Positions 1 through 64,000 of a stretch of 64,000 bases of DNA are shown piece by piece (within the stretch, counting starts at the first letter, position 1; the number at the start of each line of letters is the position of its first letter). The notes under the pieces are model-generated. The model had not been told where the DNA came from and did not search any database. It was given only the letters and a program-made list of their open reading frames with translations. The DNA is taken from IMG/VR virus record IMGVR_UViG_3300031524_000008, positions 1 through 64,000 of that record. The stretch is one strand, 5' to 3'. Source of the stretch: a virus. A program made the position numbers and the translations under genes.

Positions 1-650
1 GCTACATTTCTTGTACCTATGAGGTTATGGGGGCAGTCGGTAATTAGAGTTTTAATGACGTTCTTCTGCCATAGTTGAGAATATCTTCTCCGCGTCCCAA
101 ACTCCAAAAGTTTCGGCACATCAAAACCATCCGCGATGCTTTCTACATTGTATTCTGTGAGCGTACAAATTTTTTCGCTTAGATGTTTTATACCGTCGTT
201 TATCGGGGAGCATTTGTTATTTTTCGTATAGTTCCTAGCAAAAATCTCATTGACAATGCTTAATACCAGCGTTTCATAAAGGATAATGCCCGCCCATGGT
301 CCATTAGCGATAATCCGATACGTCCGGTTTTCCTCATCACGTTTTACTGTCAACTGTTCCTCTGGCAGAAATCGGAAATTATAGAGGTATTGCGCAAACG
401 TTTTACTGTAGTAGCCCTTGCTAAGGACATACCGATATTCTTCATCCGTAAGTTTGAGAGTCGCCAAATGTTTGAAAAGCTGCTCCCTCAATTCGTCTTC
501 GGGAACGTATCTCAGCAAATCTAGCTTCTCCTTATTCCTACAAGTGAACTCGTAACGCGCTTCGATATTCGAAAAGAGGTTAAAAATGATTTGCAAAACC
601 GTCAATTTGTAGAGGTCTAAATCGAGCAAACTTTTGATGATTGGTTCCAT
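1..650 (-). CDS. pncB: nicotinate phosphoribosyltransferase, 3' end cut by window
   Basis: Makes nicotinate mononucleotide from nicotinate and PRPP, a Preiss-Handler NAD salvage step. The 216 visible codons open with an N-terminal DLYKLTVLQ segment, a strand with EARYEF, a helix after ANGPW, and FGTRRRYS, all typical of PncB. The frame runs off the left edge, so the catalytic core is incomplete. It is the last gene seen of the leftward NAD set (pncA at 9.2 kb, adenylyltransferase at 11 kb). A TTGACA/TAAAGT promoter ends 7 bp before the ATG. Confidence 0.85.
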   Translation of the reverse strand, partial: MEPIIKSLLDLDLYKLTVLQIIFNLFSNIEARYEFTCRNKEKLDLLRYVPEDELREQLFKHLATLKLTDEEYRYVLSKGYYSKTFAQYLYNFRFLPEEQLTVKRDEENRTYRIIANGPWAGIILYETLVLSIVNEIFARNYTKNNKCSPINDGIKHLSEKICTLTEYNVESIADGFDVPKLLEFGTRRRYSQLWQKNVIKTLITDCPHNLIGTRNV

Positions 651-657
651 GACGTTT

Positions 658-685
658 ACTTTATTGTTTTTTTATTCAATGTCAA
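658..685 (-). promoter_or_regulatory. sigma70-like promoter of pncB
   Basis: TTGACA at 685-680, 16 bp spacer, TAAAGT at 663-658, then 7 bp to the ATG. The predicted start of transcription falls on the start codon (leaderless). Confidence 0.7.
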
Positions 686-724
686 GAGGTTTTTAAATTC
701 CCCGTTTTCAAACCGAGACGAGAT

Positions 725-922
725 TTACAAGTCAAGCACTCGTTCCGTTTTTCTTATCAGTGTCTCTTTCTGAACGTAGCACTTCTTTATATCTGCCTCA
801 GCACGAAGCATTTTTGCAGTGGCTCGCGCTTGCTTTAAGGTCGGCTGGACACACGCATAATCAGGGCCATGTTTGCGAGTAGCGATGACTCGAAAATCGA
901 CGCGAAGGATTTTCTTTTTCAT
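725..922 (-). CDS. hypothetical protein, 65 aa
   Basis: Basic, Lys/Arg-rich small protein with no recognised domain. Its ATG overlaps the stop of the upstream membrane-protein gene, so the two are probably translated together. Confidence 0.5.
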   Translation of the reverse strand: MKKKILRVDFRVIATRKHGPDYACVQPTLKQARATAKMLRAEADIKKCYVQKETLIRKTERVLDL

Positions 923-1317
923 TACTTAGTAATGTTATATTCGTGTAGGAAGGGAGGCACAACAAGGTCGGTTTCCTCTTGCCCAAAGTAATTCTTACTT
1001 ATCGTTACTTGGCTATCTTGCCAATTCGGTGTAGGAGTGCCGCTAACTTCAAAAATGCGAGGGGTCACACCCTTCATCTTTAGAACTTCCAAATGTTCCT
1101 CAGAAGTTTCTAGGTGATACCACTGATAACCTGACTGCAAGGGCTCTGTACATATTGGCGTTTCCCAACAGAATGCAAACAACCAAATTACTAATGCGCC
1201 AATCATAAGAAGCATAACGGACTTCCCTTTAGTGCGGGTGTTAAATTTTCCCCAGCGAATTAAATTAATCAGTACGCCTAGCCAAACGAATATTGCGATA
1301 GTGATAGTGGTGTGCAT
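922..1317 (-). CDS. small membrane protein, 131 aa
   Basis: Two hydrophobic segments, about residues 4-20 and 33-52, followed by a polar C-terminal domain of about 75 residues probably outside the cytoplasm. No family recognised. Lies directly downstream of another membrane protein. Confidence 0.55.
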   Translation of the reverse strand: MHTTITIAIFVWLGVLINLIRWGKFNTRTKGKSVMLLMIGALVIWLFAFCWETPICTEPLQSGYQWYHLETSEEHLEVLKMKGVTPRIFEVSGTPTPNWQDSQVTISKNYFGQEETDLVVPPFLHEYNITK

Positions 1318-1323
1318 ATTATT

Positions 1324-2211
1324 TTACTTGTTGATTTTTTCGATACGCTTGCTCTCTTCACCCCACTCGATAAGCGGGCATTCACGAGTGTAGAGCATTC
1401 CAACGGTTTCCTTAATAAATCCGAACACATTACCGACGCACTCAAGGATTTTGTTCGCTACACAATCCTCCGATATGTCTTCCTCATACTTGCTAGGCTT
1501 TTCAGGGATAGAGGACCACTTTAGTTTTACTTTACCAAACAGGGTACTCAACAAGGAGACTACGATAGCAGCAGCCAACGATAAACCTAATAGTTCTCCA
1601 CATCCTATTACAACACCCCACGTAATCTGTCGGATAAATAACCACGAAACCCTTAATACTACATATCCCACAGCGAGCGCAAGCAAGAATAGGATAGGCT
1701 TAACGATAAATCCGCTAAGATAGGCGAACTTCTTGATAGAGGCTTGGAGTTTAGCCTGACGCTGGAGCTTCTTCTCTTCACGCTCGATAGCTCGGTCGCG
1801 CTTTACGATTAAAGATTTGGCGATGTCTTCCCAATTAGGAGTTACTGCTATCCACGCTCTAACATCATCGGCCATATATGAATTGAAGTTAATAAGCTCA
1901 CTTTCAGAGGGTTTCGGATTGCTGTTCAATTTTTCGTAGTAGGCTATAATATACCTGTCCCTAGGACGCTCCACCTTTTTTGCTTTCTGCGGGGACGAAA
2001 CGGGCCAGCACGATACGACGAGATTTGTAAGGAATTCAAAAAACTTCCCAACCAAAACCAACGGTGAGATAAAAATGCACAACCATGTAAACCAGAAAAA
2101 CGGACAGTAGCCGACGAACGTTGGAGTCCTCTTGCCAAAGCTCCATTTTTGGACATTGCACATCCAGCCATTTTTGTTGATTTGCTTGCGGTATTTTCTT
2201 TCTGTATTCAT
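1324..2211 (-). CDS. multi-pass membrane protein, 295 aa
   Basis: Hydrophobic segments near residues 37-60, 168-190 and 200-225, separated by a charged cytoplasmic stretch rich in Arg/Lys/Glu (about 140-165, possible coiled coil). No family recognised. A TTGACA box with an AGAATA -10 lies just upstream at about 2223-2256. Confidence 0.6.
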   Translation of the reverse strand: MNTERKYRKQINKNGWMCNVQKWSFGKRTPTFVGYCPFFWFTWLCIFISPLVLVGKFFEFLTNLVVSCWPVSSPQKAKKVERPRDRYIIAYYEKLNSNPKPSESELINFNSYMADDVRAWIAVTPNWEDIAKSLIVKRDRAIEREEKKLQRQAKLQASIKKFAYLSGFIVKPILFLLALAVGYVVLRVSWLFIRQITWGVVIGCGELLGLSLAAAIVVSLLSTLFGKVKLKWSSIPEKPSKYEEDISEDCVANKILECVGNVFGFIKETVGMLYTRECPLIEWGEESKRIEKINK

Positions 2212-2251
2212 AGGTATGGGTTTATTCTGAGGTTGTTTTTTGAAATGTCAA

Positions 2252-2860
2252 TTACTTTTGTTGAAAATAGCTGCTCTGTTTGCCACGAATACCTCGATAA
2301 GACATATTTGCGTCACTGTACGCACTCCATACGTCGTTATCGTAAAATTCGCTAATAGCTTTTACAAAGAACGGTATGTCTCTTTCTGCTGAAAGCGGAC
2401 GAAAATGATTCACGTCAACGCCGACATTGATGGAGTTCAATTGGAACTTCCATGCTCCATGAATATGTCCTACTAAATTAAAATAATCCCTACGAGCCAA
2501 GCTTGGATAATGAACCAAATAGAAAGGATTAATAGACACACCGGGGCACGGATTCAAACCTTCACCATCGGGTACGATTGTTTCAAAGTAAGGCGCTAAG
2601 TCGTTATCTGAAAATACCCTATCGTGATTACCACGAATAAGAATCTTGCGTCCGTTAAACTCCTTCACGAACGGCAACCAATGCGGAGCCTTTTGATAAC
2701 AAACATCGCCTACAACATAAACTAGGTCATCAGGCGATACTAAAGCGTTATGGTTTGTTTTGAGTACGTCGCCCATTTCCTCGGGCGTCCCAAAAGGGCG
2801 TTGCATAATCTCGAAGCGGTCTTCCCCCAAATGCCAGTCAGCAGTAATCCATGTTTGCAT
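2252..2860 (-). CDS. calcineurin-like metallophosphoesterase, 202 aa
   Basis: Shows the binuclear metal signature in order: ADWHLG near residue 8, GDVCY near 50, GNHD near 77 and GHIHG near 133. The family hydrolyses phosphodiesters or monoesters; the substrate cannot be told. A second, unrelated-looking member sits at 42291-42956. Own TTGACT promoter upstream. Confidence 0.85.
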   Translation of the reverse strand: MQTWITADWHLGEDRFEIMQRPFGTPEEMGDVLKTNHNALVSPDDLVYVVGDVCYQKAPHWLPFVKEFNGRKILIRGNHDRVFSDNDLAPYFETIVPDGEGLNPCPGVSINPFYLVHYPSLARRDYFNLVGHIHGAWKFQLNSINVGVDVNHFRPLSAERDIPFFVKAISEFYDNDVWSAYSDANMSYRGIRGKQSSYFQQK

Positions 2861-2900
2861 ATGACGTATATTTTGAGGTTATTTTTCGGAAAGTCAACGA

Positions 2901-4595
2901 TTATTTCATACTCAGGTTGTAAACAGAGTCGCCGTTGACAACATAAATTTTGTTTCCCCACGAGTAAAGGGACTGGTTGCTGGTAAGAGGGGACTCTAAA
3001 ATCGTCTTTACTGCCGAGTTGTCGTAGAAAAGTTCAATCGAATCGCCATTAGCGGCGACACAAAGCCCTTTGTCCAGCACTGTAAAATTAACATCCTGCA
3101 CAACAACATTTGATTCTACCCGAATCGCGTACGTCGAAACAGATTTATCAAAAATGAGAGTCTGCCGCTCATAAACGCCCTTATCTTCTGCGATTACGAT
3201 AGCAACCCCATTCATGTATTTCGCGTCAACAATACGCTTTCCATCCAATTCAGGAACGTGGATAGTTTTAGAGGCTCCGACCTTATAAGGAATCGCTATG
3301 CGGCATGTGCCGAGCATATCTTGAACGACCATTCCATCGAATATCTTATGGGTATCAATGATGTTTGCGACGATTTGTTTTGAGACTACAACTTTAGCAC
3401 CGAGATTAGAAAACGTCATTTCAACCAAGCTACCATGAATAACAACATAAAGTCTTCGGTTAGCTATAAAGTATCCATTTGTACTTATTACAGCGGATTC
3501 GGTGCCTTTAAAGTTAATATACGATAGCTTACCAGTCAAACTATTAAAGGACAAAGAGTATGGCAAATCCCCTTGAACGGGAATAAAATCGTGTTGAATA
3601 CGCTTCTCTGTATAACCTGTCGCTGGCGTTAATGAGGCTATTTTCTTAGAACCAATATGGATTCCTGTTGCGCAATAAGCGCAGATAGAACCATCTATAT
3701 CACGAATCGCGCCAATAATCCCGCCATATTGGCGGAATAAGGTTAATTCAAATTTTGCATTCGACGCAATAATTTTTGTTTGTACTGGTCCAGTAGTAAT
3801 AACAACTTGGTCGGGGTCAGGTGGAGCAATACGTTCGCCATACTCAAATACCTTCTCGAACCATTTTAAATGTCCCTTTGGGATTACGGACCAGTCCTGA
3901 CAGTTAGGAGGCAGCGAGGACTTCTTATTAAACACGCTTACGCCCGCATCCATCATTGCTTGCCAATCACGACCGAAATCAGGATGGCGACCTTTATAAG
4001 GGTGTGTACCCATGTATAGCTCGAACATTACAATCGCCCAACTATACCAGTCGCTTGATTCTGTAAACTTATTACCAGATACTTTAGGGTCGCGAATCGA
4101 ATCCATTATAGCTGTAGCTTTGTAAGATGGCGTTTGCCAAGAATCCGTATCAATATGATAATATTCATCAAAGGTTGCGTTGGTCAAAAAATTGAAGGGG
4201 TTATAATCTACCACTAAAAACTTCTGAGAGTGAATAGTTTTCAATGTATCTTGCGCCCGTTTAACTAGGTCGGCAATATTTTGCGAAGATATACCGTTCT
4301 TATCTCTAAACCCTTTCGTAAAAAGTCTACAAAGGTATTCTGTTTTCGAAACGAAGGGCATAGAGAACCCTATTGGTTGCCCTTTTATGTCATAAATTAC
4401 ATCTGAGGGCGTAAGAACATTAGGTAATTTTAGTTGGCTTAATTCCTGAATTTTACCCACAGGAATCATTTTAGATGGGTCGTGGTAAATTTTATAGGCG
4501 GTCAAATGCTTCTTAAAAACCTGAGCTTCACCGCCCTGAGCGAGGTAGTCGTTCTGGTGTAATTCGATTTTTTGATTATTTATCAGTATTTTCAC
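2901..4595 (-). CDS. protein kinase-like protein with C-terminal propeller-like half, 564 aa
   Basis: Starts with GTG. The N-terminal 260 residues resemble a Ser/Thr kinase: a glycine loop (AQGGEAQVFK), a candidate ATP-binding Lys in AYKIY, a catalytic-loop analogue DYNPFN and a metal-site analogue DTDSW. HRD and DFG are degenerate. The remaining 300 residues are short beta-rich repeats. It ends a leftward cluster that also holds PP2C and vWA genes, as in the TerY-P triad. Confidence 0.75.
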   Translation of the reverse strand: MKILINNQKIELHQNDYLAQGGEAQVFKKHLTAYKIYHDPSKMIPVGKIQELSQLKLPNVLTPSDVIYDIKGQPIGFSMPFVSKTEYLCRLFTKGFRDKNGISSQNIADLVKRAQDTLKTIHSQKFLVVDYNPFNFLTNATFDEYYHIDTDSWQTPSYKATAIMDSIRDPKVSGNKFTESSDWYSWAIVMFELYMGTHPYKGRHPDFGRDWQAMMDAGVSVFNKKSSLPPNCQDWSVIPKGHLKWFEKVFEYGERIAPPDPDQVVITTGPVQTKIIASNAKFELTLFRQYGGIIGAIRDIDGSICAYCATGIHIGSKKIASLTPATGYTEKRIQHDFIPVQGDLPYSLSFNSLTGKLSYINFKGTESAVISTNGYFIANRRLYVVIHGSLVEMTFSNLGAKVVVSKQIVANIIDTHKIFDGMVVQDMLGTCRIAIPYKVGASKTIHVPELDGKRIVDAKYMNGVAIVIAEDKGVYERQTLIFDKSVSTYAIRVESNVVVQDVNFTVLDKGLCVAANGDSIELFYDNSAVKTILESPLTSNQSLYSWGNKIYVVNGDSVYNLSMK

Positions 4596-4644
4596 TCGGT
4601 TCGGTGTTCTAAGAAATAAACTTCGAGTTTTAAATTCTTCGCGC

Positions 4645-4866
4645 TTATAGCGTACAAATTACTCGTGGGTGTTTAACCTCTGGTGCAGATATAACTCCAG
4701 CAATAGAGTCGCATTTAATACATGCCATAGGTGCTGGCAATGGTGCTGCCATCCTCGCAAGTCTTTTTGCTTTAATCGGAGAGTTGGCAGCTACTAAAAA
4801 TACAGAGAACATTTCCCCTCGTCCATATTGTACTCTAACACGATATATAGAAAAGTATTTAGTCAT
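4645..4866 (-). CDS. hypothetical protein, 73 aa
   Basis: Small protein with no recognised domain; one CIKC pair near residue 49 might bind metal. Overlaps the gene upstream by 8 bp inside the kinase/phosphatase cluster. Confidence 0.5.
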   Translation of the reverse strand: MTKYFSIYRVRVQYGRGEMFSVFLVAANSPIKAKRLARMAAPLPAPMACIKCDSIAGVISAPEVKHPRVICTL

Positions 4867-5257
4867 TATATTTTATAAATTCCTTTTCTAATATAGCTCG
4901 TTTAATAGCTGTTTCTAATCCTCCACAACTAAACATAGGAGGACTTACTTTTCCACTAACTATATCTCGGGCTTGAGGCATAAAACTTTCAATCCAGTCT
5001 TCCGAGCATAAATTATAAGACTCTAAATCAGAAGAAGTAACAACAATATCGGGATTGATTTCCCATTTACGACCGCCGCATACGAAAGGGTTGTTTCTAT
5101 TTATAAAAGCTTGATATACCTCCGAATCATCGACCTTCGACTTAACTAGGTCGCACATTATACGGTCCCGTCCCAAAGTATAATAGACGACACAATGTTT
5201 GCAGTGAATACAAAGTCGTTTCTCTACCTCGGATTTGGATACGTAGGAATTAGGCAT
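4859..5257 (-). CDS. cysteine-rich hypothetical protein, 132 aa
   Basis: N-terminal CIHCKHC (residues 16-22) with later single cysteines suggests a small zinc site. No family recognised. Shares its first base with the stop of the PP2C gene, so it belongs to the same transcript. Confidence 0.55.
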   Translation of the reverse strand: MPNSYVSKSEVEKRLCIHCKHCVVYYTLGRDRIMCDLVKSKVDDSEVYQAFINRNNPFVCGGRKWEINPDIVVTSSDLESYNLCSEDWIESFMPQARDIVSGKVSPPMFSCGGLETAIKRAILEKEFIKYND

Positions 5258-6078
5258 TATACAAAAGAGATTGCCGCTGCTGAAATGTCGTCAAAGTGGG
5301 TATTGCCTTTAGCTTTGGTATCTTTGCGGAACCGCATCATACGGCGCTGTACAAAGTCTCCAGTCAAAGATTTAAAACTTGTAAATTCTTTCTCAACGCT
5401 CAAAGGAGCATCCGTGGTTCCAACAGTAAAACTATCTAATCCATCACTAGACACAAGAACAAAATCTATATCAGGGTTCGAATATTCCTGATAGAAGCTC
5501 TCCTTCGCATCAAAAGATTCGCCGCCAGCTATTCCCCCAGCGTCGTTTTCACCAGCAAGGATTTCAGTATAGCTTCTAACGATACCAAGATTTGTTCCGA
5601 ATTCTTTTATGTATTCATCAACGCGTCCGTCTCCTATACGATACGCTAAATAGAACGGTGCGCCACTTGGATAGTTGACGCTGTAGTGGTTAGTCGCGTA
5701 ACCGCGCTTAACAAAAATATGTCCATCGCCCCACATATGAAGCCTTAGTATATCTTCTTTTTTTGAATATACAGCAGCAACCAACGTTGCGTTCAAACTC
5801 CTAAGCGACAAGCCTAGCTCACGCCCAACGGTTTTTATTTTACTGATTGTGAATTCTTCAATAAAATCGTTCGTAGGCTTACCCCCAACAGATACTATTG
5901 AATCGGTCGCTTTAACAAAAGCTTCCGCTACGATACGAGCGCCTACATCGCTCTTGGGAGAATCTGAACATCCGTCCGATACTACAGCATACACGATATT
6001 GTCCGTCTCGCCACTTATACTGTAATCTTGGCAGATTTCGTGCTTGTGACCCTGTTCGAAGTAACAGTCGGTATTCAT
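5257..6078 (-). CDS. PP2C-like protein phosphatase, 273 aa
   Basis: Metal-binding Asp motifs of PP2C are visible: VVSDGCSDS near residue 34 and LVSSDGLDS near 205, with a conserved HMWGDG in the middle. Expected to dephosphorylate Ser/Thr, probably as the counterpart of the kinase at 2901-4595. Overlaps the upstream gene by 4 bp. Confidence 0.75.
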   Translation of the reverse strand: MNTDCYFEQGHKHEICQDYSISGETDNIVYAVVSDGCSDSPKSDVGARIVAEAFVKATDSIVSVGGKPTNDFIEEFTISKIKTVGRELGLSLRSLNATLVAAVYSKKEDILRLHMWGDGHIFVKRGYATNHYSVNYPSGAPFYLAYRIGDGRVDEYIKEFGTNLGIVRSYTEILAGENDAGGIAGGESFDAKESFYQEYSNPDIDFVLVSSDGLDSFTVGTTDAPLSVEKEFTSFKSLTGDFVQRRMMRFRKDTKAKGNTHFDDISAAAISFV

Positions 6079-6410
6079 TTGTTGTAATCGTCGCCCGATT
6101 CTTTCTTTTTCTCGAAAGTCCAGTTCGCTTCGTAACTCTCGTTGTATCCCGGCTTGTTATACTCTACATCCCATCCTGCTGCCCGATAGATAGGCTCAAC
6201 ATCCATCCAATGTTCATCAAAAATACGACGACGAATATTTTGTTCCACCATTTTTGATTCGATGGCTGCAATAATTTCGTCCTGTCCGAAACGCGATGAA
6301 TGACCTGTCCAATGCTTGGCAATAGTCTCATTGAAAGCCTCGAACACCTGCTCAGGGGTTACTCTTTCTTTTAGAGAGACGACTTCGGAAGGTTTAATTG
6401 GTCCGCTCAT
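6075..6410 (-). CDS. hypothetical protein, 111 aa
   Basis: Mainly helical, acidic protein, no recognised domain. 4-bp overlaps on both sides bind it into the vWA-PP2C-kinase operon. Confidence 0.55.
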   Translation of the reverse strand: MSGPIKPSEVVSLKERVTPEQVFEAFNETIAKHWTGHSSRFGQDEIIAAIESKMVEQNIRRRIFDEHWMDVEPIYRAAGWDVEYNKPGYNESYEANWTFEKKKESGDDYNK

Positions 6411-6799
6411 AGTTTCCTTAGAGTATCAGAAATTTTCCGACATGCAAGACCCATTTCTTCCCAATGAGTATTGCGAGGCAATGAAGCGTTCCAGTCGAAG
6501 CCGCCCTTACGAATCGTATCTAAAAGAGCGCGAGCGTCTTCCTTAACGGCCTCAAGTTCTGACGTAAGAAACAACGTTTTCTCGTAACTATCACGTACGA
6601 TAGTACACGCATCATCAAACGGATTTGCGCTTTTTTCAAGAAGCTTTTTAGCAGTCTCTAAGTCTTCCAAAATCTCTTCCGGCTTGACCGCAGTATTAAT
6701 TTTTTTGGCGTAGTATGCCTTACGGAACTCTTCGAAGGCAAACTCGCTGTGGAAGTGCGTCCCCTTCCACAACTTAAATAAATAAGATTCAGGAATCAT
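6407..6799 (-). CDS. helical hypothetical protein, 130 aa
   Basis: Predicted mostly alpha-helical with heptad-like Leu/Lys/Glu stretches (about 20-100). No family recognised. Translationally coupled in the same operon. Confidence 0.55.
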   Translation of the reverse strand: MIPESYLFKLWKGTHFHSEFAFEEFRKAYYAKKINTAVKPEEILEDLETAKKLLEKSANPFDDACTIVRDSYEKTLFLTSELEAVKEDARALLDTIRKGGFDWNASLPRNTHWEEMGLACRKISDTLRKL

Positions 6800-6978
6800 T
6801 TTTCTCCTTTCGACATCAGGCTATGAACCGCAGAAGTAATATTTCCCCGAATCACGGTCGCGTCTTGTATAGACTTAACGGTAATATAATGTTCATCATC
6901 TAACACCTTACATCCACTATCCTCGACAAGGACTTCTCCATTGTCGTTATAAAGGGTTGCTTTAACAATGAGTTTCAC
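6796..6978 (-). CDS. hypothetical protein, 60 aa
   Basis: Short protein with an N-terminal beta hairpin pattern (KLIVKATLYNDNGEVLVE). Function unknown; overlaps the next gene by 4 bp and sits 4 bp behind the vWA gene. Confidence 0.5.
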   Translation of the reverse strand: MKLIVKATLYNDNGEVLVEDSGCKVLDDEHYITVKSIQDATVIRGNITSAVHSLMSKGEK

Positions 6979-6982
6979 AATA

Positions 6983-7720
6983 TTAAAAAGAAAGATTCTT
7001 ACTCAAACCACCCGTTCCAAGCGCTTGACTACTGGAAGAGACACTTCGGCTAATGAAACCGCCCATCTTCGCCAGACTATTAGGAGTCGCATCACCAATC
7101 CATACGAACTGGTCAAGAGCAGCTTCATTCTTGAAATTGTCAAGGTATGTCTGCACGCGAGCGTTATCTCCAACCCCGATAAGAATTGTCTTTAAGGACT
7201 CAAGCTTTTCGGATACCTTTACAGCGGTAATAGCGCTTTTGATTTTAGCGGGCGTACCAGTACGGGAACCTTGGTTGTCTCCGTCTGTAATCCAAATTGC
7301 CAACGCGTTAACACGGTATTCCATGTTATCTAATTGGGTCGCGTATTGACCAATGGACTCGATACTCTCCAATCCCATATCATAAAGAACAGTACAACCG
7401 CCAGTATGAATCTTGTAATTAGCAATGTCAACGTCAGCCAATGGAATATAACCATGGATTTCAACGATGTCGCTCGCGAAGGTGCTAACACGAAGCAGGA
7501 TGCGGTCAACATTAGGACTCTTTTGGAGAGCTTCGACAGCAGTTTTAACCGCTTTTTCAAGGTCATCTTCGAATCCTTGAACAGAAGAAGATGCGTCGAT
7601 TTTGATGTCAACGATTGTATATTCGCTGCCGGTTAGGTCTTCGGGGCGCTTTGCAGAGAATCCGAAGTTAGAGATAGTTTGCTGAACGATTGTGTCCGGT
7701 TGATTTAGAAGTTTAGGCAT
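6983..7720 (-). CDS. von Willebrand A domain protein (TerY-like), 245 aa
   Basis: Complete MIDAS metal site: DASSS near residue 27, a Thr in GGCTVLYD near 93 and ITDGD near 129. The vWA fold spans most of the protein and ends in a Ser/Gly-rich tail. First gene of a leftward operon that also encodes PP2C and a kinase, the combination known as the TerY-P triad. Promoter at 727-754 of this kilobase is leaderless-type. Confidence 0.8.
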   Translation of the reverse strand: MPKLLNQPDTIVQQTISNFGFSAKRPEDLTGSEYTIVDIKIDASSSVQGFEDDLEKAVKTAVEALQKSPNVDRILLRVSTFASDIVEIHGYIPLADVDIANYKIHTGGCTVLYDMGLESIESIGQYATQLDNMEYRVNALAIWITDGDNQGSRTGTPAKIKSAITAVKVSEKLESLKTILIGVGDNARVQTYLDNFKNEAALDQFVWIGDATPNSLAKMGGFISRSVSSSSQALGTGGLSKNLSF

Positions 7721-7726
7721 AGTATT

Positions 7727-7754
7727 AGTTTATTAGTTTTTTATATTCCGTCAA
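7727..7754 (-). promoter_or_regulatory. sigma70-like promoter of the vWA/PP2C/kinase operon
   Basis: TTGACG at 7754-7749, 16 bp spacer, TAAACT at 7732-7727, 6 bp to the ATG of the vWA gene. Confidence 0.7.
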
Positions 7755-7757
7755 GAG

Positions 7758-7964
7758 TTATTCGATGAATCCCCAACTGCGTAGTTCCATTTCTTGTTCT
7801 TCTTTAGAAGCTCGTTGCTTATTTTCTCCAAGGTTATAGTACGTACCAACATAGCCATATCTGTCGCCAGTTTCCTTATTGAAAACTTCTGCCCGCCAAT
7901 ACTCTCCCAATGCATCGGTCTTCCACTCGATAGTACCGAGCGTACATTCATTTTTGTTAGCCAT
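7758..7964 (-). CDS. hypothetical protein, 68 aa
   Basis: Small acidic protein with Trp/Tyr-rich beta strands; no family recognised. Confidence 0.5.
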   Translation of the reverse strand: MANKNECTLGTIEWKTDALGEYWRAEVFNKETGDRYGYVGTYYNLGENKQRASKEEQEMELRSWGFIE

Positions 7965-7970
7965 ATGTTT

Positions 7971-8150
7971 TTAGTTTATTGGTTGGAAGTTTTCGTTAGT
8001 TAGTATTTCGGGTTTCGGGTTTCGGAAACACCATGGCAGACGTTCCTTTGTCCTGATAACTACGTAAGGAGTTATGATAAAATGTGGGGCACGCATTGAC
8101 TTACGGCGATATGGAACACCAAATTTATTGTATCCGTATTCGTAATTCAT
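7971..8150 (-). CDS. hypothetical protein, 59 aa
   Basis: Start chosen at the ATG 1 bp after the TAA of the mini-gene upstream, the same arrangement as at 8408. Basic, aromatic-rich, no domain recognised. Confidence 0.45.
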   Translation of the reverse strand: MNYEYGYNKFGVPYRRKSMRAPHFIITPYVVIRTKERLPWCFRNPKPEILTNENFQPIN

Positions 8151-8151
8151 A

Positions 8152-8217
8152 TTAAAAGTCCGTGGTTTTTGCAATACGCATTCCCTTTGGCATCGAAAAG
8201 ATTTCGTATAGTGTCAT
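8152..8217 (-). CDS. mini-gene ending in a copy of the nicotinamidase tail, 21 aa
   Basis: Starts MTLYEIF and ends KGMRIAKTTDF, the same last 11 residues as the nicotinamidase at 8410-9222. Its ATG overlaps the stop of the gene before (ATGA), so translation is plausible. Looks like a duplicated gene end left after a tandem duplication. Confidence 0.4.
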   Translation of the reverse strand: MTLYEIFSMPKGMRIAKTTDF

Positions 8218-8408
8218 TTTAATTTTAGGTGAATTGATTGAATCATATGAGACGCAAAGGAATCGGGTTCAACCGAAAATTCTGTAGGGTTCATTCCAAA
8301 CGGTATAGAATATTTTTCAAGTTCGTCTGCTAGAACTTTCAATTGACAATATTCTGCTTGGCTATCGCCTTCAATTATTAATCCTTTATCACCGGGCCAG
8401 AATCTCAT
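8214..8408 (-). CDS. hypothetical protein, 64 aa
   Basis: Start at the ATG 1 bp after the nicotinamidase stop (TAATATG). Small acidic protein of unknown function. Confidence 0.5.
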   Translation of the reverse strand: MRFWPGDKGLIIEGDSQAEYCQLKVLADELEKYSIPFGMNPTEFSVEPDSFASHMIQSIHLKLK

Positions 8409-8409
8409 A

Positions 8410-9222
8410 TTAAAAATCCGTGGTTTTTGCAATGCGCATGCCCTTGGCGACAAGCTCTTTAACGAACGAGTCGGCCATATCAGCAAACATAGTGCTCCCC
8501 GGAAGGTCGCCTACGGGACTCGAAGCGTCCTCAAGAAGAACGAACTTCTTAACGTGCTCGTCACCAAACTCTGCGGCGATGTCGCGAACAGAATTAGCAA
8601 CGCAGTGACTCAACGCCTCACCAGCAATCCAAATTTCATCAGCGGTTTGAAGACGATTAATAAAGCTCGTGTTCAAATCGGTGCTGGGGTCTTCGGGGTC
8701 GATGACATCAGCCTTGACGACCGAATAGTGCTCTGTAAAAGGATTACTGCCTTTAGTAACATAATCCACCATCGCGAACTGGTCCTGCCACTCACGAAGC
8801 GCGGGCTGGAGAATTGGGTGGATACGATGACCGTCCGTACCAATAAGGCAATGCGGGGGCCAAATAACGAGAACATAACGCTGCCCTGCCGCGAGAGCGT
8901 TAACGTATGCGACTTGGCGAGTCTGCCAAGCGGGATTGAATGCACGCCACTTAGGAGCGGTGCCCGTAACGTCCGCTACGGTAATCATGGTGAAAGGGTC
9001 AGGGTGCTTACCTGCTGCGTCCACCCAACAAATAGGGTGCGCGATGTGGACAGGTTGGTGAGAATCGAGAGTGACGCGAATATCGTCAATACGGTCCTTG
9101 TTACGGCTGATTAGCTTCGCAAGACGTTCGAGGTCTTTCTCGGCTCCTCCTACGTAGAGAGCACCTTTAGGGTCGCAGAAGTCGAACTGCGGGTCAATAA
9201 TGAGCAACTGAATATTTTTCAT
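8410..9222 (-). CDS. pncA: nicotinamidase/isochorismatase-fold amidase, 270 aa
   Basis: Expected to turn nicotinamide into nicotinate. Visible: catalytic Asp in IDPQFDF (residue 10), metal residues in DSHQPVHIAH (53-62), a candidate catalytic Lys in YVTKGSNPF and nucleophile Cys in EALSHCVAN. Longer than many PncA, close to those with an inserted lid. It sits with the adenylyltransferase and PARP-like genes, and feeds the pncB product step. Confidence 0.85.
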   Translation of the reverse strand: MKNIQLLIIDPQFDFCDPKGALYVGGAEKDLERLAKLISRNKDRIDDIRVTLDSHQPVHIAHPICWVDAAGKHPDPFTMITVADVTGTAPKWRAFNPAWQTRQVAYVNALAAGQRYVLVIWPPHCLIGTDGHRIHPILQPALREWQDQFAMVDYVTKGSNPFTEHYSVVKADVIDPEDPSTDLNTSFINRLQTADEIWIAGEALSHCVANSVRDIAAEFGDEHVKKFVLLEDASSPVGDLPGSTMFADMADSFVKELVAKGMRIAKTTDF

Positions 9223-9289
9223 ATACGCTTATTTTTAGTGGTTTTTTGAACTTTGTCCAGACAAAAATCGTTTTGCGGTGTAAAATTGT

Positions 9290-10110
9290 TTATGCAACGC
9301 AAATACTATCAATGGACGGACGACGAACTAAGTTTACTAACGCGGCTGTATCCGACAGCCGATAAACGGTTTCTAATTGCAAACCTACGAAATCGCAAAT
9401 GGTCCGCAATACAGAAAAAGGCACAAAAGCTTGAACTCGCTCGTGAGATTGAGAAGTATAATGATATGTCTGAACTTTTGAAAGAAACTGTAGAGGCATA
9501 TTATTGGTTGGGATTTTTGATGGCAGACGGAAGTTTTACGAAGAACAGGATTTCTTTAGCTATATCAGGCGATGATTTAGACCATCTTAAACGCTTTAGA
9601 GAATTTGTCAAGTCCACAAATACGCTTTCCAAAGTCGGCAACAATTACTACCGCCTCAAATGTACTGACGGCTCAATCGTTAGAGCGCTTCGAGAAAAAT
9701 TTAATATACATAATAATAAAACGCACAACCCCTGTACGCTTTCAGGAATATCAAATCCAGATTTAATGTTTGCTCTATTCATTGGGTTCTTCGACGGGGA
9801 TGGAAGTCTTTATAAGAATAAAAAATGGAATAGTTTTTCTTTATATATAGTAGGCCATCCTGCGTGGCTCGAAAACTTTCAAAGCTTCGGAGAGTTTCTA
9901 CAACAATACCTATCAAAATCTCTTAAATGTCGTCACTGCTGGATAGCTAATAAAACCACATCTGTTCCTCAGAACCCCGAAAAGAAAACTTATAGGCTAG
10001 CCCATTTTTCGATTACAAATCGCCAGTTCATCGAGGCAATCAAGCGGCGTGCTGACGAATTGGGACTTCCTTATCTCCAGAGAAAATTAGGGGTTCTACA
10101 AGAGCGCTAA
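9290..10110 (+). CDS. LAGLIDADG homing endonuclease, 273 aa
   Basis: Two LAGLIDADG helices, WLGFLMADGSF near 75 and FIGFFDGDGSL near 160, so a monomeric two-domain enzyme. N-terminal SANT/Myb-like Trp-rich helix. It is the only rightward gene in a long leftward block, as expected of a mobile free-standing nuclease. Start taken at the ATG behind GTGTAAAAT; the in-frame ATG upstream would span that promoter. Confidence 0.85.
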
Positions 10111-10120
10111 AAAAGATTCC

Positions 10121-11032
10121 TTAAAGCATAAATTCTGTCCCGAATCTCCGTAACAACGGTAAATGTTCAGGAGCTATATCTTCAATAGTTAGTTCATGTG
10201 GCTTAAACCATTTAGCTTCCGCTATATCGTCTTGAGCTATCACGGTGCCGCTTTTGTATTTAGCGTGAAAGAATAGAGTCTTGATTTTATCTGTATCATC
10301 CCTATATCTCCAATCATCAATAAGAAAACTTCCTAGATATTTCGGTTCATAAATTTCTATTCCTAGTTCTTCTTTAACCTCACGGATTGCATCTTCTTCG
10401 AAACAGATAGATTCTGGTTCTGAAAACCCTCCACAGAATCTCCATACCTTTGAATCCGGTTTGCGGACCATCAGCATATCGAAATTATCGTTCGTAATTG
10501 CAGTATCAACAGTCGCCCATGTCTTAGGGTATTGGTCATAAGCACCAGAGATACGTCCAGCACGGAAGTCATCGCTAAAATTCTTTCGATTCAGAACGCG
10601 CTCACGCATTTCGGTGCCTGTTTCAGTAATGCGTGACTCCAAAGCCTCCGCATGAAATGCCCCTTTATAAGACTTTACAAAAGAATCCCGCGAGCCATAT
10701 AGGATTGTGTTATTCTGATACGCATCAGGAATAGCTTCTTGAATAGCTTTGTCCAGATTGCGGTTCCAAGTTTCATCGTTGCCAACGTCCATCAGCGGCA
10801 CAACCCTCAAATCTGCATGAGGATATTCCTCCTGAATCATTTGTCGCCGCATTTCAAATGTCAATGCATTCTTACGAGCGAGACGCTTAGGAGAACATCC
10901 AAGCACGACGAGTACCATCTGATGTTTATCGAATACCCTATTGAACAAATCTAAGTGCCCCGCTGTCATGCGATGTACCTGAAATCTTCCGACTATAACT
11001 CCGTATGTATTTAGGTTTGTCATTGAGTGCAT
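10121..11032 (-). CDS. bifunctional NMN adenylyltransferase/Nudix hydrolase, 303 aa
   Basis: N-terminal half is a nucleotidyltransferase with GRFQVHRMTAGH (residues 12-23, containing the GH pair that binds ATP) and a basic SPKRLARKN. C-terminal half has a Nudix box ending in REVKEELGI. The family (NadM-Nudix, NadR relatives) makes NAD from NMN or NaAD from NaMN; the Nudix part cleaves ADP-ribose in characterised members. Completes the salvage route with pncA and pncB, except NAD synthetase, which is not in the window. Confidence 0.85.
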   Translation of the reverse strand: MHSMTNLNTYGVIVGRFQVHRMTAGHLDLFNRVFDKHQMVLVVLGCSPKRLARKNALTFEMRRQMIQEEYPHADLRVVPLMDVGNDETWNRNLDKAIQEAIPDAYQNNTILYGSRDSFVKSYKGAFHAEALESRITETGTEMRERVLNRKNFSDDFRAGRISGAYDQYPKTWATVDTAITNDNFDMLMVRKPDSKVWRFCGGFSEPESICFEEDAIREVKEELGIEIYEPKYLGSFLIDDWRYRDDTDKIKTLFFHAKYKSGTVIAQDDIAEAKWFKPHELTIEDIAPEHLPLLRRFGTEFML

Positions 11033-11832
11033 ATTAATTCGACCGAATCTACTAAAAATCCCTCTGGTAAAAATTCAGGATTCAACTTTAAGAACGCTAC
11101 ACGATAAATTTCCTTAATGCCTTGAACGCCACCGTTCTCTATAATATACCTTGCGCCCCATTCAGCTTTTGCCGCCTTAACGGATTTCTTTTGCGCTGCA
11201 CGCAATTCCATAATTAATTCCTTGAGTCTCTTAAAGGAATCTGGAGGCGTTGATAAAGATTGAAGAAAAGCTCCGTATAATCCCAACTCTTCTGATGTCA
11301 ACGACTCTATAACTGCTTGAGTAATAAGGTTTTGAGCGTTTAAAACATTAGCTAATTTAAAAAGTAGTTTATTTTTATCGTGGTGCCTGACTTGGGCCTC
11401 ACGTACTGCTGCTTGAAGACCTTTCTCATAAAATGGGCGGCAGGTTTTCTCGGCTTCTAAGTGATGCTTCTCGCACAATAGGACACACCATTGGCGTGTA
11501 TGGTCTTTATCTTCCTTCGGGAAGAATCGCTTAACCGCAACAGGTATTACGTGATGAACGGTAAGATTCTCCTTCGTCGCACACATTACACATTGCGTAG
11601 GAAGAACTGTTTGAAGAAACTTATTCGAGGAATTTTTCTTCGGCTCGAATGTCAATTGGATACGCTCATTGTAAACTCCATCGGGACCAAGCGAATTAGC
11701 CAAACCCCTATCCAAATACCATTTCGCCCTTCTGGACGAAATGGTAGTTAGAGGATTTAGATTCGGGTCGAGGAGAAGTATGTTTGCATAGTATTCTCCA
11801 ACGAAGGACTGCAATGAAGTTTTTGCGGCCAT
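11020..11832 (-). CDS. HNH endonuclease-like protein, 270 aa
   Basis: An HNH/zinc module at about residues 80-135: CVMC, VHHVIP and CVLLCEKHH. Helical C-terminal region. Probably a homing or free-standing nuclease; overlaps the adenylyltransferase start by 13 bp. Confidence 0.75.
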   Translation of the reverse strand: MAAKTSLQSFVGEYYANILLLDPNLNPLTTISSRRAKWYLDRGLANSLGPDGVYNERIQLTFEPKKNSSNKFLQTVLPTQCVMCATKENLTVHHVIPVAVKRFFPKEDKDHTRQWCVLLCEKHHLEAEKTCRPFYEKGLQAAVREAQVRHHDKNKLLFKLANVLNAQNLITQAVIESLTSEELGLYGAFLQSLSTPPDSFKRLKELIMELRAAQKKSVKAAKAEWGARYIIENGGVQGIKEIYRVAFLKLNPEFLPEGFLVDSVELICTQ

Positions 11833-12458
11833 TACCGACTTACGGTGGACCGAGAAAAGACATCGCTATTAACAGCGACCTTATATAATGCGGTAGGAAG
11901 GATGTCAGCAATTTCCTTACAGGTGATGCTGTATCCCTTGAGACGGCTCTGAATCTGCTTTAGAGTCGGACAGATACCGTCAGCAAGCTTATTGTTAACG
12001 TAGCTTATTACCTTGCTGGCAATTTCGGTGCAAAACGGAGGAGCGCTGACCTGTGCGGTATAGGTTGTAGGAACAGGAGTCGCAACGGGAGTCGCAACGG
12101 GAGTCGCAACGGGAGTCGCAACGGGAGTCGCAACGGGAGTCGCAACGGGAGTCGCGGAGTAGGAAGAATCAGCGGTTTTCGGGCGATACAGAGCGTAGCC
12201 ACGAGAATTGTCACGCTCGTAATTCGGAACGCTGCCGAAAGAAGCTCGCACGTATCCCCGGACAGTATTGTGGTCGATACGATAAGTATTCGGAATACCA
12301 TCAACATCCACTCTGGAAAGGTCAATAATTCCCAATTCCCCTGAATTTACGAGGGTACGAAGTTCCCGCGTAACATCATGTGCGGAAAATTCTTTTTGTG
12401 CGGTGGTGAAAGCCTGTACGGTGACGGCTACGGCGGCTGCTAATGGTAGTTGTTTCAT
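11832..12458 (-). CDS. two-domain protein with (VATP)n linker, 208 aa
   Basis: N- and C-terminal halves each look like small helical, winged-helix-like domains and are joined by about seven VATP repeats (residues 101-128). The DNA there is a 12-bp tandem repeat. May be a flexible DNA-binding adaptor; function unknown. Promoter TTGACT/TAAACT upstream. Confidence 0.6.
   Translation of the reverse strand: MKQLPLAAAVAVTVQAFTTAQKEFSAHDVTRELRTLVNSGELGIIDLSRVDVDGIPNTYRIDHNTVRGYVRASFGSVPNYERDNSRGYALYRPKTADSSYSATPVATPVATPVATPVATPVATPVATPVPTTYTAQVSAPPFCTEIASKVISYVNNKLADGICPTLKQIQSRLKGYSITCKEIADILPTALYKVAVNSDVFSRSTVSR
12073..12153 (-). repeat. 12-bp tandem repeat coding VATP
   Basis: About seven near-identical copies of a 12-bp unit (gggagtcgcaac on the plus strand). 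In-frame, so copy number can change without breaking the gene. Confidence 0.9.
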
Positions 12459-12468
12459 ATGTAGTTTC

Positions 12469-12496
12469 AGTTTAAGTTTATTTTTCGGAGAGTCAA
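12469..12496 (-). promoter_or_regulatory. sigma70-like promoter
   Basis: TTGACT at 12496-12491, 16 bp spacer, TAAACT at 12474-12469, 10 bp to the ATG at 12458. Confidence 0.6.
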
Positions 12497-12502
12497 GAGT
12501 TT

Positions 12503-13765
12503 TTATTCAAACTCCACAAGATATTTAAGGTCGAAGCGGTCGTTGTTATAAACAATAATCTCATCATTACGAACCCCCGACTTACCAGACTTCGCCCATG
12601 TCGAATCGAAGCCACTCTTCGGAAGGTGCTCATAAGAACCTGCTGGCACGTAATATTTACCAAGCGAAACAGGGCATAAGAACATAAAACAATTCTTTTC
12701 AGTTTTGCCGTCCCAATAGCCATAACTATAGTTAAGGCTCTTGGTGCTATCAATCGCAAAGTAAACGCCATTTCCAAACATTTTACCAGCAATTCGCGCT
12801 GTGCTAGGAGGAGAAACTTTCAAACCTGACTTGAGAATACTCAAAAGGTTCGCTTGTTTAGTTCCGTGCCATAGCTCCATTTCAGTACCAACCTTGCGAC
12901 CGATTTCGTAGGCTTTCTGTTGGCTTTCAATCTGCACCAAATAGATTTCCTTTACGCGCAAATGACTGCAAACGTGTTGGTCTTTACGAGTGTCACGATA
13001 CTTCTTCTCAATACGCGCCCGCTCACGAGGGTCTTCCAGCAAGCCAAGCTTGACCGAGAAAACTTTTTCGGCCACGCTCTTAGGAGCGGCAGCATTGGCG
13101 GCTGGAGTTTGCATTGCTTGATACGACGCTTCCAAAGAGTCTAAAATATCATTTTGCTTCTGAATAGATTGAATATCAGGAATGAACGTACGAACTTCCA
13201 AACGTTTCATACCAATATTCTGAGGAACGATACTAAGAAATTTACTTACCTTCGTAATGCAGTCAGCGCCATAGTCGTGCTTCTGGACATAGCCAGTAAG
13301 GTCAGCGAGAATATCACGAGCCTCAGTGATACCATCCAAAGTAACAACACCTAACGGAGTCGTAAACAAACCAGACGAACTATTGAAAGAAATCTGCGTA
13401 GCTTTAGTAATTTGATGGACGTTCGCTTCGACCAGACGCTTAATAAGCTTCGTCAAAAGCGGGGACGAGGTTTGGATTTGTTCCAAGGCTAGTTGGTGCA
13501 AATCTTGCTTGCCGGGAGTGACGACTTGTACTCCGCTCGTTGCAACGGTACGAAGGTCTGTGTAGCCCTTTTTACGCTTTGAAGCCACGAGCTTGTCGAA
13601 GTCATGTTTGCCACTTCCCCTACAAGTGTTGGAAACGGTTGTGACGCCGACCCTGCCATTCTCGCTCGTAATGGAACCATCATCATGCAAGAACCCCGTC
13701 CAATGTTTATTGTGATTGGAGCTAATATCTGCCATGATTAGGCGCACTGTTTCAATGATAGGCAT
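12503..13765 (-). CDS. WGR-PARP-like ADP-ribosyltransferase, 420 aa
   Basis: Resembles the C-terminal half of PARP1. A WGR-like domain (about 15-75, with NGRVG), a helical regulatory region (about 100-230) and a catalytic domain with the H-Y-E triad: WHGT near 299, FGNGVYFA near 333 and NDEIIVY near 402. Would use NAD to ADP-ribosylate targets and release nicotinamide. Start set at the ATG 7 bp after a TAAAAC box; an in-frame upstream ATG would overlap that promoter. Neighbouring NAD salvage genes and a macrodomain fit the chemistry. Confidence 0.85.
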   Translation of the reverse strand: MPIIETVRLIMADISSNHNKHWTGFLHDDGSITSENGRVGVTTVSNTCRGSGKHDFDKLVASKRKKGYTDLRTVATSGVQVVTPGKQDLHQLALEQIQTSSPLLTKLIKRLVEANVHQITKATQISFNSSSGLFTTPLGVVTLDGITEARDILADLTGYVQKHDYGADCITKVSKFLSIVPQNIGMKRLEVRTFIPDIQSIQKQNDILDSLEASYQAMQTPAANAAAPKSVAEKVFSVKLGLLEDPRERARIEKKYRDTRKDQHVCSHLRVKEIYLVQIESQQKAYEIGRKVGTEMELWHGTKQANLLSILKSGLKVSPPSTARIAGKMFGNGVYFAIDSTKSLNYSYGYWDGKTEKNCFMFLCPVSLGKYYVPAGSYEHLPKSGFDSTWAKSGKSGVRNDEIIVYNNDRFDLKYLVEFE

Positions 13766-13772
13766 GAGAGTA

Positions 13773-13800
13773 GTTTTAGCAGAATTTTGAGTTGTGTCAA
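13773..13800 (-). promoter_or_regulatory. sigma70-like promoter of the PARP-like gene
   Basis: TTGACA at 13800-13795, 16 bp, TAAAAC at 13778-13773, 7 bp to ATG. Decides the start of the PARP-like gene. Confidence 0.7.
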
Positions 13801-13806
13801 CAAATA

Positions 13807-13980
13807 TTATGCCGGATATGAAATCGCGTGCATCGCCTTCCACTGAGTAATCATAGCGAATGCGAACTCTTCCAACGATACGCTGCCATCAAGTATGTGA
13901 CTGCGGAGTTGAGGATTACGCCTCATATTGCCATCAATGATTTGTTTAATATCTTGTTCGAGCGATTGTGTTTTATTCAT
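13807..13980 (-). CDS. hypothetical protein, 57 aa
   Basis: Small helical protein starting MNKTQSLEQDI, ending just before the PARP promoter. No family recognised. Confidence 0.5.
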   Translation of the reverse strand: MNKTQSLEQDIKQIIDGNMRRNPQLRSHILDGSVSLEEFAFAMITQWKAMHAISYPA

Positions 13981-13984
13981 ATTT

Positions 13985-14410
13985 TTAGAAGTTGTGTTCG
14001 CAATTAGGATTCAAACACGTATATCCTTTTTCCTCCGTCCATGAAATACGATGTAAACACTTAGCGCACACAATGTCAGGATGATACATCAACTCAGTCT
14101 TCATTTTACCATGCCATAGCGAACGATATTCTTCGGCAGCGATTCTCAAGCGCTCTACTTCTGCTTGTACACTTTCCCAAGCTTGGCGACTTACAGAGTT
14201 TTTTGCTATAACGCGCTCTTGTTCTAATTCTTCCAGTAGTTTAAAATATTCGTCGCGGTAGAAGTTCTTATTGCTGAGTAACGTGATTATTTCACCAGTA
14301 AGACGCGTACCGTCATCCTTTACTTCTCCCTCTAGTAACCCCTTATAAAGGGCTTGGCTGAGTTGGCGTATACGTGCCAATTCTTTTTCAGGATTAATTT
14401 CCATTTTCAA
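13985..14410 (-). CDS. coiled-coil protein with C-terminal zinc ribbon, 141 aa
   Basis: Long helix/coiled coil (about 10-95) then CAKC and CLNPNC, a four-cysteine zinc ribbon. Function unknown. Confidence 0.6.
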   Translation of the reverse strand: MKMEINPEKELARIRQLSQALYKGLLEGEVKDDGTRLTGEIITLLSNKNFYRDEYFKLLEELEQERVIAKNSVSRQAWESVQAEVERLRIAAEEYRSLWHGKMKTELMYHPDIVCAKCLHRISWTEEKGYTCLNPNCEHNF

Positions 14411-14756
14411 TTTTCTTTAACACTTGACACGATTCAACTTCATAACCTTTAAAGAAGTCTTCGTCCAAACGAACACCATTACTCTCAATCTTTTTATAAA
14501 TTGCTGTAGGAATCATAATTTCAGAAGGTATTCCTGCTGGTCGTGAATATTCGTGAGGGACACCTTTACCACGATTACGTTTTAATACAACGGTCCAATA
14601 GTGCTTGATGTAAGCTTGGCAATCTTCTAAAGATTTATGCAGCGTTGCACCATCAGGGCGCATACCCCACCCTTCTTCTGACTCTTCCCAATACTGTATG
14701 ATTGCTTTTTGCATGTTACTTTTCATTAAAGTGCTTCTTTGCGTATAAACGGTCAC
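14394..14756 (-). CDS. hypothetical protein, 120 aa
   Basis: GTG start overlapping the TGA of the gene upstream (GTGA). No domain recognised; overlaps the next gene by 17 bp. Confidence 0.55.
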   Translation of the reverse strand: MTVYTQRSTLMKSNMQKAIIQYWEESEEGWGMRPDGATLHKSLEDCQAYIKHYWTVVLKRNRGKGVPHEYSRPAGIPSEIMIPTAIYKKIESNGVRLDEDFFKGYEVESCQVLKKIENGN

Positions 14757-15151
14757 GGTATGAAGAAGATTTTTTTAACTCCGTACCAATATTCAGCGGC
14801 ATCCATACGAATCGCATTTGGCGCAGCGCCTTTGTGACAAATAATTGCGGCTAAATGGTCAACAGAAAGATTACGAAAAGGAACCCATTTTAACGGCTTA
14901 TTACCACTTTTACCGTACGTTCCCCACAAAAGCTTTTCGCGAATTTCTTTTAGTGTATTTGAGGATGTTAAGGAATAATCAACGATTTTATTATACGGCA
15001 AAAGAAATGAAGCGCGTAAATAATCAGTTCCCCCGTCGATAAAATGTTCCTCGCTTCCTACAGTGAATGCAACAAAATCGTGACGATTTGCAGAAACGTA
15101 ATAGGTGCGTTGCGATGGTACGTAAACGGCATTTTGAATGATGTCTGACAT
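14753..15151 (-). CDS. hypothetical protein, 132 aa
   Basis: Start at MSDIIQN, 7 bp after a TACACT -10 box, rather than a longer in-frame start that would include the promoter. Mixed alpha/beta protein, no family recognised. Confidence 0.6.
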   Translation of the reverse strand: MSDIIQNAVYVPSQRTYYVSANRHDFVAFTVGSEEHFIDGGTDYLRASFLLPYNKIVDYSLTSSNTLKEIREKLLWGTYGKSGNKPLKWVPFRNLSVDHLAAIICHKGAAPNAIRMDAAEYWYGVKKIFFIP

Positions 15152-15158
15152 GATTATG

Positions 15159-15186
15159 AGTGTATATACTTTTATAAATCTGTCAA
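15159..15186 (-). promoter_or_regulatory. sigma70-like promoter
   Basis: TTGACA at 15186-15181, 16 bp, TACACT at 15164-15159, 7 bp to ATG at 15151. Confidence 0.75.
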
Positions 15187-15187
15187 C

Positions 15188-15222
15188 AAAAAAAGGCGTC
15201 CCCAAAGAGGACACCTTTTTCT
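15188..15222 (-). terminator. Rho-independent terminator
   Basis: Stem GGTGTCC/GGACGCC with a 7-nt loop, followed by a run of T on the minus strand, just past the stop of the HNH gene. The plus strand also shows an A/T-flanked stem, so it may work both ways. Confidence 0.8.
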
Positions 15223-15227
15223 GCGTG

Positions 15228-15887
15228 CTAGCCGATAAACCAACGCCAATCTTGCTGACGAATCTCGGTAATGAGCGCGGAGATTGGAACGGGCATCGGA
15301 GCCTTGGGTTGACGAATTAACTTCAATCCAACTTCCTCATTGAGGCGGTTGCCTTTATCGTGGTTGATTCCTGCTTCGCACGTAACCATGTTCGTCCAAA
15401 CGTCAGGCGAACCAGCGCGACCTTCGCGCTTCCATACGTCTCTAGGAATAATATGGTCAACGGTAGCGGTATCGCGTGTTAACTTCTTTCCTGAGTATTG
15501 ACACACAAGACCGTCTCGCTCGTGAATTGCTGAATTTGAAAGACGCTTCTGCTTCTTAGGCATACGCGTACAGTTTACAGCGACTACAACAGTAGGAGCG
15601 CGAATCACCTTTCCGTGGGCACACTTGATAACATTATCAAAGGGACGAATAGGAAGTTCCATCCACTCCTTTAGAGAAACCGCACGCATATTCTGCGGGC
15701 GCTCAAAAGTGTAAACATCATCTTCTAGCTGAGGATATTCGATGTCAACAGCTTGTGCGGCCATATCAGCGCCGTTTTCGGTGCTATGCATAGCGCAGAT
15801 AGCCTGCTTAACAGACTTGTATCCAATCACTTGCCACGCTTTGTTCAAGCAGAGGACGATAGGTTTATCGAGAACGGATTCTTGCAT
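15228..15887 (-). CDS. HNH endonuclease, 219 aa
   Basis: HNH core at about residues 125-180: CQYSGKKL, VDHIIPRDVW and a C-terminal Asn/His helix with NHDKGNR. Resembles phage HNH proteins that decorate replication or packaging loci. It has its own promoter and a strong terminator, an independent unit. Confidence 0.8.
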   Translation of the reverse strand: MQESVLDKPIVLCLNKAWQVIGYKSVKQAICAMHSTENGADMAAQAVDIEYPQLEDDVYTFERPQNMRAVSLKEWMELPIRPFDNVIKCAHGKVIRAPTVVVAVNCTRMPKKQKRLSNSAIHERDGLVCQYSGKKLTRDTATVDHIIPRDVWKREGRAGSPDVWTNMVTCEAGINHDKGNRLNEEVGLKLIRQPKAPMPVPISALITEIRQQDWRWFIG

Positions 15888-15909
15888 ATTTTTGTGTTTC
15901 TATGTGTCC

Positions 15910-15937
15910 ATATTAGCGGCCTTTCTTTCTGTGTCAA
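15910..15937 (-). promoter_or_regulatory. sigma70-like promoter of HNH gene
   Basis: TTGACA at 15937-15932, 16 bp, TAATAT at 15915-15910. Here the -10 to ATG distance is 22 bp, an exception to the leaderless pattern. Confidence 0.75.
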
Positions 15938-15944
15938 TGGTTTT

Positions 15945-16337
15945 TTATCTAAATCTCCATGCCGCATAACAATACGGACGCCAGAATTCATTTTCAACCA
16001 TATCAAAACGTCCTGAAAAACGCTCTACCCATTTATCGGATTCGTTTAGAATCTGAATCAATCCGTATTTTTTACAAAAATCCCTTACCTGTTTTTCAAC
16101 GCGATACTCTCGAAGGATGCTTAACGAAAAATAGGGTTTTCGAGTTTCAATCATTACGTGAAAACATTCGTGCAGCAAAGAATGAAGCATCGCCGCTTTT
16201 TTATTTCTTTTAATAAGGATAGGCAAGATATTATCACCTACCATTCCTCCCCATTGAGAAGCGCTAATGTCCCTTTTTATGTAAATAGGACATTGATTTT
16301 TCCACCCTATTAGGCTTAAAAGTTCTTTAGCGTTCAT
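15945..16337 (-). CDS. HExxH zinc-peptidase-like protein, 130 aa
   Basis: HECFH near residue 56 in a helix is a zincin motif, as in ImmA/IrrE-like or SprT-like peptidases. Substrate unknown; no adjoining repressor. Confidence 0.55.
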   Translation of the reverse strand: MNAKELLSLIGWKNQCPIYIKRDISASQWGGMVGDNILPILIKRNKKAAMLHSLLHECFHVMIETRKPYFSLSILREYRVEKQVRDFCKKYGLIQILNESDKWVERFSGRFDMVENEFWRPYCYAAWRFR

Positions 16338-16374
16338 TATTTATCTTCACTTATACAAGCATACTAATGGGTTT

Positions 16375-16941
16375 TTATTTTTGTCTGAACTTGGGCGCGA
16401 ATGTCGGCAGATGTTCACCTACCAAAATTGCATCCGCTTTAGGGAATACGTCGATTTTGTTTTTTATGTTGCTTGCTTGGCAGGTCCATAAGCCTAAAGC
16501 CTTCATAATGTCAAATCGAAACTCGTAATTTCCGAAATCCATCATCATACCATTCCATAGTTGCCTACGGTTACAAACACATTTTAACGAATCGTCAAGA
16601 CCTATAAACTCTTCGAAACAGTCCTCTTCGTTCAACTCTATTAAACATTTGGAAGCGTATTCCTTCGGAGGTATTCTATTAACAACTAAACAATAATCTG
16701 CGCCCGCATCAAAGCTAGATTTTAATTTTGTATCCGTAAGATGATAGCCCTTCGCAAGGATTGGCTTCGTAGTAAGTTTACGAGCTTGCTTTAAAAGATG
16801 CGTACTTCCACCCCACCGACTATCGACATGAATAGAAATCCAGTCGCCATATTCATTAGCGATTTCAAATAGTTCGTCCCAAGACTTCTTAGACTCGAAA
16901 CCGTAGGGAGATAGAGTTTTTACTTCTGCAATAAATATCAT
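16375..16941 (-). CDS. trpC: indole-3-glycerol-phosphate synthase-like, 188 aa
   Basis: TIM-barrel pieces match TrpC: AEVKTLSPYG (4-13), HVDSRWGGS (38-46), KPILAKGYHL (59-68), CNRRQL and ILVGEHL near the end. Shorter than bacterial TrpC (about 250), so either a compact version or a related barrel. Followed directly by a TyrA-like gene. Confidence 0.65.
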   Translation of the reverse strand: MIFIAEVKTLSPYGFESKKSWDELFEIANEYGDWISIHVDSRWGGSTHLLKQARKLTTKPILAKGYHLTDTKLKSSFDAGADYCLVVNRIPPKEYASKCLIELNEEDCFEEFIGLDDSLKCVCNRRQLWNGMMMDFGNYEFRFDIMKALGLWTCQASNIKNKIDVFPKADAILVGEHLPTFAPKFRQK

Positions 16942-16943
16942 AC

Positions 16944-17558
16944 TTAGATGTAGGGGTTAGCCATGATAGATTCCATTGTCCCCGTTGGCATGTCATCAAG
17001 AGTCTTTACAAAGCCACGTAACAATCTAAATGAATTAGGTATATACTCGTCTGGAATATCGTCGGTGTTTGCAATAAGGACTTTCGCTATTTTAGCTGCA
17101 TCAGCAGCGACCTTATGCGTTCGCTTCATATGAATATCGTGGCTCTTTGGCGTCCACGGTTTACCTAACCAGTCGTTGACAAGAATCTTTGAAAATAATT
17201 GAAACGTCATTATAAATTCTTCTTCATCGTCCGACCCAAACCATGTATCATCACCGTTATTAACACTATATGTTAATAAAGAAAACCTTTTGTCTGCGGG
17301 CGTCCGCGCACCAAATAATGGATGAAGAGAAGTTACATTAACAGAGTGCTTCAAAAGAATATCCGTGCTTGGTTTCTGAACGCTGCAAACATTAACTAGA
17401 TGCTTACCAGAGTTTTTCTGCCCCACTTCATCATAAGCTGAAATAGGCACCGCTAAGATAACAGAACCAGCATCATCTACAACATTGAATCCATAGTTAG
17501 GAAGCTCCCGCTTTAAGAAGCTGCCAAATGAACCGTCGCCTACTATCTGGATTTTCAT
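16944..17558 (-). CDS. tyrA: prephenate dehydrogenase-like protein, 204 aa
   Basis: N-terminal Rossmann start (IQIVGDGSFG), then NVCSVQKP and SLHPLFGARTP, which match the prephenate-binding part of TyrA. Next to a TrpC-like gene, so chorismate-derived aromatic metabolism is suggested. Shorter than usual. Confidence 0.65.
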   Translation of the reverse strand: MKIQIVGDGSFGSFLKRELPNYGFNVVDDAGSVILAVPISAYDEVGQKNSGKHLVNVCSVQKPSTDILLKHSVNVTSLHPLFGARTPADKRFSLLTYSVNNGDDTWFGSDDEEEFIMTFQLFSKILVNDWLGKPWTPKSHDIHMKRTHKVAADAAKIAKVLIANTDDIPDEYIPNSFRLLRGFVKTLDDMPTGTMESIMANPYI

Positions 17559-17560
17559 AA

Positions 17561-17878
17561 TTATTTCTTGGCGCGGAAGATTACTTTTTGTGCAATCTCG
17601 TACGCAAACACCATATCCTGATTATAATGAGTAATCGTGAAGTCCACGATTCTATTAATCTGAGCCTCGGTACATGCAATTCTTACTGGAATCATACGTT
17701 CAGCGACCAATTCTTTATTCTCTGGATTTATCCACTGGCCGCGAGCGACTCCCATAAGCGTGAGGCCACCGGAAATTTTTCGCACCACTTTGTCCCATTC
17801 TTGATGGTGCCTTTTCCTGACAGGCTTTCCGTTTCTTACGCAGGGGACGAGTATTTCCCACAGAGTTGTCTTTTTCAT
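17561..17878 (-). CDS. hypothetical protein, 105 aa
   Basis: Start at MKKTTLW. Mixed alpha/beta protein without a recognised family. Overlaps the gene upstream by 164 bp in another frame. Confidence 0.55.
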   Translation of the reverse strand: MKKTTLWEILVPCVRNGKPVRKRHHQEWDKVVRKISGGLTLMGVARGQWINPENKELVAERMIPVRIACTEAQINRIVDFTITHYNQDMVFAYEIAQKVIFRAKK

Positions 17879-18140
17879 ATCTCTTATTAACGCGAGCGTG
17901 TTCTTCTGGTGTAAACTGTTCCTCGAAAACACGATATACTTCTTTCATCGCGTTGTCTATTTTAGTTTGATAGCGTGCTATATTTATGATTGTTTCGATT
18001 GCATTAGCTCCGGGTTTATAATCGGCGGGAGGAAGAAAACCAATAGTATCCCAATGAAGACGCGTTAGCCTAGCTTTCTCGTTATCAACGCAATAACGAA
18101 TCAGCATTAAGGAATCAGATGAAAGAGTTTTAATGCCCAT
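17715..18140 (-). CDS. hypothetical protein, 141 aa, long overlap
   Basis: N-terminal 87 residues are ordinary and helical; the last 54 are Arg/Ser-rich and lie over the start of the next gene. Either a true overlapping tail or a gene whose original end was lost by a frameshift. Confidence 0.45.
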   Translation of the reverse strand: MGIKTLSSDSLMLIRYCVDNEKARLTRLHWDTIGFLPPADYKPGANAIETIINIARYQTKIDNAMKEVYRVFEEQFTPEEHARVNKRYEKDNSVGNTRPLRKKRKACQEKAPSRMGQSGAKNFRWPHAYGSRSRPVDKSRE

Positions 18141-18586
18141 TATTTATCTTCTACTTGTACAAGCATTTCAATAAAATTTTGCATGATTTCTTCGGCGGTT
18201 TCGGCATAACAATGCTGATTCAACCTAAGCCTGCATACTCCCCCTCGGCTGCTGTAAGTATATTCATAAACATCAAAAAGCATACCTTTAGAAAAAGTAT
18301 ATTCAAGTTTTGAGCCAAATGATATTTTAAATTCTGCATGTCCGTACGAATAGCATGGGGATTTACCTGCCACGGAGCCTCTATAAATAGATTGAAATTC
18401 CCTTAATAATTTATGAAGAGGCTCGAATTCAGTTTCTTTTTTTCTATTGTGTTTCTCTATTAAAATTTGTTGTTTTAGCCTTTTCGATTCAAGCTTATTA
18501 CGCATCGTTTCCAAGGATTCCGGTATGGAAACAAAAGGAATACGAATCTCTTCGGGTTCAGGTTTTGAAAATAGGAATTTAAACAT
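18140..18586 (-). CDS. hypothetical protein, 148 aa
   Basis: Start at MFKFLF, 6 bp after a TATTTT -10. Lys/Glu-rich helix (about 25-60), then a beta-rich C-terminal part. No family recognised. Confidence 0.55.
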   Translation of the reverse strand: MFKFLFSKPEPEEIRIPFVSIPESLETMRNKLESKRLKQQILIEKHNRKKETEFEPLHKLLREFQSIYRGSVAGKSPCYSYGHAEFKISFGSKLEYTFSKGMLFDVYEYTYSSRGGVCRLRLNQHCYAETAEEIMQNFIEMLVQVEDK

Positions 18587-18592
18587 AATTTG

Positions 18593-18620
18593 AAAATACA
18601 ATGTTTTCCTCGGGAGTCAA
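18593..18620 (-). promoter_or_regulatory. sigma70-like promoter
   Basis: TTGACT at 18620-18615, 16 bp, TATTTT at 18598-18593, 6 bp to ATG at 18586. Confidence 0.65.
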
Positions 18621-18624
18621 GCTT

Positions 18625-19083
18625 TTATTGCTCCCAAGGGAAGACCTTGAAGGGTACGGGTTTAGTTTTGATTGGCGAAACGTTCTTGAGATTTCCAATA
18701 GTAATATGGAATGGGCAACGAGGACGAGGAGGCAAGCCAAGCTCTACGCGAATTTCTTCAAGACGAGGGCATTTCACCACAAGCCAAAAATAAATATCGC
18801 TGCTACGAATCTCCGGGTCATACTCAAAAGGAATCACTTCCCCTTGATATTTTCGCCAAACAGATTCGTTCTTAGGGCGCTCGTATTTGCATACGGTGAC
18901 GTGAGCTTGCCAGATTGGGGTGTTCAAATTAACACGCAATTCACGCCGCACCCAAGCTTGATAATATTGAATTATCGAGTCGGGCGCGGTCAGCTTGCAC
19001 GCCCACGAAACTTCCTTGCGAGCCTTGAAATTAGCCCGCATAGGAGTTGGGTTGTAGATGAGTTTTCCGGTTGCGTTGAACAT
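18625..19083 (-). CDS. 2H phosphoesterase, possible anti-CBASS (Acb1-like), 152 aa
   Basis: Two HxTx motifs, AHVTVC near residue 60 and FHITIG near 125, define the 2H superfamily (2'-5' ligase-like, cyclic phosphodiesterases). Length and motif spacing resemble phage T4 gene 57B (Acb1), which degrades cyclic oligonucleotide signals of CBASS. That function is inferred only from motif and size. Own leaderless-type promoter. Confidence 0.65.
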   Translation of the reverse strand: MFNATGKLIYNPTPMRANFKARKEVSWACKLTAPDSIIQYYQAWVRRELRVNLNTPIWQAHVTVCKYERPKNESVWRKYQGEVIPFEYDPEIRSSDIYFWLVVKCPRLEEIRVELGLPPRPRCPFHITIGNLKNVSPIKTKPVPFKVFPWEQ

Positions 19084-19385
19084 CCCTCGACTGTAGAGGT
19101 TTTTATAGGGAAGTCAAGGGATTTTCTTATGGTATACTCGTCCATGTTCGTCTGCTCGACCCACCCCTTATCCTCAAGCTCCATTAGACCCTCTTGCACA
19201 CCGTACAAGCGGTCGGGTTGGTCTTCACGCTCTGCTGCCAATCCAGTATTTTCCATACAGCGGCCAACGAATTTGAAAGCGTCCGAAATATCAATATACT
19301 GTCCGTCGTCATTAGAGTACATAGCTAGTACCATCTTAGCATTCTCGGAAAGGGTATCGTACTCTTCTTGGGTCGCTTTAATCAT
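18990..19385 (-). CDS. hypothetical protein, 131 aa, overlaps 2H gene
   Basis: Winged-helix-like N-terminal 90 residues; the last 40 lie in another frame over the 2H gene and its promoter, and may be a dispensable extension. Function unknown. Confidence 0.45.
   Translation of the reverse strand: MIKATQEEYDTLSENAKMVLAMYSNDDGQYIDISDAFKFVGRCMENTGLAAEREDQPDRLYGVQEGLMELEDKGWVEQTNMDEYTIRKSLDFPIKTSTVEGCSTQPENSSTTQLLCGLISRLARKFRGRAS
19090..19117 (-). promoter_or_regulatory. sigma70-like promoter of the 2H gene
   Basis: TTGACT at 19117-19112, 16 bp, TACAGT at 19095-19090, 6 bp to ATG. Lies inside the upstream reading frame. Confidence 0.7.
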
Positions 19386-19396
19386 AAGACGTAGAT

Positions 19397-19684
19397 TTAT
19401 TTTTCCTGATAGTAAATATCACAATAGAATACCAAGTCGCAGTAATCTATCTTTGCAGGCGGAACTTCGGGAATATTTAGGTCATATATTTCGCCCTTAT
19501 ACTTTTCATAGCTCTCATAAGAATGACGCAGTACATGACGATAAACAGTCACGTTCTTGTCTCGCGACCACTCTACGATAGCATTTAAAACATCATTACA
19601 ACCATCTGTTGGCGCACCACTTAAAAGCCAATATCCGTGCGGTATTTTCTCGGCACGTTTAATTTCGATTGTGTCTTTATTCAT
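19397..19684 (-). CDS. hypothetical protein, 95 aa
   Basis: Small Tyr-rich protein, no domain recognised; 4-bp overlap with the receiver-like gene. Confidence 0.5.
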   Translation of the reverse strand: MNKDTIEIKRAEKIPHGYWLLSGAPTDGCNDVLNAIVEWSRDKNVTVYRHVLRHSYESYEKYKGEIYDLNIPEVPPAKIDYCDLVFYCDIYYQEK

Positions 19685-20070
19685 TTCTTGCTCCTGAATT
19701 CAGCATAATTCTTCAACAACCCATTAATATTGTCTGCTCCGCATGGGTTCTTCGTGTGGCATTGCCACTTAGGAGGGTCTAAATCATGGTCTATACAATA
19801 CTCTATAAGCCACTTCGCGCAACACATTCCTGTTTTTTCAGTAATGTTGTCATAATTGAATTGTGTATAGTTTGACTTTGCGCCTTCTTGATAATGCTCG
19901 TCAGCAAGGTCATGGTCAAACGAAATAAACTCAGGAAGGCCCATCGCTTCAATGGTACTTACGAAATCTTCGAAATTGCGTGCGACCACCCACATACCCT
20001 CGGGGAATGTTACCCAAGTAGTTTTGTCCATGGGACGTTCATCATCTAAGAAAATATTGTATGATAACAT
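19681..20070 (-). CDS. cREC-like receiver domain protein, 129 aa
   Basis: Starts at MLSYNIF. The LDDERP and FDHDLA motifs with a long helix (CAKWLIEYCIDH) match the phage cREC receiver-like family. Exact role unknown; usually found near nucleotide or RNA processing genes. Confidence 0.6.
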   Translation of the reverse strand: MLSYNIFLDDERPMDKTTWVTFPEGMWVVARNFEDFVSTIEAMGLPEFISFDHDLADEHYQEGAKSNYTQFNYDNITEKTGMCCAKWLIEYCIDHDLDPPKWQCHTKNPCGADNINGLLKNYAEFRSKK

Positions 20071-20071
20071 A

Positions 20072-20743
20072 TTATTGAATTTTACTCCTAAGTAAAGCAA
20101 CCTTCGAAGGGTCCAGATTAAAACAATCGGAACTTATACCTGTCGCAACTAAGAAATCATCAACCCATGGTAGGTACTGCTCAATATTGTCAGGCGTAAT
20201 ACCACTTGCGATTCCAATATGAGCGCGTAAGAATGCACCTTCGTAAATTTTTTTAATCTTATCTAACTCCGCAGCAATGCCTGTTCCATCGCCACTAGTC
20301 GTAACGACATCCATGAAATGCGCAGCTATATTTGCGCCCTGTAATAGATTTTTAACAGGCTTTTGGTACTTGAATGCGAAGCCTCCAAAATATTCTCCGC
20401 GCCATCCTGAGTTGATACGAACACGGTCATATAATTCCGCTCGTAGAGAATCGAATGTTCCGTCTTCGTTCTCTTCAATTCCGCCATCGTCGCACCATAA
20501 ACCCTGTACCCATGCAGGAACTTTAGTGAAAGCTTTTCCTGTCGGCAGGTCGAGCATATTGATACCTATCCAAAGGTCGGGATATTTCTGGTGTACCGCT
20601 TCCGCAATTTCTAAAAGCGTCGTAAACTTACGAGTATGATGAATAAGAAAAACACCATCAGCTTTCGCATCAACGGAAATTTGTATATTCTTCATAACTT
20701 GAAGAACGTCTTGAATATGAATTACTACGAAGAATCTTTTCAT
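20072..20743 (-). CDS. BtpA/SgcQ-like TIM-barrel protein, 223 aa
   Basis: The C-terminal pattern VVTTSGDGTG then GIASGITPDNIEQYL then a phosphate-binding loop (FLVATGI) is that of the BtpA family of TIM barrels. Substrate unknown; next to a phosphoglycerate-mutase-like phosphatase. Confidence 0.55.
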   Translation of the reverse strand: MKRFFVVIHIQDVLQVMKNIQISVDAKADGVFLIHHTRKFTTLLEIAEAVHQKYPDLWIGINMLDLPTGKAFTKVPAWVQGLWCDDGGIEENEDGTFDSLRAELYDRVRINSGWRGEYFGGFAFKYQKPVKNLLQGANIAAHFMDVVTTSGDGTGIAAELDKIKKIYEGAFLRAHIGIASGITPDNIEQYLPWVDDFLVATGISSDCFNLDPSKVALLRSKIQ

Positions 20744-21432
20744 GGGTTATATATGTATCCCCTATCTTCTCCATCCTCAATCAGACGGATGCTGCAATTC
20801 TTGGGATTTGGTTCTTTTTCAAACCATTCAGGAGATAGGTGCAACCATTGCATTACAAATGCCCTAATACTCAAACCATGGGCGACCACCACGATTGTAT
20901 TAATATCATGCTTCTTAGCGTCACGGTGAAACGTGCCGAAACACTGATGGACTCGTAATGCTACATCGAAGCGACTCTCACCCAATGGCATACGCGCCCA
21001 AAACCTACCCTCGAAGTCTTCCTGCTTTTTGTAATGAGCGTACTCATTTGGGTATTTATGTTGGATTTCACTAAGCTGACCTTCGTGAGACATACCATCG
21101 AACAATCCAAACTGTTGCTCAACCAGATGAATGTTCTCGCGGACATCATTAATACGGCTACATTTTGAACGTATTAGCTCGGCGGTTTGACGGGCTCGCT
21201 TATATGGGCTAACCCACATACGAATATGGTCATAGCTATTTATAAAATCTCTTGGATGGTACGGGTCATAGTTACCCCTAATCATAAAGAAGTCACGAAG
21301 AAACCGACCCGCTTCAAACGCTTGGTCTTCTCCCTTACAAGATAGACCGATAGCATGGTCCGCAGTTGTAGTGTGAACCAGTTTGTTCTGGTTAGCTTCG
21401 GACTCGCCGTGACGTACTAATAGGATTTTCAT
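20740..21432 (-). CDS. histidine phosphatase (PGM-like), 230 aa
   Basis: LVRHGESEAN at the N-terminus with catalytic His 8, SPYKRARQT near 80 and VVAHGLSIR near 178 give the full histidine-phosphatase site. Substrate not predictable. Overlaps both neighbours by 4 bp. Confidence 0.8.
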   Translation of the reverse strand: MKILLVRHGESEANQNKLVHTTTADHAIGLSCKGEDQAFEAGRFLRDFFMIRGNYDPYHPRDFINSYDHIRMWVSPYKRARQTAELIRSKCSRINDVRENIHLVEQQFGLFDGMSHEGQLSEIQHKYPNEYAHYKKQEDFEGRFWARMPLGESRFDVALRVHQCFGTFHRDAKKHDINTIVVVAHGLSIRAFVMQWLHLSPEWFEKEPNPKNCSIRLIEDGEDRGYIYNP

Positions 21433-22673
21433 ATGAGGTTGTATCCTCCGGTCTTCTTTTCCAACTCGAAGTTACGGTCGATGAAATTGATAACCTCCTG
21501 CGGGTCTATATCGCGATTGAACACGATGTTAGGACCGTGCCTATCAAGATAGACAGCTTTCAAGTTACCAAACTGCGCCAAGCCGCTTGAGGTATTCTTA
21601 CCGCACTCGTGGCTACCGCACTCCACTTCGCGCTGTGAGCGAATAGGAATTGCATCAGGAGCGTCAGACTTGAGCGGAGAATGGAAGTGTACGATACAAT
21701 CCATACCTTCATGCTCTCTAAATACTCTGCGTTGCGACTGCCCACCAACAGAAGGCTTCGCGCCATAAGCAATAACAGTATCGGGACCATCGGTTACGAC
21801 CTTTACAAGGCCAACCTTATCCAAATCATTAAAGTTACTCTTACGGATACTGGTAAGGAATGTATTATCGTTTACCTTGACAGCGAAGTGTCCGACCGTA
21901 GAGTTATTGAATGGCTTGTAAGCCCTTCGTGAGATACAATAATCGACTACGTTACGAAGTGACGAAGGTACTTCTGGAGAATTCCAAGGCACTGCTTCGC
22001 CAGCGACAACGGTTGACTGTGTAAACGTCAAGTGGCTACGGAGCCACGCCATTTCAACAAGGCCAGCCAAAACTTCATCTCTGTCTTGAGTTTCATGGTA
22101 TGCTGCTTCCTCGGGGGTAATGACCATGTTCCAGCATGTTTTTACGTCGTTGACCAACACAAGGTTAGAGCTAGAAGTTTTAAGAAGCTTCAACCCTTTT
22201 AGGTACATTTCTTCCCTACTAGCACCACTGGTGGTCTTGAAAGATACGAGGAAAATATCTTTGCGGGTCTTACGGATACTATTTACGACCTTCGCGGTGG
22301 GGCGCAAATCCATAAGATAATTGCTATCAGAACCCAATCGAGGTTCATATTTACCGCTGTTACTTATCCCAAGAGTTCCTTCGAAATCCACCATAGCTAC
22401 GTTAAAGAAAACAATCTTCGTGAGAGGATTGGCGATAACTTCTTTCACACGTTCCGCAACGTTATCATTTGTCACGAGCTTGGAACTGGCATCTGCCATT
22501 TTGGTTAAATGCAAAACAGCGGTCAAATTTCTGTATTTGACCTCTGACTCAAAAAGGTTGACAATACTCCTTGCCGTGCTTCCGAACGCTGGTGCGGCCA
22601 GAGCAAGGTGCGTACGAACATATGAGAATGTACCGCCTCCGAAAATGTGGACCTGTTTGTTGAGCTTATTCAT
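21429..22673 (-). CDS. CoaB-like / class II aldolase fusion, 414 aa
   Basis: N-terminal 200 residues resemble phosphopantothenoylcysteine synthetase: HIFGGGTFSYV, FFNVAMVDFEG, LRPTAKVV, VSFKTTSG and LVLVNDV. Residues about 240-400 look like a class II aldolase/adducin domain with VHFHSP as metal ligands. Not a combination I recognise from a known enzyme. Confidence 0.6.
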   Translation of the reverse strand: MNKLNKQVHIFGGGTFSYVRTHLALAAPAFGSTARSIVNLFESEVKYRNLTAVLHLTKMADASSKLVTNDNVAERVKEVIANPLTKIVFFNVAMVDFEGTLGISNSGKYEPRLGSDSNYLMDLRPTAKVVNSIRKTRKDIFLVSFKTTSGASREEMYLKGLKLLKTSSSNLVLVNDVKTCWNMVITPEEAAYHETQDRDEVLAGLVEMAWLRSHLTFTQSTVVAGEAVPWNSPEVPSSLRNVVDYCISRRAYKPFNNSTVGHFAVKVNDNTFLTSIRKSNFNDLDKVGLVKVVTDGPDTVIAYGAKPSVGGQSQRRVFREHEGMDCIVHFHSPLKSDAPDAIPIRSQREVECGSHECGKNTSSGLAQFGNLKAVYLDRHGPNIVFNRDIDPQEVINFIDRNFELEKKTGGYNLI

Positions 22674-23167
22674 CTGTGATATATTGTGAATTCCACTTTA
22701 GGACACTTTTTTAATTCTGCAAGCAAAAACGGTTGCAAAAGTTCTTTGTATCCAGCTTCCGAATCAGCGGGCCAGTAATCACCCCACTGCGTAAACTCCG
22801 CTCCTCTCCCTCCATTCTTAGAGCCGATACGTGGAAGTGCCACGCTATGAACAGGTAGCCGACCATCCGTTATAGAATTTATCAGATTCCGTATGGAAAT
22901 CTTAGCCCACGGCAAACGAATCCGATGGCGAAAATTGTTTTTTACAGCTAAATTTGCTAGGTAATATTCGCCCTCTTTGTAAATCCAACAGTCACCAACC
23001 GCTATTTCTCCTTCGTTACAAAGCCTTTTGTACTCTTTGTACATTTGTGGATGCCTGTTCTTAAATTCTAAAGCAATACCCGCGCCCATCGCGCCAACAC
23101 AATTAATTGTATTAACATAGCAATCATGTTGGTGTTCGAACATATCTCCGTTAACAAATCTGACCAT
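22670..23167 (-). CDS. macrodomain protein, 165 aa
   Basis: Macro motifs are clear: GDMFEHQHDCYVNTIN (ADP-ribose pocket, residues 7-22) and GAMGAGIALEF. Closest in outline to DarG/ALC1-type macrodomains, which remove ADP-ribose from DNA or protein. Could reverse the PARP-like enzyme at 12.5-13.8 kb or a host ADP-ribosylating defence. Confidence 0.85.
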   Translation of the reverse strand: MVRFVNGDMFEHQHDCYVNTINCVGAMGAGIALEFKNRHPQMYKEYKRLCNEGEIAVGDCWIYKEGEYYLANLAVKNNFRHRIRLPWAKISIRNLINSITDGRLPVHSVALPRIGSKNGGRGAEFTQWGDYWPADSEAGYKELLQPFLLAELKKCPKVEFTIYHR

Positions 23168-23645
23168 GTTTCCTCCCGTATGATGCTTTCAGAGCGGCGA
23201 CGATATGAGGCTTCGGCAGACCTGTTTCGTAAAAGTCTTTAGGCAGCTTCGCTCCGTATATTTCGTGCAAAGCTAAAGCGATAGAGGGGCTGCGAGAAAC
23301 GCCTGCGCTACAGTGAACGACAAACCTATCAACGCCAATCGCTATACAATTATCAACGAAACTGATAATTTCATCAGCGTCCGCATCACTAATTGCTTTC
23401 ACAGTCTTTCCGCGTACCGCTCCATAGAGTTCCTCATCTGGATATGTAAAACTCTTCTCTTCCTCCATAAACATACAACGTAGAAAAGGAATTTTACGAT
23501 ATTCAATATTGAGATGTTCGAGCTTCAAAGGAAGCCCATCGAACCAAGCATAACAAGAAATAATTGCAGACGTATCTGAAATAACGCTGCTGAACGCAGG
23601 GTCTTCAAGTACGTATCTAGGTAATGCGATGGTTTTTAAACTCAT
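23151..23645 (-). CDS. dual-specificity/tyrosine phosphatase, 164 aa
   Basis: Active-site loop HCSAGVSRS near residue 119 (Cx5R) with a preceding general-acid Asp region. Overlaps the macrodomain gene start by 17 bp. Confidence 0.8.
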   Translation of the reverse strand: MSLKTIALPRYVLEDPAFSSVISDTSAIISCYAWFDGLPLKLEHLNIEYRKIPFLRCMFMEEEKSFTYPDEELYGAVRGKTVKAISDADADEIISFVDNCIAIGVDRFVVHCSAGVSRSPSIALALHEIYGAKLPKDFYETGLPKPHIVAALKASYGRKHGQIC

Positions 23646-23653
23646 AAGGTGTT

Positions 23654-24023
23654 AGTTCTTTTAAATCAGCAGCCGTAGCCGCGTTCCTGCTTTATCCCTA
23701 CATTTGACTGAACTTCTTTCGAAGCCCGCAGTTTGCCAACACTGCCGCCTCAACCCGATTCGCATTTAGGACGATTACTATTGAATCTGTTTGAGTTGAA
23801 CCTAACTTGTAGTATTAGCGAGCATCCCGGTTTATCCACTGTAACGTATTACAGCAACCTCTACGTCAGCTTTGTTAATGACTGATTTCGGCCCGTTTGC
23901 ATTTATGCTCTCCTATCGTCTCGTCTGGTTACGCGAACTTTCTCACCTTACAGGGCTCTCAGTTTCGTACGGACAACTGGTAACTGCAATGCGCGTAGAG
24001 TCGCTTACTGATTTAAAAGAACT
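23654..24023 (-). ncRNA. 370-nt structured RNA closed by 16-bp terminal stem
   Basis: No gene on either strand. The ends are a perfect 16-bp inverted repeat (AGTTCTTTTAAATCAG and its complement). A sigma70-type promoter at 24030-24057 places the transcription start exactly at the first base of that stem. The inside is rich in short hairpins. I do not recognise the class; no tmRNA, 6S or RNase P signatures seen. Confidence 0.65.
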
Positions 24024-24027
24024 ATCA

Positions 24028-24321
24028 CTACTTTACAATGGTTTCTAAATTTGTCAACAGATTTTTTAATTCATCCATCGTCATAGGCTTTTCGAACGCT
24101 GGCTCACCATCTTCAATCCTCTGCACCGTTCTGTCCAATTCGCTATTGAGAAATTTCAGCATCCACTTGCGGTCAAACGTTTTATCGACCATTCCTTTTA
24201 CCAGAAAACCTAGCAATTCAGGCTCGACGCCACAATTTTCTATGGTCAGTTTGCGTTTCTTCATCGCTCCCTTAAAATCGTTCAAGAGGATGTTGGAGAT
24301 TGGTTTAGCGTAGCTATTCAT
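24028..24321 (-). CDS. hypothetical protein, 97 aa
   Basis: Starts at MNSYAKP, overlapping the HNH stop by 8 bp. Helical, no family recognised. Its end contains the promoter of the structured RNA downstream. Confidence 0.5.
   Translation of the reverse strand: MNSYAKPISNILLNDFKGAMKKRKLTIENCGVEPELLGFLVKGMVDKTFDRKWMLKFLNSELDRTVQRIEDGEPAFEKPMTMDELKNLLTNLETIVK
24030..24057 (-). promoter_or_regulatory. promoter of the 370-nt RNA
   Basis: TTGACA at 24057-24052, 16 bp, TAAAGT at 24035-24030; start predicted at 24023. Confidence 0.7.
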
Positions 24322-24646
24322 CAAGTTCTTTTCTAGCCGCTTCCTCAGCTTTGGCACGAGTAGAACCTATTAAAGCATACAGGTCATTAGGGTAAAATCC
24401 TTCATCTACCGGCTTGTTACGATGAAAATCCTCAGCTTTATCATGGTGTTTTGGACAAAGTGTTATCCCGTTTTCCTTAACGTAACCTCCTCCAAATATT
24501 TCATTTCGGTCTGTAATATGGTGAACTTCCAAATTTTGGCATTCAGTAATAGGCACCATACAAATTTTACATTTGTGTCCATCACGTTCGTAAACGTGTT
24601 TACGAAATCTTTCTCTGATTTGTCGCTTTGATAATTTCCACGCCAT
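24314..24646 (-). CDS. HNH endonuclease, 110 aa
   Basis: CKIC, VHHITDR and LCPKHH make a compact HNH motif (residues 25-70). Ends in TAG. Its ATG lies 2 nt after the CCA end of the suppressor tRNA, with no room for a ribosome site after 3' processing. Confidence 0.8.
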   Translation of the reverse strand: MAWKLSKRQIRERFRKHVYERDGHKCKICMVPITECQNLEVHHITDRNEIFGGGYVKENGITLCPKHHDKAEDFHRNKPVDEGFYPNDLYALIGSTRAKAEEAARKELDE

Positions 24647-24648
24647 AT

Positions 24649-24723
24649 TGGTGCTTCGTTAGGAATTCGAATCCTAATTCTGAGTTTTAGAGACTCGTGT
24701 ATTACCGATTATACGAACGAAGC
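24649..24723 (-). tRNA. tRNA-Sup(CTA), amber suppressor
   Basis: Clean cloverleaf: acceptor 7/7 bp, discriminator A, CCA encoded. Anticodon loop CTCTAAA gives CUA, which reads the UAG stop. It has the universal elbow (G18-G19, TTCGAAT), unlike most tRNAs in the array at 28.5-41 kb. Anticodon stem has one C27/A43 mismatch. The amino acid cannot be read from the sequence. Confidence 0.88.
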
Positions 24724-24724
24724 A

Positions 24725-25165
24725 TTAACTTCTGCAAGTTTTACAGGTATTTTTATTTTTGTCAAGGTAAACTTTTTCGACAAAAGCGTACGTACCTTCA
24801 ATCAACTGTAACCCCTTAATCATCCCAAACGGAAACCAGCGCCACGAATTATGTTTGTGCTTTTCAATCCACTGAGGCTCCTCGCCGGGATGTAATTCTA
24901 AATGAAACAAAACACAACTCTCGCAATCCGTATCGTAGATGTTATTGCCAAGTTCATTAAGGCGAGCGGGATGCGGCGTAAGACCAGTCTCTTCTTTCAA
25001 TTCTCGCAAAGCAATTTGCAGATGCGTTTCCTCTGGAGAATCCTCGCGACCACCGGGATACTGCCAATAACCACTAAACATTTCAGTATTCGTGCGCTGA
25101 GACAAACAAAATAGACCTCCTCGGGTGAGGATTACAGCGGCAGTTTTTCCTAGGCGGCGTTTCAT
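24725..25165 (-). CDS. Nudix hydrolase, 146 aa
   Basis: Complete Nudix box from GGREDSPEE to RELKEETGL (residues 39-63). MutT-like outline (VILTRGGLFCLSQR start). Hydrolyses a nucleoside diphosphate derivative; given the NAD/ADP-ribose theme, ADP-ribose is possible but not shown. Promoter upstream. Confidence 0.8.
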   Translation of the reverse strand: MKRRLGKTAAVILTRGGLFCLSQRTNTEMFSGYWQYPGGREDSPEETHLQIALRELKEETGLTPHPARLNELGNNIYDTDCESCVLFHLELHPGEEPQWIEKHKHNSWRWFPFGMIKGLQLIEGTYAFVEKVYLDKNKNTCKTCRS

Positions 25166-25172
25166 TTTCTCG

Positions 25173-25200
25173 ACTGTACTATTTTTTATCCGAACGTCAA
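25173..25200 (-). promoter_or_regulatory. sigma70-like promoter of Nudix gene
   Basis: TTGACG at 25200-25195, 16 bp, TACAGT at 25178-25173, 7 bp to ATG. Confidence 0.7.
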
Positions 25201-25203
25201 GCG

Positions 25204-25614
25204 TTAATATTTTAGATTTAAATTAATATTGTCAAAACGTAATTTGAAATACAGCCACGCATTCGCAAGCATATCCATAAAATACGATATAGCGGCGATT
25301 GTCCATACTCCGTGCGATAAAGCGTCAACAGACAGCATACTAAATATCATTAGGTTGCCAAGAGCGAAAGCTAAACCTGCCATATACTTCTTGAATAAGA
25401 TATTCAACACACCTAATACTGTCATACTTAGTGCTATTAGGCCAAAAGATATTCTATAGTTGCCATTAAGCATCAAAGCTATTGGGTTGTCCCCATAGAA
25501 TCTAAGATGAAAAAATAAAATACCAATGCTCAAAAGCAACATTTTAATCGTATAAAAAGCTCTTAGAGAGTAATACGGACTTTTTACAAAGATATTATAC
25601 AGTTTTGTGCTCAT
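25204..25614 (-). CDS. four-helix membrane protein, 136 aa
   Basis: Start at MSTKLYN, overlapping the PAS gene end. Four hydrophobic segments in a compact layout also seen in the proteins at 26310-26702 and 39115-39498, so a small paralogous family. Function unknown. Confidence 0.6.
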   Translation of the reverse strand: MSTKLYNIFVKSPYYSLRAFYTIKMLLLSIGILFFHLRFYGDNPIALMLNGNYRISFGLIALSMTVLGVLNILFKKYMAGLAFALGNLMIFSMLSVDALSHGVWTIAAISYFMDMLANAWLYFKLRFDNINLNLKY

Positions 25615-26308
25615 TAGCTTTTTGGGAATAGACTTCATTAATGTCTGTTGAAGTACCTATCCATTGTACTATTCTACCTTGACTATCGAATCTTGGCAAT
25701 ACTCTTATTAAAAACCAACGATATTCTCCATCTGAAACTTTTTTAAACCTCGTAACAGTATCAAAAGGAAGACCTTTACTGATTGAGTTTCTCCATTCCG
25801 AAGTAATCTTAGGAACATCATCAGGATAAACAGCTTTAACCCATCCGTCGCCGCGAGCTTGGTCAACATTAATACCAGTATAGTCAAACCATCTTTGATT
25901 ACAGTAATCAATATCTCCAGAGGGGCTAGCTGTCCAAACAATTTGGGGCATATAATCAGCTAAAAACTTGTAATGAACGAGATACTCCTCGTTCTCTTTA
26001 CGAAGACGCTCTAGCATCTTTTCTTTTTCAGCAATGAGTGTACGATGTTTTTCAATCTCATTTTTATATTCATCTTCTTTACGCTCAAGTTCATGCCTTA
26101 TTTCCTCACGATAGTCAGAACTTTCTTTCATAAACGCAGAGAAATCATCGACGCGTTGTTTCTTACGGCTAACTAATAAACTACCAATTACAGTAACAAT
26201 AGCTGTTACGGCTGAATATGCAAATGTATGCCAATCCTCGGGATTTGATTGCCGCGCCGATTCCGAAAGGCTAGAAGCTGCTTCTGCTAAAATATTAATA
26301 TGCAACAT
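25595..26308 (-). CDS. membrane-anchored PAS domain protein, 237 aa
   Basis: One transmembrane segment (about 28-46), a coiled coil (about 60-110) and a PAS domain (about 118-230, with WTASPSG and YRWFLIRVLPRFDS). No output domain, so probably a sensor or scaffold. Flanked by two four-helix membrane proteins that may be partners. Confidence 0.75.
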   Translation of the reverse strand: MLHINILAEAASSLSESARQSNPEDWHTFAYSAVTAIVTVIGSLLVSRKKQRVDDFSAFMKESSDYREEIRHELERKEDEYKNEIEKHRTLIAEKEKMLERLRKENEEYLVHYKFLADYMPQIVWTASPSGDIDYCNQRWFDYTGINVDQARGDGWVKAVYPDDVPKITSEWRNSISKGLPFDTVTRFKKVSDGEYRWFLIRVLPRFDSQGRIVQWIGTSTDINEVYSQKANEHKTV

Positions 26309-26309
26309 A

Positions 26310-26702
26310 TTATCTTAAAAGCATCTTATCGTATGGTATTCGAAATGTTAACCAACAAACTACGAACATTTCAAATAAGAAGTTTGTAGCGTCCATGTAT
26401 TGACCTGACGCGACATGAGTAAAACCTAGATACCCATAAAGAAAAACATTTAAAGCAGCAAAATAAAAGCTTGCCCAAAAGCTCTCAATAAGAACAGAGA
26501 TTAGACCAAGAAACCCTAAAATTAAAAAGCAAAAAGGCCAAACTCCTTGAGATAAGAAATTTAATGTAGGGTTGGGTACGAGGACTCCGAATAGGAGTTG
26601 TATCCCCCACATAATCGTACGTAGCGCGTAAATTAATTGTACGCACGCTGGGCCACTTTCAAGAAGAGTGTGGCGTAGGGATTTCAAAATGGTCAAGCGC
26701 AT
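26310..26702 (-). CDS. four-helix membrane protein, 130 aa
   Basis: Four hydrophobic stretches, similar in layout to 25204-25614. GTGTAAAA lies 12 bp before the ATG, a start-proximal motif shared with other genes here. Confidence 0.6.
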   Translation of the reverse strand: MRLTILKSLRHTLLESGPACVQLIYALRTIMWGIQLLFGVLVPNPTLNFLSQGVWPFCFLILGFLGLISVLIESFWASFYFAALNVFLYGYLGFTHVASGQYMDATNFLFEMFVVCWLTFRIPYDKMLLR

Positions 26703-26743
26703 ACCAACTTTTACACTTATACCACTAAGAAATTTGAATTTTA

Positions 26744-27127
26744 TTACTTTTCTATAAATGAGCTATCGTCAAACACCGAAGATTTTTCGTCTTCGTTTTT
26801 TGTAGCTACGTCTTCTGATTCAGGTTTATAAATGTCGAAACCCATAAGTTGACGCTGACCTTCTTCATTAGGTTCAGAAGTCATAATACAAATACGATGG
26901 CCTAAAGCCGCCTCTATGACACCATTAATTAATCCAATTAAACCCAATGTATATTCTTCCTTACCATCGACATCTTGGGTTATTACTTGAATAGTGGGGT
27001 GATTAGCAAGGTCTTCATTGCAGGTGGTATAGACATTAAATAATGTCCAAATTGCTTTGGGGTCCGCTTTGAATGCAGCGTTAAGGGATTCTATGGCGTT
27101 ACGTACTTGTTCTTCGGGATTATTCAT
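26744..27127 (-). CDS. hypothetical protein, 127 aa
   Basis: Acidic alpha/beta protein; the first 40 residues resemble the start of the protein at 29793-30065 (F-x-A/C-DP pattern). Function unknown. Confidence 0.5.
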   Translation of the reverse strand: MNNPEEQVRNAIESLNAAFKADPKAIWTLFNVYTTCNEDLANHPTIQVITQDVDGKEEYTLGLIGLINGVIEAALGHRICIMTSEPNEEGQRQLMGFDIYKPESEDVATKNEDEKSSVFDDSSFIEK

Positions 27128-27139
27128 AAATTAAAAATA

Positions 27140-27272
27140 GAACTTAGAGTGAAAGGACAGCTTTACGTTGCCATCGCACTGTTTCGGCTCGTTCAGTTAA
27201 ATCAATAACCTACTTATCTCACCGAATAAGCGTCATATCTATAGGACGCTGTATCTGTTGCACTCTAAGTTC
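27140..27272 (-). ncRNA. 133-nt structured RNA closed by 12-bp stem
   Basis: Ends form a perfect 12-bp inverted repeat (GAACTTAGAGTG / CACTCTAAGTTC) with no gene between. A 14-bp palindrome (GCGGCTATAGCCGC) lies just upstream at about 27278. Unknown class. Confidence 0.5.
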
Positions 27273-27297
27273 ATGGGCGGCTATAGCCGCAAATTGT

Positions 27298-27711
27298 TTA
27301 CCCGTTGTTTACACCGCTAGGTATAGAAACGGGAGCTACTCCTGATGGCTGATTAATTGTTTCCGCTGTCTGCTTATTACGCGCTTCTACTAAAGCAATT
27401 ACTTCGGGTGGCGAAGTAGCTTCTGCACCATTAAGGGACAATAAAGCTTGTTCTTGAAGGATGTTTGGTGCTGCTCCAATTTTAGTTGCTGCGGGCAACG
27501 AGGCTTGTTTCTTTAGTTTCTCGAACTCAGCTTCCAATTCTTGAATAAACGTTTCTTTGGGAGCGGTAGGCTCATTCTTAACAGCTTCATACCGAGTACG
27601 CTGGTGAATGACTTCTTGTTCGAGCTTTTCGAGTTCTAGCGCTAACGAGTGTGCTGCGCTCTTGACTTCACTTAGGAAGCCTTGTACTTTTTGTGTTAGA
27701 GGTAGTGACAT
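27298..27711 (-). CDS. coiled-coil protein, 137 aa
   Basis: Heptad-rich helix over about residues 5-70, then an Ala/Pro-rich tail. Could be structural; no family recognised. Confidence 0.5.
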   Translation of the reverse strand: MSLPLTQKVQGFLSEVKSAAHSLALELEKLEQEVIHQRTRYEAVKNEPTAPKETFIQELEAEFEKLKKQASLPAATKIGAAPNILQEQALLSLNGAEATSPPEVIALVEARNKQTAETINQPSGVAPVSIPSGVNNG

Positions 27712-27752
27712 ATGATTGGGTATTCAATGCATTCTACGCTCTATTTTCAGTA

Positions 27753-27935
27753 TTATCCATTTTTTATGCCAACACTGCTATATGAATTTAAAAAAGAATC
27801 TTCCTGAATAGGAAAGATATTTTGAACGCGACGTAACAGAGAGTGCCACTCTTTGCGTTCTTTCTCAATATAAGTAGTATAAGATTGGGGCTCTATTTCC
27901 CGTTTTCTTATAAAAGCCTTCATTATGGTACTCAT
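27753..27935 (-). CDS. hypothetical protein, 60 aa
   Basis: Short basic protein; unknown. Confidence 0.45.
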   Translation of the reverse strand: MSTIMKAFIRKREIEPQSYTTYIEKERKEWHSLLRRVQNIFPIQEDSFLNSYSSVGIKNG

Positions 27936-28121
27936 ATGTGTAGATAGGCATTATTACACTACGCTAAAAAACATGAGAACATGATTCTACTTCAAGGTGT
28001 TAGTTTTAAAATGGAGCCGATATGGGAACTTGCATCCAACATTATCTCGTTTACGAAACGAGCGCATCACTATTTATGCTTTATCGGCAAGTGCGCCCCA
28101 TTGCCATACGCACGGTTAAAA

Positions 28122-28286
28122 TTAAATTCTTGGTCCTCTACCTACTACCAATGATACTAGGAACAATACCAAAAACACTACGAACAACAGTTTTGCAATT
28201 GATGCTGCGGCTCCAGCGATTCCTACGAGTCCTAGAAGTCCAGCTAACAAAGCTATAATCAAGAATGTGAGTGCCCAACTTAACAT
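28122..28286 (-). CDS. DUF1328-like membrane protein, 54 aa
   Basis: Starts [10 protein letters not shown] with two transmembrane helices separated by a Gly/Ala-rich turn (LVGIAGAAA), matching DUF1328/YtjA proteins of proteobacteria. Strong purine-rich ribosome site (GGTGGTGA) 6 bp before the ATG, unlike the leaderless genes nearby; a likely host acquisition. Confidence 0.75.
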
Positions 28287-28313
28287 AATAATCACCACCT
28301 TTCTTACTAACTT

Positions 28314-28499
28314 TTACACTAGTTTGGGAAGGCTATCAAGTTCTTTTCTCCACTCATCTATCTTGCGATAACACGCAGATACATCTAGTTCTGCATCACC
28401 GTTCGATTTAGAAGACAATTTATCCTGAATAGCTTTCTCAAACCTTGCGATATTGTCCTCAAGGTATTTGCGCTGTTTTTCAAGTTTCTTTAATTTCAT
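28314..28499 (-). CDS. coiled-coil protein, 61 aa
   Basis: Lys/Glu-rich helix. Start at the ATG 1 nt after the CCA of tRNA-Arg(TCT), so tRNA 3' processing would leave an almost leaderless message. Confidence 0.5.
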   Translation of the reverse strand: MKLKKLEKQRKYLEDNIARFEKAIQDKLSSKSNGDAELDVSACYRKIDEWRKELDSLPKLV

Positions 28500-28500
28500 A

Positions 28501-28576
28501 TGGTAGGCACGGAGGGATTCGCGCCCTCGACTCACGAGTTAGAAGCTCGGTATGATTTCTGCTTCACCACGCGCCT
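28501..28576 (-). tRNA. tRNA-Arg(TCT)
   Basis: Acceptor 7/7 bp, CCA encoded. Anticodon loop CTTCTAA. Altered elbow: D-loop CAGA (A18-G19) and T-loop CGCGAAT (G55-C56). Confidence 0.9.
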
Positions 28577-28638
28577 AAATTCGATATTTTACCACGCCTC
28601 GATTTACACTGCGTTTCAGCATTGTGAGGGCGCGTTTT

Positions 28639-28712
28639 TGGATGCGGATATTGGTTTCGCGCCAATTCTACTTCTTTCAGAGAGAAGGTTGCTACTATTA
28701 CAACAATCCGCA
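28639..28712 (-). tRNA. tRNA-Gln(CTG)
   Basis: Acceptor 7/7, CCA encoded, discriminator T. Anticodon loop CTCTGAA. D-loop AATAGTA (A18-G19), T-loop CGCGAAA (G55-C56). Confidence 0.9.
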
Positions 28713-28717
28713 GTATT

Positions 28718-28792
28718 TGGTATCCATACGGGGAATCGCGCCCCGACTAAAAGTTTAGGAAACTTTTGTGCTATCTGTTACACTATACGGAT
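28718..28792 (-). tRNA. tRNA-Arg(CCT)
   Basis: Acceptor 7/7, CCA encoded. Anticodon loop TTCCTAA. D-loop AACAGATA, T-loop CGCGATT: altered A18/G55 elbow. Confidence 0.9.
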
Positions 28793-28794
28793 AA

Positions 28795-28925
28795 AATTTA
28801 CGGAGAATCGCGCTTTCTTGATATTCGAATTCGGCTCCATACCCGAGGGATGCTGCCCTCTTCCCGCCTCTATGGTTTCTTGACCTATGTGCAGTAAGTC
28901 TCAGCGATTCGGAAACCGGCATCGA
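28795..28925 (-). ncRNA. structured non-coding stretch
   Basis: No gene. On the minus strand it contains GGTTTC/GAAACC and GAGGG/CCCTC hairpins and a fragment resembling a G55-type T arm. May be a decayed tRNA or separate RNA. Confidence 0.3.
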
Positions 28926-28929
28926 CGGC

Positions 28930-29262
28930 CTAGACCTTTTCCGTAAAATTTTTTAATGCTTTAATAGCACTTTCACCTTCGTAAAATCTAGCGTAAGTAA
29001 AGTAAGATAGTTCTTTTACCATCCCAATTACTCCATCGCCTTCTTCTCTAGTATCGACTCTAACAAAGTAAATAACTACTGCTTCTCGGTCGGTATATGG
29101 AGAGTTAGTATGTTTGAACCAAAAGAAATGAAGACCTTCTAATTCTTCGATGGCTTTATCGAAGTCGTACCACTTTGTAACTAATACAGCGGTATTATCA
29201 AATTCAAACTCTCGAACTTTAGTATCGACAAAATTTCCAATCAGAGACTTGTGCCATTTCAT
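28930..29262 (-). CDS. hypothetical protein, 110 aa
   Basis: Alpha/beta protein, aromatic-rich, no family recognised. TTGACG/TAGAAT promoter ends 6 bp before its ATG. Confidence 0.55.
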   Translation of the reverse strand: MKWHKSLIGNFVDTKVREFEFDNTAVLVTKWYDFDKAIEELEGLHFFWFKHTNSPYTDREAVVIYFVRVDTREEGDGVIGMVKELSYFTYARFYEGESAIKALKNFTEKV

Positions 29263-29268
29263 ATGTAG

Positions 29269-29296
29269 ATTCTACATTGATTAATGGTCGCGTCAA
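29269..29296 (-). promoter_or_regulatory. sigma70-like promoter
   Basis: TTGACG at 29296-29291, 16 bp, TAGAAT at 29274-29269, 6 bp to ATG at 29262. Confidence 0.7.
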
Positions 29297-29302
29297 CTAA
29301 AT

Positions 29303-29377
29303 TGGTAGCCCGTTAGGGTTACGCTCCCTATTCAACAGGTTGAAAGCCTGTGGTCCTAACTATTAGACGAACGAGCC
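29303..29377 (-). tRNA. tRNA-Glu(TTC)
   Basis: Acceptor 7/7 with wobble pairs, CCA encoded. Anticodon loop CTTTCAA. D-loop AATAGTTA, T-loop AGCGTAA: altered elbow. Its 5' end overlaps the stop of the next gene. Confidence 0.9.
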
Positions 29378-29793
29378 GTCTCATGCTTATCTCTATAATA
29401 ATTTGGGTCGAAGTCCTTTAATTCATCAAACAAACTATACGCGCTACCGCAAAGTTTGCCGGTTTCGTGAAGGTATTGCCAGTTGATTTCAGAAAATCCA
29501 GCCGCCAGAGAAGCTTGAATGTATCTTTTTAAGAATCGTACTTTAGATACAGCCTTGTTTTCCTCAGTGGTAAGATACGATTCGTAATGGTGTTTGGTTT
29601 CAGACCATTCAGGATAATCCTTCATACATTCATCGCATCCGCCGCCGTTGCAGGAAACGTTCTTACATGCTGGACACTTTATACAAACTGTCTCGCACAA
29701 TTCACAGTACGACAAAGGATATTTACCCTTCCACATTTGACGGACGCCAAAAATATTGTCCATAGTTTGGTTAAGGGTGTCAGGATTTAACAT
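29356..29793 (-). CDS. cysteine-rich zinc protein, 145 aa
   Basis: Eight cysteines between residues 31 and 57 (CELC, CIKCPAC, CNGGGCDEC) indicate two zinc knuckles. Its stop lies inside tRNA-Glu(TTC). Confidence 0.6.
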   Translation of the reverse strand: MLNPDTLNQTMDNIFGVRQMWKGKYPLSYCELCETVCIKCPACKNVSCNGGGCDECMKDYPEWSETKHHYESYLTTEENKAVSKVRFLKRYIQASLAAGFSEINWQYLHETGKLCGSAYSLFDELKDFDPNYYRDKHETARSSNS

Positions 29794-30065
29794 TATTTTA
29801 ATTCAAAATGGTTAGGCTCGTCGGTATGAAGTATTCTTAAACAAATATTATCTAAGAAAAAGACATCATACCTTATCAGTTTTTGAAATCTTGTTAAGCT
29901 ATCTTCATACCAGTTCGGACGTTTTTCTTTTATTGGAGAAGGACTCCAACAAACATTGGTTAATCTAGCGTAGTTTTCTGGACCTAATACCATTGCTACA
30001 GGGTCGCACTTAAAGGCTTTGCGATAACCTACCATAGCCTGATTTAGAGTATCGAGGTCGAACAT
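29793..30065 (-). CDS. hypothetical protein, 90 aa
   Basis: Shares its first and last bases with neighbours' stop/start codons. Small alpha/beta protein of unknown role. Confidence 0.5.
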   Translation of the reverse strand: MFDLDTLNQAMVGYRKAFKCDPVAMVLGPENYARLTNVCWSPSPIKEKRPNWYEDSLTRFQKLIRYDVFFLDNICLRILHTDEPNHFELK

Positions 30066-30589
30066 TATGACTTCTTACTGAAATTTGCAATTCCTGTAGC
30101 CACCGACATGCCGCTACAATACATTTGACTCGTGGACAAAAACTCGTTCTTCCATGACCAGTCGTTCATAACGAACTTCGAAAAATCGTCTTCCGATAAT
30201 TCAAATAGGTCGTTTGCGCTTAATTTAACCATTTGAATTGCGCGGTTGTAGTCGTCTTCGTGGCTTTCTGGAAATGGAATGTTAAAATTAAACAAAGCGT
30301 ACTGTTGTTTGGAACTAAAGACTACGGGTTTAACGCTCTCTTCTAAGTTTGTTACACTTTCGAGGGTAGTTTGTAGCTCTTCCTTAACAAGAGGTAATAC
30401 TGTCTTGATACGCTCTGAAAGAGTCTTCTTTACGCTCTTATAGTATCCTTTAAGGGCATTTGCAAGTAAGTCGTCGTGCGCTTTCTTATTATCAAGAAGA
30501 GCTTTTAAAAGGTCTTCGCGCTTGACCTTTACACGTTGAAAGGTTGAAAATGTTTTAAGGGCTTCGATGTCAGATAATGATGTAGGCAT
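30065..30589 (-). CDS. hypothetical protein, 174 aa, with NDWSWK motif
   Basis: Helical N-terminus and a C-terminal DFSKFVMNDWSWK segment that recurs in 31504-31776. Function unknown. TTGACG/TAATAT promoter 6 bp upstream of ATG. Confidence 0.55.
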   Translation of the reverse strand: MPTSLSDIEALKTFSTFQRVKVKREDLLKALLDNKKAHDDLLANALKGYYKSVKKTLSERIKTVLPLVKEELQTTLESVTNLEESVKPVVFSSKQQYALFNFNIPFPESHEDDYNRAIQMVKLSANDLFELSEDDFSKFVMNDWSWKNEFLSTSQMYCSGMSVATGIANFSKKS

Positions 30590-30595
30590 ATCCTG

Positions 30596-30624
30596 ATATT
30601 AGGAAGACTTGAATCATTCGTCAA
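30596..30624 (-). promoter_or_regulatory. sigma70-like promoter
   Basis: TTGACG at 30624-30619, 17 bp, TAATAT at 30601-30596, 6 bp to ATG. Confidence 0.75.
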
Positions 30625-30635
30625 CTAAAAAGAAA

Positions 30636-30726
30636 TGGCGGTTCGAGAAGGTAACGCTCCCTATACCGTATTTCAGGTATCAACTGTTTAGCAAACAGTG
30701 TTCAACACTTGTTGAAGACACGAACC
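30636..30726 (-). tRNA. tRNA-Ser(GCT)
   Basis: Class II with long variable arm, CCA encoded. Anticodon loop TTGCTAA. D-loop has AG in place of GG, T-loop AGCGTTA. Confidence 0.88.
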
Positions 30727-30729
30727 AAA

Positions 30730-30820
30730 TGGCGGTGAGCAGAGAACTCGCATCCCAAGCCTGTTTTAGAGGCTCCAGCTAGTTTCCAGCTAGCGTCCAT
30801 ACTTAATGGATTTACTCACC
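30730..30820 (-). tRNA. tRNA-Ser(GGA)
   Basis: Class II, acceptor 7/7, CCA encoded. Anticodon loop CTGGAAA. D-loop ATTAAGTAT, T-loop TGCGAGT: A18/G55. Confidence 0.88.
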
Positions 30821-30823
30821 AAA

Positions 30824-30915
30824 TGGAGGATAGCTGACGATTTGCACGCCAAACCTGTTTTAGAGGTTCGTTTGGTTTTCGAAACCAACCTCGCGCCTTG
30901 ACGAGTTAACTATCC
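30824..30915 (-). tRNA. tRNA-Ser(CGA)
   Basis: Class II, acceptor 7/7, CCA encoded. Anticodon loop TTCGAAA. T-loop TGCAAAT (G55); D-loop contains AAGG. Confidence 0.88.
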
Positions 30916-30918
30916 AAT

Positions 30919-31007
30919 TGGCGGATAACGTAGGTGTCGCTCCCAAAGCCATTGCTGGCTCCCATCGCTTTCAAGGCGAGTCCGAAGGCTGCTTCGGTTC
31001 ATCATCC
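30919..31007 (-). tRNA. tRNA-Ser(TGA)
   Basis: Class II, acceptor 7/7, CCA encoded. Anticodon loop CTTGAAA. D-loop AAGCAGCCTT, T-loop AGCGACA: altered elbow. Confidence 0.85.
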
Positions 31008-31013
31008 AAAAAT

Positions 31014-31139
31014 GGGAAAACGAACGCAACTAATGCTACCTACTTAAACGTCGGTCTCTTCTGCGCAATCTTCACGCTCATGGACACTGGTTTGTTTTCG
31101 GTTTGGACTAGCGATACCTTTACGGCTGCGTTCGTTCCC
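31014..31139 (-). ncRNA. 126-nt RNA closed by a 13-bp stem
   Basis: GGGAACGAACGCA at one end pairs with its complement at the other (2-nt bulge). No tRNA fold fits inside. A 13-codon frame starting MSVKIAQ lies in the middle. Directly downstream of a hypothetical gene and upstream of four Ser tRNAs. Unknown class. Confidence 0.45.
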
Positions 31140-31145
31140 TAAAAA

Positions 31146-31460
31146 TTATTCGGTAAATGTGATACCGTACTTCCGACCCGCCTTCTTGATACGAGACTTA
31201 ACCTTCCCTAGGTCAGATGAAGAGTATTCGCTAGCATTCTTATCTTTGTTAATATAACTCCATGCTGCTCGCACTCGTTCAGCGTTATCAATCGGATACT
31301 TGAAATTTGCGGGGTCTGCGTATTGAGACTTGTTCTTTGGGTATCCTTCTGGAGGAGAGTCGTGTCCAAAGGCGCTCTTACGAGGAAGTTGACCGTTAGA
31401 AATCTGATGTTCAACGATTAAATCGGAAAGGTCGATTATTTGGTCAGTGTTTGGTCGCAT
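31146..31460 (-). CDS. DUF6582-like hypothetical protein, 104 aa
   Basis: Short conserved layout (LPRKSAFG, YPIDNAERVRAAWSY, and a basic tail KVKSRIKKAGRKYGI) seen in small phage and actinobacterial proteins. GTGTAAAGA precedes the ATG by 6 bp. Confidence 0.6.
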   Translation of the reverse strand: MRPNTDQIIDLSDLIVEHQISNGQLPRKSAFGHDSPPEGYPKNKSQYADPANFKYPIDNAERVRAAWSYINKDKNASEYSSSDLGKVKSRIKKAGRKYGITFTE

Positions 31461-31503
31461 ATATCTTCTTTACACTAAAAGGTTGCCTAGTTACTGAATT
31501 CTT

Positions 31504-31776
31504 TTACTTCGGAACCCCTATCATGCCAAGGGCGTTCTTGTTTAGTGCGGAATCGTTTTCCGCACCGTAAACAATTTTCCATGACCAGTCGTTCATAACG
31601 TACTTCGAAAGGTCGTTTGCACTCAATTCCGTTCCCTCTACAATTTCACACGAATCAAATGAACCGTCAACAAAACTAATCTCGGCACGATTTTTGTCGT
31701 GAATAAAAATTGAAGACATCCCCATTTCTTCTTTAGTTATAAAATCTACAATTTGTTGTCTAGTAAATCTAATCAT
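31504..31776 (-). CDS. hypothetical protein, 90 aa, NDWSWK motif
   Basis: Starts MIRFTRQ (a GTG 18 bp upstream is an alternative). Contains LSANDLSKYVMNDWSWK, shared with 30065-30589. Confidence 0.5.
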   Translation of the reverse strand: MIRFTRQQIVDFITKEEMGMSSIFIHDKNRAEISFVDGSFDSCEIVEGTELSANDLSKYVMNDWSWKIVYGAENDSALNKNALGMIGVPK

Positions 31777-31806
31777 GGATTCATTTTGCACCACTTGACG
31801 TATGAA

Positions 31807-31977
31807 TCAAGCTATTTTTTTGTAGATTTGACGGACTTTTTCGATGTCTTTTCGCGTCATTTCAACAGGATTAACAACAGAACTAATAGCAAACAATGCT
31901 GCTTCGGCGGTTAGTTCTTTTTCGTTCCATGATTTAATAGCATTACGAACGAATTCCACCACTTCTTTATTTTTCAT
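31807..31977 (-). CDS. hypothetical protein, 56 aa
   Basis: Start at MKNKEVV, whose ATG is 1 nt from the CCA of tRNA-Leu(CAA). Helical; unknown. Confidence 0.5.
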   Translation of the reverse strand: MKNKEVVEFVRNAIKSWNEKELTAEAALFAISSVVNPVEMTRKDIEKVRQIYKKIA

Positions 31978-31978
31978 A

Positions 31979-32069
31979 TGGTCCGGTAGGTGAGATTCGC
32001 ACTCACGTTGTTTACCATAAAGGTAAGGCGTTTTGAGTGCCTCGCGTCTCGCTGCTGCGCCACAACCGG
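31979..32069 (-). tRNA. tRNA-Leu(CAA)
   Basis: Class II, CCA encoded, one acceptor mismatch. Anticodon loop CTCAAAA. D-loop CAGCAGCGAGA, T-loop TGCGAAT: A18/G55. Confidence 0.88.
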
Positions 32070-32073
32070 AAAA

Positions 32074-32164
32074 TGGTCCTGAAAGTGGGGATTGCACCCA
32101 CGATGTTTACCGCTAGGGTAATGCGTTTTAAGTGCATCGCGTCTCGCTACTGCGCCATTTCAGG
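32074..32164 (-). tRNA. tRNA-Leu(TAA)
   Basis: Class II, acceptor 7/7, CCA encoded. Anticodon loop CTTAAAA. D-loop has TAGCG, T-loop TGCAATC: altered elbow. Confidence 0.9.
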
Positions 32165-32166
32165 AT

Positions 32167-32240
32167 TGGTGCCCATGCCGAGCATCGCACTCGGTCCCAC
32201 AAGTTCTAAGCTTGTGCGCTCTCTCTTGGCGTACATGGGC
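32167..32240 (-). tRNA. class I tRNA with anticodon TAG
   Basis: Acceptor 7/7, CCA encoded, 4-nt variable loop. Anticodon loop CTTAGAA would read CUA. Bacterial Leu tRNAs are class II, and a proper class II Leu(TAG) exists at 36024, so the identity here is open. T-loop TGCGATG. Confidence 0.8.
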
Positions 32241-32244
32241 TAAA

Positions 32245-32405
32245 GTAGAAATCGTAGGAGTCGAACCTACATTACCGAATCTTGTCCACCACGCTAAGTA
32301 ATATTTCAAATCGGAACATCCTTTCGGAGCCTTAGCGAAGACTTCATGGAGCCGCTGTCGGGTATTGCGCCCGCTAGACAAGTTTACAAAACTCGGCTTC
32401 CTCTT
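32245..32405 (-). ncRNA. rearranged tRNA-like or structured RNA
   Basis: Holds two T-arm-like hairpins, one canonical (TTCGACT) and one G55-type (CGCAATA), plus nested CTTGTC/GACAAG and CGCTAAG/CTTAGCG stems. No single cloverleaf forms. May be a broken pair, a permuted tRNA or a tRNA interrupted by other RNA. Confidence 0.35.
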
Positions 32406-32423
32406 AGGAACAACGGCATTAAA

Positions 32424-32639
32424 TTAAGTAATAGGACCAGCTAATCCTGCTGGCGCTGCTGGCATTCCAGTCGAGGGACCGGGGCAATTACCAGCGGAAG
32501 GAGAAATAGCGGGTGTAGGTAACGCTGAAAGTGTGACGGGCGTTCCAATAATCATTGGGTTGCCGCAATACTGGCACTTATCTTCGTGCTTTTTATGTTT
32601 TCCTTTGTGTCCGCAGGTTGGGCAATATTGATGTGTCAT
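32424..32639 (-). CDS. zinc-ribbon protein with Pro/Ala-rich tail, 71 aa
   Basis: CPTCGHKG and CQYCG form a zinc ribbon; the rest is low-complexity Pro/Ala/Gly. GTGTAAT lies just upstream. Confidence 0.55.
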   Translation of the reverse strand: MTHQYCPTCGHKGKHKKHEDKCQYCGNPMIIGTPVTLSALPTPAISPSAGNCPGPSTGMPAAPAGLAGPIT

Positions 32640-32658
32640 ATTCTCTATTACACAAAAA

Positions 32659-32733
32659 TGGTAGGCACATCGGGATTCGCGCCCGAGATTTCACTTTCGT
32701 AGAGTGATGTGATGTCTGCTTCACTATGCGCCT
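32659..32733 (-). tRNA. tRNA-Arg(ACG)
   Basis: Acceptor 7/7, CCA encoded. Anticodon loop CTACGAA; A34 would need conversion to inosine. D-loop AGCAGACA, T-loop CGCGAAT: altered elbow. Confidence 0.9.
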
Positions 32734-32739
32734 AAATTA

Positions 32740-32950
32740 CCTCTCCGTAGGACTCAGCAAGCTATAATTGCCCGCAGCAAACAGATTAGTAAAAAAATTT
32801 GAAAGCTTGCTTTTACGCCAAAGAGAAACCAAGCCTTACCAGTTACGGGGTGCCGGTTAGTTTCGGTGTTGTTCCGCTCAAGTATGGACGAGAAACGGCA
32901 CCTAGTCTCACTTTTTAAGGAATTGCTGCCTCTAAGCCAACCCACTTTCA
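32740..32950 (-). ncRNA. structured non-coding stretch
   Basis: About 210 nt with no convincing gene. A GGTGCCG/CGGCACC stem encloses 40 nt. A minus-strand frame ending in a hydrophobic stretch lacks a usable start codon. Confidence 0.3.
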
Positions 32951-32952
32951 AA

Positions 32953-33035
32953 TGGAGGACGAAGCTGGGAGTCGCACCCATTACGTTATACATCGTTGCG
33001 ACCAAGTATAACGGGACACTAGTACCAACCCGCCC
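32953..33035 (-). tRNA. tRNA-like with enlarged anticodon arm
   Basis: Acceptor 7/7 (wobbles), discriminator T, CCA encoded, T-loop TGCGACT. The anticodon arm is a 7-bp stem GTTATAC/GTATAAC with a 14-nt loop; refolding gives loop GTCGCAA (CGC, Ala). Possibly an insertion. Confidence 0.5.
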
Positions 33036-33109
33036 ATTAAATGCTGCCACAGCTTGTATAGCTAAGACTACAAGCATAACTTCCCCTTAGTTAGGGCGTG
33101 TGGACTGCA

Positions 33110-33184
33110 TGGTATCCCATGTCGGTATTGCTCCGACTACTCAGCTTTGGAAGAGCCGCGTGTATCTGTCAACACTTATGAGAC
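33110..33184 (-). tRNA. tRNA-Gly(TCC)
   Basis: Acceptor 7/7, CCA encoded. Anticodon loop CTTCCAA. D-loop TGACAGAT, T-loop AGCAATA: altered elbow. Confidence 0.88.
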
Positions 33185-33189
33185 AAAAA

Positions 33190-33264
33190 GGAGCAGCGCG
33201 TAGGGAGTTGCACCCTAACATACAGGTTGGAACCCGTCATGCTATCTATTACATCACACACTGC
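33190..33264 (-). tRNA. Gly-like tRNA with 6-nt anticodon loop
   Basis: Cloverleaf without encoded CCA (CCT instead). Anticodon stem closes on TTCCAA, one base short. T-loop TGCAACT. Probably inactive. Confidence 0.5.
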
Positions 33265-33267
33265 AAA

Positions 33268-33341
33268 TGGAGCGGCATGTCGGTACTGGCCCGACTTTTT
33301 CTGCTTGGAAGGCAGAGACATTACCTTTATGTTAATGCCGC
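33268..33341 (-). tRNA. tRNA-Gly(TCC), second copy
   Basis: Acceptor 7/7, CCA encoded, discriminator T. Anticodon loop CTTCCAA. Elbow variant: D-loop AAAGGTA keeps G18-G19 but T-loop GCCAGTA has C55, allowing a G18-C55 Watson-Crick pair. Confidence 0.88.
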
Positions 33342-33343
33342 AA

Positions 33344-33720
33344 ATGCGGTGCATCCAAATCTATCATGAACAATCGACTCACTAATCTTCTTTTTCTAAC
33401 CGTTTTGAATGCACCGCGTAAAAGAGCTAGGTTGTAAGTTGCAGTACGTCAAGCGCACTTTACATTGCTTACACTACCATCGCTCTTGGCTCCTACCCTA
33501 CGTAACGCTCGTAGCTGGTCCCGTTTAACAGACGGTCGGTTCGCACTTGCCACCCCGATAGGAATATTCAAATTAGGTCCATTCAACCCCTATAGCATCA
33601 CACTCCTTAGTAAGGGGAGTAGCGCTTTCGCTGACGGCAGGTTGAACATAGGTGTACATCCTCACGCCCGTTACAAGCGGGCGCTAGTTCCACAGTGTTG
33701 CCTTCTATTTATCCTAACTT
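33344..33720 (-). ncRNA. large structured RNA candidate, ~375 nt
   Basis: No gene. Minus-strand features: 9-bp GCGGTGCAT/ATGCACCGC inverted repeat near the 3' end, hairpins CGCCCG/CGGGCG, GCGAAAGC tetraloop and an 8-bp GTTCAACC/GGTTGAAT helix. Compatible with a large ornate RNA; class not identified. Confidence 0.45.
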
Positions 33721-33724
33721 GAAA

Positions 33725-33798
33725 TGGTCGAAGCTGGTGGTTACGCTCCACCGTTTGAAGAGTGTCATTCTTCCGTCCTACTATTGGACGAAGCCTCG
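33725..33798 (-). tRNA. tRNA-Val(GAC)
   Basis: Acceptor 7/7, CCA encoded. Anticodon loop ATGACAC. D-loop AATAGTA, T-loop AGCGTAA: altered elbow. Confidence 0.88.
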
Positions 33799-33903
33799 AT
33801 TTGCTATCAGCTAAACCGCCTCCCCTTACAATCGGGTATTTAAGTTCCCCTTTAGCTAGGGATATTTATCGGAAGTAACGCCGCTTTTTTATAACGTGAT
33901 AAC

Positions 33904-33980
33904 TGGAGCCATTGATGGGGTTTACTACCCAATTTTCACCGCTACGTGGCGGCGTGCTTTATGAATTAAACTACAATGGC
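33904..33980 (-). ncRNA. aberrant tRNA with swapped elbow U18-C19/A55-G56
   Basis: Acceptor 7/7, CCA encoded. D-loop AATTCATA and T-loop TAGTAAA can pair U18-A55 and C19-G56, both Watson-Crick. Anticodon loop is 8 nt (CCACGTAG) without U33, so decoding is doubtful. Confidence 0.55.
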
Positions 33981-33984
33981 AAAA

Positions 33985-34070
33985 TGGTCGCCGTCACCGC
34001 TTTCACGGTATCTCCGTTCTCCCACGAACGGTGTTTTTATGCGTGTACAAACGCTTAAACTATCAGGCGA
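33985..34070 (-). ncRNA. aberrant tRNA-like RNA
   Basis: CCA encoded, but the acceptor pairs only 4-5 bp. Two hairpins inside (GCG/CGC and CCGTTC/GAACGG) with loops TTTGTACA and GTGGGA. No proper T-loop. Confidence 0.35.
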
Positions 34071-34073
34071 AAA

Positions 34074-34149
34074 TGGTCGTCATGCACGGAGTTATACCGT
34101 GACAGCTACTAGCTTTGTAGCCTAGTTTCTCTGACGAAACCAGATGAAA
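34074..34149 (-). ncRNA. aberrant tRNA-like RNA
   Basis: Normal overall length (76 nt), CCA encoded, D-loop with CAGA, 5-bp T stem but T-loop TATAACT. Anticodon stem ACTAG/CTAGT with 9-nt loop holding CTACAAA (ACA?). Acceptor weak. Confidence 0.4.
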
Positions 34150-34150
34150 T

Positions 34151-34225
34151 TGGCCGCTAGTCAGGCGTTTGCATCCTGTTCGTCCCGTCTTCAGCGGGCG
34201 GCTTTACGATATAAGCAAACTAGCG
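34151..34225 (-). tRNA. tRNA-Phe(GAA)
   Basis: Acceptor 7/7, CCA encoded. Anticodon loop CTGAAGA. Elbow variant: D-loop ATATCGTA (C18-G19) with T-loop TGCAAAC (G55-C56), giving C18-G55. Confidence 0.88.
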
Positions 34226-34234
34226 TTATGTTTT

Positions 34235-34309
34235 TGGTGGACCGTTCCGGTACTGCACCGAGTTCTCAAGGCTAAGAGCCTAGAGCATCACTTTTTATGC
34301 TTACAGTCC
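34235..34309 (-). tRNA. tRNA-Lys(CTT)
   Basis: Acceptor 7/7, CCA encoded. Anticodon loop CTCTTAG. D-loop AAAAAGTG, T-loop TGCAGTA: A18/G55. Confidence 0.85.
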
Positions 34310-34312
34310 ATC

Positions 34313-34395
34313 AGTGAAATAATATGCCGTGACGGGAATTTATCCTTGTCGTCCATATTACGACCGTAATCGTGCCAGACACGCAATCCTTCACT
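34313..34395 (-). ncRNA. cloverleaf-like RNA without CCA or tRNA loops
   Basis: AGTGAA/TTCACT terminal stem, then three hairpins (CGTG/CACG, ATTAC/GTAAT with 4-nt loop, and a longer GAC..GTC). No anticodon or T-loop. Looks like a tRNA mimic or decayed tRNA. Confidence 0.35.
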
Positions 34396-34399
34396 AAAT

Positions 34400-34474
34400 T
34401 GGAGCCACATAACGGTACTGCCCCGTTTTCACAGTCTTACCAAGACCGTATAATAGCTTTTATACGAATGCGGC
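34400..34474 (-). tRNA. tRNA-Thr(GGT)
   Basis: Acceptor 7/7, CCA encoded, discriminator T. Anticodon loop TTGGTAA. T-loop GGCAGTA (G55), D-loop with AAAGC. Confidence 0.85.
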
Positions 34475-34490
34475 TAATTAACTAACTTTT

Positions 34491-34583
34491 TGGTACTTCC
34501 GCTCGGACTTGCACCGAGACCGGGCACTCATCTAGTGCGACTCAGTTTATAAAACTGACTGTGCTGCTTTACACCACGGAAGC
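34491..34583 (-). tRNA. tRNA-Ile(TAT), class II-like
   Basis: Acceptor 7/7, CCA encoded. Anticodon loop TTTATAA reads AUA. A GCACT/AGTGC hairpin enlarges the variable region, unusual for Ile. T-loop TGCAAGT. Confidence 0.78.
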
Positions 34584-34594
34584 GTTTTTGAAAT

Positions 34595-34684
34595 TGGTGC
34601 ATCGTGCAGGCTTCGCTCCTGCGGTGGCTGTTAGGCGTCGGTTTAAAAGACCGCTTCATTCGGCTGGGCTATGAGAAACGATGC
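34595..34684 (-). tRNA. tRNA-Lys(TTT), enlarged variable region
   Basis: Acceptor 7/7, CCA encoded. Anticodon loop CTTTTAA. 15-nt variable region and large D-loop with CCAGCC. T-loop AGCGAAG (G55). Confidence 0.78.
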
Positions 34685-34687
34685 AAA

Positions 34688-34774
34688 TGGTGTATTCGGT
34701 GGGACTCGCACCCACGGTGGATTTTACTCGTCAGGTTAAGAGCCTGTTCCAATCGCTACTCTGGACACGAATAC
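34688..34774 (-). tRNA. tRNA-Lys(CTT), class II-like
   Basis: Acceptor 7/7, CCA encoded. Anticodon loop CTCTTAA. 3-bp D stem, 12-nt D-loop with TAGCG and 16-nt variable region, a Leu/Ser-like body with a Lys anticodon. T-loop TGCGAGT. Confidence 0.78.
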
Positions 34775-34778
34775 AAAT

Positions 34779-34861
34779 CAAAGATAGGTTTTAACTATGC
34801 CGTTTATCCCTACATAAGCGTTACGCCAATAGGCAAATCTTGTCGTAATCGGATTACTTTG
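34779..34861 (-). ncRNA. tRNA-like remnant without CCA
   Basis: CAAAG/CTTTG ends with inner hairpins GCCTATTGGC and GCGTAACGC. No anticodon loop. Similar in size to 34313-34395. Confidence 0.3.
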
Positions 34862-34864
34862 AAA

Positions 34865-34939
34865 TGGTGCAACCGTAGGGTATCGCGCCCTCTTCACGAA
34901 GTTAAAAGCCTCGCGCTCATCTACTAAAGCTTCGGATGC
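34865..34939 (-). tRNA. tRNA-Lys(TTT)
   Basis: Acceptor 6/7, CCA encoded. Anticodon loop CTTTTAA. D-loop TAGTAGAT, T-loop CGCGATA: A18/G55. Confidence 0.85.
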
Positions 34940-34946
34940 ATAAAAA

Positions 34947-35021
34947 TGGTACTTCGGATAGGATTTGCACCTATATATCACGGACATCAACCGTGCGCCC
35001 TGCTAGTTAGACGACCGAAGC
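34947..35021 (-). tRNA. tRNA-Ile(GAT)
   Basis: Acceptor 7/7, CCA encoded. Anticodon loop TTGATGT. D-loop AACTAGCA, T-loop TGCAAAT: altered elbow. Confidence 0.88.
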
Positions 35022-35072
35022 ATATCGTAGAAGACTCAGCTAGTTGTAATTACCAGCAGTATCTACGAAAAA

Positions 35073-35146
35073 TGGTGGGCTTACGGAGAGTTGCGCTCCG
35101 ATTAAACGTTTCACAAACGCTTTCCTTACTCTTAGGATATAAGCCC
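35073..35146 (-). tRNA. tRNA-His(GTG)
   Basis: Acceptor 7/7 with an extra G upstream as in His tRNAs, CCA encoded. Anticodon loop TTGTGAA. D-loop AAGAGTA, T-loop CGCAACT. Confidence 0.9.
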
Positions 35147-35180
35147 CATATGTTTATCGCAACCAACGCATAATTCCGAT

Positions 35181-35357
35181 TTATGCGTTAGAGCGAATAA
35201 AACTGCGGACAGACTCAATTTTTCTTTTGTCTCCGTTAGCGTATTCAATTAAAGCTTTCGCGGTATTTGAATTCGTGCCAAAGGAAGTAATAGGAACGGC
35301 ATTTGGTCTGTCGGCAATTAATGCGTCCCAAAGTTGTGCGAATCTTGTGTATTTCAT
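35181..35357 (-). CDS. hypothetical protein, 58 aa
   Basis: Starts MKYTRFAQLW; alpha-helical, basic, unknown family. Preceded by a 225-nt structured leader with its own promoter, unusual in this genome where leaders are absent. Confidence 0.6.
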   Translation of the reverse strand: MKYTRFAQLWDALIADRPNAVPITSFGTNSNTAKALIEYANGDKRKIESVRSFIRSNA

Positions 35358-35582
35358 AAAATTTAAATCGTCGCGACCCGATTCTCTCCAACTGACGAAG
35401 GTTAGAGAAATTCGTTCTATTTTTCAGCCTCGTTCCTTTCGGACGTATCTTGTTAGATACACCATTCGGTTCCGCTGACCTTTCGAACTCGGCTTGTGCC
35501 GTTGCTTCTCGCGTTTAAAGCAATATTCTTAGTAGTTAAGGAAGTTGTTTAAGCGAGGATTTTACTCCATCGTAAACACCTT
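35358..35582 (-). ncRNA. structured leader RNA, ~225 nt
   Basis: Between a TTGACT/TAAAAT promoter and the 58-aa gene. Hairpins include GTATC/GATAC, TCCGAAAGGA and TCTCTAACC/GGAGAGA-type stems. Could be a cis-regulatory leader or an independent RNA. Confidence 0.45.
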
Positions 35583-35588
35583 GATTAT

Positions 35589-35616
35589 ATTTTACACTTA
35601 CTGTTTAGTAAGTCAA
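35589..35616 (-). promoter_or_regulatory. sigma70-like promoter within the tRNA array
   Basis: TTGACT at 35616-35611, 16 bp, TAAAAT at 35594-35589, preceded by GTG. May also transcribe tRNAs downstream. Confidence 0.7.
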
Positions 35617-35623
35617 TAATTAA

Positions 35624-35700
35624 TGGCCTGTACGGTCGGATTCGAACCGACAATCTCCAAGGCGTAATCGCTAGGTGTTTTACCGTTCAACCACGTACAT
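35624..35700 (-). tRNA. Asn-like tRNA with canonical elbow, odd anticodon arm
   Basis: CCA encoded, discriminator G, 6/7 acceptor. D-loop AACGGTA and T-loop TTCGAAT are the universal forms. The anticodon stem has a mismatch and a 9-nt loop (CGATTACGC) without U33. Confidence 0.6.
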
Positions 35701-35707
35701 GACAAAT

Positions 35708-35782
35708 TGGAGGCGGGTATCGGAATTGCACCGATGTATAATGGGTTTGCAAGCCACGGCCTTACTACTTGGCTAACCCGCC
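35708..35782 (-). tRNA. tRNA-Cys(GCA)
   Basis: Acceptor 7/7, CCA encoded, discriminator T as in Cys tRNAs. Anticodon loop TTGCAAA. D-loop AGTAGTA, T-loop TGCAATT. Confidence 0.88.
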
Positions 35783-35796
35783 ATTAAGCAGCCAAC

Positions 35797-35857
35797 TTCA
35801 CGGAGTTGGTGGCGTCCGTACAATCGGGCGCTGGTCGCATTGCGTCCTCTGCTCTAA
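35797..35857 (-). pseudogene. tRNA remnant
   Basis: Ends in ACCA with a half D arm (TTAGAGCAG) and one arm-like hairpin; too short for a cloverleaf. Confidence 0.3.
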
Positions 35858-35860
35858 CGA

Positions 35861-35934
35861 TGGTATCGCATGAGGGTTACGCTCCCTCTTATGCAAGTTG
35901 AGAACCTGCTGTCCTACTATTAGACGAATGCGAC
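35861..35934 (-). tRNA. tRNA-Glu(CTC)
   Basis: Acceptor 7/7, CCA encoded; body close to bacterial Glu tRNA (GTCxCxTTCGTCTA). Anticodon loop TTCTCAA. D-loop AATAGTA, T-loop AGCGTAA. Confidence 0.9.
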
Positions 35935-35939
35935 ATAAA

Positions 35940-36015
35940 TGGCACCGATGACAGGACTCGCACCTGCTTTTGTACAGCTTGAAAGGCTGTTGAGTTGCTC
36001 TTACTCATCACCGGC
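35940..36015 (-). tRNA. tRNA-Glu(TTC), second copy
   Basis: Acceptor 7/7 (wobbles), discriminator G, CCA encoded. Anticodon loop CTTTCAA. D-loop AAGAGCA, T-loop TGCGAGT. Confidence 0.88.
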
Positions 36016-36023
36016 ATTGAATT

Positions 36024-36106
36024 TGGTAGGCGTGACAGGATTCGCACCCGCATGTCTTTCGACGGCTGCTTCTAAGGCAACTGTGTATACATTCCACCAC
36101 ACACCT
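36024..36106 (-). tRNA. tRNA-Leu(TAG)
   Basis: Class II with GTC/GAC variable stem, acceptor 7/7, CCA encoded. Anticodon loop CTTAGAA. D-loop GAATGTATA (U18-G19) with T-loop TGCGAAT, allowing a U18-G55 wobble. Confidence 0.87.
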
Positions 36107-36109
36107 AAA

Positions 36110-36188
36110 TGGCTCCTGCTCGTGGTAACGCTCCACGCTAAATCTTGGTTAACAGCCAAGCGGTTGTCACTATGACGCCTCAACAGGA
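36110..36188 (-). tRNA. tRNA-Asn(GTT)
   Basis: Acceptor 7/7, discriminator G as in Asn, CCA encoded. Anticodon loop CTGTTAA. D arm enlarged (GTCA/TGAC). T-loop AGCGTTA. Confidence 0.85.
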
Positions 36189-36194
36189 ATAAAA

Positions 36195-36268
36195 TGGCTC
36201 GCACTGCTGCATCCGTAGTGCAGCTACTTCCCCTAACGCGGGGATGTTTTAGATAAACTAAGTGCGAA
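36195..36268 (-). ncRNA. aberrant tRNA-like RNA
   Basis: Perfect 7-bp acceptor, CCA encoded, but D-loop only ATCTA, T-loop CTACGGA and anticodon loop GCGTTA (6 nt, no U33 in place). Unlikely to decode. Confidence 0.45.
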
Positions 36269-36272
36269 TAAA

Positions 36273-36346
36273 TGGTCGGAAATGAAGGTTACGCTCCCTC
36301 GTTTTGTCGGTGTAAACGACCCGTTCTACTATTGAACTAATCTCCG
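36273..36346 (-). tRNA. tRNA-Val(TAC)
   Basis: Acceptor 7/7, CCA encoded. Anticodon loop TTTACAC. D-loop AATAGTA, T-loop AGCGTAA. Confidence 0.88.
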
Positions 36347-36387
36347 TAATTGCGTTGGGCCATCCAGCCAACGCTGCCGTCCCTAAC

Positions 36388-36462
36388 TGGTTGTCCCACA
36401 AGGTAACGCTCCCTGTTCTCTCGGTTCAAAGCCGAGGGTAATAACTTCTATACGATAGGACA
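36388..36462 (-). tRNA. tRNA-Gln(TTG)
   Basis: Acceptor 7/7, CCA encoded. Anticodon loop CTTTGAA. D-loop AGAAGTTA, T-loop AGCGTTA. Confidence 0.9.
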
Positions 36463-36470
36463 GTAAATAA

Positions 36471-36546
36471 TGGTGTCTCGACAGGGAATTGCACCCCGAA
36501 TTCTAGTTTCGAAGACTAGCGTGATGGTCTGTTTCACTACCAAGAC
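36471..36546 (-). tRNA. tRNA-Arg(TCG)
   Basis: Acceptor 7/7, CCA encoded. Anticodon loop CTTCGAA. D-loop AACAGACCA, T-loop TGCAATT. Confidence 0.88.
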
Positions 36547-36877
36547 ATTTGCGCGTTTACGGGCGCACCCGATTCTGACAACCTAGAATATCAGACGATT
36601 TTTAGGAGGCGGATACAAGGTGACTTGTACCCTCGACCAAGGATTTATCTAGTAAAAATGTGTTCGAATATAAGGAGTTGCACCCATGTATCTGCGTCTT
36701 CTGGACTTATCACTGGATAATAGAGAGACGCACGTAACTTTATCAACGTCCGATTTTCACTATTGACTAACCCATAGTTGATTATGAGTTTTCGCTCTTA
36801 GCGGCATTCATCAAATTACCAATGGTAAATGCGGTCGGCACAGAATTGTATTGTCTTACTCTATGATACTATCAAAC
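36547..36877 (-). other. 330-nt gap with tRNA debris
   Basis: No gene. A GCGTCT/AGACGC stem and a TGCAACT T-loop-like piece near 36675 suggest a decayed tRNA; a TTACC/GGTAA palindrome lies near 36815. Nothing else recognised. Confidence 0.35.
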
Positions 36878-36995
36878 TGGTCACGACGATTGGATTTGCA
36901 CCAATAGTGTTCTGCTACTCCATATTACCGCAGCTTTATGCATCTTGGATGGCTTCGAAGGCCAACGCCTTTCTCTATCTTTTGGCTACATCGTG
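36878..36995 (-). ncRNA. 118-nt oversize tRNA-like RNA
   Basis: Acceptor 7/7, CCA encoded, GCC/GGC D stem, anticodon loop CTTCGAA (UCG) and a G55 T-loop TGCAAAT. The variable region is about 43 nt, far beyond any normal tRNA; possible insertion. Confidence 0.55.
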
Positions 36996-36997
36996 AT

Positions 36998-37073
36998 TGG
37001 ATGTCTCACTAGGATTCGCACCTAGACTGAATGGTTCAAGGCCACTAGTGCTGAACTGTTACACTATGAGACA
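36998..37073 (-). tRNA. tRNA-Gln(TTG), second copy with C33
   Basis: Acceptor 7/7, CCA encoded, discriminator T. Anticodon loop CCTTGAA has C at the normally invariant U33. D-loop AACAGTTCA, T-loop TGCGAAT. Confidence 0.8.
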
Positions 37074-37079
37074 ATCAAA

Positions 37080-37157
37080 TGGTCGAGCGTGTCGGATTCG
37101 CACCGCGACTCAAGCTTTTTTCGAAAGCCCGTATGTTACTGTTACAACACACGCTCG
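37080..37157 (-). tRNA. tRNA, anticodon uncertain (GAA or CGA)
   Basis: Acceptor 7/7, CCA encoded, D-loop AACAGTA, T-loop TGCGAAT. The anticodon arm can pair in two registers, giving GAA with C33 or CGA with U33. Confidence 0.65.
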
Positions 37158-37163
37158 ATTAAA

Positions 37164-37248
37164 TGGTGCGCCGAGAAAGAATTTGCACTTTCACAGCTAA
37201 TAGCGGGAGTTTTACAGACTCTTGGGTTCACTCGTACCCAGCCGACGC
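37164..37248 (-). tRNA. tRNA-Tyr(GTA)
   Basis: Class II, acceptor 7/7, CCA encoded. Anticodon loop CTGTAAA. D-loop ACGAGTGA; T-loop TGCAAATT is 8 nt. Confidence 0.82.
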
Positions 37249-37253
37249 AACTA

Positions 37254-37304
37254 ACCCTGACTGGTGCGCGGCGAGAATCAACTCGACAGAGACGCGTTCA
37301 GGGT
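37254..37304 (-). terminator. possible terminator or processing hairpin
   Basis: AACCCTGA/TCAGGGTT 8-bp stem about 15 bp past the stop of the 3D-domain gene. No clear T run, so termination is uncertain. Confidence 0.4.
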
Positions 37305-37316
37305 TTTGGTTAATTA

Positions 37317-37745
37317 TTAATAAATGATGACGTTCATATACTCAGGCTCAACCTTAGCAAGTCGGTGTGCCATGCTCGTTGTAGTATAAACATCGAAGAC
37401 GTAAGCTTTTCCGTGACTTGCTTTCTTTGCTGTCACTGCTCGTCCCCTGTCCTGAATTAAGAAATGCTCACTTGGCAACACATACTTCAAAGAAGGTATG
37501 TCAATGTGAGTCTCAAATGGAAAATCGGGATGGCCCGCAACTGTCACGCCCATATGAGCGCGGCGAACTTGAGGGTCAGCTACTCGTGAACCCCACTTGT
37601 CTTCACCTACATGGTAGTAGGTAATTCGAGCTACGATTGTTCTCGGCTTATTGTATCCGAACTTGTGACGAGAAAACCAACTGGATGCTGGACTACTACA
37701 AGTTAGGAATAACATAGTTAATACGATTGCTATTACTTTTTTCAT
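37317..37745 (-). CDS. secreted 3D-domain protein, 142 aa
   Basis: N-terminal signal peptide (MKKVIAIVLTMLFLTCSS, possibly lipoprotein-like) and a 3D/double-psi barrel domain with YYHVGEDKWGSR and IQDRGRAV ... FDVYTTTS, as in MltA- or RlpA-related peptidoglycan proteins. May help exit through the cell wall. Confidence 0.7.
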   Translation of the reverse strand: MKKVIAIVLTMLFLTCSSPASSWFSRHKFGYNKPRTIVARITYYHVGEDKWGSRVADPQVRRAHMGVTVAGHPDFPFETHIDIPSLKYVLPSEHFLIQDRGRAVTAKKASHGKAYVFDVYTTTSMAHRLAKVEPEYMNVIIY

Positions 37746-37804
37746 TGCTTTCCTTTCATTTTTTGGGTGATTGGAGAGCAGTCCGACATACTAACTCTCT
37801 GAGA

Positions 37805-37937
37805 TGGTGAGTTTGATAGGATTTGCACCTATAAGGCAACTCTCGACGCTTCAATTCGTCCGTTTGCCACCAGTCTAGGGAAGCTTGAAGGACTTCCTTT
37901 GTAACCAGCGCGTCTGCTAATTTCGCCACAACGCTCA
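37805..37937 (-). ncRNA. 133-nt Leu-like tRNA with large insertion
   Basis: CCA encoded, Leu-type D arm (GCG..CGC with TAGCAGA) and T-loop TGCAAAT. About 44 extra nt around the anticodon arm (GGAAG/CTTCC hairpin) and a long GGCAA/TTGCC variable arm. Acceptor has an internal mismatch. Confidence 0.5.
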
Positions 37938-37940
37938 ACA

Positions 37941-38016
37941 TGGCGGATAGGACGGGTATCGCGCCCGCTTAAACTTGATTGACAATCAAGTATTGATACT
38001 TTTCAAACTCCTATCC
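37941..38016 (-). tRNA. tRNA-Asp(GTC)
   Basis: Acceptor 7/7, discriminator G, CCA encoded. Anticodon loop TTGTCAA. D-loop AAAAGTAT, T-loop CGCGATA. Confidence 0.88.
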
Positions 38017-38021
38017 AAAAT

Positions 38022-38118
38022 TGGTGGGCAAGGAAGGATTTTAACCCCCGGTGTTCGATTAGCTGTTGATAGCGCCAGCAGGAGGTTTATTCATGCTTAT
38101 TTCTCCTGTCGCCACCAC
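38022..38118 (-). ncRNA. aberrant tRNA-like RNA
   Basis: CCA encoded; T-loop-like TTAAAAT after a G-rich stem, and a CAGGAG/CTCCTG hairpin. The 5' acceptor strand does not match. Mosaic or decayed. Confidence 0.3.
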
Positions 38119-38278
38119 ATACTAATTTCTATTCCAGCTTAGATGCTGGTGTCTTTCGTCTCTCTTGACTACTCACCCAAAAGCTATATCGGGCTAACCC
38201 GTTACATGGTCACTAGGAGTAAAGCCGCTATTGAAAGACGGACAATGTACCCTTGCGGGCCGTTTCTCTTTGATGTAA
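38119..38278 (-). other. 160-nt non-coding stretch with hairpins
   Basis: No gene. CCAGC/GCTGG and CGGG/CCCG hairpins; no cloverleaf found. Confidence 0.3.
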
Positions 38279-38352
38279 TGGCGGGAGTAAGGGGTTACGC
38301 TCCCCTGCTAAATGCTCGACAGGCACTCGTGCTACTATTACACCACACTCCC
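38279..38352 (-). tRNA. tRNA-Asp(GTC), second copy
   Basis: Acceptor 7/7, discriminator G, CCA encoded. Anticodon loop CTGTCGA. D-loop AATAGTA, T-loop AGCGTAA. Confidence 0.88.
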
Positions 38353-38376
38353 ATTTTCATAAACAGTTCTTTTTTA

Positions 38377-38451
38377 TGGTTGCAGCATGACGAGTCTCAC
38401 GTCAGCCTCTCCCATGAACGCGGGAGTGTACTAATTTTATACTATACTGCG
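38377..38451 (-). ncRNA. tRNA-like with A18-U19/G55-A56 elbow
   Basis: 75 nt, CCA encoded, acceptor 6/7. D-loop AAAATTA and T-loop TGAGACT allow U19-A56 in place of G19-C56. Anticodon stem CTCCC/GGGAG with 8-nt loop GCGTTCAT; no readable anticodon. Confidence 0.55.
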
Positions 38452-38528
38452 TGGTTTCAGAAGTTGGAGTCGAACCAACTATCTCAACGGTTATGAGCCG
38501 CGAATGAATTCCGTTTCACTCTTCTGAT
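38452..38528 (-). tRNA. tRNA-Met(CAT), canonical elbow
   Basis: Acceptor 6/7, CCA encoded. Anticodon loop CTCATAA. D-loop AACGGAAT (GG) and T-loop TTCGACT, universal elbow. Probably the elongator Met. Shares one base with the next tRNA's CCA. Confidence 0.85.
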
Positions 38529-38602
38529 GGTCAGATACCCGAAGGTTGCATTCGGTATTTCCTACACCCCAAGTAGGCGGATTACTGTCTTCCTCGTATC
38601 TG
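38528..38602 (-). tRNA. tRNA-Pro(GGG)
   Basis: Acceptor 7/7, CCA encoded. Anticodon loop TTGGGGT. D-loop AGACAGTAA, T-loop TGCAACC. Confidence 0.88.
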
Positions 38603-38606
38603 ATTT

Positions 38607-38703
38607 TGGTTACAGGGGCCGGTAACGCTCCGACTACCTCTTGGTTATCTCGTTGGCCTGAAAAAGCCATGAGCCAAGCAAGCTACTTTTGCTCCACCCT
38701 GCG
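38607..38703 (-). tRNA. initiator-like tRNA-fMet(CAT) with 22-nt anticodon-loop insertion
   Basis: Body closely follows E. coli tRNA-fMet: the 5' CGCxGGGTGGAGCA, C1/A72 mismatch and ACCA end. The anticodon stem CTTGG/CCAAG holds a 29-nt loop, CTCAT then 22 extra nt then AA. Removing them gives CTCATAA, the standard loop. The insertion can form CTC/GAG and GGC/GCC helices. Elbow is altered (AAAAGTA, AGCGTTA). Confidence 0.8.
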
Positions 38704-38708
38704 ATAAA

Positions 38709-38782
38709 TGGTCGGGAATGATGGTAACGCTCCATCGCCACACCGCCCCAAACGGCGCGTCCTACTATTAGACTAATTCCCG
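38709..38782 (-). tRNA. tRNA-Pro(TGG)
   Basis: Acceptor 7/7, CCA encoded. Anticodon loop TTTGGGG. D-loop AATAGTA, T-loop AGCGTTA. Confidence 0.9.
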
Positions 38783-38787
38783 AAAAA

Positions 38788-38862
38788 TGGTCGCTACAGA
38801 GGCGTTTGCATCCTCTTTCTAGGCTTATGAAACCTGAGTCCTACTACATGAACGATGCAGCG
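38788..38862 (-). tRNA. tRNA(CAT), Met or Ile2
   Basis: Acceptor 7/7, CCA encoded. Anticodon loop TTCATAA. If C34 becomes lysidine it would read AUA as Ile. D-loop ATGTAGTA, T-loop TGCAAAC. Confidence 0.85.
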
Positions 38863-38915
38863 ATAAAAAACACTCACCAAATTACGCTTTACTAAGAGGC
38901 GTGGCGAGTTTGATA

Positions 38916-38990
38916 TGGTGCTCGTAGGGAGATTCGCACTCCCACTGTCAACGTTCTCAACGTTGCTTCTCTGCGTTGGAATATACGAGC
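38916..38990 (-). tRNA. class I tRNA with anticodon GAG
   Basis: Acceptor 7/7, CCA encoded. Anticodon loop TTGAGAA reads Leu CUC/CUU but the variable loop is only 5 nt. D-loop with GCAGA, T-loop TGCGAAT. Confidence 0.8.
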
Positions 38991-38994
38991 AAAA

Positions 38995-39068
38995 TGGTGG
39001 CACCGACTGGAATCGTCCAGTATTTCCCGCAATTCTAGGCGGGACGTTCTACATTGAACTACGGTGCA
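38995..39068 (-). ncRNA. aberrant tRNA-like RNA
   Basis: CCA encoded, acceptor 6/7, GTTC/GAAC D stem. Anticodon stem TCCCG/CGGGA with an oversize loop; T-loop ACGATT (6 nt). Not a normal decoder. Confidence 0.4.
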
Positions 39069-39114
39069 TCTTTCCAAGCGTGGGGCATAGTATAGTCGCT
39101 CAAAACACACGCTA

Positions 39115-39498
39115 TTAACACAAAATTCTGTCATCTAACCTCTTATACCTAAATAAGTGCGTTAGAGTATAAGCTATAAAGAAAACGTCAGTTATTCTTC
39201 CCGCCCAATCCGCTGATTGATTATCTTTTAAATACAGTCCAATAATCAAAAAATTCGAAATTAACAATATTGCAATTGATACAGCAATGCTAACTTTGTA
39301 GGATTTGTACCTACAATTAATAAGGCCCGCCGCTCCTACGACAAGGAGGAAAAGCTGCCAGCCTATTGTATTTCTCAAATCTGGAAAATACATAATGGAC
39401 CGATGATGAAGATGCAATGCCAACGTAAATAGCGCAATAACAAACATTTTAGTAGATAGGAAGGCGTATACCGTCCTCGCTGATAGATTCATTTTCAT
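39115..39498 (-). CDS. four-helix membrane protein, 127 aa
   Basis: Four hydrophobic segments with the layout of 25204-25614 and 26310-26702. GTGTAAAGT lies 6 bp before the ATG. Function unknown. Confidence 0.6.
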   Translation of the reverse strand: MKMNLSARTVYAFLSTKMFVIALFTLALHLHHRSIMYFPDLRNTIGWQLFLLVVGAAGLINCRYKSYKVSIAVSIAILLISNFLIIGLYLKDNQSADWAGRITDVFFIAYTLTHLFRYKRLDDRILC

Positions 39499-39520
39499 AT
39501 ATCTACTTTACACGTTATTT

Positions 39521-39580
39521 TGGTGGACCGTGAGGCGCTTGCAAGGATTCGTCGCCCCCTATGGTACATGACGGCCCACG
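39521..39580 (-). pseudogene. 60-nt truncated tRNA
   Basis: Perfectly pairable acceptor (GGGCCGT/ACGGTCC), CCA encoded, one long hairpin but no D arm or anticodon arm. Likely a deletion remnant. Confidence 0.4.
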
Positions 39581-39636
39581 TAAATTTTAATTTAGCAAAC
39601 ATAATCTGCCAAGCTGATTTTAAACAGGAAGTAAAA

Positions 39637-39711
39637 TGGTTGGCATAGAGAATTTTGCAATCTCGACCTATCGCTTATCAAGCGAGTGCTCTGCTTCTGA
39701 GCTACATGCCA
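39637..39711 (-). tRNA. tRNA-Ile(GAT), second copy
   Basis: Acceptor 7/7, CCA encoded. Anticodon loop TTGATAA. D-loop AGAAGCA, T-loop TGCAAAA. Overlaps the HNH gene end by 10 bp. Confidence 0.85.
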
Positions 39712-40166
39712 ATCTTGAATTGCTTGAGTAGGTCTATTACTTGTTGCTTCGAAAAGCCATTCTTGCCTAAGTTAACAAAGACGCATACGAATTCAACATT
39801 CCCCTTAATATATCCTTTTGAAGAGTCGATACGGTCAAGTGATGCGGTATTTGGTTGTGCTCTCTTATTAGGATGCGGCAAAACTAGCTCTACGTCAGTA
39901 TAAGCACATTTACCATTTTGGATTTGCCAAATAGATTCCAAATATTCTTTAGTTATAGAGCATTCTTTAGGTCTGGAACGAGCGTTTTTTCGGGCAAAAA
40001 GAAGTATTGATTTGAATGGGTCAAATGATAACGCTCTATCTGCACCCGCGCATTTTTCATCACAGAACATTGATGCTTTCCCTAGACGGAGACGGCGGTT
40101 ATACTCTTTGATTTCCTTATCAAAGGGCTTACCGCATGTTGCGCAAACTAAAGTAATCGTTCTCAT
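39702..40166 (-). CDS. HNH endonuclease, 154 aa
   Basis: Zinc pairs (CATC, CDEKC) and an HNH-like core CAYTDV ... LDRIDSSKGYIKGN, typical of phage homing HNH enzymes. Inserted between tRNA genes; GTGTAAAA 8 bp before the ATG. Confidence 0.8.
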   Translation of the reverse strand: MRTITLVCATCGKPFDKEIKEYNRRLRLGKASMFCDEKCAGADRALSFDPFKSILLFARKNARSRPKECSITKEYLESIWQIQNGKCAYTDVELVLPHPNKRAQPNTASLDRIDSSKGYIKGNVEFVCVFVNLGKNGFSKQQVIDLLKQFKIGM

Positions 40167-40206
40167 GCTCGCTTTTACACGCAGCGGTGGAGAACGGGAA
40201 CAAAAT

Positions 40207-40282
40207 TGGTGGACCTACTCGGTAACGCTCCGAGTCTTTCGCATTGCAAGTGCGATGTGCTATCTTTTATCACTATAAGCCC
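40207..40282 (-). tRNA. tRNA-Ala(TGC)
   Basis: Acceptor 7/7, CCA encoded. Anticodon loop CTTGCAA. D-loop has AAAGATA, T-loop AGCGTTA. Confidence 0.88.
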
Positions 40283-40388
40283 AATTAAACTACTAACATA
40301 ATCTCTACGGCTGGCTGCGACGATTGTAGTCACCAAAAGCCTACACTATGTTGTAGTTCGAGTTGCCGAAGTATCTAATCGCGGCAAA

Positions 40389-40577
40389 TTACCAATGATG
40401 CCATAGCGGGGCAGAGCCGCCACTAATAACATCGAGAGCAAAACTGAGCAATTCAAAAAGTGCCAACAGGAAGAAAATCCCGCCGACAAGATACTTTGCC
40501 CATTGAATTGTTATGTATGTCCACGCAACCCATGCAATGAGTGCGAACAACGCTGTATAGAATAGTAATATAATCAT
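40389..40577 (-). CDS. small membrane protein, 62 aa
   Basis: Start at MIILLFYTALFALIAW, 5 bp after GTGTAAAGA; two transmembrane helices. A longer frame would run through a tRNA-like gene and is rejected. Confidence 0.6.
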   Translation of the reverse strand: MIILLFYTALFALIAWVAWTYITIQWAKYLVGGIFFLLALFELLSFALDVISGGSAPLWHHW

Positions 40578-40596
40578 ACTACTCTTTACACCCAAA

Positions 40597-40665
40597 TGGC
40601 TCGATAGTTCAGAATACCGCACTGCTTCGGATATTATCGCCTTCTCAGGCCATCTGTCCCATCGA
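40597..40665 (-). ncRNA. short aberrant tRNA-like RNA
   Basis: CCA encoded, 7/7 acceptor (wobbles), CAG/CTG D-like arm; the rest is reduced to 69 nt with no clean anticodon. Confidence 0.35.
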
Positions 40666-40683
40666 GAGGGCAGACGAATTAAA

Positions 40684-40757
40684 TGGCACGCATCCAAGGA
40701 CTTGCACCCTGACGAATGGTTTTGGAGACCATCATGCTTCTGTTACACCAGACGCGT
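40684..40757 (-). tRNA. tRNA-Trp(CCA)
   Basis: Acceptor 7/7, discriminator G, CCA encoded. Anticodon loop CTCCAAA. D-loop AACAGAA, T-loop TGCAAGT: altered elbow. Confidence 0.9.
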
Positions 40758-40759
40758 AT

Positions 40760-40838
40760 TGGCTCAATGTCGAGGGTTCGAACCTCGTTCCCCCCGCTTT
40801 TTACAGCCGGGAATTTTAACCAGTTAAACTAACAAAGA
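40760..40838 (-). tRNA. Tyr(GTA)-like tRNA, canonical elbow
   Basis: CCA encoded, discriminator G, acceptor 5/7. D-loop with CTGGTT and T-loop TTCGAAC are universal forms. CTGTAAA sits in an enlarged loop closed by CCCG/CGGG. Confidence 0.55.
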
Positions 40839-40915
40839 TGGTCGCCACCGGACGTTATTCTCGTCTTTCTTCGGCCTTCATGTGGCCGCTGTTCTAATAT
40901 GTTGAACTAATGGCG
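40839..40915 (-). ncRNA. tRNA-like with A18-U19/G55-A56 elbow
   Basis: Acceptor 7/7, CCA encoded. D-loop AACATATTA and T-loop AGAATAA allow U19-A56. Anticodon loop ACATGAA (C33) would give AUG; decoding doubtful. Confidence 0.55.
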
Positions 40916-40917
40916 AT

Positions 40918-40991
40918 TGGGGCAAAGGGTGGGATTTTAACCCACGTTTCCGCTTTTAAGGGCGACGTTCTGAACGCTAAACTACCTTCGC
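40918..40991 (-). ncRNA. tRNA-like with G18-U19/U55-A56 elbow
   Basis: Acceptor 7/7, CCA encoded, discriminator C. D-loop AGCGTTCA and T-loop TTAAAAT keep G18-U55 but swap 19-56 to U-A. Anticodon loop CCTTAAAA, 8 nt. Confidence 0.55.
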
Positions 40992-41003
40992 ATGGTACTA
41001 AAA

Positions 41004-41078
41004 TGGAGCGGGTAGGGGAATTCGCATCCCCACGCAAGCGTTGGCAACGCCCGATGCTAGCTATTACATCATACCCGC
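41004..41078 (-). tRNA. tRNA-Gly(GCC)
   Basis: Acceptor 7/7, discriminator T, CCA encoded. Anticodon loop TTGCCAA. D-loop AATAGCTA, T-loop TGCGAAT. Confidence 0.9.
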
Positions 41079-41079
41079 A

Positions 41080-41144
41080 TGGCGCTTCGGTTTACCGAAT
41101 TCTCTCTCATACAGTTGAGAGCGTTTTAGTTATTAAACTAGCGC
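41080..41144 (-). ncRNA. mini cloverleaf with tetraloops
   Basis: Three stems TAGTT/AACTA, CTCTC/GAGAG and TTCGG/CCGAA with 4-, 8- and 4-nt loops, GCGC ends and CCA. It has the shape of a tRNA but no elbow or anticodon. Confidence 0.4.
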
Positions 41145-41149
41145 AAAAA

Positions 41150-41600
41150 TTGGGGATAGCACACGTTTGACGGCGTGCTATCCTTTCCAAAAACTAACAC
41201 CTATTCAGAGTTCCGCGCCACTCTAGGTGGTTTGGTAAGCCGGATTGCTCTTTTCGAGGGTGTTGACCGGACATTTGTTCCATTCAGGCTGGAACTCTAA
41301 AAGCGCCTTCTGAGTTTCTTTCGACGGCCTCCCTCTTCGGGTCGGTGTTCCATCGTTTCCACTATATGTTCTAAAAAATCTGTTTTGCGACTAAAAAACC
41401 CGCTGTCTTTTTCTGAGAGCAAGCGGGTCGTCGTCTTTCCTATCTGGCTTGCTACTCTCTAATCTGCTGTATCTCCCGGCTTTTCCTCAGAGGTCAGATA
41501 GGCAGACCATCTTTGGGCGTCACACCCGCCTATTTCGAGGCTCGGCTGACTATATGTAAAGTTTCTATTTAAAATCGGTTTCATCGTTATACTATATCTT
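41150..41600 (-). ncRNA. RNase P RNA-like structured RNA (candidate)
   Basis: Non-coding. GAGGAAAAGCCGGG at 41488-41475 resembles conserved RNase P region I, and GAGCAATCCGGCTTACC at 41250-41234 resembles region V. AAGCCGGG and TCCGGCTT can pair as helix P4. TGAATG and TGTCC precede region V, as in bacterial RNase P. Regions II-III are not clear and the usual bulged U in P4 is missing. An ATAGGC/GCCTAT hairpin sits where P3 would be. Could instead be an unrelated ornate RNA. Confidence 0.38.
41390..41430 (-). terminator. terminator-like hairpin
   Basis: ACCCGCT/AGCGGGT stem followed by six T on the minus strand. Would end a transcript from the 42.3 kb gene, or be an internal helix of the RNA above. 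Confidence 0.5.
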
Positions 41601-41739
41601 ACACTCTGTTTCGTCTTTTGTCAACTTTTTCTGTAAGATTTTCTTTGTTTCTTCACTCTACCTCAGTTTTTTTCGTTGTCAACAGAGTTTTTCGTTTTCT
41701 TTTTGGTTTCGATTCACTCTGTTTGTTTCTAAGGTTCCT

Positions 41740-42288
41740 CTATCCTACTGCATTTTGGTCTTTCGTCAACAGCTTTTTCAAAAATTCTTCAAGTCTTGCG
41801 GAATCTTCTCGGTTGTGGGGGTTAAAAGTTGCTAAATCGAAGCGAGGAATTGCTTTTGTGCCAGCGATTCTCCATCCGTGACCTGTTCCCCCAAAGCCTT
41901 GTTTTGAATGATTCAGAAAAGCAATACACGCATTAGCCCTAGAGAGAATTCCGGCATTTCTGTTCATCATCTGCTTTGCGCCTTTTGAAAGCTGGTCGTA
42001 AACAGGATGATGGGCACGAGCTATGAACTCCCACTCGGGATTGTCCTGCCACGTAACCAAATTCTTTTCGACAATCAGTTCTTCGTTATATGTCTTCCAA
42101 GGAAGATAAAGAATCACATGGGATGGACTAACACGATTTCCGCCACGGGCAAAGGCGGCGTCAGAACCTAAAGCGTTTCCCGTCGCAATATAACCTCCTG
42201 ATAAAACGATGACCTCGCCTATTTTTTCCATAATAGCAGCAGTCCATAAGGAAATATCACGAGAACCTATACATGCAATTCTTACCAT
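41740..42288 (-). CDS. SLOG/DprA-like nucleotide-binding protein, 182 aa
   Basis: Rossmannoid start with IACIGSRDIS, then LSGGYIATGNALGSD and a late GFGGTGHGW, the pattern of SLOG (YspA/DprA-like) proteins, which bind nucleotide-derived ligands. Ligand unknown, NAD or ADP-ribose derivatives are possible. Confidence 0.65.
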   Translation of the reverse strand: MVRIACIGSRDISLWTAAIMEKIGEVIVLSGGYIATGNALGSDAAFARGGNRVSPSHVILYLPWKTYNEELIVEKNLVTWQDNPEWEFIARAHHPVYDQLSKGAKQMMNRNAGILSRANACIAFLNHSKQGFGGTGHGWRIAGTKAIPRFDLATFNPHNREDSARLEEFLKKLLTKDQNAVG

Positions 42289-42290
42289 AA

Positions 42291-42956
42291 TTAATGCCCT
42301 GATAAAGTATTCTTATCGTGATGGTCTATTACAACAGTTTGCTTTCCCCTCATAATCTCCATTACATCCTGAAATGACACGGGGCCACCAAAGTTGTCGA
42401 TGCCGCAATCGAGAGCTTTATCATCAAGAGCTTTTGGATTACGCCCTTCATCGTTACCGTGACTATGGCCGCTCAACGCAATAGAGCCGTGCTGCATTTC
42501 ATCCCAAATACGAAATGGAAAGTGCGAAGCAACATAAGGCACACCATCAATGCGTCCAAGTACATAGTCGCCCAAAAACATTACTTTATTACCATACGCT
42601 AAAGGATATACCTCAACTAACGCGCTTCCATACTGTCGAAGGACTTCACTCTTATATACGGCTTTCACGCCGCTATTATGGTTTCCCCATAGTAAATAGA
42701 TGTACCCATTTAGCTCTGAAAGTAATTGCTTAAAGCGCGAACCATCAGGGTCGTTGAATACAAAATCACCAAGACAAAGAACGTTATCGTCCTTTCCTAC
42801 AAGGTTATTCCAATTCTTTTTTACACCCTCGTCATGCGATTGAATATCTGAGTAGCCCCGAGGCTTCCACAAGAATTCGCGGTCATGGTGAAAGTGTGTG
42901 TCTGACACAATCCATAATGGGGTTTTTTTAGTATTAAAATTTACGTGTTGTGACAT
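42291..42956 (-). CDS. metallophosphoesterase, 221 aa
   Basis: SDTHFHH, GDFVF, WGNHN and GHSHG give the calcineurin-like metal site. Sits 1 bp from the kinase gene, so may act in the same nucleic-acid end repair. Confidence 0.82.
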   Translation of the reverse strand: MSQHVNFNTKKTPLWIVSDTHFHHDREFLWKPRGYSDIQSHDEGVKKNWNNLVGKDDNVLCLGDFVFNDPDGSRFKQLLSELNGYIYLLWGNHNSGVKAVYKSEVLRQYGSALVEVYPLAYGNKVMFLGDYVLGRIDGVPYVASHFPFRIWDEMQHGSIALSGHSHGNDEGRNPKALDDKALDCGIDNFGGPVSFQDVMEIMRGKQTVVIDHHDKNTLSGH

Positions 42957-42957
42957 A

Positions 42958-43407
42958 TTATTCTACATTGCATACGAATCCAAACTCACCAACGGTAGGA
43001 ATTACGAAATTGTTAAATTGCTTTTCAATTACATCTTCGGGTACTTGACGCACTCGACCCTTATTTCTCAATTTAAGAACGTCTAATGGCACTCGAAAAA
43101 CATACGCTGCTGTTTCTGCGTCACATCGTTTTGCTATGTCTAGGAAATCTTTTCGCGCTTTCAAATGATAATTGCAAGCGTCTATTAAAACAGATTTACC
43201 CTGTTTCAACAGATGCTCGGTAACTGCATATACTGTTTGAAAAACCTTTCCGCTAACGGTTTGGTCGCCTTCACCATTACCAACGATTGCGCGAAACTCA
43301 TCAGTGGAAAGACGTACGACCGAAGGGTTAAGTGAGACATAATCTTTCGAAAAGCGAGTCTTGCCAGATGCAACGCATCCGACCATAAGTATTAATGTTG
43401 GTTTCAT
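42958..43407 (-). CDS. polynucleotide kinase-like P-loop protein, 149 aa
   Basis: Walker A GCVASGKTRF (10-19), then LSTDEFR and LIDACNYHLKARKD, as in AAA_33/T4 Pnk kinase domains. No phosphatase domain; the neighbouring metallophosphoesterase could supply it. Next to DNA ligase. Confidence 0.75.
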   Translation of the reverse strand: MKPTLILMVGCVASGKTRFSKDYVSLNPSVVRLSTDEFRAIVGNGEGDQTVSGKVFQTVYAVTEHLLKQGKSVLIDACNYHLKARKDFLDIAKRCDAETAAYVFRVPLDVLKLRNKGRVRQVPEDVIEKQFNNFVIPTVGEFGFVCNVE

Positions 43408-43438
43408 TTCGTTTATATTATGCGATTTTCAAATAATG

Positions 43439-44626
43439 TCAATCACTTTCATCTTTATCCGCAGCGCCACCGAATGAGCGATTGCAGTCGAACTGAGCAT
43501 AATTTGGTCGGCCAGTCGCGAACGTTTTCTCAATTCCATCCACGGTTTCCGTCAACTTTCCAGTGTATCCGTAAAAGAAAATCGTGGCAGTCTTACCAAC
43601 ATAATTTTCAGGATGTACCCAAATATCCTTCGCCTGTTCAAACGTTCCCTTGATATTAGCCTTGAAAGTACGCCCGTCTTTCATCAAACACACAACTTTG
43701 CCAGCGGTGCCAGCGCGATTTCCGATACCTTCTTCAACCCCGACGATTTTAAATTCTTCGTCGTCAGTAGGCTTTACCTTCAAAAGATTCGATGAGCGTT
43801 TGTTCTCATAGGGAGCGCCCAAAATACGAACGATAGAACCTTCTTCCCCAGCGTTAATATCATCAGCGAACATCCTCATTACATCCTCGTGAGTATTCGC
43901 AACACGCGTAAAGACCTGACAGTAATATGGGTTGGAAGAGAAATTCTTTTTGATTGCAGCGGAACGTGCGCGATAGTTAGTTTCCTTCTCAACACCATCA
44001 TACCCATATCCATCATAAATATAAAACCGTACCAGCTTCTCGCTTTTATCAAGGTCAGCTTGCGTGATATGAACGGTCTTACGAATTAGCTTCATTACTT
44101 CATTAAGCTTCTGACCAAAATTAGGAGCGTATAGTTCTCCATCAATCACCGCATCGGGCCATAAAGCAAAAAACGATTTCATAGACTCAAAAATATGAGG
44201 CACAGAAATATAACGTTCACCCTTACGGGAAAACAAACCATGGCGCGTAGCAACACAACGGCCACCGTTGAATTTTAGTTGGACGCCAACCGGATATACC
44301 ACTTTATCCAAGCGTTCGAGATACTTTTTTGCAAGCATCGGCTGTACGAACTGAACATTGTCAATATCCGCGATGTTTTCGAAGTAGCCACCTGATTTGA
44401 GTTGTTTATCATATCGTGCTTGAGCCTCTTTCATTGCTTGGTCTTCGGGAGACGTTTCGTTGCCGCGACCGATGTTCTTTCCTGCACAAACTGTGGGTTT
44501 TGCACGAACAGATTGACCGTTTTGTTGCCCCGAAACGGTAAAAAAACTATTTCCATCTACAAAAATTTGCCATTCTTGTACCGCGTTTGTTGATGTCCGA
44601 GAATAAAGTTTAGGAAATGTGTGCAT
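43439..44626 (-). CDS. ATP-dependent DNA ligase, 395 aa
   Basis: Nucleotidyltransferase motifs: KFNGGR (motif I, adenylated Lys near 140), VIDGELYA (III), EGSIVRI (IV) and LLKVKP (V), followed by an OB fold. N-terminal 100 residues are extra (WGR-like DNA-binding possible). Confidence 0.85.
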   Translation of the reverse strand: MHTFPKLYSRTSTNAVQEWQIFVDGNSFFTVSGQQNGQSVRAKPTVCAGKNIGRGNETSPEDQAMKEAQARYDKQLKSGGYFENIADIDNVQFVQPMLAKKYLERLDKVVYPVGVQLKFNGGRCVATRHGLFSRKGERYISVPHIFESMKSFFALWPDAVIDGELYAPNFGQKLNEVMKLIRKTVHITQADLDKSEKLVRFYIYDGYGYDGVEKETNYRARSAAIKKNFSSNPYYCQVFTRVANTHEDVMRMFADDINAGEEGSIVRILGAPYENKRSSNLLKVKPTDDEEFKIVGVEEGIGNRAGTAGKVVCLMKDGRTFKANIKGTFEQAKDIWVHPENYVGKTATIFFYGYTGKLTETVDGIEKTFATGRPNYAQFDCNRSFGGAADKDESD

Positions 44627-44656
44627 GAGACTACTTTAAGGAGTATTTTACAAAAG

Positions 44657-44878
44657 TCAAGTATTTTTTAAGGATGCAAGTCCTGTAGTCCACCATGCGC
44701 CGTCTTTGAATCTTAGGTACGTAAACATACCGTTTTTAGCTTCCAAGTAAGCTAATGTCAAATCGTCTGGCTCAATTCTTTTAACTGTAAAAGATGTAAG
44801 CGAAAGTTCTCCGTTATCTTTAACGGCTATATCTATTTCTTCTCCTAGCGTTATTGTATCTTGTATTTTCGAACTCAT
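44657..44878 (-). CDS. hypothetical protein, 73 aa
   Basis: Beta-rich small protein; overlaps the NADAR gene end by 4 bp. Unknown. Confidence 0.5.
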   Translation of the reverse strand: MSSKIQDTITLGEEIDIAVKDNGELSLTSFTVKRIEPDDLTLAYLEAKNGMFTYLRFKDGAWWTTGLASLKNT

Positions 44879-45396
44879 AAAATTTGATGTTTTATAAATA
44901 AATCTCTAACATTCATTGTTATTTTACCAAGATAATTAGTACCTATTCCGTCACATATACCCCATGTAGTATCCCTCCAAGAGTTCGTCTCTTCTAGGTA
45001 ACGCGCTCCGGTTTCAAGCAGCTTTGCGCGTAAGTCGCGATGTCGAAAAAATTTGTCGAACACAACCGCTAGCATTACATCCTTACGTACTCCTTTAATT
45101 TCCCAATCGTCGCGCATTTTAACGCTCTTTCCCCATTTTTTTACTTCTCTTGCTGGCATCGCAGCTACAATCTCATACTGTTTTTCATACCATTCTTTAT
45201 AATCGTCTTCATCATCAGGAATCACAGGAATCAACTTTGCAAATTGAAATGCGTTCTCGGTACGTCTAAACCATCTACCACCATAATAAACAGAAGCATC
45301 ATAAAAATTAGACAAAAAACGATACGGCCCGAAGAACCCACAAACTTCGTGCTCAGTGTGTCTGGCATATGAAGGTATTTCGGTATCGTAGTTCAT
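44875..45396 (-). CDS. NADAR (YbiA-like) protein, 173 aa
   Basis: FFGPYRFLSNFY (residues 21-32) and TENAFQFAK are hallmark NADAR motifs; C-terminal WGxCDGxGTNxLG also fits. Members cleave N-glycosidic bonds of riboflavin intermediates or remove ADP-ribose from nucleic acid bases. Third ADP-ribose-linked enzyme in the window. Confidence 0.82.
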   Translation of the reverse strand: MNYDTEIPSYARHTEHEVCGFFGPYRFLSNFYDASVYYGGRWFRRTENAFQFAKLIPVIPDDEDDYKEWYEKQYEIVAAMPAREVKKWGKSVKMRDDWEIKGVRKDVMLAVVFDKFFRHRDLRAKLLETGARYLEETNSWRDTTWGICDGIGTNYLGKITMNVRDLFIKHQIL

Positions 45397-45397
45397 A

Positions 45398-46042
45398 TTA
45401 TTTTTTATGGAATGCCAATATTCTATCTAACCACTCATTCCATTGTTCTATAGATAGGTTGCTTTTAGCTTTATTGCATAATCCACACGCTGGTACACAA
45501 TTTTCGCGGATGTATCCAACCTCGTTATTTATTCTATCTATTCCATTATAGATATATGGACCGTTCGCATCACAAGAATTCATACTTTGGTAGGGTTTAA
45601 CTCCACAATAACAGCATCGGGAACTTGTAATAGTTCTAACGTCTTCATCTATGAGAGTAAACAATAGATTTCTCCTTTTTGCGGCGGCTTTATATTGTCT
45701 GACTAATCTTGCGAAAGAAGCTTCTCCAAATGGCTTTCGCAAACTCGCACCAAAATCAAAATGGTCCGGGTACATTTTATTGAATGTTCCGCATCCAGAA
45801 ATTTCGGGGTGCTTTCTTTTATTCCTGTTTATTGTTTCTTTGTTTAATTCGTAGTATTTTAAGTTTTTTGCATCGCGGGCTTCTTTGTGTGATATATAGT
45901 ATTCATTCACCCGCTGTTTATTACAAGCTTTACAAACCGAACACAACCCGTCTTTCTTCTGTTTGTCTTTATGAAACCTTTTTATAGACTGTTTTTTATC
46001 ACACTTACTACATTTTTTTGATTGCTGATTTCGGGATTTCAT
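45398..46042 (-). CDS. HNH endonuclease, 214 aa
   Basis: N-terminal zinc pairs (CSKC, CSVCKAC), then CCYCGVKP ... IDRINNEVGY ... CGLCNKAK, the phage HNH arrangement. Overlaps the RNA-ligase gene end by 35 bp, consistent with a mobile insertion. Confidence 0.8.
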   Translation of the reverse strand: MKSRNQQSKKCSKCDKKQSIKRFHKDKQKKDGLCSVCKACNKQRVNEYYISHKEARDAKNLKYYELNKETINRNKRKHPEISGCGTFNKMYPDHFDFGASLRKPFGEASFARLVRQYKAAAKRRNLLFTLIDEDVRTITSSRCCYCGVKPYQSMNSCDANGPYIYNGIDRINNEVGYIRENCVPACGLCNKAKSNLSIEQWNEWLDRILAFHKK

Positions 46043-46685
46043 CGTGTTCTATAGTTTTTTTGAAGGAAAGGTTTCCTGCTGTATGATACACAATTATACC
46101 TTCTGCGGGGAAATTATTTTCTACCACGCCACCATTATGAATTGCCACGCTACCAAAACAAACGAGTGCGTCTAAAACTCTTTTGATTTGTACCGTATCG
46201 AACATGCCTTCGTAAAGGATGGGGACAACCCTACAGCACGCAGGCGCATATTCTTGCTTTTCCTTTAGAGGAGAGACTACGCCGTTGACGACAAATAGTG
46301 GACTTTCCGCTCCACCGAGCATGACGGGAGACCAATCAAAATAAGCGTGCGGGCGCGTATCTACCCAACGACCCACGTTGAATAGCGAGAAATGCTTTTC
46401 CTTTTGACCGTATCCACGTTGAATACCTGCGCCCCACCACTCACCATAATGACGACCGACTCCTAGGGCCATAAGTTCATCCTTATTAGCGTAGGCCCAG
46501 CGAGCAAAGCCATAGTTGTCTTGCTCGGGCGTAATCCAACGAGTACGACTACCAACCAAAAACTCTCCTTCGTCTGTGATTACAATAGACGCGTTCGTAC
46601 CGTCGATTTTTTCAGTCAACGACATTTTCCTCGACAGACGAGGCATCTTTGGGAATTCGACGAATTCATTATTTGCAATATTCAT
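46008..46685 (-). CDS. RNA ligase, Rnl2-like, 225 aa
   Basis: Start at MNIANNEF, 7 bp after a TAGAAT box. Motif I EKIDGTNAS, then HYGEWWG, AEGIIVYH and SFKKTIE, matching motifs III-V of Rnl2-type ligases. Seals nicked RNA, probably tRNA or mRNA. Confidence 0.82.
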   Translation of the reverse strand: MNIANNEFVEFPKMPRLSRKMSLTEKIDGTNASIVITDEGEFLVGSRTRWITPEQDNYGFARWAYANKDELMALGVGRHYGEWWGAGIQRGYGQKEKHFSLFNVGRWVDTRPHAYFDWSPVMLGGAESPLFVVNGVVSPLKEKQEYAPACCRVVPILYEGMFDTVQIKRVLDALVCFGSVAIHNGGVVENNFPAEGIIVYHTAGNLSFKKTIEHDEIPKSAIKKM

Positions 46686-46692
46686 GGTTCCC

Positions 46693-46720
46693 ATTCTAGG
46701 CGGATTTTCTATTCCGTCAA
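46693..46720 (-). promoter_or_regulatory. sigma70-like promoter of Rnl2-like gene
   Basis: TTGACG at 46720-46715, 16 bp, TAGAAT at 46698-46693, 7 bp to ATG. Lies inside the end of the upstream gene. Confidence 0.7.
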
Positions 46721-47854
46721 GAACTTCCTCTCGCCCTTTAATCGAAGCCTCGACTTCTTCGTATCCAGTTCCTCCCAAAAGAGTTGCGCGTCCGTAGCAG
46801 AACTCATGCCACCCACGTACTCAAATGAATAGCAGAAGCGGTTTGACACAAGCCATTTTTTGTCACGAGTATCCAGCTTTCTAACTTTTCGGCTATGAGA
46901 GGTTTCTACCCATTTCTCACTTTTGAGACGATACGCTATCATCGCAGGATGAATAGTCTTTGAGTAATACGTTCCTCCTCCAGCCCTAACCATGGAGCCA
47001 ATATAATCAGAAACTTTCACTCCAATCCCTAATCCTTGAAAGTCTGGCAATACAACAGTACGAGATTCGCGCCAGCAATCCTTTTTATAAGCATTAGGAT
47101 GAGCGAGGGCGGCAGAGAAAGCTACGGGATTATCATTCCACGTAACTAAAAAACATCGCGCCCCTTTATTTATGTCAGCACTTAGATAGTGATAGTGTTT
47201 AAAAAGTTCCCACGCTTCATATTTGCTTCGGAATACTTTAAGTGAAATTTCAGGTCGTCGAAGACTCCCACGCGGTAAAACGTGAGTCAGTCCCTCTGTA
47301 GGATTGTAAACCCAATCCGGTTGTAAAAATTCAATAATATCAGCGTGACAAGAAGCGACGACAACTTTCTTGTTAGTATTACGCACGTACTTTTGTAAAG
47401 CGTTCGAAGCGGACTTAGCAACATTCCTATCTACTACCGAGGTAAATTCATCAATTAAAATAATCTCGCTCTCCTCTGACATCGCTCTAGCTACATTACA
47501 TCGAAACTGCTCCCCATTACTTAATGCCTTGAAAGGACGAAGCCAAGCGGGTACATTCCCAAATCCTACAGCACAAAATAACTCTGTTGCCTTTTCTGGA
47601 GTTATGTAATCGAAGTTACTTATTACTGCTAATTCATCCCACACATACTCAGGAATTTTACCAAAAGTTTTCAGCAAGGTACTCTTACCGCTACCGCTTG
47701 GACCGTATATAAGTCCTATGTTCCAATTTTCAGGAGGAGTAATGTTATTAGTTATAATTGAAACACTTTCCTCGACATGGGGAACGTCAAACATCTGTTC
47801 TGCGACGGCTGTATAATCGTCGTGAACAATAGGATATTTTAAAACAATATCCAT
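46709..47854 (-). CDS. ABC ATPase-GNAT fusion, 381 aa
   Basis: N-terminal ABC-type ATPase: GPSGSGKST (51-59), LSNGEQFR signature, ILIDEF Walker B. C-terminal GNAT-like domain with LPDFQGLGIGV (acetyl-CoA loop). No membrane partner. Could be a nucleic-acid-linked acyl transferase, in the manner of Mom-like enzymes, but the substrate is unknown. Confidence 0.7.
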   Translation of the reverse strand: MDIVLKYPIVHDDYTAVAEQMFDVPHVEESVSIITNNITPPENWNIGLIYGPSGSGKSTLLKTFGKIPEYVWDELAVISNFDYITPEKATELFCAVGFGNVPAWLRPFKALSNGEQFRCNVARAMSEESEIILIDEFTSVVDRNVAKSASNALQKYVRNTNKKVVVASCHADIIEFLQPDWVYNPTEGLTHVLPRGSLRRPEISLKVFRSKYEAWELFKHYHYLSADINKGARCFLVTWNDNPVAFSAALAHPNAYKKDCWRESRTVVLPDFQGLGIGVKVSDYIGSMVRAGGGTYYSKTIHPAMIAYRLKSEKWVETSHSRKVRKLDTRDKKWLVSNRFCYSFEYVGGMSSATDAQLFWEELDTKKSRLRLKGERKFLTE

Positions 47855-48288
47855 TAGGAATACATTCCAAAAAACTCTAGCTCATTATTACACCGAATGC
47901 ACCCTCTAGCCTCCCCACGCCTGCCACATAAAGGACCAATTGTATCTTCTCGGCGGTAAGACATTTGCCCCTCAATCCACCCCTCACAATAACGGCAATA
48001 GTAGTATCTTTCTCCGTCAGAAATTATGTTCCTATCAGAAAATTCGTGAGAGGTTCGTGAATCCTTACCAATAGGCTTTTCTTTTAAGAATTTAATACGC
48101 GGGTCGATAAATCGCCCTTCGACTAATCGGGGACCGGGATAAAGTATATCCTGTTCAGCTTCTAACCAAATTTCTTCATCAATACCAGAAGGGCGTCCTT
48201 TTTCAAGCCAGATTTCTTCTGCTCTCCGACGAATGGCTAATGTCGTTAGAACGTCCACAATCATTTCATTACAAACTTTCATTTTCAT
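47854..48288 (-). CDS. DUF2934-like zinc protein, 144 aa
   Basis: RRRAEEIWLEKGRP and EEIWLEAEQ repeat the DUF2934 pattern; the C-terminus has CRYC and CIRC zinc pairs. Confidence 0.6.
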   Translation of the reverse strand: MKMKVCNEMIVDVLTTLAIRRRAEEIWLEKGRPSGIDEEIWLEAEQDILYPGPRLVEGRFIDPRIKFLKEKPIGKDSRTSHEFSDRNIISDGERYYYCRYCEGWIEGQMSYRREDTIGPLCGRRGEARGCIRCNNELEFFGMYS

Positions 48289-48800
48289 TATTTTAAAGGT
48301 TTAAAAGGGTCTTCTAACAGTAAATCTACAAACTCTTTAATCTTTTTGCAAGTTTTACCGTTCGGAGGTATTTTGTATTTATCTAAAGCGTGGTCTTTAA
48401 TCCACTCTCGTAAATTGCTTCCAAATTCAATGGAACGCGCACGCCAATCACAAACCATTTCCGCCAGAAACAATTCGGGTACATTCTCTATACCATGCCA
48501 ATACTCCGGGTGGTGAGCGTTTACTTGCTGGTGATGGGCGATAGCGAACTTTAGAAGTTCAGAGTCTTTATCTTGAGTTAGCCCCAAGAATTCAACTCCA
48601 CGGAGCTTCGAGTTATCATGCTCGCGCCCGTTACGTATCAAGTCAACCCCCAATTCAATCTCTCCTTCCTTAATTAACCTTCGGCCTAATAGCTCGCATC
48701 CCTCCCTTACGTTATCTTGATGACGCAACACTGTTTCTACCCTTTCCAGAACTTCTTCTGGAGAGAGCGACGTTAATTCGAGTATGGCTGATTTAGGCAT
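48288..48800 (-). CDS. DUF5662-like protein, 170 aa
   Basis: HDNSKL, AHHQQVNAHHPEYW and EMVCDWRARS match a small phage family with HD-like metal residues. Function unproven. Confidence 0.65.
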   Translation of the reverse strand: MPKSAILELTSLSPEEVLERVETVLRHQDNVREGCELLGRRLIKEGEIELGVDLIRNGREHDNSKLRGVEFLGLTQDKDSELLKFAIAHHQQVNAHHPEYWHGIENVPELFLAEMVCDWRARSIEFGSNLREWIKDHALDKYKIPPNGKTCKKIKEFVDLLLEDPFKPLK

Positions 48801-48878
48801 TTGATTTTGGAAGTGTATGTAATACCTGCGGTACTTTCATACGCATTATACGACCGGGTTGTGTGCGGCAGTCGTCAA

Positions 48879-50081
48879 TCATTTTTTTAGAACTTGGTAA
48901 TATAGTTTTTTAACAGCATCACGACTCAACTGCTTTCCATCCAAAATAGAGAAGACATAAGAAGCGCGGTTAGTTTGTCCATATGCTTCAAATATCTTCT
49001 TAGCTTGTGCGGCACGTCCTTTTTGGAAACCGTACTGTATAGCGAGATGTTTGATGCTTTCAGCAAATGCTTGCATACCCGCGATGATACGCTCAACTTC
49101 TTTGGTAGCGTCAGCCACCTTAGAAGCGTCATTACGCGACTGCTCGGCAATTTCGTAGTCGATATTTTCGAGAACGTAATCGTAGAATTCTGAGAAAGAC
49201 TTACAATCAAGGGTTATCCACAAATCAAGAACCTTGTCGAAAGACGACAATTCAGACTTTAACTTGTGAAGTGCAAGATACCATGCGGACTTGACCTTAC
49301 GAATATGCTGTCCACGACCGAAGTACACGCAGAATCCTTCGAATCCACGAGCTAACTCTGGAACAGCTTGTGCGCCAGTAGTAGATTGATACTCTTGTGG
49401 AGCGTTGAATTCGCGAGTCTTCGCGTAGTCTAGCGCTTGGATTGCAGCAAACATTTCATCAAAAGTATTGAACTTGAAACGACGTGGACGCTTAACTCCA
49501 AGGTTAACCGCACGAGAGTCTAGCTCGTCTTGAGAACGTAAACTATAATCGTTGTGGTCGATAACCGCAGTCAAATATAACTCGGGTTCGTCACCATAGC
49601 TGATGACAATTTTGTTAGTAGGAGAAACCCATTCGAAAACCAAAGATTCTCGTGAAGTTTCTATTTCGCCGGGAAGAGAAGTAAAAACGCGAGGATACTT
49701 TTGCTTCAAGATTTCGATTTCGAAACCGTTTTCAAGCTTGGATGCGTCCACAGTTCCACGAGTACGTATGATATACTCACCCTTATATTTGGAAACGATA
49801 AGGGTTGAACCATCGACTTTTTCCATAAGTTCGACGCCCTTCATGGATGACGGGGTTGGAACAATATCGCTCCTCTCATCAAAGTTAAAAAATTTCTTAA
49901 ACGACAATGATATAGGCGACCAATCTGAGAGACGCCATATTGAAGACCTATATATTAGGGTTTCTTTTGTCCATTTAGCTCCTATATTTTTAGGATGAAT
50001 TAGAACACATGCGTCACCCGCGAACACACAGGGCTTAAAATCAAATTCCTCAGTATTAATTTTGGATATATCGGCTGTCAT
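48879..50081 (-). CDS. rnlA: RNA ligase 1-like tRNA repair ligase, 400 aa
   Basis: Motif I MEKVDGSTLI near residue 87, LVFEWVSP (III), EGFCVYF (IV) and KVKSAWYLALH (V), plus a long helical C-terminal domain as in T4 Rnl1. T4 Rnl1 with Pnk rejoins tRNA cut by anticodon nucleases. Expected to serve the large tRNA array here. Confidence 0.85.
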   Translation of the reverse strand: MTADISKINTEEFDFKPCVFAGDACVLIHPKNIGAKWTKETLIYRSSIWRLSDWSPISLSFKKFFNFDERSDIVPTPSSMKGVELMEKVDGSTLIVSKYKGEYIIRTRGTVDASKLENGFEIEILKQKYPRVFTSLPGEIETSRESLVFEWVSPTNKIVISYGDEPELYLTAVIDHNDYSLRSQDELDSRAVNLGVKRPRRFKFNTFDEMFAAIQALDYAKTREFNAPQEYQSTTGAQAVPELARGFEGFCVYFGRGQHIRKVKSAWYLALHKLKSELSSFDKVLDLWITLDCKSFSEFYDYVLENIDYEIAEQSRNDASKVADATKEVERIIAGMQAFAESIKHLAIQYGFQKGRAAQAKKIFEAYGQTNRASYVFSILDGKQLSRDAVKKLYYQVLKK

Positions 50082-50643
50082 GGATAATAAACCTTGCTCG
50101 GTTTCCGTTTGGTAATTTATCGCTTTTTGAAATGTTTACTGATTTTGGTAATGGTTGCAGGTTAGAATAATGGTAGCATTTTTTGATTTGTTCGTCGTCA
50201 GAAAAATTAAATGCTTTACAAGGAATTATGTGGTCAACCTGCCAATAGGTTCCATAGTTTTCCCAATTCATTTCTTTTGTAAATTGTTTTTCTAAATAAA
50301 TTTTAATCTCATCTAAGGTACATCCTAGATAATCTTTGGTTTTTGATTTTTTTATTTGACCTTTTAAACATCTTCGCAGTAATGAACGAAAACTCATAAT
50401 TAAACGGTTTTGGGGAGTTCTCGTTCTATGATAGTAATTATTACAATATCCGCTATCGACTTGTTTTTTGTTATATTCTGCTTCTTTTACTTGGCAATGA
50501 GTTATATTTCGTGCTCTTCGTGCTCTTCGTATTGAGTTAACACATTTTCGACATTGGCCCATTTTGCCATCGACGTTGCGCTTCTCATTTTTGAATTCTT
50601 TTAAGTTTTTAGCTTGTCCACAAGAACTACATTTTTTTGTCAT
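50056..50643 (-). CDS. HNH endonuclease, 195 aa
   Basis: CSSC and CRKC zinc pairs and a QVDHIIPCKAF ... NLQPL HNH core. Overlaps the Rnl1-like gene start by 26 bp. GTGTAAAT upstream. Confidence 0.8.
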   Translation of the reverse strand: MTKKCSSCGQAKNLKEFKNEKRNVDGKMGQCRKCVNSIRRARRARNITHCQVKEAEYNKKQVDSGYCNNYYHRTRTPQNRLIMSFRSLLRRCLKGQIKKSKTKDYLGCTLDEIKIYLEKQFTKEMNWENYGTYWQVDHIIPCKAFNFSDDEQIKKCYHYSNLQPLPKSVNISKSDKLPNGNRARFIIHDSRYIQN

Positions 50644-50779
50644 ACTAAAATTTACACCGTCTGTTTACAATTGGGACGAATAAAGATGATTAATATATTT
50701 AAAGTCGAACTCTTCGGCAGACGGTATTTGTACCTTAATCATGTATCGACGTTAATGCTTTTTAACGTTTTGTCAATAA

Positions 50780-51070
50780 TTATTCGCAGGCGCATCCAGA
50801 AGTCTCGATGACGGTCTCACCGTGATTCAAAATTTGCAAAATCGAACGAATACTTGAAAGCGAGACAATATTATACACAAAAATCGCAAGCATTCCCTGC
50901 CAATACTCAAGCGGCGAGATTCGATAGTGTGATATTTGTGGTACGATTTGGTTCCATGAAAACGTCAAAAGAACTCCAATAAACGCTGAAATTACTATCG
51001 TAGCCAGCACGATTCTGAAAATTATGGAAAGTGAAGAAGGCTCCGTGGGGTATTCTGATTCTTGTGTCAT
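50780..51070 (-). CDS. membrane protein, 96 aa
   Basis: Two transmembrane helices (about 14-36 and 57-78). First leftward gene of the divergent region. Confidence 0.55.
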   Translation of the reverse strand: MTQESEYPTEPSSLSIIFRIVLATIVISAFIGVLLTFSWNQIVPQISHYRISPLEYWQGMLAIFVYNIVSLSSIRSILQILNHGETVIETSGCACE

Positions 51071-51078
51071 ATTTTGGT

Positions 51079-51107
51079 ACTTTACACTGATATTGTAAGG
51101 GTGTCAA
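51079..51107 (-). promoter_or_regulatory. leftward sigma70-like promoter
   Basis: TTGACA at 51107-51102, 17 bp, TAAAGT at 51084-51079, 8 bp to ATG. The -10 is preceded by GTG. Confidence 0.75.
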
Positions 51108-51204
51108 TGCTTAAAATTTGTCTTGCTTTAGAGAACCAAAGTATGATATTAAACGTAGTATTTAATGAATTTTAGTTCATTGTCTTTACCTCGCTACGCT
51201 CGGT

Positions 51205-51253
51205 AAGTATATAACGTTTATCTACGCTTCGCTCCGATAACCGTTATATACTT
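51205..51253. repeat. 49-bp inverted repeat
   Basis: AAGTATATAACG ... CGTTATATACTT arms, extended inward by TTATC/GATAA, around a 13-nt centre; a near-perfect cruciform. Confidence 0.8.
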
Positions 51254-51293
51254 TAAATTCTTTTATTCTTTTGCGAAGCTATATAATAACATC

Positions 51294-51307
51294 GTACGTT
51301 ATATAAC
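51294..51307. repeat. 14-bp palindrome ACGTTATATAACGT
   Basis: Perfect palindrome sharing the TTATATAACG core with the inverted repeat 50 bp away; suggests paired operator sites. Confidence 0.7.
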
Positions 51308-51385
51308 GTTCTATGGTATAGAGAGTATTACGTATTTTTAGCCTTGTCAAGCTAAATTTTAAAAAACAATGTGTTAAAAAACTCG

Positions 51386-51413
51386 TTGACATAGGTATAA
51401 GAAATGCTAGAAT
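51386..51413 (+). promoter_or_regulatory. rightward sigma70-like promoter
   Basis: TTGACA at 51386-51391, 16 bp, TAGAAT at 51408-51413, 8 bp to ATG at 51422. Confidence 0.75.
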
Positions 51414-51421
51414 GCTGGAAT

Positions 51422-51751
51422 ATGAATACATCAAATACCTCAACTCGTCGTCCCGGTCGTCCTGTAAAGCCTGTGACTTGGCCCTCTGGGACTTTCACCA
51501 TCAATACCCTCAAGGAAAAGCAGGGTGTGCAGCTTTCACGCGTCAGTCTCCAATTGAAAATTAAGAAGGCTATCGACGAAAAACAACTCGAAGTCGTAGG
51601 GACTGAAAAGGGCGACACAAAGATGGGACGCCCCTCAGTGGTCTATCAGGTCGTTAATATCAAGCCTTCCACGCTGGTACAAGCCGTTGCGGACATTGCT
51701 AACAACAATGTTGACATTGTTGACGACACCGATGATACAGACGGATTCTAA
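51422..51751 (+). CDS. AT-hook-like DNA-binding protein, 109 aa
   Basis: Starts MNTSNTS, 8 bp after the -10. RRPGRPVK is an AT-hook-like motif and a winged-helix pattern follows (about 25-75); acidic C-terminus. First gene by the divergent operators, so may regulate them. Confidence 0.6.
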   Translation: MNTSNTSTRRPGRPVKPVTWPSGTFTINTLKEKQGVQLSRVSLQLKIKKAIDEKQLEVVGTEKGDTKMGRPSVVYQVVNIKPSTLVQAVADIANNNVDIVDDTDDTDGF

Positions 51752-52287
51752 TGGGAATTCTCAATAAATGTAAAGTCTATACTGTCGGTGGTATGCAATA
51801 TACCGATGGTAGAGACTGGAGAAACAAAGTCAAGGCCGAATTATGCCCTAGAGGTATAACGGTCTTTGACCCATATCATAAACCATTTTTAAATGAAGTT
51901 AAAGAGGATGAAGAAGCTCGTGCCGCCTTAAAGGAATGGATGGATAATGAGGAGTACGATAGAGTGGCAGATAGAATGAAAGCAGTTCGTAACGACGATT
52001 TACGTATTTGCGACCTTAGTGATTTTATCATTATGTACATTGACCCGCGATTAGCATCATGGGGAAGTGCAGAGGAATTTTTTACCGTTAATCGTATGAA
52101 AAAGCCTATTTTTCTAGCTATAGAAGGAGGTAAGACTAAATGCCCGCTTTGGATTATGGGTACTATTCCCCATAAATACATCTACTCAAGCGTAGAAGAA
52201 ATTATAGAATGTGTGAAAAGAATAGACGATGGCACGCAAGTCATGGACAATTATCGGTGGAGGCTATTAAAGCTTCAATACCGATAA
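51751..52287 (+). CDS. nucleoside 2-deoxyribosyltransferase-like protein, 178 aa
   Basis: VYTVGGMQYTDG start, DLRICDLSDFIIMYID and SWGSAEEFF match the NDT/SLOG-like family. May act on nucleotide pools or bind a nucleotide. Confidence 0.65.
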   Translation: MGILNKCKVYTVGGMQYTDGRDWRNKVKAELCPRGITVFDPYHKPFLNEVKEDEEARAALKEWMDNEEYDRVADRMKAVRNDDLRICDLSDFIIMYIDPRLASWGSAEEFFTVNRMKKPIFLAIEGGKTKCPLWIMGTIPHKYIYSSVEEIIECVKRIDDGTQVMDNYRWRLLKLQYR

Positions 52288-52289
52288 TT

Positions 52290-52526
52290 ATGCAAAACAT
52301 CAAACTAACAATAAACTACAACGCCGATTCTAATGTGGAAATCCAGCAGTGGCCGCTGGTTAAATGTAATACTGAGGAGAGCGATAGGGTAAGCGTCGAG
52401 CTTAATGGTATTAGCTACAGCCTCGTACTAGATAAAGAAAATCCTAGAGTAGAGGTTTGGGATATAGATAATAATGGTGAAATAGAGAAAATTAAGGCTC
52501 ATTTTAAGCTCCCCGCTAAGTCTTAA
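52290..52526 (+). CDS. hypothetical protein, 78 aa
   Basis: Start at MQNIKLT, 2 bp after the previous stop. Beta-rich small protein of unknown role. Confidence 0.5.
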   Translation: MQNIKLTINYNADSNVEIQQWPLVKCNTEESDRVSVELNGISYSLVLDKENPRVEVWDIDNNGEIEKIKAHFKLPAKS

Positions 52527-52534
52527 ATTTTTAC

Positions 52535-52563
52535 TTGATTTAGATACCAATACTAACTACAGT
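52535..52563 (+). promoter_or_regulatory. sigma70-like promoter
   Basis: TTGATT, 17 bp, TACAGT, then 6 bp to ATG at 52570. Confidence 0.6.
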
Positions 52564-52569
52564 TAGTAG

Positions 52570-53256
52570 ATGTCACCTTTAAACAAAACTTTAGTAGCAA
52601 TATCAGGCGTGGCTCGCGCGGGTAAAGACGCTTTTTGTAATATCTTATGCAATGAGTTAAACGCTCAGGGGATTCCTTCGAAGAGGTATGCTTTAGCTGA
52701 TGAATTAAAGCGCAAAATCCGACAGCCTCTTTTAGAGTTATCAGGTGTTGATATTTTAAACTGCACACCTAAAGATAAAGAACTCGTTAGAGATTACTTA
52801 GTAGCTGTAGGAAAGATTAAAAGGTATCAAACCGAAGGGACTTACTGGACATCCCTACTAGAGCAGGATATTAAGAGCGACAGACATATCGTTGTGCCTG
52901 TCGTAACCGATATAAGGTACGATGTTTTTCCAAATGATGAAATTTGGTGGGCTCAAACTAAGATGAACGGCGTTTTAGTTCATTTAAGTCGTTACGAAAT
53001 TTTGTCAGAAGATGATATGTGGGACTGGGACCATCATCACAATACGGGCATAAACCAAGACCCCGTAACAAAAGAATGGCGTAACTGGATTCAAGCGCCT
53101 AACGAAGACGAGAAAAACAATAATCCTAAATTAAAAAATAAAGCCGATTACGTCCTAGAATGGAGCACAACTAAAAATCCTGAGCGTTTGCATGAGCATT
53201 GCCTGCCGTATGTATTAAAGTTCATTTCCTATTTGAAAGAAAATAGACTAACATAA
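52570..53256 (+). CDS. deoxynucleoside monophosphate kinase, 228 aa
   Basis: P-loop SGVARAGKD (12-20) and VTDIRY near 110, as in T4 gene 1-type dNMP kinases. Supplies dNDP together with dUTPase and RNR downstream. Confidence 0.75.
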   Translation: MSPLNKTLVAISGVARAGKDAFCNILCNELNAQGIPSKRYALADELKRKIRQPLLELSGVDILNCTPKDKELVRDYLVAVGKIKRYQTEGTYWTSLLEQDIKSDRHIVVPVVTDIRYDVFPNDEIWWAQTKMNGVLVHLSRYEILSEDDMWDWDHHHNTGINQDPVTKEWRNWIQAPNEDEKNNNPKLKNKADYVLEWSTTKNPERLHEHCLPYVLKFISYLKENRLT

Positions 53257-53858
53257 TGGAAGACCTACCCGATGATGTACTAATTCGGAATGTGCAGGAA
53301 AATAATTGTTCTGCGAGTTTAGAGATTTTAGTTAAGCGCCATGCTGGTATGTTTAACGTGATGGCTAAGAGGTACGGTAACATGAATATTGGAAGTTCCG
53401 GTATCTCGGTCGAAGATTTTAAAGATAACCAACACTTTATCGTTTATAAGGCTGCTAAGAATTTTGACCCGACAAGACAAACAAAATTTGTTACTTGGCT
53501 AGGAAATCAAGTTCGTTACTATTGTTTGAATACAATAAATAAAGAATCTAAGTATTATGGCAGCGAACCCGAAAAAATAGAATACTTAATGGACGCCGCC
53601 TCACAAGATGGGCTCGATAATGAAAAAATTTTATCTGAGGCTCAGTACGTATTGGATATTCTTGAACAAATCAAGGACAAGCGTATTAAGAAAATATTTC
53701 AGCTTAGATACTTCTCCGAGGATAAAAAGAAAAGAAGTTACAATTTTATAGCGAAAAAGCTTGGAATGTCCACTCAAGGTATTATAGACTTGCATGATAA
53801 CTTCATTAAGTTCATGCGCCGAAAGATAGAATCAACGGCTAACATGGACGAAATTTAA
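53256..53858 (+). CDS. RNA polymerase sigma factor, 200 aa
   Basis: Region 2 (FDPTRQTKFVTWLGNQVRYYC, split here for length: core WLGNQVRYY near 83) and a region 4 helix-turn-helix (FIAKKLGMSTQGI near 170). Compares with T4 gp55-type late sigma. The promoters seen here look sigma70-like, so its own target motif is not yet visible. Confidence 0.8.
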   Translation: MEDLPDDVLIRNVQENNCSASLEILVKRHAGMFNVMAKRYGNMNIGSSGISVEDFKDNQHFIVYKAAKNFDPTRQTKFVTWLGNQVRYYCLNTINKESKYYGSEPEKIEYLMDAASQDGLDNEKILSEAQYVLDILEQIKDKRIKKIFQLRYFSEDKKKRSYNFIAKKLGMSTQGIIDLHDNFIKFMRRKIESTANMDEI

Positions 53859-53902
53859 TTGACAAAACAGAATACAACCCAAACAATCAACACACACTAA
53901 AT

Positions 53903-54241
53903 ATGGCTGAAAAAACATACGTAAAGGGCATCGTCCTAAAAAACAAAGACACTTCATTCGGTAGCGTTTTGAAGGTATCACTCAAACTTGATGATTTCGG
54001 AGCATTCGTCAAGGCTAACAAGAAAGCTAATGGATGGATTAACTTCGACATTCTTCCCCGTAAGGAAACCTCAGAAAAGGGAGAAACGCATTATGCGGTG
54101 CTCGATACTTGGGAGCCTACTAACGGTGGGGTAGACAGTAAGCCCGCTTCCAAACCTCAAAGCAAACCTCAAAGCAAGCCTGTTGCAAAGAAGAAGCTGG
54201 AAGCAGACGAATTTCCTTCCGAAGACGACATTCCTTTTTAA
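53903..54241 (+). CDS. SSB-like protein with acidic tip, 112 aa
   Basis: Small OB-like N-terminal domain, a Pro/Lys/Ser linker with repeated SKPQ, and a C-terminal EDDIPF tip as in bacterial SSB that recruits partners. Confidence 0.6.
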   Translation: MAEKTYVKGIVLKNKDTSFGSVLKVSLKLDDFGAFVKANKKANGWINFDILPRKETSEKGETHYAVLDTWEPTNGGVDSKPASKPQSKPQSKPVAKKKLEADEFPSEDDIPF

Positions 54242-54244
54242 AAA

Positions 54245-54487
54245 ATGGAAACCTTAATACCATCAACTATTATTGGCGACGGAGGCCATCCTGAAAACCG
54301 TGTTAAGAGTTATTTTTCTACGAAGTTCGTAGACACGGAAAAGCTATCACCTGATACAAGTAAGATGGTAAAACAATTTCTAGCAAAAAGAAATGGCGCT
54401 GTGAATGCCCCGCGTTACATTAGTCGTAATACCTCGTGCCCCTGTGGAAGCGGCAAACGTTTCAAGCGATGCTGTCAATTTAAATAA
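54245..54487 (+). CDS. SEC-C motif protein, 80 aa
   Basis: C-terminal CPCGSGKRFKRCC is a zinc SEC-C motif. Rest unstructured. Overlaps the next start by 1 bp. Confidence 0.7.
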   Translation: METLIPSTIIGDGGHPENRVKSYFSTKFVDTEKLSPDTSKMVKQFLAKRNGAVNAPRYISRNTSCPCGSGKRFKRCCQFK

Positions 54488-55575
54488 TGAATATCAACGC
54501 CGACCTACAATTTAATTCACTGTCGTTTGGTTTTTGCTCTTACAATATCCTTCAAGAGTTGTATAAGAGGAATATCAATCCAAACTTATTTAGCGCCCAA
54601 GTCGATTTATCAGCATATGATAAAGCTGAGGAAGACTTTAAGTTTTATCTTACCAGTTGCGCAAATAAGTCACGTCGTTACTTTTCACGTAAAAACCATT
54701 GTTTCAAACTTTGGCATATTAGTGGTTCCGAAGCTTCTGTCAGCGACAAAACAAGTTTAATGACTTTCTATGAGTTGGACTCTCCCACCGAGACAGAAAT
54801 CAATATCCTTAATAATCAGTATAAGGTATTAGTTACTTCTAAAGAAACAAAAACTGTTTTTGAAGATTATGGAACCAATGTGCCAGTTGTCTATTGTCCG
54901 CTCGGCTTTGACAATCAAAACTTTTATAAGACTAACAAATCTTACTATCCACCGGATGTAACTGTCTTTGGTATTTTTGGTAAATTCGAGAAGCGTAAAC
55001 ACCACGAAAAAGCTATAAAAGCATGGTTAAAAAGATTCGCTGGCGATAAAAGATATGTACTTCATACCCATATCTATAATCCCTTTTTTAAGCCAGAAGA
55101 TAACCAACAAATTATTGGTAAAATATTAGAAGGTCGTCCAAAGCCTTTTAATGTTAATATTCTTCCGTTTATGAATACGCTAAACGAGTTGAATGATTGC
55201 TTTAACGCTATTAATATCGTTATAGATATGTCTGGTGGAGAAGGGTTCTCGCTGCCGTCTTTCCATTGTCTAGGGCTAGGGAAGCATGCTATTATCCATA
55301 ATTGTTCTGCGATGAAGGATTGGGCTACATCTAAAAATGCAGTTCTTATTAATCCTACCGGCAAGGAAGAGATTTATGATGGATTATTCTTTAATAAAGG
55401 TCAGCCTTTCAATCAGGGGAATATCTATACATGGGATGAGGATGCCTTCATAGCTGGATGCGAAGAAGCTATATATAGAAAAACAGCAAACCCCGTTAAT
55501 GAAGAGGGCTTGAAGATACAGGAAGATTTTACTTGGAAAAAGACAGTCGATACAATTCTGGAGACGGTAAAATAA
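54487..55575 (+). CDS. glycosyltransferase (GT-B, family 1/4-like), 362 aa
   Basis: C-terminal Rossmann half with FGKFEKRKHHEKAIKAW and SGGEGFSLPSFHCLGLG (E-x7-E-like donor site). Probably modifies phage structures, DNA or host surface sugars. Confidence 0.75.
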   Translation: MNINADLQFNSLSFGFCSYNILQELYKRNINPNLFSAQVDLSAYDKAEEDFKFYLTSCANKSRRYFSRKNHCFKLWHISGSEASVSDKTSLMTFYELDSPTETEINILNNQYKVLVTSKETKTVFEDYGTNVPVVYCPLGFDNQNFYKTNKSYYPPDVTVFGIFGKFEKRKHHEKAIKAWLKRFAGDKRYVLHTHIYNPFFKPEDNQQIIGKILEGRPKPFNVNILPFMNTLNELNDCFNAINIVIDMSGGEGFSLPSFHCLGLGKHAIIHNCSAMKDWATSKNAVLINPTGKEEIYDGLFFNKGQPFNQGNIYTWDEDAFIAGCEEAIYRKTANPVNEEGLKIQEDFTWKKTVDTILETVK

Positions 55576-55602
55576 TAATGTTACCTTATCAAACGTAGAA
55601 TA

Positions 55603-55830
55603 ATGCAGTTAATTTATACCTTAGTTTTAAACGATAGCAAAGATACTCTAGTCGTATCAGAAGACGGTTCCATCAAACGAGAGGGGGAACCCAATTCCAG
55701 AATGATATGTCATTTATTTAATATCGAAGGTACAGAGCAGGATATTAGGCGCAAGCTTACCAGAACTATAGACCAATTATTTGAGGCGGCGGCAATAAAA
55801 CGTAAGGAACAAAAAAATGAAAAATCCTAA
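55603..55830 (+). CDS. hypothetical protein, 75 aa
   Basis: Small alpha/beta protein; overlaps the next gene by 14 bp. Unknown. Confidence 0.5.
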   Translation: MQLIYTLVLNDSKDTLVVSEDGSIKREGEPNSRMICHLFNIEGTEQDIRRKLTRTIDQLFEAAAIKRKEQKNEKS

Positions 55831-56125
55831 TATAACATCTAAGACTAGTATCACTGAACTAACATGCGCAGCTAAAAATAGCGGTCTTGGAGACGCTATT
55901 CAAAACTACAAAATCAATAACGAAAAGATGAAAGCAATCATCGAGGAACTTAGGAGTAGGCTTTCTAACGTGTTGAGATTTGGTGAGAAAGGTGATAGCT
56001 TAAAAGCTGCCTCATCAAAAATTTCCTCTTCTTCTACATTCGTGCGCGACCTTGATGAAGCTAATGAAGAGCTAGCTGGTCACATTAATGATATTTCTGG
56101 AATCATTGATGGACTAGATATGTAA
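55817..56125 (+). CDS. helical hypothetical protein, 102 aa
   Basis: Two long helices with heptad character; unknown. Confidence 0.5.
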   Translation: MKNPNITSKTSITELTCAAKNSGLGDAIQNYKINNEKMKAIIEELRSRLSNVLRFGEKGDSLKAASSKISSSSTFVRDLDEANEELAGHINDISGIIDGLDM

Positions 56126-56186
56126 TGGCGTTTCGAATCAGATAAAGTAAAGAAAATATTTCCCGCGATGGGATGCTCGTGTAAAT

Positions 56187-56954
56187 ATGAACATGGAAGG
56201 AATCCTACAAGAATATAATAACGGTTCAAAAATAATTGATTTAGCTCGCAAATATCATAAGAGGCAGAGCTTTGTAAGCTCCCTTCTTAAATCTAAAGGC
56301 GTAAAAATACGAACAAGCCGTCACGTAGACTGGCTAAATTATGAACTGGACCATGAATTCTTTTCTAAAATTAATACTCCACAGAAAGCTTATTTGCTCG
56401 GTATTATGTGGAGCGACGGTTGTGTGGCGTCTATATCTAATACCATATCTTTAATATGTAACGATTTAGATTTAATTAACTTTTTCAGAAAACAGATAAG
56501 ATGCACAAAGAAAATATATCGAAACCCCAACCATTCGAAAGCGAAGACATTCTCTTTTTGCAGTCCTAGAATGAAAGAAGATTTGTTAAGATTAGGATGT
56601 GTCCCGAGAAAGTCTCTCATCTTGAAATACCCCGTCTTGCCTAAAGCATTAGAAAAATATTTTTTGTTAGGACTGTTCGACGGCGATGGATGCGTCACCC
56701 AAAGCCGCCAACAGTTGCAAGCTTACTTTTTGGGAACTATAGATGTTTGCAAAAACATACAACGTTTTTTAACTAAAAATAAAATCCAAACCAACAGGCT
56801 ACAAAAAAATGGAAAGATTTGGAGACTAAGAATAACAGGAGACGAAAACCTAAAAAGTTTATATTCTATGTTTTATACGTCTCCCCCGTTTTTCTTACAA
56901 AGAAAAAAGAAGGCATTCGAAAATTATGGGAATTTACATTTATCAACATCCTAA
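56187..56954 (+). CDS. LAGLIDADG homing endonuclease, 255 aa
   Basis: YLLGIMWSDGCV near 70 and FLLGLFDGDGCV near 158 are the two LAGLIDADG helices; N-terminal helix-turn-helix. GTGTAAATA lies 5 bp before the ATG, as for the sister enzyme at 9290. Confidence 0.85.
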   Translation: MNMEGILQEYNNGSKIIDLARKYHKRQSFVSSLLKSKGVKIRTSRHVDWLNYELDHEFFSKINTPQKAYLLGIMWSDGCVASISNTISLICNDLDLINFFRKQIRCTKKIYRNPNHSKAKTFSFCSPRMKEDLLRLGCVPRKSLILKYPVLPKALEKYFLLGLFDGDGCVTQSRQQLQAYFLGTIDVCKNIQRFLTKNKIQTNRLQKNGKIWRLRITGDENLKSLYSMFYTSPPFFLQRKKKAFENYGNLHLSTS

Positions 56955-57294
56955 TACGAAAGAAACTAAAGAGGTCATTCAAAGAATGTCAGAAGACCAC
57001 GTTTATGTGGATGCGAAAGGCGTAAAGTGGAACCGTATATTCACCGTACCTCAAGCTGTTGTTGATGGACGTATAAATCCTTTTAGCGAAGCGGATTTTA
57101 TAAAGAAAACATCGAACGGTAAAAATCAAAAAGTCGGAGACTTATGGGATAGGTCAAAGGAACTTTCAGAAAAGCGTGCTGCAAAAAATGGGGGCGTTGA
57201 CCCAGTGAAAGAAAAGTATCTCAAAGACTACTCTAAAAAAAGAAAAGGTAAGCCTCACCCGTCTCAAATAACGGACAAGACCTACACGATTTAA
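56926..57294 (+). CDS. FmdB-like phage protein, 122 aa
   Basis: MGIYIYQHPNTKE start resembles zinc-ribbon FmdB-like phage proteins but lacks the cysteines; basic C-terminal half. Overlaps the homing endonuclease by 29 bp. Confidence 0.55.
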   Translation: MGIYIYQHPNTKETKEVIQRMSEDHVYVDAKGVKWNRIFTVPQAVVDGRINPFSEADFIKKTSNGKNQKVGDLWDRSKELSEKRAAKNGGVDPVKEKYLKDYSKKRKGKPHPSQITDKTYTI

Positions 57295-57368
57295 TTTTGA
57301 GTAATTCCAAAATTCTTTTTACAGCGAATTTTCTTGTGCGCTGCACTTAAAAGTTGTAAATTAGACGC

Positions 57369-57860
57369 ATGGAAATCAAAGTCAAAAAACTCAACCCTTT
57401 AGCTATTCTGCCGACAAAAAATGATGGTGACGCAGGATACGATTTGTACGCCACCGAAGACTACATTCTTCAACCTTTAGAAAGAAAACTTTTTAAAACT
57501 GGCCTAGCTATCTCTATACCAGAAGGTTACTACGGACGCATCGCTCCGCGTTCAGGCATGGCTTACAAAAGTGGTATTGACGTTCTTGCGGGAGTTATTG
57601 ATTCAACCTATCGGAACGATGTTGGGATTATTCTTATTAATCTCAATGCATATAACTCACAAAGCCGCGACCAGTCAATATTCGAGCGTCTTTCAGCGCA
57701 AATGACTGAGCAAGTTTTTGCCTCACCTTATACGGTAAAATATGGAGATAGAATCGCTCAACTTATCATTGAAAAATATCACGACGCCGAGTTCATAGAA
57801 GTTACTAATTTAGATACGACAGTACGTAATTTGAATGGTTTCGGTTCAACGGGCCAATAA
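57369..57860 (+). CDS. dut: dUTPase, 163 aa
   Basis: All trimeric dUTPase motifs: DAGYDLYA (I), PRSGMAYKSG (II), AGVIDSTYR (III), GDRIAQLI (IV) and GFGSTG at the C-terminus (V). Has an insert of about 20 residues between III and IV. TAAATT box 6 bp before ATG. Confidence 0.92.
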   Translation: MEIKVKKLNPLAILPTKNDGDAGYDLYATEDYILQPLERKLFKTGLAISIPEGYYGRIAPRSGMAYKSGIDVLAGVIDSTYRNDVGIILINLNAYNSQSRDQSIFERLSAQMTEQVFASPYTVKYGDRIAQLIIEKYHDAEFIEVTNLDTTVRNLNGFGSTGQ

Positions 57861-57862
57861 AT

Positions 57863-59824
57863 ATGTCAAAATTCAAACTCACTGATTCCTTTTTGGAGAA
57901 ATACAAAAAGGTCAAGCCCCCTTTCGGTTTTAACGGTTTAGGAGAACTGGTATATATGCGTACCTATTCTCGTGTCAAAGAAGACGGACAGAATGAAGTT
58001 TGGTGGGAAACTGTAGCTCGTGTTGTTGAAGGTACTTTTAACATGCAAAAGCGATGGATTGAGAGCCGTAATTTAGGTTGGAGTCCTCGTAAAGCTCAAA
58101 TTTCAGCCCATGAAATGTACGATAGAATCTTCAATATGAAGTTCTTACCTCCGGGTCGTGGATTATGGGCAATGGGGAGTCCGTTAACAGAAGAACGAGG
58201 ATTGTATGCAGCATTAAATAATTGCGCATATGTAAGTACGGAAACTATTAAAGAAGACCTTTCTAAGCCATTTTGTTTTTTAATGGATGCCTCAATGGTT
58301 GGAGTGGGTGTAGGATTTGACGTAAGGGGTGAAGGACAAATATTAATTAAAGGTCCAAATCTTTCTGTAAGCGAAACATATGTTATTCCTGATACCCGAG
58401 AGGGGTGGGTAGAAGCTACGCGCAAGTTGCTCGATTCTTATTTTACTGGAAGCGCTGATGTTCTACTGGATTATAGTCAAATTCGTGGACCCGGATTACC
58501 TATCAAAGGATTTGGGGGACTTTCAAGTGGTCCTGAGCCATTAATAGAATGTCATTTAGCCCTCCGCTCAACACTAGATAAAATCATAGGCAACACCATA
58601 ACTATTACAGCTATTGTTGATATTATGAATCTTATTGGTAAGTGCGTCGTAGCTGGCAATGTGCGCCGTACCGCTGAAATTGTTTTTGGTAGTTATTTGA
58701 AAGCTGAATATCTTGATTTGAAGAATTATGGCGTTAATCCTCATCGCGCGGAGTACGGATGGACCTCAAATAATAGTATCTTTGCTGACATCGGAATGGA
58801 TTATACGGAATCCGCAAAGCGTACAGCAATTAACGGTGAACCGGGATATGCATGGTTGGAGAATATGAAGAAGTATTCTCGCATGAATAACGGCCCTGAT
58901 AACAAAGACCATCGTGTACGTGGCGGAAATCCCTGTCTTGAGCAATCCCTTGAATCTTATGAGCTATGCTGCTTAGTTGAAACTTTCCCAAACAACCACG
59001 AAAGCATTGAGGATTACCTAATTACCTTGAAGTACGCTTATTTGTACGCAAAAACAGTGACATTAGGAGAAACGCACTGGCCTGATACCAACAGGGTTAT
59101 GTTACGTAATCGACGCATCGGTTGCTCCATGAGCGGTGTTGCTCAATTTATTACATATAAAGGTCTCGACACACTAAAAGAATGGTGTACAAAAGGCTAC
59201 AGCGCTTTGGAGCGTTATGACGAAGTTTATTCGGATTGGCTTGCTATCCCTAAAAGCATTAAGAAAACCTCCATTAAACCCAGCGGCACAGTTTCATTAC
59301 TTGCTGGTGCCACACCCGGATGTCATTATCCTGAGAGCGAGTGGTATATTCGTAGAATGCGTTTGTCTATCCATAGCGACCTCCTTGAACCTTTCAGAAA
59401 GGCTGGATATAAGATTGAGCCTTGTGTAGGGTCTGAGTCCACAACGGTCGTTGTCGAGATTCCTGTCCATGTAGGAAATATCCGTACCATCGACCAAGTT
59501 AGTATGTGGGAACAGTTGTCTCTTGCTGCATTCTTACAAAAGTATTGGGCTGATAATCAGGTATCTTGTACAGTCACCTTTCAACCGGAAGAAGCTTCTC
59601 AAATCAAACCCGCTTTGGAATATTTCCAGTATCAGTTAAAGGGTATCTCTTTTCTACCAAAAACCGATAAGGGAGCGTATCCTCAAATGCCTTACGAAGA
59701 AATTACGCAACAAGAGTTCGATTTGATGTCTCAAAATATCAAACCTTTAAATATCAAACGTATTAAAAACGAGGAAGCGGAAGTCGAAAAGTTTTGTAAT
59801 AATGATTCGTGCGTTTTAAAGTAG
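57863..59824 (+). CDS. nrdJ: class II (B12-dependent) ribonucleotide reductase, 653 aa
   Basis: Monomeric RTPR-like enzyme: PPGRGLWAMGS, NNCAYVST (active-site Cys), CLEQSLESYELCCLVE (core Cys/Glu) and a C-terminal cysteine tail (CNNDSC). Length close to Lactobacillus-type NrdJ. Uses adenosylcobalamin, so needs no iron or oxygen. Ends in TAG. Confidence 0.88.
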   Translation: MSKFKLTDSFLEKYKKVKPPFGFNGLGELVYMRTYSRVKEDGQNEVWWETVARVVEGTFNMQKRWIESRNLGWSPRKAQISAHEMYDRIFNMKFLPPGRGLWAMGSPLTEERGLYAALNNCAYVSTETIKEDLSKPFCFLMDASMVGVGVGFDVRGEGQILIKGPNLSVSETYVIPDTREGWVEATRKLLDSYFTGSADVLLDYSQIRGPGLPIKGFGGLSSGPEPLIECHLALRSTLDKIIGNTITITAIVDIMNLIGKCVVAGNVRRTAEIVFGSYLKAEYLDLKNYGVNPHRAEYGWTSNNSIFADIGMDYTESAKRTAINGEPGYAWLENMKKYSRMNNGPDNKDHRVRGGNPCLEQSLESYELCCLVETFPNNHESIEDYLITLKYAYLYAKTVTLGETHWPDTNRVMLRNRRIGCSMSGVAQFITYKGLDTLKEWCTKGYSALERYDEVYSDWLAIPKSIKKTSIKPSGTVSLLAGATPGCHYPESEWYIRRMRLSIHSDLLEPFRKAGYKIEPCVGSESTTVVVEIPVHVGNIRTIDQVSMWEQLSLAAFLQKYWADNQVSCTVTFQPEEASQIKPALEYFQYQLKGISFLPKTDKGAYPQMPYEEITQQEFDLMSQNIKPLNIKRIKNEEAEVEKFCNNDSCVLK

Positions 59825-59853
59825 TTGACATTTCTTTAAAGGTTTAAGAATAT
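59825..59853 (+). promoter_or_regulatory. sigma70-like promoter
   Basis: TTGACA, 17 bp, GAATAT, 6 bp to ATG at 59860. Confidence 0.7.
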
Positions 59854-59859
59854 CCTTGT

Positions 59860-60246
59860 ATGACACCAACATACGAAGGATTAAAATTAGATATTATTTC
59901 GGGCACAGCTTATCTCGCCATGAGATATGACGGATGTAACCATGGCAGATTTATCTTCTTAAATACCGCAGGACAGCTAGACGATTTTGTGGACGCAGTG
60001 TTTCAAGAAGCCTCACAAGAACATCTTGCATTCAACAAAACTTCTAAATTGAACCCTATAACTGATGGAAGTGTATTTGCTTTTAATACACCTAAGCTCA
60101 TGCACGCCCTAGAAACTGATGATAGAAGTGAGCGATTGGCATACGCTTTGATTATTAGAAGTTTCCCTTGCGGTAAAATTGTTTTTGAAAAAGTCCCCGT
60201 TGACCACTATCAGTTAAGATATCTATCAGCATATAAGTCCGTTTAA
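59860..60246 (+). CDS. hypothetical protein, 128 aa
   Basis: Alpha/beta protein without recognised motif. Confidence 0.55.
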   Translation: MTPTYEGLKLDIISGTAYLAMRYDGCNHGRFIFLNTAGQLDDFVDAVFQEASQEHLAFNKTSKLNPITDGSVFAFNTPKLMHALETDDRSERLAYALIIRSFPCGKIVFEKVPVDHYQLRYLSAYKSV

Positions 60247-60251
60247 TAATT

Positions 60252-60734
60252 ATGAAACCTTACATTCATGCAGTTAGTTCAGCCACAAAATTCGGTGGTA
60301 AACTTGAAGATTATTTAAAAATCCATGATTGGTTTGACCAGACAAAAAGCCATCTTGGAGATAACCGACATAGGGCCATACTGCATAGCTCATTCGGAAT
60401 CTTTCTAGCTGAACAGGTATTCGGTCACAATATCGTTAACTCGGACTGTAAGCAAGTTTCAGTACGCGATATTGGAGAGCAACACGTAATCGAAGATATG
60501 GGTGCCATTCCCACCGTTTCAGATTATCTTTCTGAACTACCTTACCAAGACTGGATGCACGGTAAAGGATTACCTCCCTCGTATAGAAAAGTCGAAGAGT
60601 ACGAGAAGGCTACAAAAGCGAAAGAAAACATAATCTCAAAACCAAAGGTCTATCACGCTACCCCTGCTAAAGATGATGGTTCTAATATTCTTAGAATTCC
60701 TCCTATTCCTAAAAGTCCTACGTTATATGACTAA
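60252..60734 (+). CDS. DUF6915-like protein, 160 aa
   Basis: HDWFDQTK, HRAILHSSFGIFLAEQVFG and the DWMHGKG tail match a small phage/bacterial family of unknown function, with conserved His residues that may bind metal. Confidence 0.65.
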   Translation: MKPYIHAVSSATKFGGKLEDYLKIHDWFDQTKSHLGDNRHRAILHSSFGIFLAEQVFGHNIVNSDCKQVSVRDIGEQHVIEDMGAIPTVSDYLSELPYQDWMHGKGLPPSYRKVEEYEKATKAKENIISKPKVYHATPAKDDGSNILRIPPIPKSPTLYD

Positions 60735-61617
60735 AGTTCTAATAATTGGTGGGCACGGATTAGGAGATTGCCTTCTAGCTTTACAATGTGCTAAGGTAGT
60801 AGAAAGTAGGGGAATAAAACCCACGGTGTATATATCTGCACGAAAAGAAATATTCGATGCCCTATATGATGTCTTCTATAAGACTCCTATGACACGAATT
60901 GATGAATCTTATTCAGAAAATAATCTAGTTCTTCGTAGTGTCTCAAAGATGAAAGAGCTATCAGAGGGATTTGACGAGGTATATTACGTAATTCCCGACT
61001 TACTTTTTAACAATAAGTACGCTTTTAATTTTGATAAATATTGTACGAATCCTCAGTCGATTCGTAGTCTGCGTTTGTTAGATTCATATGTACCTAAAAA
61101 GAATATAGTATATCTTGGATTAATGACAACTACTAGGGGGTATATGTATTATAATCCTGTTGGACTCGCTATTAATCTAGCGAAGGAGTTAGCGAATTAC
61201 GAGATATATTTTCCCGTAGTGGATAAGTGGGCGTCGCAAGATATTGAAAAAGTCGAAATACCTAAAGATATTCCTTCGAATCTAATCATCGACAAAAACC
61301 CTATTTTTTCAGAATCGTTGTTGATGTTAATGCAGTCAACATATTTTATAGGAACCGATAACGGTCCAAGTCATATTGCTTATCACGCTGGTATTAATCG
61401 TATTCTTCTTGACCCTCAATATGGACGCTTACCATGGATTGCAAGATGGCGCGAGGATTATTCGGAGTCCGTGCCAATTAATACTTCTATAGGTATCATA
61501 ACACATATTGCTAAATGTAACCTAAAAGTTATCCAATCCACTCTCATTCCCCGAATGGAATGCGCAAATATAAGCCTGTACGATTGGGAACGGCAACTTT
61601 TACTAAAGGAGCGGTAA
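60727..61617 (+). CDS. GT9-like glycosyltransferase, 296 aa
   Basis: Start at MTKVLIIGGHGLGD (overlapping the previous stop). GTDNGPSHIAYHAG near 225 matches heptosyltransferase-type GT9 enzymes. Confidence 0.7.
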   Translation: MTKVLIIGGHGLGDCLLALQCAKVVESRGIKPTVYISARKEIFDALYDVFYKTPMTRIDESYSENNLVLRSVSKMKELSEGFDEVYYVIPDLLFNNKYAFNFDKYCTNPQSIRSLRLLDSYVPKKNIVYLGLMTTTRGYMYYNPVGLAINLAKELANYEIYFPVVDKWASQDIEKVEIPKDIPSNLIIDKNPIFSESLLMLMQSTYFIGTDNGPSHIAYHAGINRILLDPQYGRLPWIARWREDYSESVPINTSIGIITHIAKCNLKVIQSTLIPRMECANISLYDWERQLLLKER

Positions 61618-62654
61618 TGATTCATTTTTTTGATACCGACCCACGTAAGGATTCGCCCGATTATAGAGAGTCTCATGGTAGTTTTGGAGAGTTAATCTTA
61701 AACTATAACGATGAACTTAAAAAGTTGGGGTACTACAGCGAATTAGACAAATGCGAGTATGTAGGGCGCTGTGGAAGCTTGGACCCAAATTTTGTATTTG
61801 ATGGAAAAAAGACTTTTTATATTAACGTATGGGAAACAGCGAATGCTTTACCTTGGTATTTAGTTAATAACGCTAAATCCGTAAACCAACGTATTTTCGG
61901 GCTTAGTGACCAGATTACGAAACTTTGGAGAAAATACGGATTCGAATGTGAAACAATTTACGGAGGATGTAATACAGACTTTTGGAAGCCAACGATTCCG
62001 AAAAGCAAAGATAAATTTGTTTTTCTTCATGTCAACCACGCTAACGTCCGAAGTGGATTAGACCTGACATTACAAGCTTTTTCAAGAGCGTTCCGTGGTA
62101 ATGATGATGTAGTATTAATAGTTAAAGACTCTTCCTACGATGCAAAGCTAGGTTCAGTAATCAGTAAATTAAATGACACAGGTTTAAATATTGAGTACGT
62201 TCCCAAAATGATGTCGTCGCCCGAGTTAAGAGATTTGTATAGTAGCTCTCACGTTTGCTTGAATGTTATACGTTGTACGAGTTTTGGATTACCGCTTTTA
62301 GAGTCTTCCGCTTGCGGTTGTCTATGCGTAACCGGAGACGTTGAGCCTACTAATGAGATTATTACTCCTGATTTTGGCGTACTCATACCATCGAACGGCC
62401 TGCTTTCTATTCCTGTTACCGCTCCACAGCTTGAAAAGAACTATGGGCTTAAAAACTATTATGGTAACTTCGATTATTCAGAGGAGCCGATGTTCTATGA
62501 TTTCGATATTGATGTTTATGCCAAAAAATTACAGGATATTTATTTGAGTTATTCGAGTGTTTATGCTAAAATTGATACCAGAACGCCAATCATCGAAAGA
62601 TGGGGCTGGGACAAACCTATAAAGAAACTAGTAAATATTTTAAGTAATGAATAA
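61617..62654 (+). CDS. GT4-like glycosyltransferase, 345 aa
   Basis: Start at MIHFFDTD. HVNHANVRSGLDLTLQAF and the late FGLPLLESSACG segment are typical of GT4 donor-binding domains. Confidence 0.75.
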   Translation: MIHFFDTDPRKDSPDYRESHGSFGELILNYNDELKKLGYYSELDKCEYVGRCGSLDPNFVFDGKKTFYINVWETANALPWYLVNNAKSVNQRIFGLSDQITKLWRKYGFECETIYGGCNTDFWKPTIPKSKDKFVFLHVNHANVRSGLDLTLQAFSRAFRGNDDVVLIVKDSSYDAKLGSVISKLNDTGLNIEYVPKMMSSPELRDLYSSSHVCLNVIRCTSFGLPLLESSACGCLCVTGDVEPTNEIITPDFGVLIPSNGLLSIPVTAPQLEKNYGLKNYYGNFDYSEEPMFYDFDIDVYAKKLQDIYLSYSSVYAKIDTRTPIIERWGWDKPIKKLVNILSNE

Positions 62655-63828
62655 CTTTGACTGGCCCTTAAATCAAAACAACTTCACTCCCGCCGATAGG
62701 GTGAGGATTTCAGAGTTTTTTCTAAACGAAAACAAACGCTGGACGCAAGATGAAGAAGTAAAGAATTTCGAGCGTAAAATGGGCGATAAGGTTGAGTCAA
62801 ATGCTATATTTGTTTCTAGTGGTTCCGCAGCGAATACTTTATTAGCTTATTATGCTAAAGATAAAATATTATCCAAAAATAGCGCTCGAAATATTGTAGT
62901 GCTGCCTAGTGTTACATGGCAAACTTCTTGTTCGCCATGGATTCGCGAAGGATTCGAGCCGAAGTTCATAGACGTTACTTTAAGTGATTTTTCTATGGAC
63001 CTTACTAGTTTAGAATGTTTTCTTGGACAAGAACACCAGCGAGTAGCAGTAGTATTTATTACGTCTCTTCTTGGATTCGTGCCGTCCATTGAAAGGATTC
63101 TTTATTTAAAATCTGCCTATCCTGAAGTTAGATTTATGTTAGATAATTGTGAAAATACTTTTGGTTCTTATAACAATAAGAACATTTCTTCTTATCTAAC
63201 ATCTACAACGAGCACATATTTTGGGCACCAGCTTCAAAGTATTGAAGGGGGGTTTATATTTACCCGCTCTCAAGAAGAGTATGACTACTTCATTATGGCT
63301 CGTAACCACGGAATGACACGCGGCCTAAGAGACCCTTCAAAATACGAAAATAAGTCCGTAAGTCCATTATTCGATTTTGCGTTGCTAGGAAATAATTTTA
63401 GGAATAGTGACGTTAATGCTTTTATAGGACAGATAGACTTGGAAAGATGGGAAGAATACAGAAATCAACGCATTGATATTTACAATTACTTTCGTAATTC
63501 TTTGAAGTCTGATTATTTATTTCCTTTAGAGACTAGTTTTAAAGAACATGTGGCGTTCGCATTACCTATAATCGCTCATCGTACGCTCGGTTCAAACTCA
63601 GGTCTGCGTATCCATAAAGTCGCTGAGTTTTGCAAAGAAAACAAAATCGAAACACGGCCTATCGTTTCAGGGAACCTTTTAAGACAAACACCTTATAAAA
63701 AGTATGGCTTATTTTCTGACTTTGCGAACGCTGAATGGTTACATAAGAATGGTTTGTATGTAGGACTATATCCAAACTTGGATGTAAATAAGGTAGCGGA
63801 CCTAGTTGAATTTTTAAACAAGCTTTAA
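62647..63828 (+). CDS. DegT/ColD-like PLP enzyme, probable sugar 3-dehydratase, 393 aa
   Basis: VSSGSAANT (PLP phosphate), DNCENTFGS (Asp for pyridine N) and YFGHQLQSIEGG. The usual PLP Lys is replaced by His, as in ColD/RfbH-type dehydratases that make 3,6-dideoxy sugars. Neighbouring glycosyltransferases suggest LPS-like sugar modification. Confidence 0.75.
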   Translation: MNNFDWPLNQNNFTPADRVRISEFFLNENKRWTQDEEVKNFERKMGDKVESNAIFVSSGSAANTLLAYYAKDKILSKNSARNIVVLPSVTWQTSCSPWIREGFEPKFIDVTLSDFSMDLTSLECFLGQEHQRVAVVFITSLLGFVPSIERILYLKSAYPEVRFMLDNCENTFGSYNNKNISSYLTSTTSTYFGHQLQSIEGGFIFTRSQEEYDYFIMARNHGMTRGLRDPSKYENKSVSPLFDFALLGNNFRNSDVNAFIGQIDLERWEEYRNQRIDIYNYFRNSLKSDYLFPLETSFKEHVAFALPIIAHRTLGSNSGLRIHKVAEFCKENKIETRPIVSGNLLRQTPYKKYGLFSDFANAEWLHKNGLYVGLYPNLDVNKVADLVEFLNKL

Positions 63829-63829
63829 T

Positions 63830-64000
63830 ATGGAAAATCCCAAAATAACACTCACAATGACAACATGCCGAAGACTCCATCTGTTCGAAAGGACAGTTAG
63901 AAGTTTCGCGCAACATTGTTTAGATTTAGATTTAATAACAGATATTGTCTGTGTCGATGATAACTCTCCGTTAGAGGAGTGTAAAATTATGTATAAGTTA
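63830..64000 (+). CDS. GT2-like glycosyltransferase, 3' end cut by window
   Basis: 57 codons visible: TMTTCRRLHLFERTV and IVCVDDNSP, the start of a GT-A (family 2) fold. Runs off the right edge. Confidence 0.65.
   Translation, partial: MENPKITLTMTTCRRLHLFERTVRSFAQHCLDLDLITDIVCVDDNSPLEECKIMYKL

Follow-up and report, generated by a model that had tools for sequence, protein, structure and literature searches.

A minus-strand tRNA array in an uncultured phage

The window analyzed here (64,000 nt) comes from a 64.6-kb contig of an uncultured phage and carries a dense tRNA array interspersed with small ORFs (Table 1). A scanner built for the purpose, which requires acceptor, D, anticodon and T stems, a 7-nt T-loop and an encoded CCA, returned 39 strict cloverleaf candidates between 24 and 42 kb, with none scoring at least 30 in five dinucleotide-block shuffles; looser stem rules raised the count to 50, every one on the minus strand. 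ARAGORN called 24 tRNAs across the whole window and Rfam model RF00005 gave 35 matches in 24–42 kb, 33 of them at or above the gathering threshold and most with the rewritten elbow described below, a feature that would account for the under-calling of such arrays by standard tRNA finders. The set serves all 20 amino acids, the last through a tRNA-Tyr(GTA) read by eye (37164–37248), whose T-loop has 8 nt (TGCAAATT). Some tRNA-like pieces between the array genes appear degraded.

Table 1. Features of the window. Elbows are given as residues 18-19/54-56; scan, cloverleaf scan; identity, identity elements.
Feature	Position	Strand	Evidence
tRNA with amber anticodon CTA, canonical GG/TTC (contrast)	24649..24723	-	ARAGORN, Rfam, scan
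tRNA array with rewritten elbows, about 50 tRNAs and small ORFs	28012..41078	-	
tRNA-Thr(CGT), AG/TGC	28012..28088	-	scan
tRNA-Arg(TCT), AG/CGC	28501..28576	-	ARAGORN, scan
tRNA-Gln(CTG), AG/CGC, U1-A72	28639..28712	-	scan, identity
tRNA-Arg(CCT), AG/CGC	28718..28792	-	ARAGORN, scan
tRNA-Glu(TTC), AG/AGC	29303..29377	-	ARAGORN, scan
tRNA-Ser(GCT), AG/AGC, long variable arm	30636..30726	-	scan
tRNA-Ser(GGA), AG/TGC	30730..30820	-	scan
tRNA-Ser(CGA), AG/TGC	30824..30915	-	scan
tRNA-Ser(TGA), NGC T-loop	30919..31007	-	scan
tRNA-Leu(CAA), AG/TGC	31979..32069	-	ARAGORN, scan
tRNA-Leu(TAA), AG/TGC	32074..32164	-	ARAGORN, scan
tRNA-Leu(TAG), AG/TGC	32167..32240	-	ARAGORN, scan
tRNA-Thr(TGT), AG/CGC, short D-loop	32347..32417	-	scan
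tRNA-Arg(ACG), AG/CGC	32659..32733	-	ARAGORN, scan
tRNA-Gly(TCC), AG/AGC	33110..33184	-	scan
tRNA-Gly(TCC), G18-G19/C55-C56 (another combination)	33268..33341	-	scan
tRNA-Asn(GTT), AG/AGC, G73	33487..33563	-	scan, identity
tRNA-Val(GAC), AG/AGC	33725..33798	-	scan
tRNA-Phe(GAA), C18-G19/TGC	34151..34225	-	scan
tRNA-Lys(CTT), AG/TGC	34235..34309	-	scan
tRNA-Thr(GGT), AG/GGC	34400..34474	-	scan
tRNA-Ile(TAT), AG/TGC, long variable arm	34491..34583	-	ARAGORN, scan
tRNA-Lys(TTT), AGC T-loop, D-loop register uncertain	34595..34684	-	scan
tRNA-Lys(CTT), AG/TGC	34688..34774	-	scan
tRNA-Lys(TTT), AG/CGC	34865..34939	-	scan
tRNA-Ile(GAT), AG/TGC	34947..35021	-	ARAGORN, scan
tRNA-His(GTG), AG/CGC, A73	35073..35146	-	ARAGORN, scan, identity
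tRNA-Cys(GCA), AG/TGC, U73	35708..35782	-	ARAGORN, scan, identity
tRNA-Glu(CTC), AG/AGC	35861..35934	-	ARAGORN, scan
tRNA-Glu(TTC), AG/TGC	35940..36015	-	scan
tRNA-Leu(TAG), TGC T-loop, residue 18 uncertain	36024..36106	-	ARAGORN, scan
tRNA-Asn(GTT), AG/AGC, G73	36110..36188	-	scan, identity
tRNA-Val(TAC), AG/AGC	36273..36346	-	scan
tRNA-Gln(TTG), AG/AGC, U1-A72	36388..36462	-	ARAGORN, scan, identity
tRNA-Arg(TCG), AG/TGC	36471..36546	-	ARAGORN, scan
tRNA-Arg(TCG)-like, TGC T-loop, 44-nt variable region	36878..36995	-	Rfam, scan
tRNA-Gln(TTG), AG/TGC, U1-A72	36998..37073	-	ARAGORN, scan, identity
tRNA-Tyr(GTA), D-loop ACGAGTGA, 8-nt T-loop TGCAAATT	37164..37248	-	read by eye
tRNA-Asp(GTC), AG/CGC, G73	37941..38016	-	scan, identity
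tRNA-Asp(GTC), AG/AGC, G73	38279..38352	-	ARAGORN, scan, identity
tRNA(CAT), exception with canonical GG/TTC, 1:72 mismatch	38452..38528	-	scan
tRNA-Pro(GGG), AG/TGC, C1-G72	38528..38602	-	scan, identity
tRNA-Pro(TGG), AG/AGC, C1-G72	38709..38782	-	ARAGORN, scan, identity
tRNA(CAT), AG/TGC	38788..38862	-	scan
tRNA-Leu(GAG), TGC T-loop, AG given 3-pair D-stem	38916..38990	-	ARAGORN, scan
tRNA-Ile(GAT), AG/TGC	39637..39711	-	scan
tRNA-Ala(TGC), AG/AGC, G3-U70	40207..40282	-	scan, identity
tRNA-Trp(CCA), AG/TGC, G73	40684..40757	-	ARAGORN, scan, identity
tRNA-Gly(GCC), AG/TGC, U73	41004..41078	-	ARAGORN, scan
P-loop kinase-like protein (AAA_33), candidate RNA/polynucleotide 5'-kinase	42958..43407	-	
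RNA ligase (PF09414)	46008..46778	-	
T4 Rnl1-type RNA ligase (PF09511)	48879..50081	-	

Elbow bases and integrity of the tRNAs

Textbooks list G18, U55 (as pseudouridine) and C56 among the near-universal bases of tRNA, and the canonical elbow of RF00005 reads G18-G19 and U54-U55-C56. In the window, 46 of the 50 cloverleaf candidates instead have an NGC T-loop (G55-C56), nearly all of them together with A18-G19, so that C56 and G19 are kept. The scanner and its shuffle control thus uphold the original prediction of a rewritten elbow, including its points that pseudouridine 55 cannot form (U55 is replaced, while G19-C56 stays) and that T54 is often lost, as it is in half of the G55-C56 tRNAs (by hand count, residue 54 reads T 23 times, A 14 times, C 8 times and G once). 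Four candidates depart from this pattern: the tRNA with an amber anticodon at 24649, a CAT tRNA at 38452 (both GG/TTC), a Gly(TCC) tRNA at 33268 that combines GG with GCC (i.e., G18 with C55), and a doubtful candidate at 34074. Among the 45 best-scored tRNAs, the classes (residues 18-19/55-56) were AG/GC (38), CG/GC (3), TG/GC (1), GG/CC (1) and GG/TC (2), some of the CG and TG assignments being uncertain in D-loop register. About half of the set carries substitutions at all three modifiable bases and most of the remainder at two of them, and many T-loops in the array read G-C-R-A.

Sequencing error is unlikely to lie behind these elbows because matching contigs exist in other metagenomes: IMG contigs are 99.985–100% identical over 37630–57854 and 2506–23843 and, where they overlap, agree with the window. 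The tRNAs of one such contig (40.5 kb) score the same in Rfam as those of the window. Nor do the genes look decayed, as had been anticipated: the stems are intact, CCA is encoded and the synthetase identity elements remain (Ala G3-U70, Pro C1-G72, Gln U1-A72, Asp/Asn/Trp G73, Cys U73). In 33 of 43 tRNAs, against 21 expected, residue 73 is the base that predominates among canonical viral tRNAs of that isotype. Retention of these elements and of the stems speaks for tRNAs that are charged and used, and the identity elements in particular suggest that the array is translation-competent.

Covariation, relatives and cellular occurrence

Across 505 distinct viral tRNAs with a fixed D-loop register (D-loops of length 8 and longer, ambiguous in register, were excluded), mutual information peaked at 54-58 (0.58), 18-55 (0.50) and 19-56 (0.19). 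In viral contigs sampled by anchoring on AG, we counted 894 GG-UC, 188 AG-GC, 9 AG-UC and 2 GG-GC tRNAs, and in a sample anchored on a canonical tRNA, 590, 23, 3 and 0, respectively. Residues A18 and G55 covary as a pair, as do 54:58 and 19:56; the 18:55 and 19:56 partnerships of RF00005 persist in both mutual information and contingency tables, and the elbow is rebuilt, not lost. The 54:58 pair within the T-loop has often changed too (U-A to A-U, C-A or G-G), and the covariation lends phylogenetic support to the 18:55 and 54:58 contacts. An isotype gradient is apparent, His and Phe being often rewritten and Arg, Leu, Ser and Trp rarely.

When window tRNAs were compared with the elbow masked, the nearest relative was GG/TC for 26 of the 38 AG/GC tRNAs and of the same amino acid in 15 of these 26; e.g., tRNA-Gly(GCC) closely resembles the canonical tRNA-Gly(GCC) of Sinorhizobium phage Phosso. 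With most of these relatives canonical, and many of them serving the same amino acid, conversion must have taken place many times, separately in many isotype lineages of the phage—a history that points to directional pressure on the entire tRNA set. Mixed arrays of canonical and rewritten tRNAs are present in many viral contigs, and in an unrelated contig of 83 kb nearly all elbows are rewritten too, via several combinations. Protein-level searches returned only near-identical contigs and one 34% relative, with no close lineage showing the transition, and single rewritten tRNAs had no blastn match among phage records. Low similarity between isotypes within the array led us to reject duplication of a founder tRNA as the origin of the entire set.

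Canonical phage arrays (KVP40, Moab, Phosso and the uncultured 634–642-kb LR745206 and LR756502) are likewise dense, with many isotypes, small ORFs and, for some isotypes (Gly, Asn/Ile), close body sequences, but have GG/UUC or GG/AUC in nearly every elbow. In cells, chromosomes of the marine bacterium SAR11 (Pelagibacteraceae) carry a tRNA-Val(GAC), and sometimes a His, Phe or Thr tRNA, with A18-G19 and G55-C56 (T-loop AGCGUAA in Val and His, UGC in Phe). A phage-only processing route, one meaning originally proposed, is therefore not needed. Unlike the whole phage set, however, these are few tRNAs in an otherwise canonical cellular complement, the other 23 read in the SAR11 genome examined being GG/UUC. 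Among 299 sampled Pseudomonadota genomes the strict pattern was found only in the SAR11 centre, and among 93 genomes from the class of a Verrucomicrobiia MAG in two, possibly on phage contigs.

No description of an A18/G55-type elbow was found in the open-licence PMC literature, in line with the expectation that such a set had gone undescribed. tRNA-Pyl and type II mitochondrial tRNAs also lack G18G19/TPsiC (PMC7609411), but there the D/T-loop contact is lost or re-architected, whereas the present set retains 19:56 and exchanges 18:55 pairwise, with covariation.

Function and origin of the rewritten set

The best overall explanation, to which we give a probability of about one half, is that the array encodes functional tRNAs for translation whose alternative elbow probably serves to escape a host factor. 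A18 would partner G55, replacing G18 with U55 (pseudouridine) and retaining G19-C56, and G55 could start the T-loop turn much as a GNRA loop uses G where a U-turn has U; G can take the place of U in U-turns. Such an elbow would preserve the L-shape, charging and the G19-C56 face that RNase P and the ribosome use, and would remove the bases modified by TrmH (G18), TrmA (U54) and TruB (U55). The most likely driver would be escape from a host factor reading G18/U54/U55, the candidates being a tRNase that acts on the T-loop or elbow and a step that depends on modification. While the host pool is under attack, the phage would in this scenario rely on its own tRNAs for translation and keep RNA ligases for repair. 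The RNA ligases and kinase-like gene close to the array are compatible with escape from tRNA cutting.

A T-loop-specific tRNase exists in CdiA-CT E479, whose cleavage site lies between the T and the pseudouridine of that loop (PMC9086364), and phage tRNAs have been proposed or shown to evade tRNA-cutting defences, by evading anticodon nucleases (van den Berg 2023, PMC10264068) or replacing depleted tRNAs (PMC11555353). These are likewise thought to be anti-immunity functions, but the changes concern the anticodon loop or tRNA dosage, with elbow, T-loop and D-loop unmentioned, which weighs against the escape reading. So do the RNA ligase encoded alongside the canonical array in Streptomyces phage Moab, the two window tRNAs that retain GG/TTC, and the isotype gradient and SAR11 cases, which resemble intrinsic tolerance with no defence required. 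Cas12a3 was rejected as a specific elbow reader, as it contacts the T-arm backbone and CCA tail (PMC12851939).

More tentatively, and at somewhat less than even odds, some phages may have installed a second natural elbow chemistry (A18 with G55, 54:58 and 19:56 being re-paired too) set-wide, hiding their tRNAs from host readers of the universal T-loop, i.e., an elbow arms race. If borne out, the elbow of working tRNAs tolerates another pairing (in this phage set, other viruses and SAR11), and the rewritten set would offer ready substrates with which to probe elbow-directed, tRNA-targeting immunity and be useful for orthogonal tRNA design.

Compensatory near-neutral drift in less constrained phage tRNAs, with G18:U55 and A18:G55 isofunctional and connected via A18:U55 or G18:G55, would need no external driver. 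Both intermediates occur in the viral samples above, unrelated viruses and SAR11 reach the same solution, and intrinsic tolerance would account for the isotype gradient; yet near-fixation of one solution over 20 isotypes with mostly canonical relatives is hard to obtain without directional pressure, and most viral arrays, as well as Moab, KVP40, Csp-D17 and Phosso, remain canonical, so we regard drift as rather unlikely. Unlikely, too, is modification-independence, in which a G55/A18/N54 elbow would be pre-organised without m5U54, pseudouridine 55 and Gm18, giving quick tRNA maturation or escape from modification-based host quality control with no nuclease involved: the extent to which modifiable bases are gone and the replaceability of the U-turn U speak for it, but T is still at 54 in 23 of 46 tRNAs.

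Staphylococcal peptidoglycan tRNA-Gly also lacks the usual elbow bases, and the G55-C56 of the array presumably resembles it, but a similar non-ribosomal role in an EF-Tu-independent reaction is very improbable here: that tRNA is a single glycine isotype, whereas the array spans 20 isotypes with identity elements and retained C56/G19, and the SAR11 tRNA-Val(GAC), by its anticodon expected in translation, shares the elbow. Decaying pseudogenes or a sequence artefact, to which the degraded look of some intergenic pieces might point, are scarcely credible given near-identical sequence in other metagenomes on overlap, strict covariation and the identity elements. As to the host, A73 of tRNA-His is a faint alphaproteobacterial hint.

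Detection and probable use of the tRNA array

ARAGORN and Rfam both under-call the tRNA array of this 64,613-base IMG/VR virus contig: the first finds 24 tRNAs across the window, the second 35 between 24 and 42 kb. Our own cloverleaf scanner returned 39 minus-strand candidates with strict stems (shuffles at score 30 gave 0) and 50 in the window with looser stems, 46 of which carry G55-C56, nearly all with AG at D-loop positions 18-19. The original prediction of a shared A18-G19/G55-C56 elbow therefore holds, as does its claim that T54 is often lost (gone in 23 of the 46). The rewritten elbow drops bases modified by TrmH, TrmA and TruB, including, as predicted, the TruB-modified base at 55, which G55 replaces in those same 46 of 50. 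Wrong sequence hiding ordinary T-loops had been named as a way to overturn the claim; contigs from other metagenomes match the window, which excludes a sequencing artefact where they overlap. Counting a tRNA-Tyr with an atypical T-loop (see table), the array covers all 20 amino acids.

Stems and encoded CCA are intact, features for which the scanner itself selects. Independently of the scanner, residue 73 agrees with isotype in 33 of 43 (21 expected), G3-U70 is kept in the Ala tRNA, C1-G72 in both Pro tRNAs and U1-A72 in all three Gln tRNAs. Decay would not be expected to preserve such identity residues, and the genes look used, in agreement with the earlier view that they are not decaying. 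The A73 of tRNA-His (viral majority, C73) is a trait of some alphaproteobacteria and a weak hint at the host.

Features of the window
Feature	Position	Remarks
PARP, Macro-domain, NADAR proteins	12503-13843, 22670-23167, 44875-45396	within one phage contig
Amber-anticodon (CTA) tRNA	24649-24723	canonical GG/TTC elbow kept
tRNA-His	35073-35146	A73
Arg(TCG)-like tRNA	36878-36995	variable region 44 nt; T-loop rewritten
tRNA-Tyr	37164-37248	8-nt T-loop
abiF RNA (RF03085) match	38872-38908	minus strand, inside array; sub-threshold, 34.0 bits vs cutoff 37
154-aa protein	39702-40166	array-embedded
tRNA-like	40918-40991	D-loop GT, T-loop TTAAAAT; consistent with G18-U55 and U19-A56
RNA-repair-like cluster	42291-50081

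Rebuilding rather than loss of the elbow

At least 119 viral stretches contain the T-arm pattern GGGAGCGTWACCC with a CCA after it; when scanned whole, many of the matches listed mix ordinary and rewritten tRNAs. With anchor tRNAs left out, positions 18-19 with 55-56 read, among the matches listed, GG-UC 894, AG-GC 188, AG-UC 9 and GG-GC 2. A second sample, anchored on canonical tRNA, gave 590, 23, 3 and 0, respectively, placing prevalence without the AG anchor at ~3.6% of tRNAs and 14/119 contigs. Mutual information, computed on 7-nt D-loops only, where register is fixed (505 distinct tRNAs), peaks at 18-55 (G:U or A:G), 19-56 (G:C, A:U or U:A) and 54-58 (U:A, A:U, G:G or C:A), the last also among known tRNA elbow contacts. 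C19 with G56 occurs in G399, another viral contig of 83 kb (A18-C19/G55-G56 in some tRNAs). The 18-55 and 19-56 pairs are known tertiary contacts of the elbow (PMC4810234); the paired partnership is kept in alternative form. Judging from sequence, we put at roughly 85% the probability that these are working tRNAs with a covarying alternative elbow. In such an elbow G55 could fill the place of U55 at the turn, much like the G of a GNRA loop. In two uncultured 634-642-kb phages (L005, L006), T-loops AUCGUAA place A54 with U58 while GG/UC stays normal, and a switch at 54:58 can therefore occur by itself.

In tRNA-Pyl and mitochondrial tRNAs without G18G19/TPsiC the contact is absent or rearranged (PMC7609411), whereas the window tRNAs keep it paired. 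Phages are already known to carry tRNA arrays, with a role in countering tRNA-targeting immunity (PMC10264068, PMC11555353). Both papers, however, deal with anticodon loop and dosage, and a text search of the two found the elbow nowhere mentioned. No description of an A18/G55 set was found within the open-licence papers searched.

Origin, cellular occurrence and driver

The 38 AG/GC window tRNAs were compared with 1,894 viral tRNAs after masking elbow and anticodon: the nearest relative was canonical in 26 cases (15 of the 26 for the same amino acid) and another rewritten tRNA in 10. The rewritten elbow thus appears to have arisen by many independent conversions; since ~80% of the tRNAs compared against are canonical, the rewritten state was probably also inherited in part. 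The window's tRNA-Gly(GCC) matches its counterpart from Sinorhizobium phage Phosso in the acceptor stem and across a large part of the body; the two differ at 18 and 55. G399, with 34 tRNA candidates, almost all rewritten, shares few, distant proteins with the window contig; its tRNAs use several elbow combinations, G18-U19/U55-A56 among them.

That the elbow needs a phage-only route, originally raised as a possibility, is not supported, since SAR11 carries it too. Scanning a genome collection for D-loop AATAGTA with T-loop AGCGTWA gave 120 loci, Pelagibacteraceae being most among the matches listed, with tRNA-Val(GAC) in most and His(GTG), Phe(GAA) or Thr(GGT) in some. The 23 other tRNAs read in one SAR11 genome are GG/UUC. 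Of 299 Pseudomonadota sampled, the SAR11 centre was the only one with the strict pattern. A tRNA-Val with anticodon GAC should read the codons GUU and GUC, and its elbow would accordingly be expected to work in translation. The paper on SAR11 tRNA signatures, when searched for D-loop, T-loop and A18, is silent on this elbow.

A tentative driver, at somewhat below even odds, is escape from some host activity that recognises the canonical elbow. It is suggested by the parallel rewriting of all isotypes, the diversification of G399 into several other combinations, the RNA ligases and kinase-like gene near the array, and the existence in nature of a T-loop-specific tRNase (PMC9086364). Two observations count against escape: the gradient of tolerance among isotypes and the occurrence in SAR11, for both of which drift or intrinsic permissiveness would account as well.

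Other features of the contig

The RNA-repair-like cluster holds a P-loop kinase, an ATP-dependent DNA ligase, Rnl2-like and T4 Rnl1-like RNA ligases, a phosphoesterase-like ORF (by eye) and an ABC-ATPase/GNAT fusion. Across 77 non-overlapping ORFs, stops are TAA 53, TGA 14 and TAG 10; with TAG ending 10, its reassignment is not evident. The PARP, Macro-domain and NADAR proteins represent ADP-ribose/NAD chemistry. The 154-aa protein, possibly HNH-like by eye, has a 48% relative in another rewritten array (contig L031, 11567-12013).
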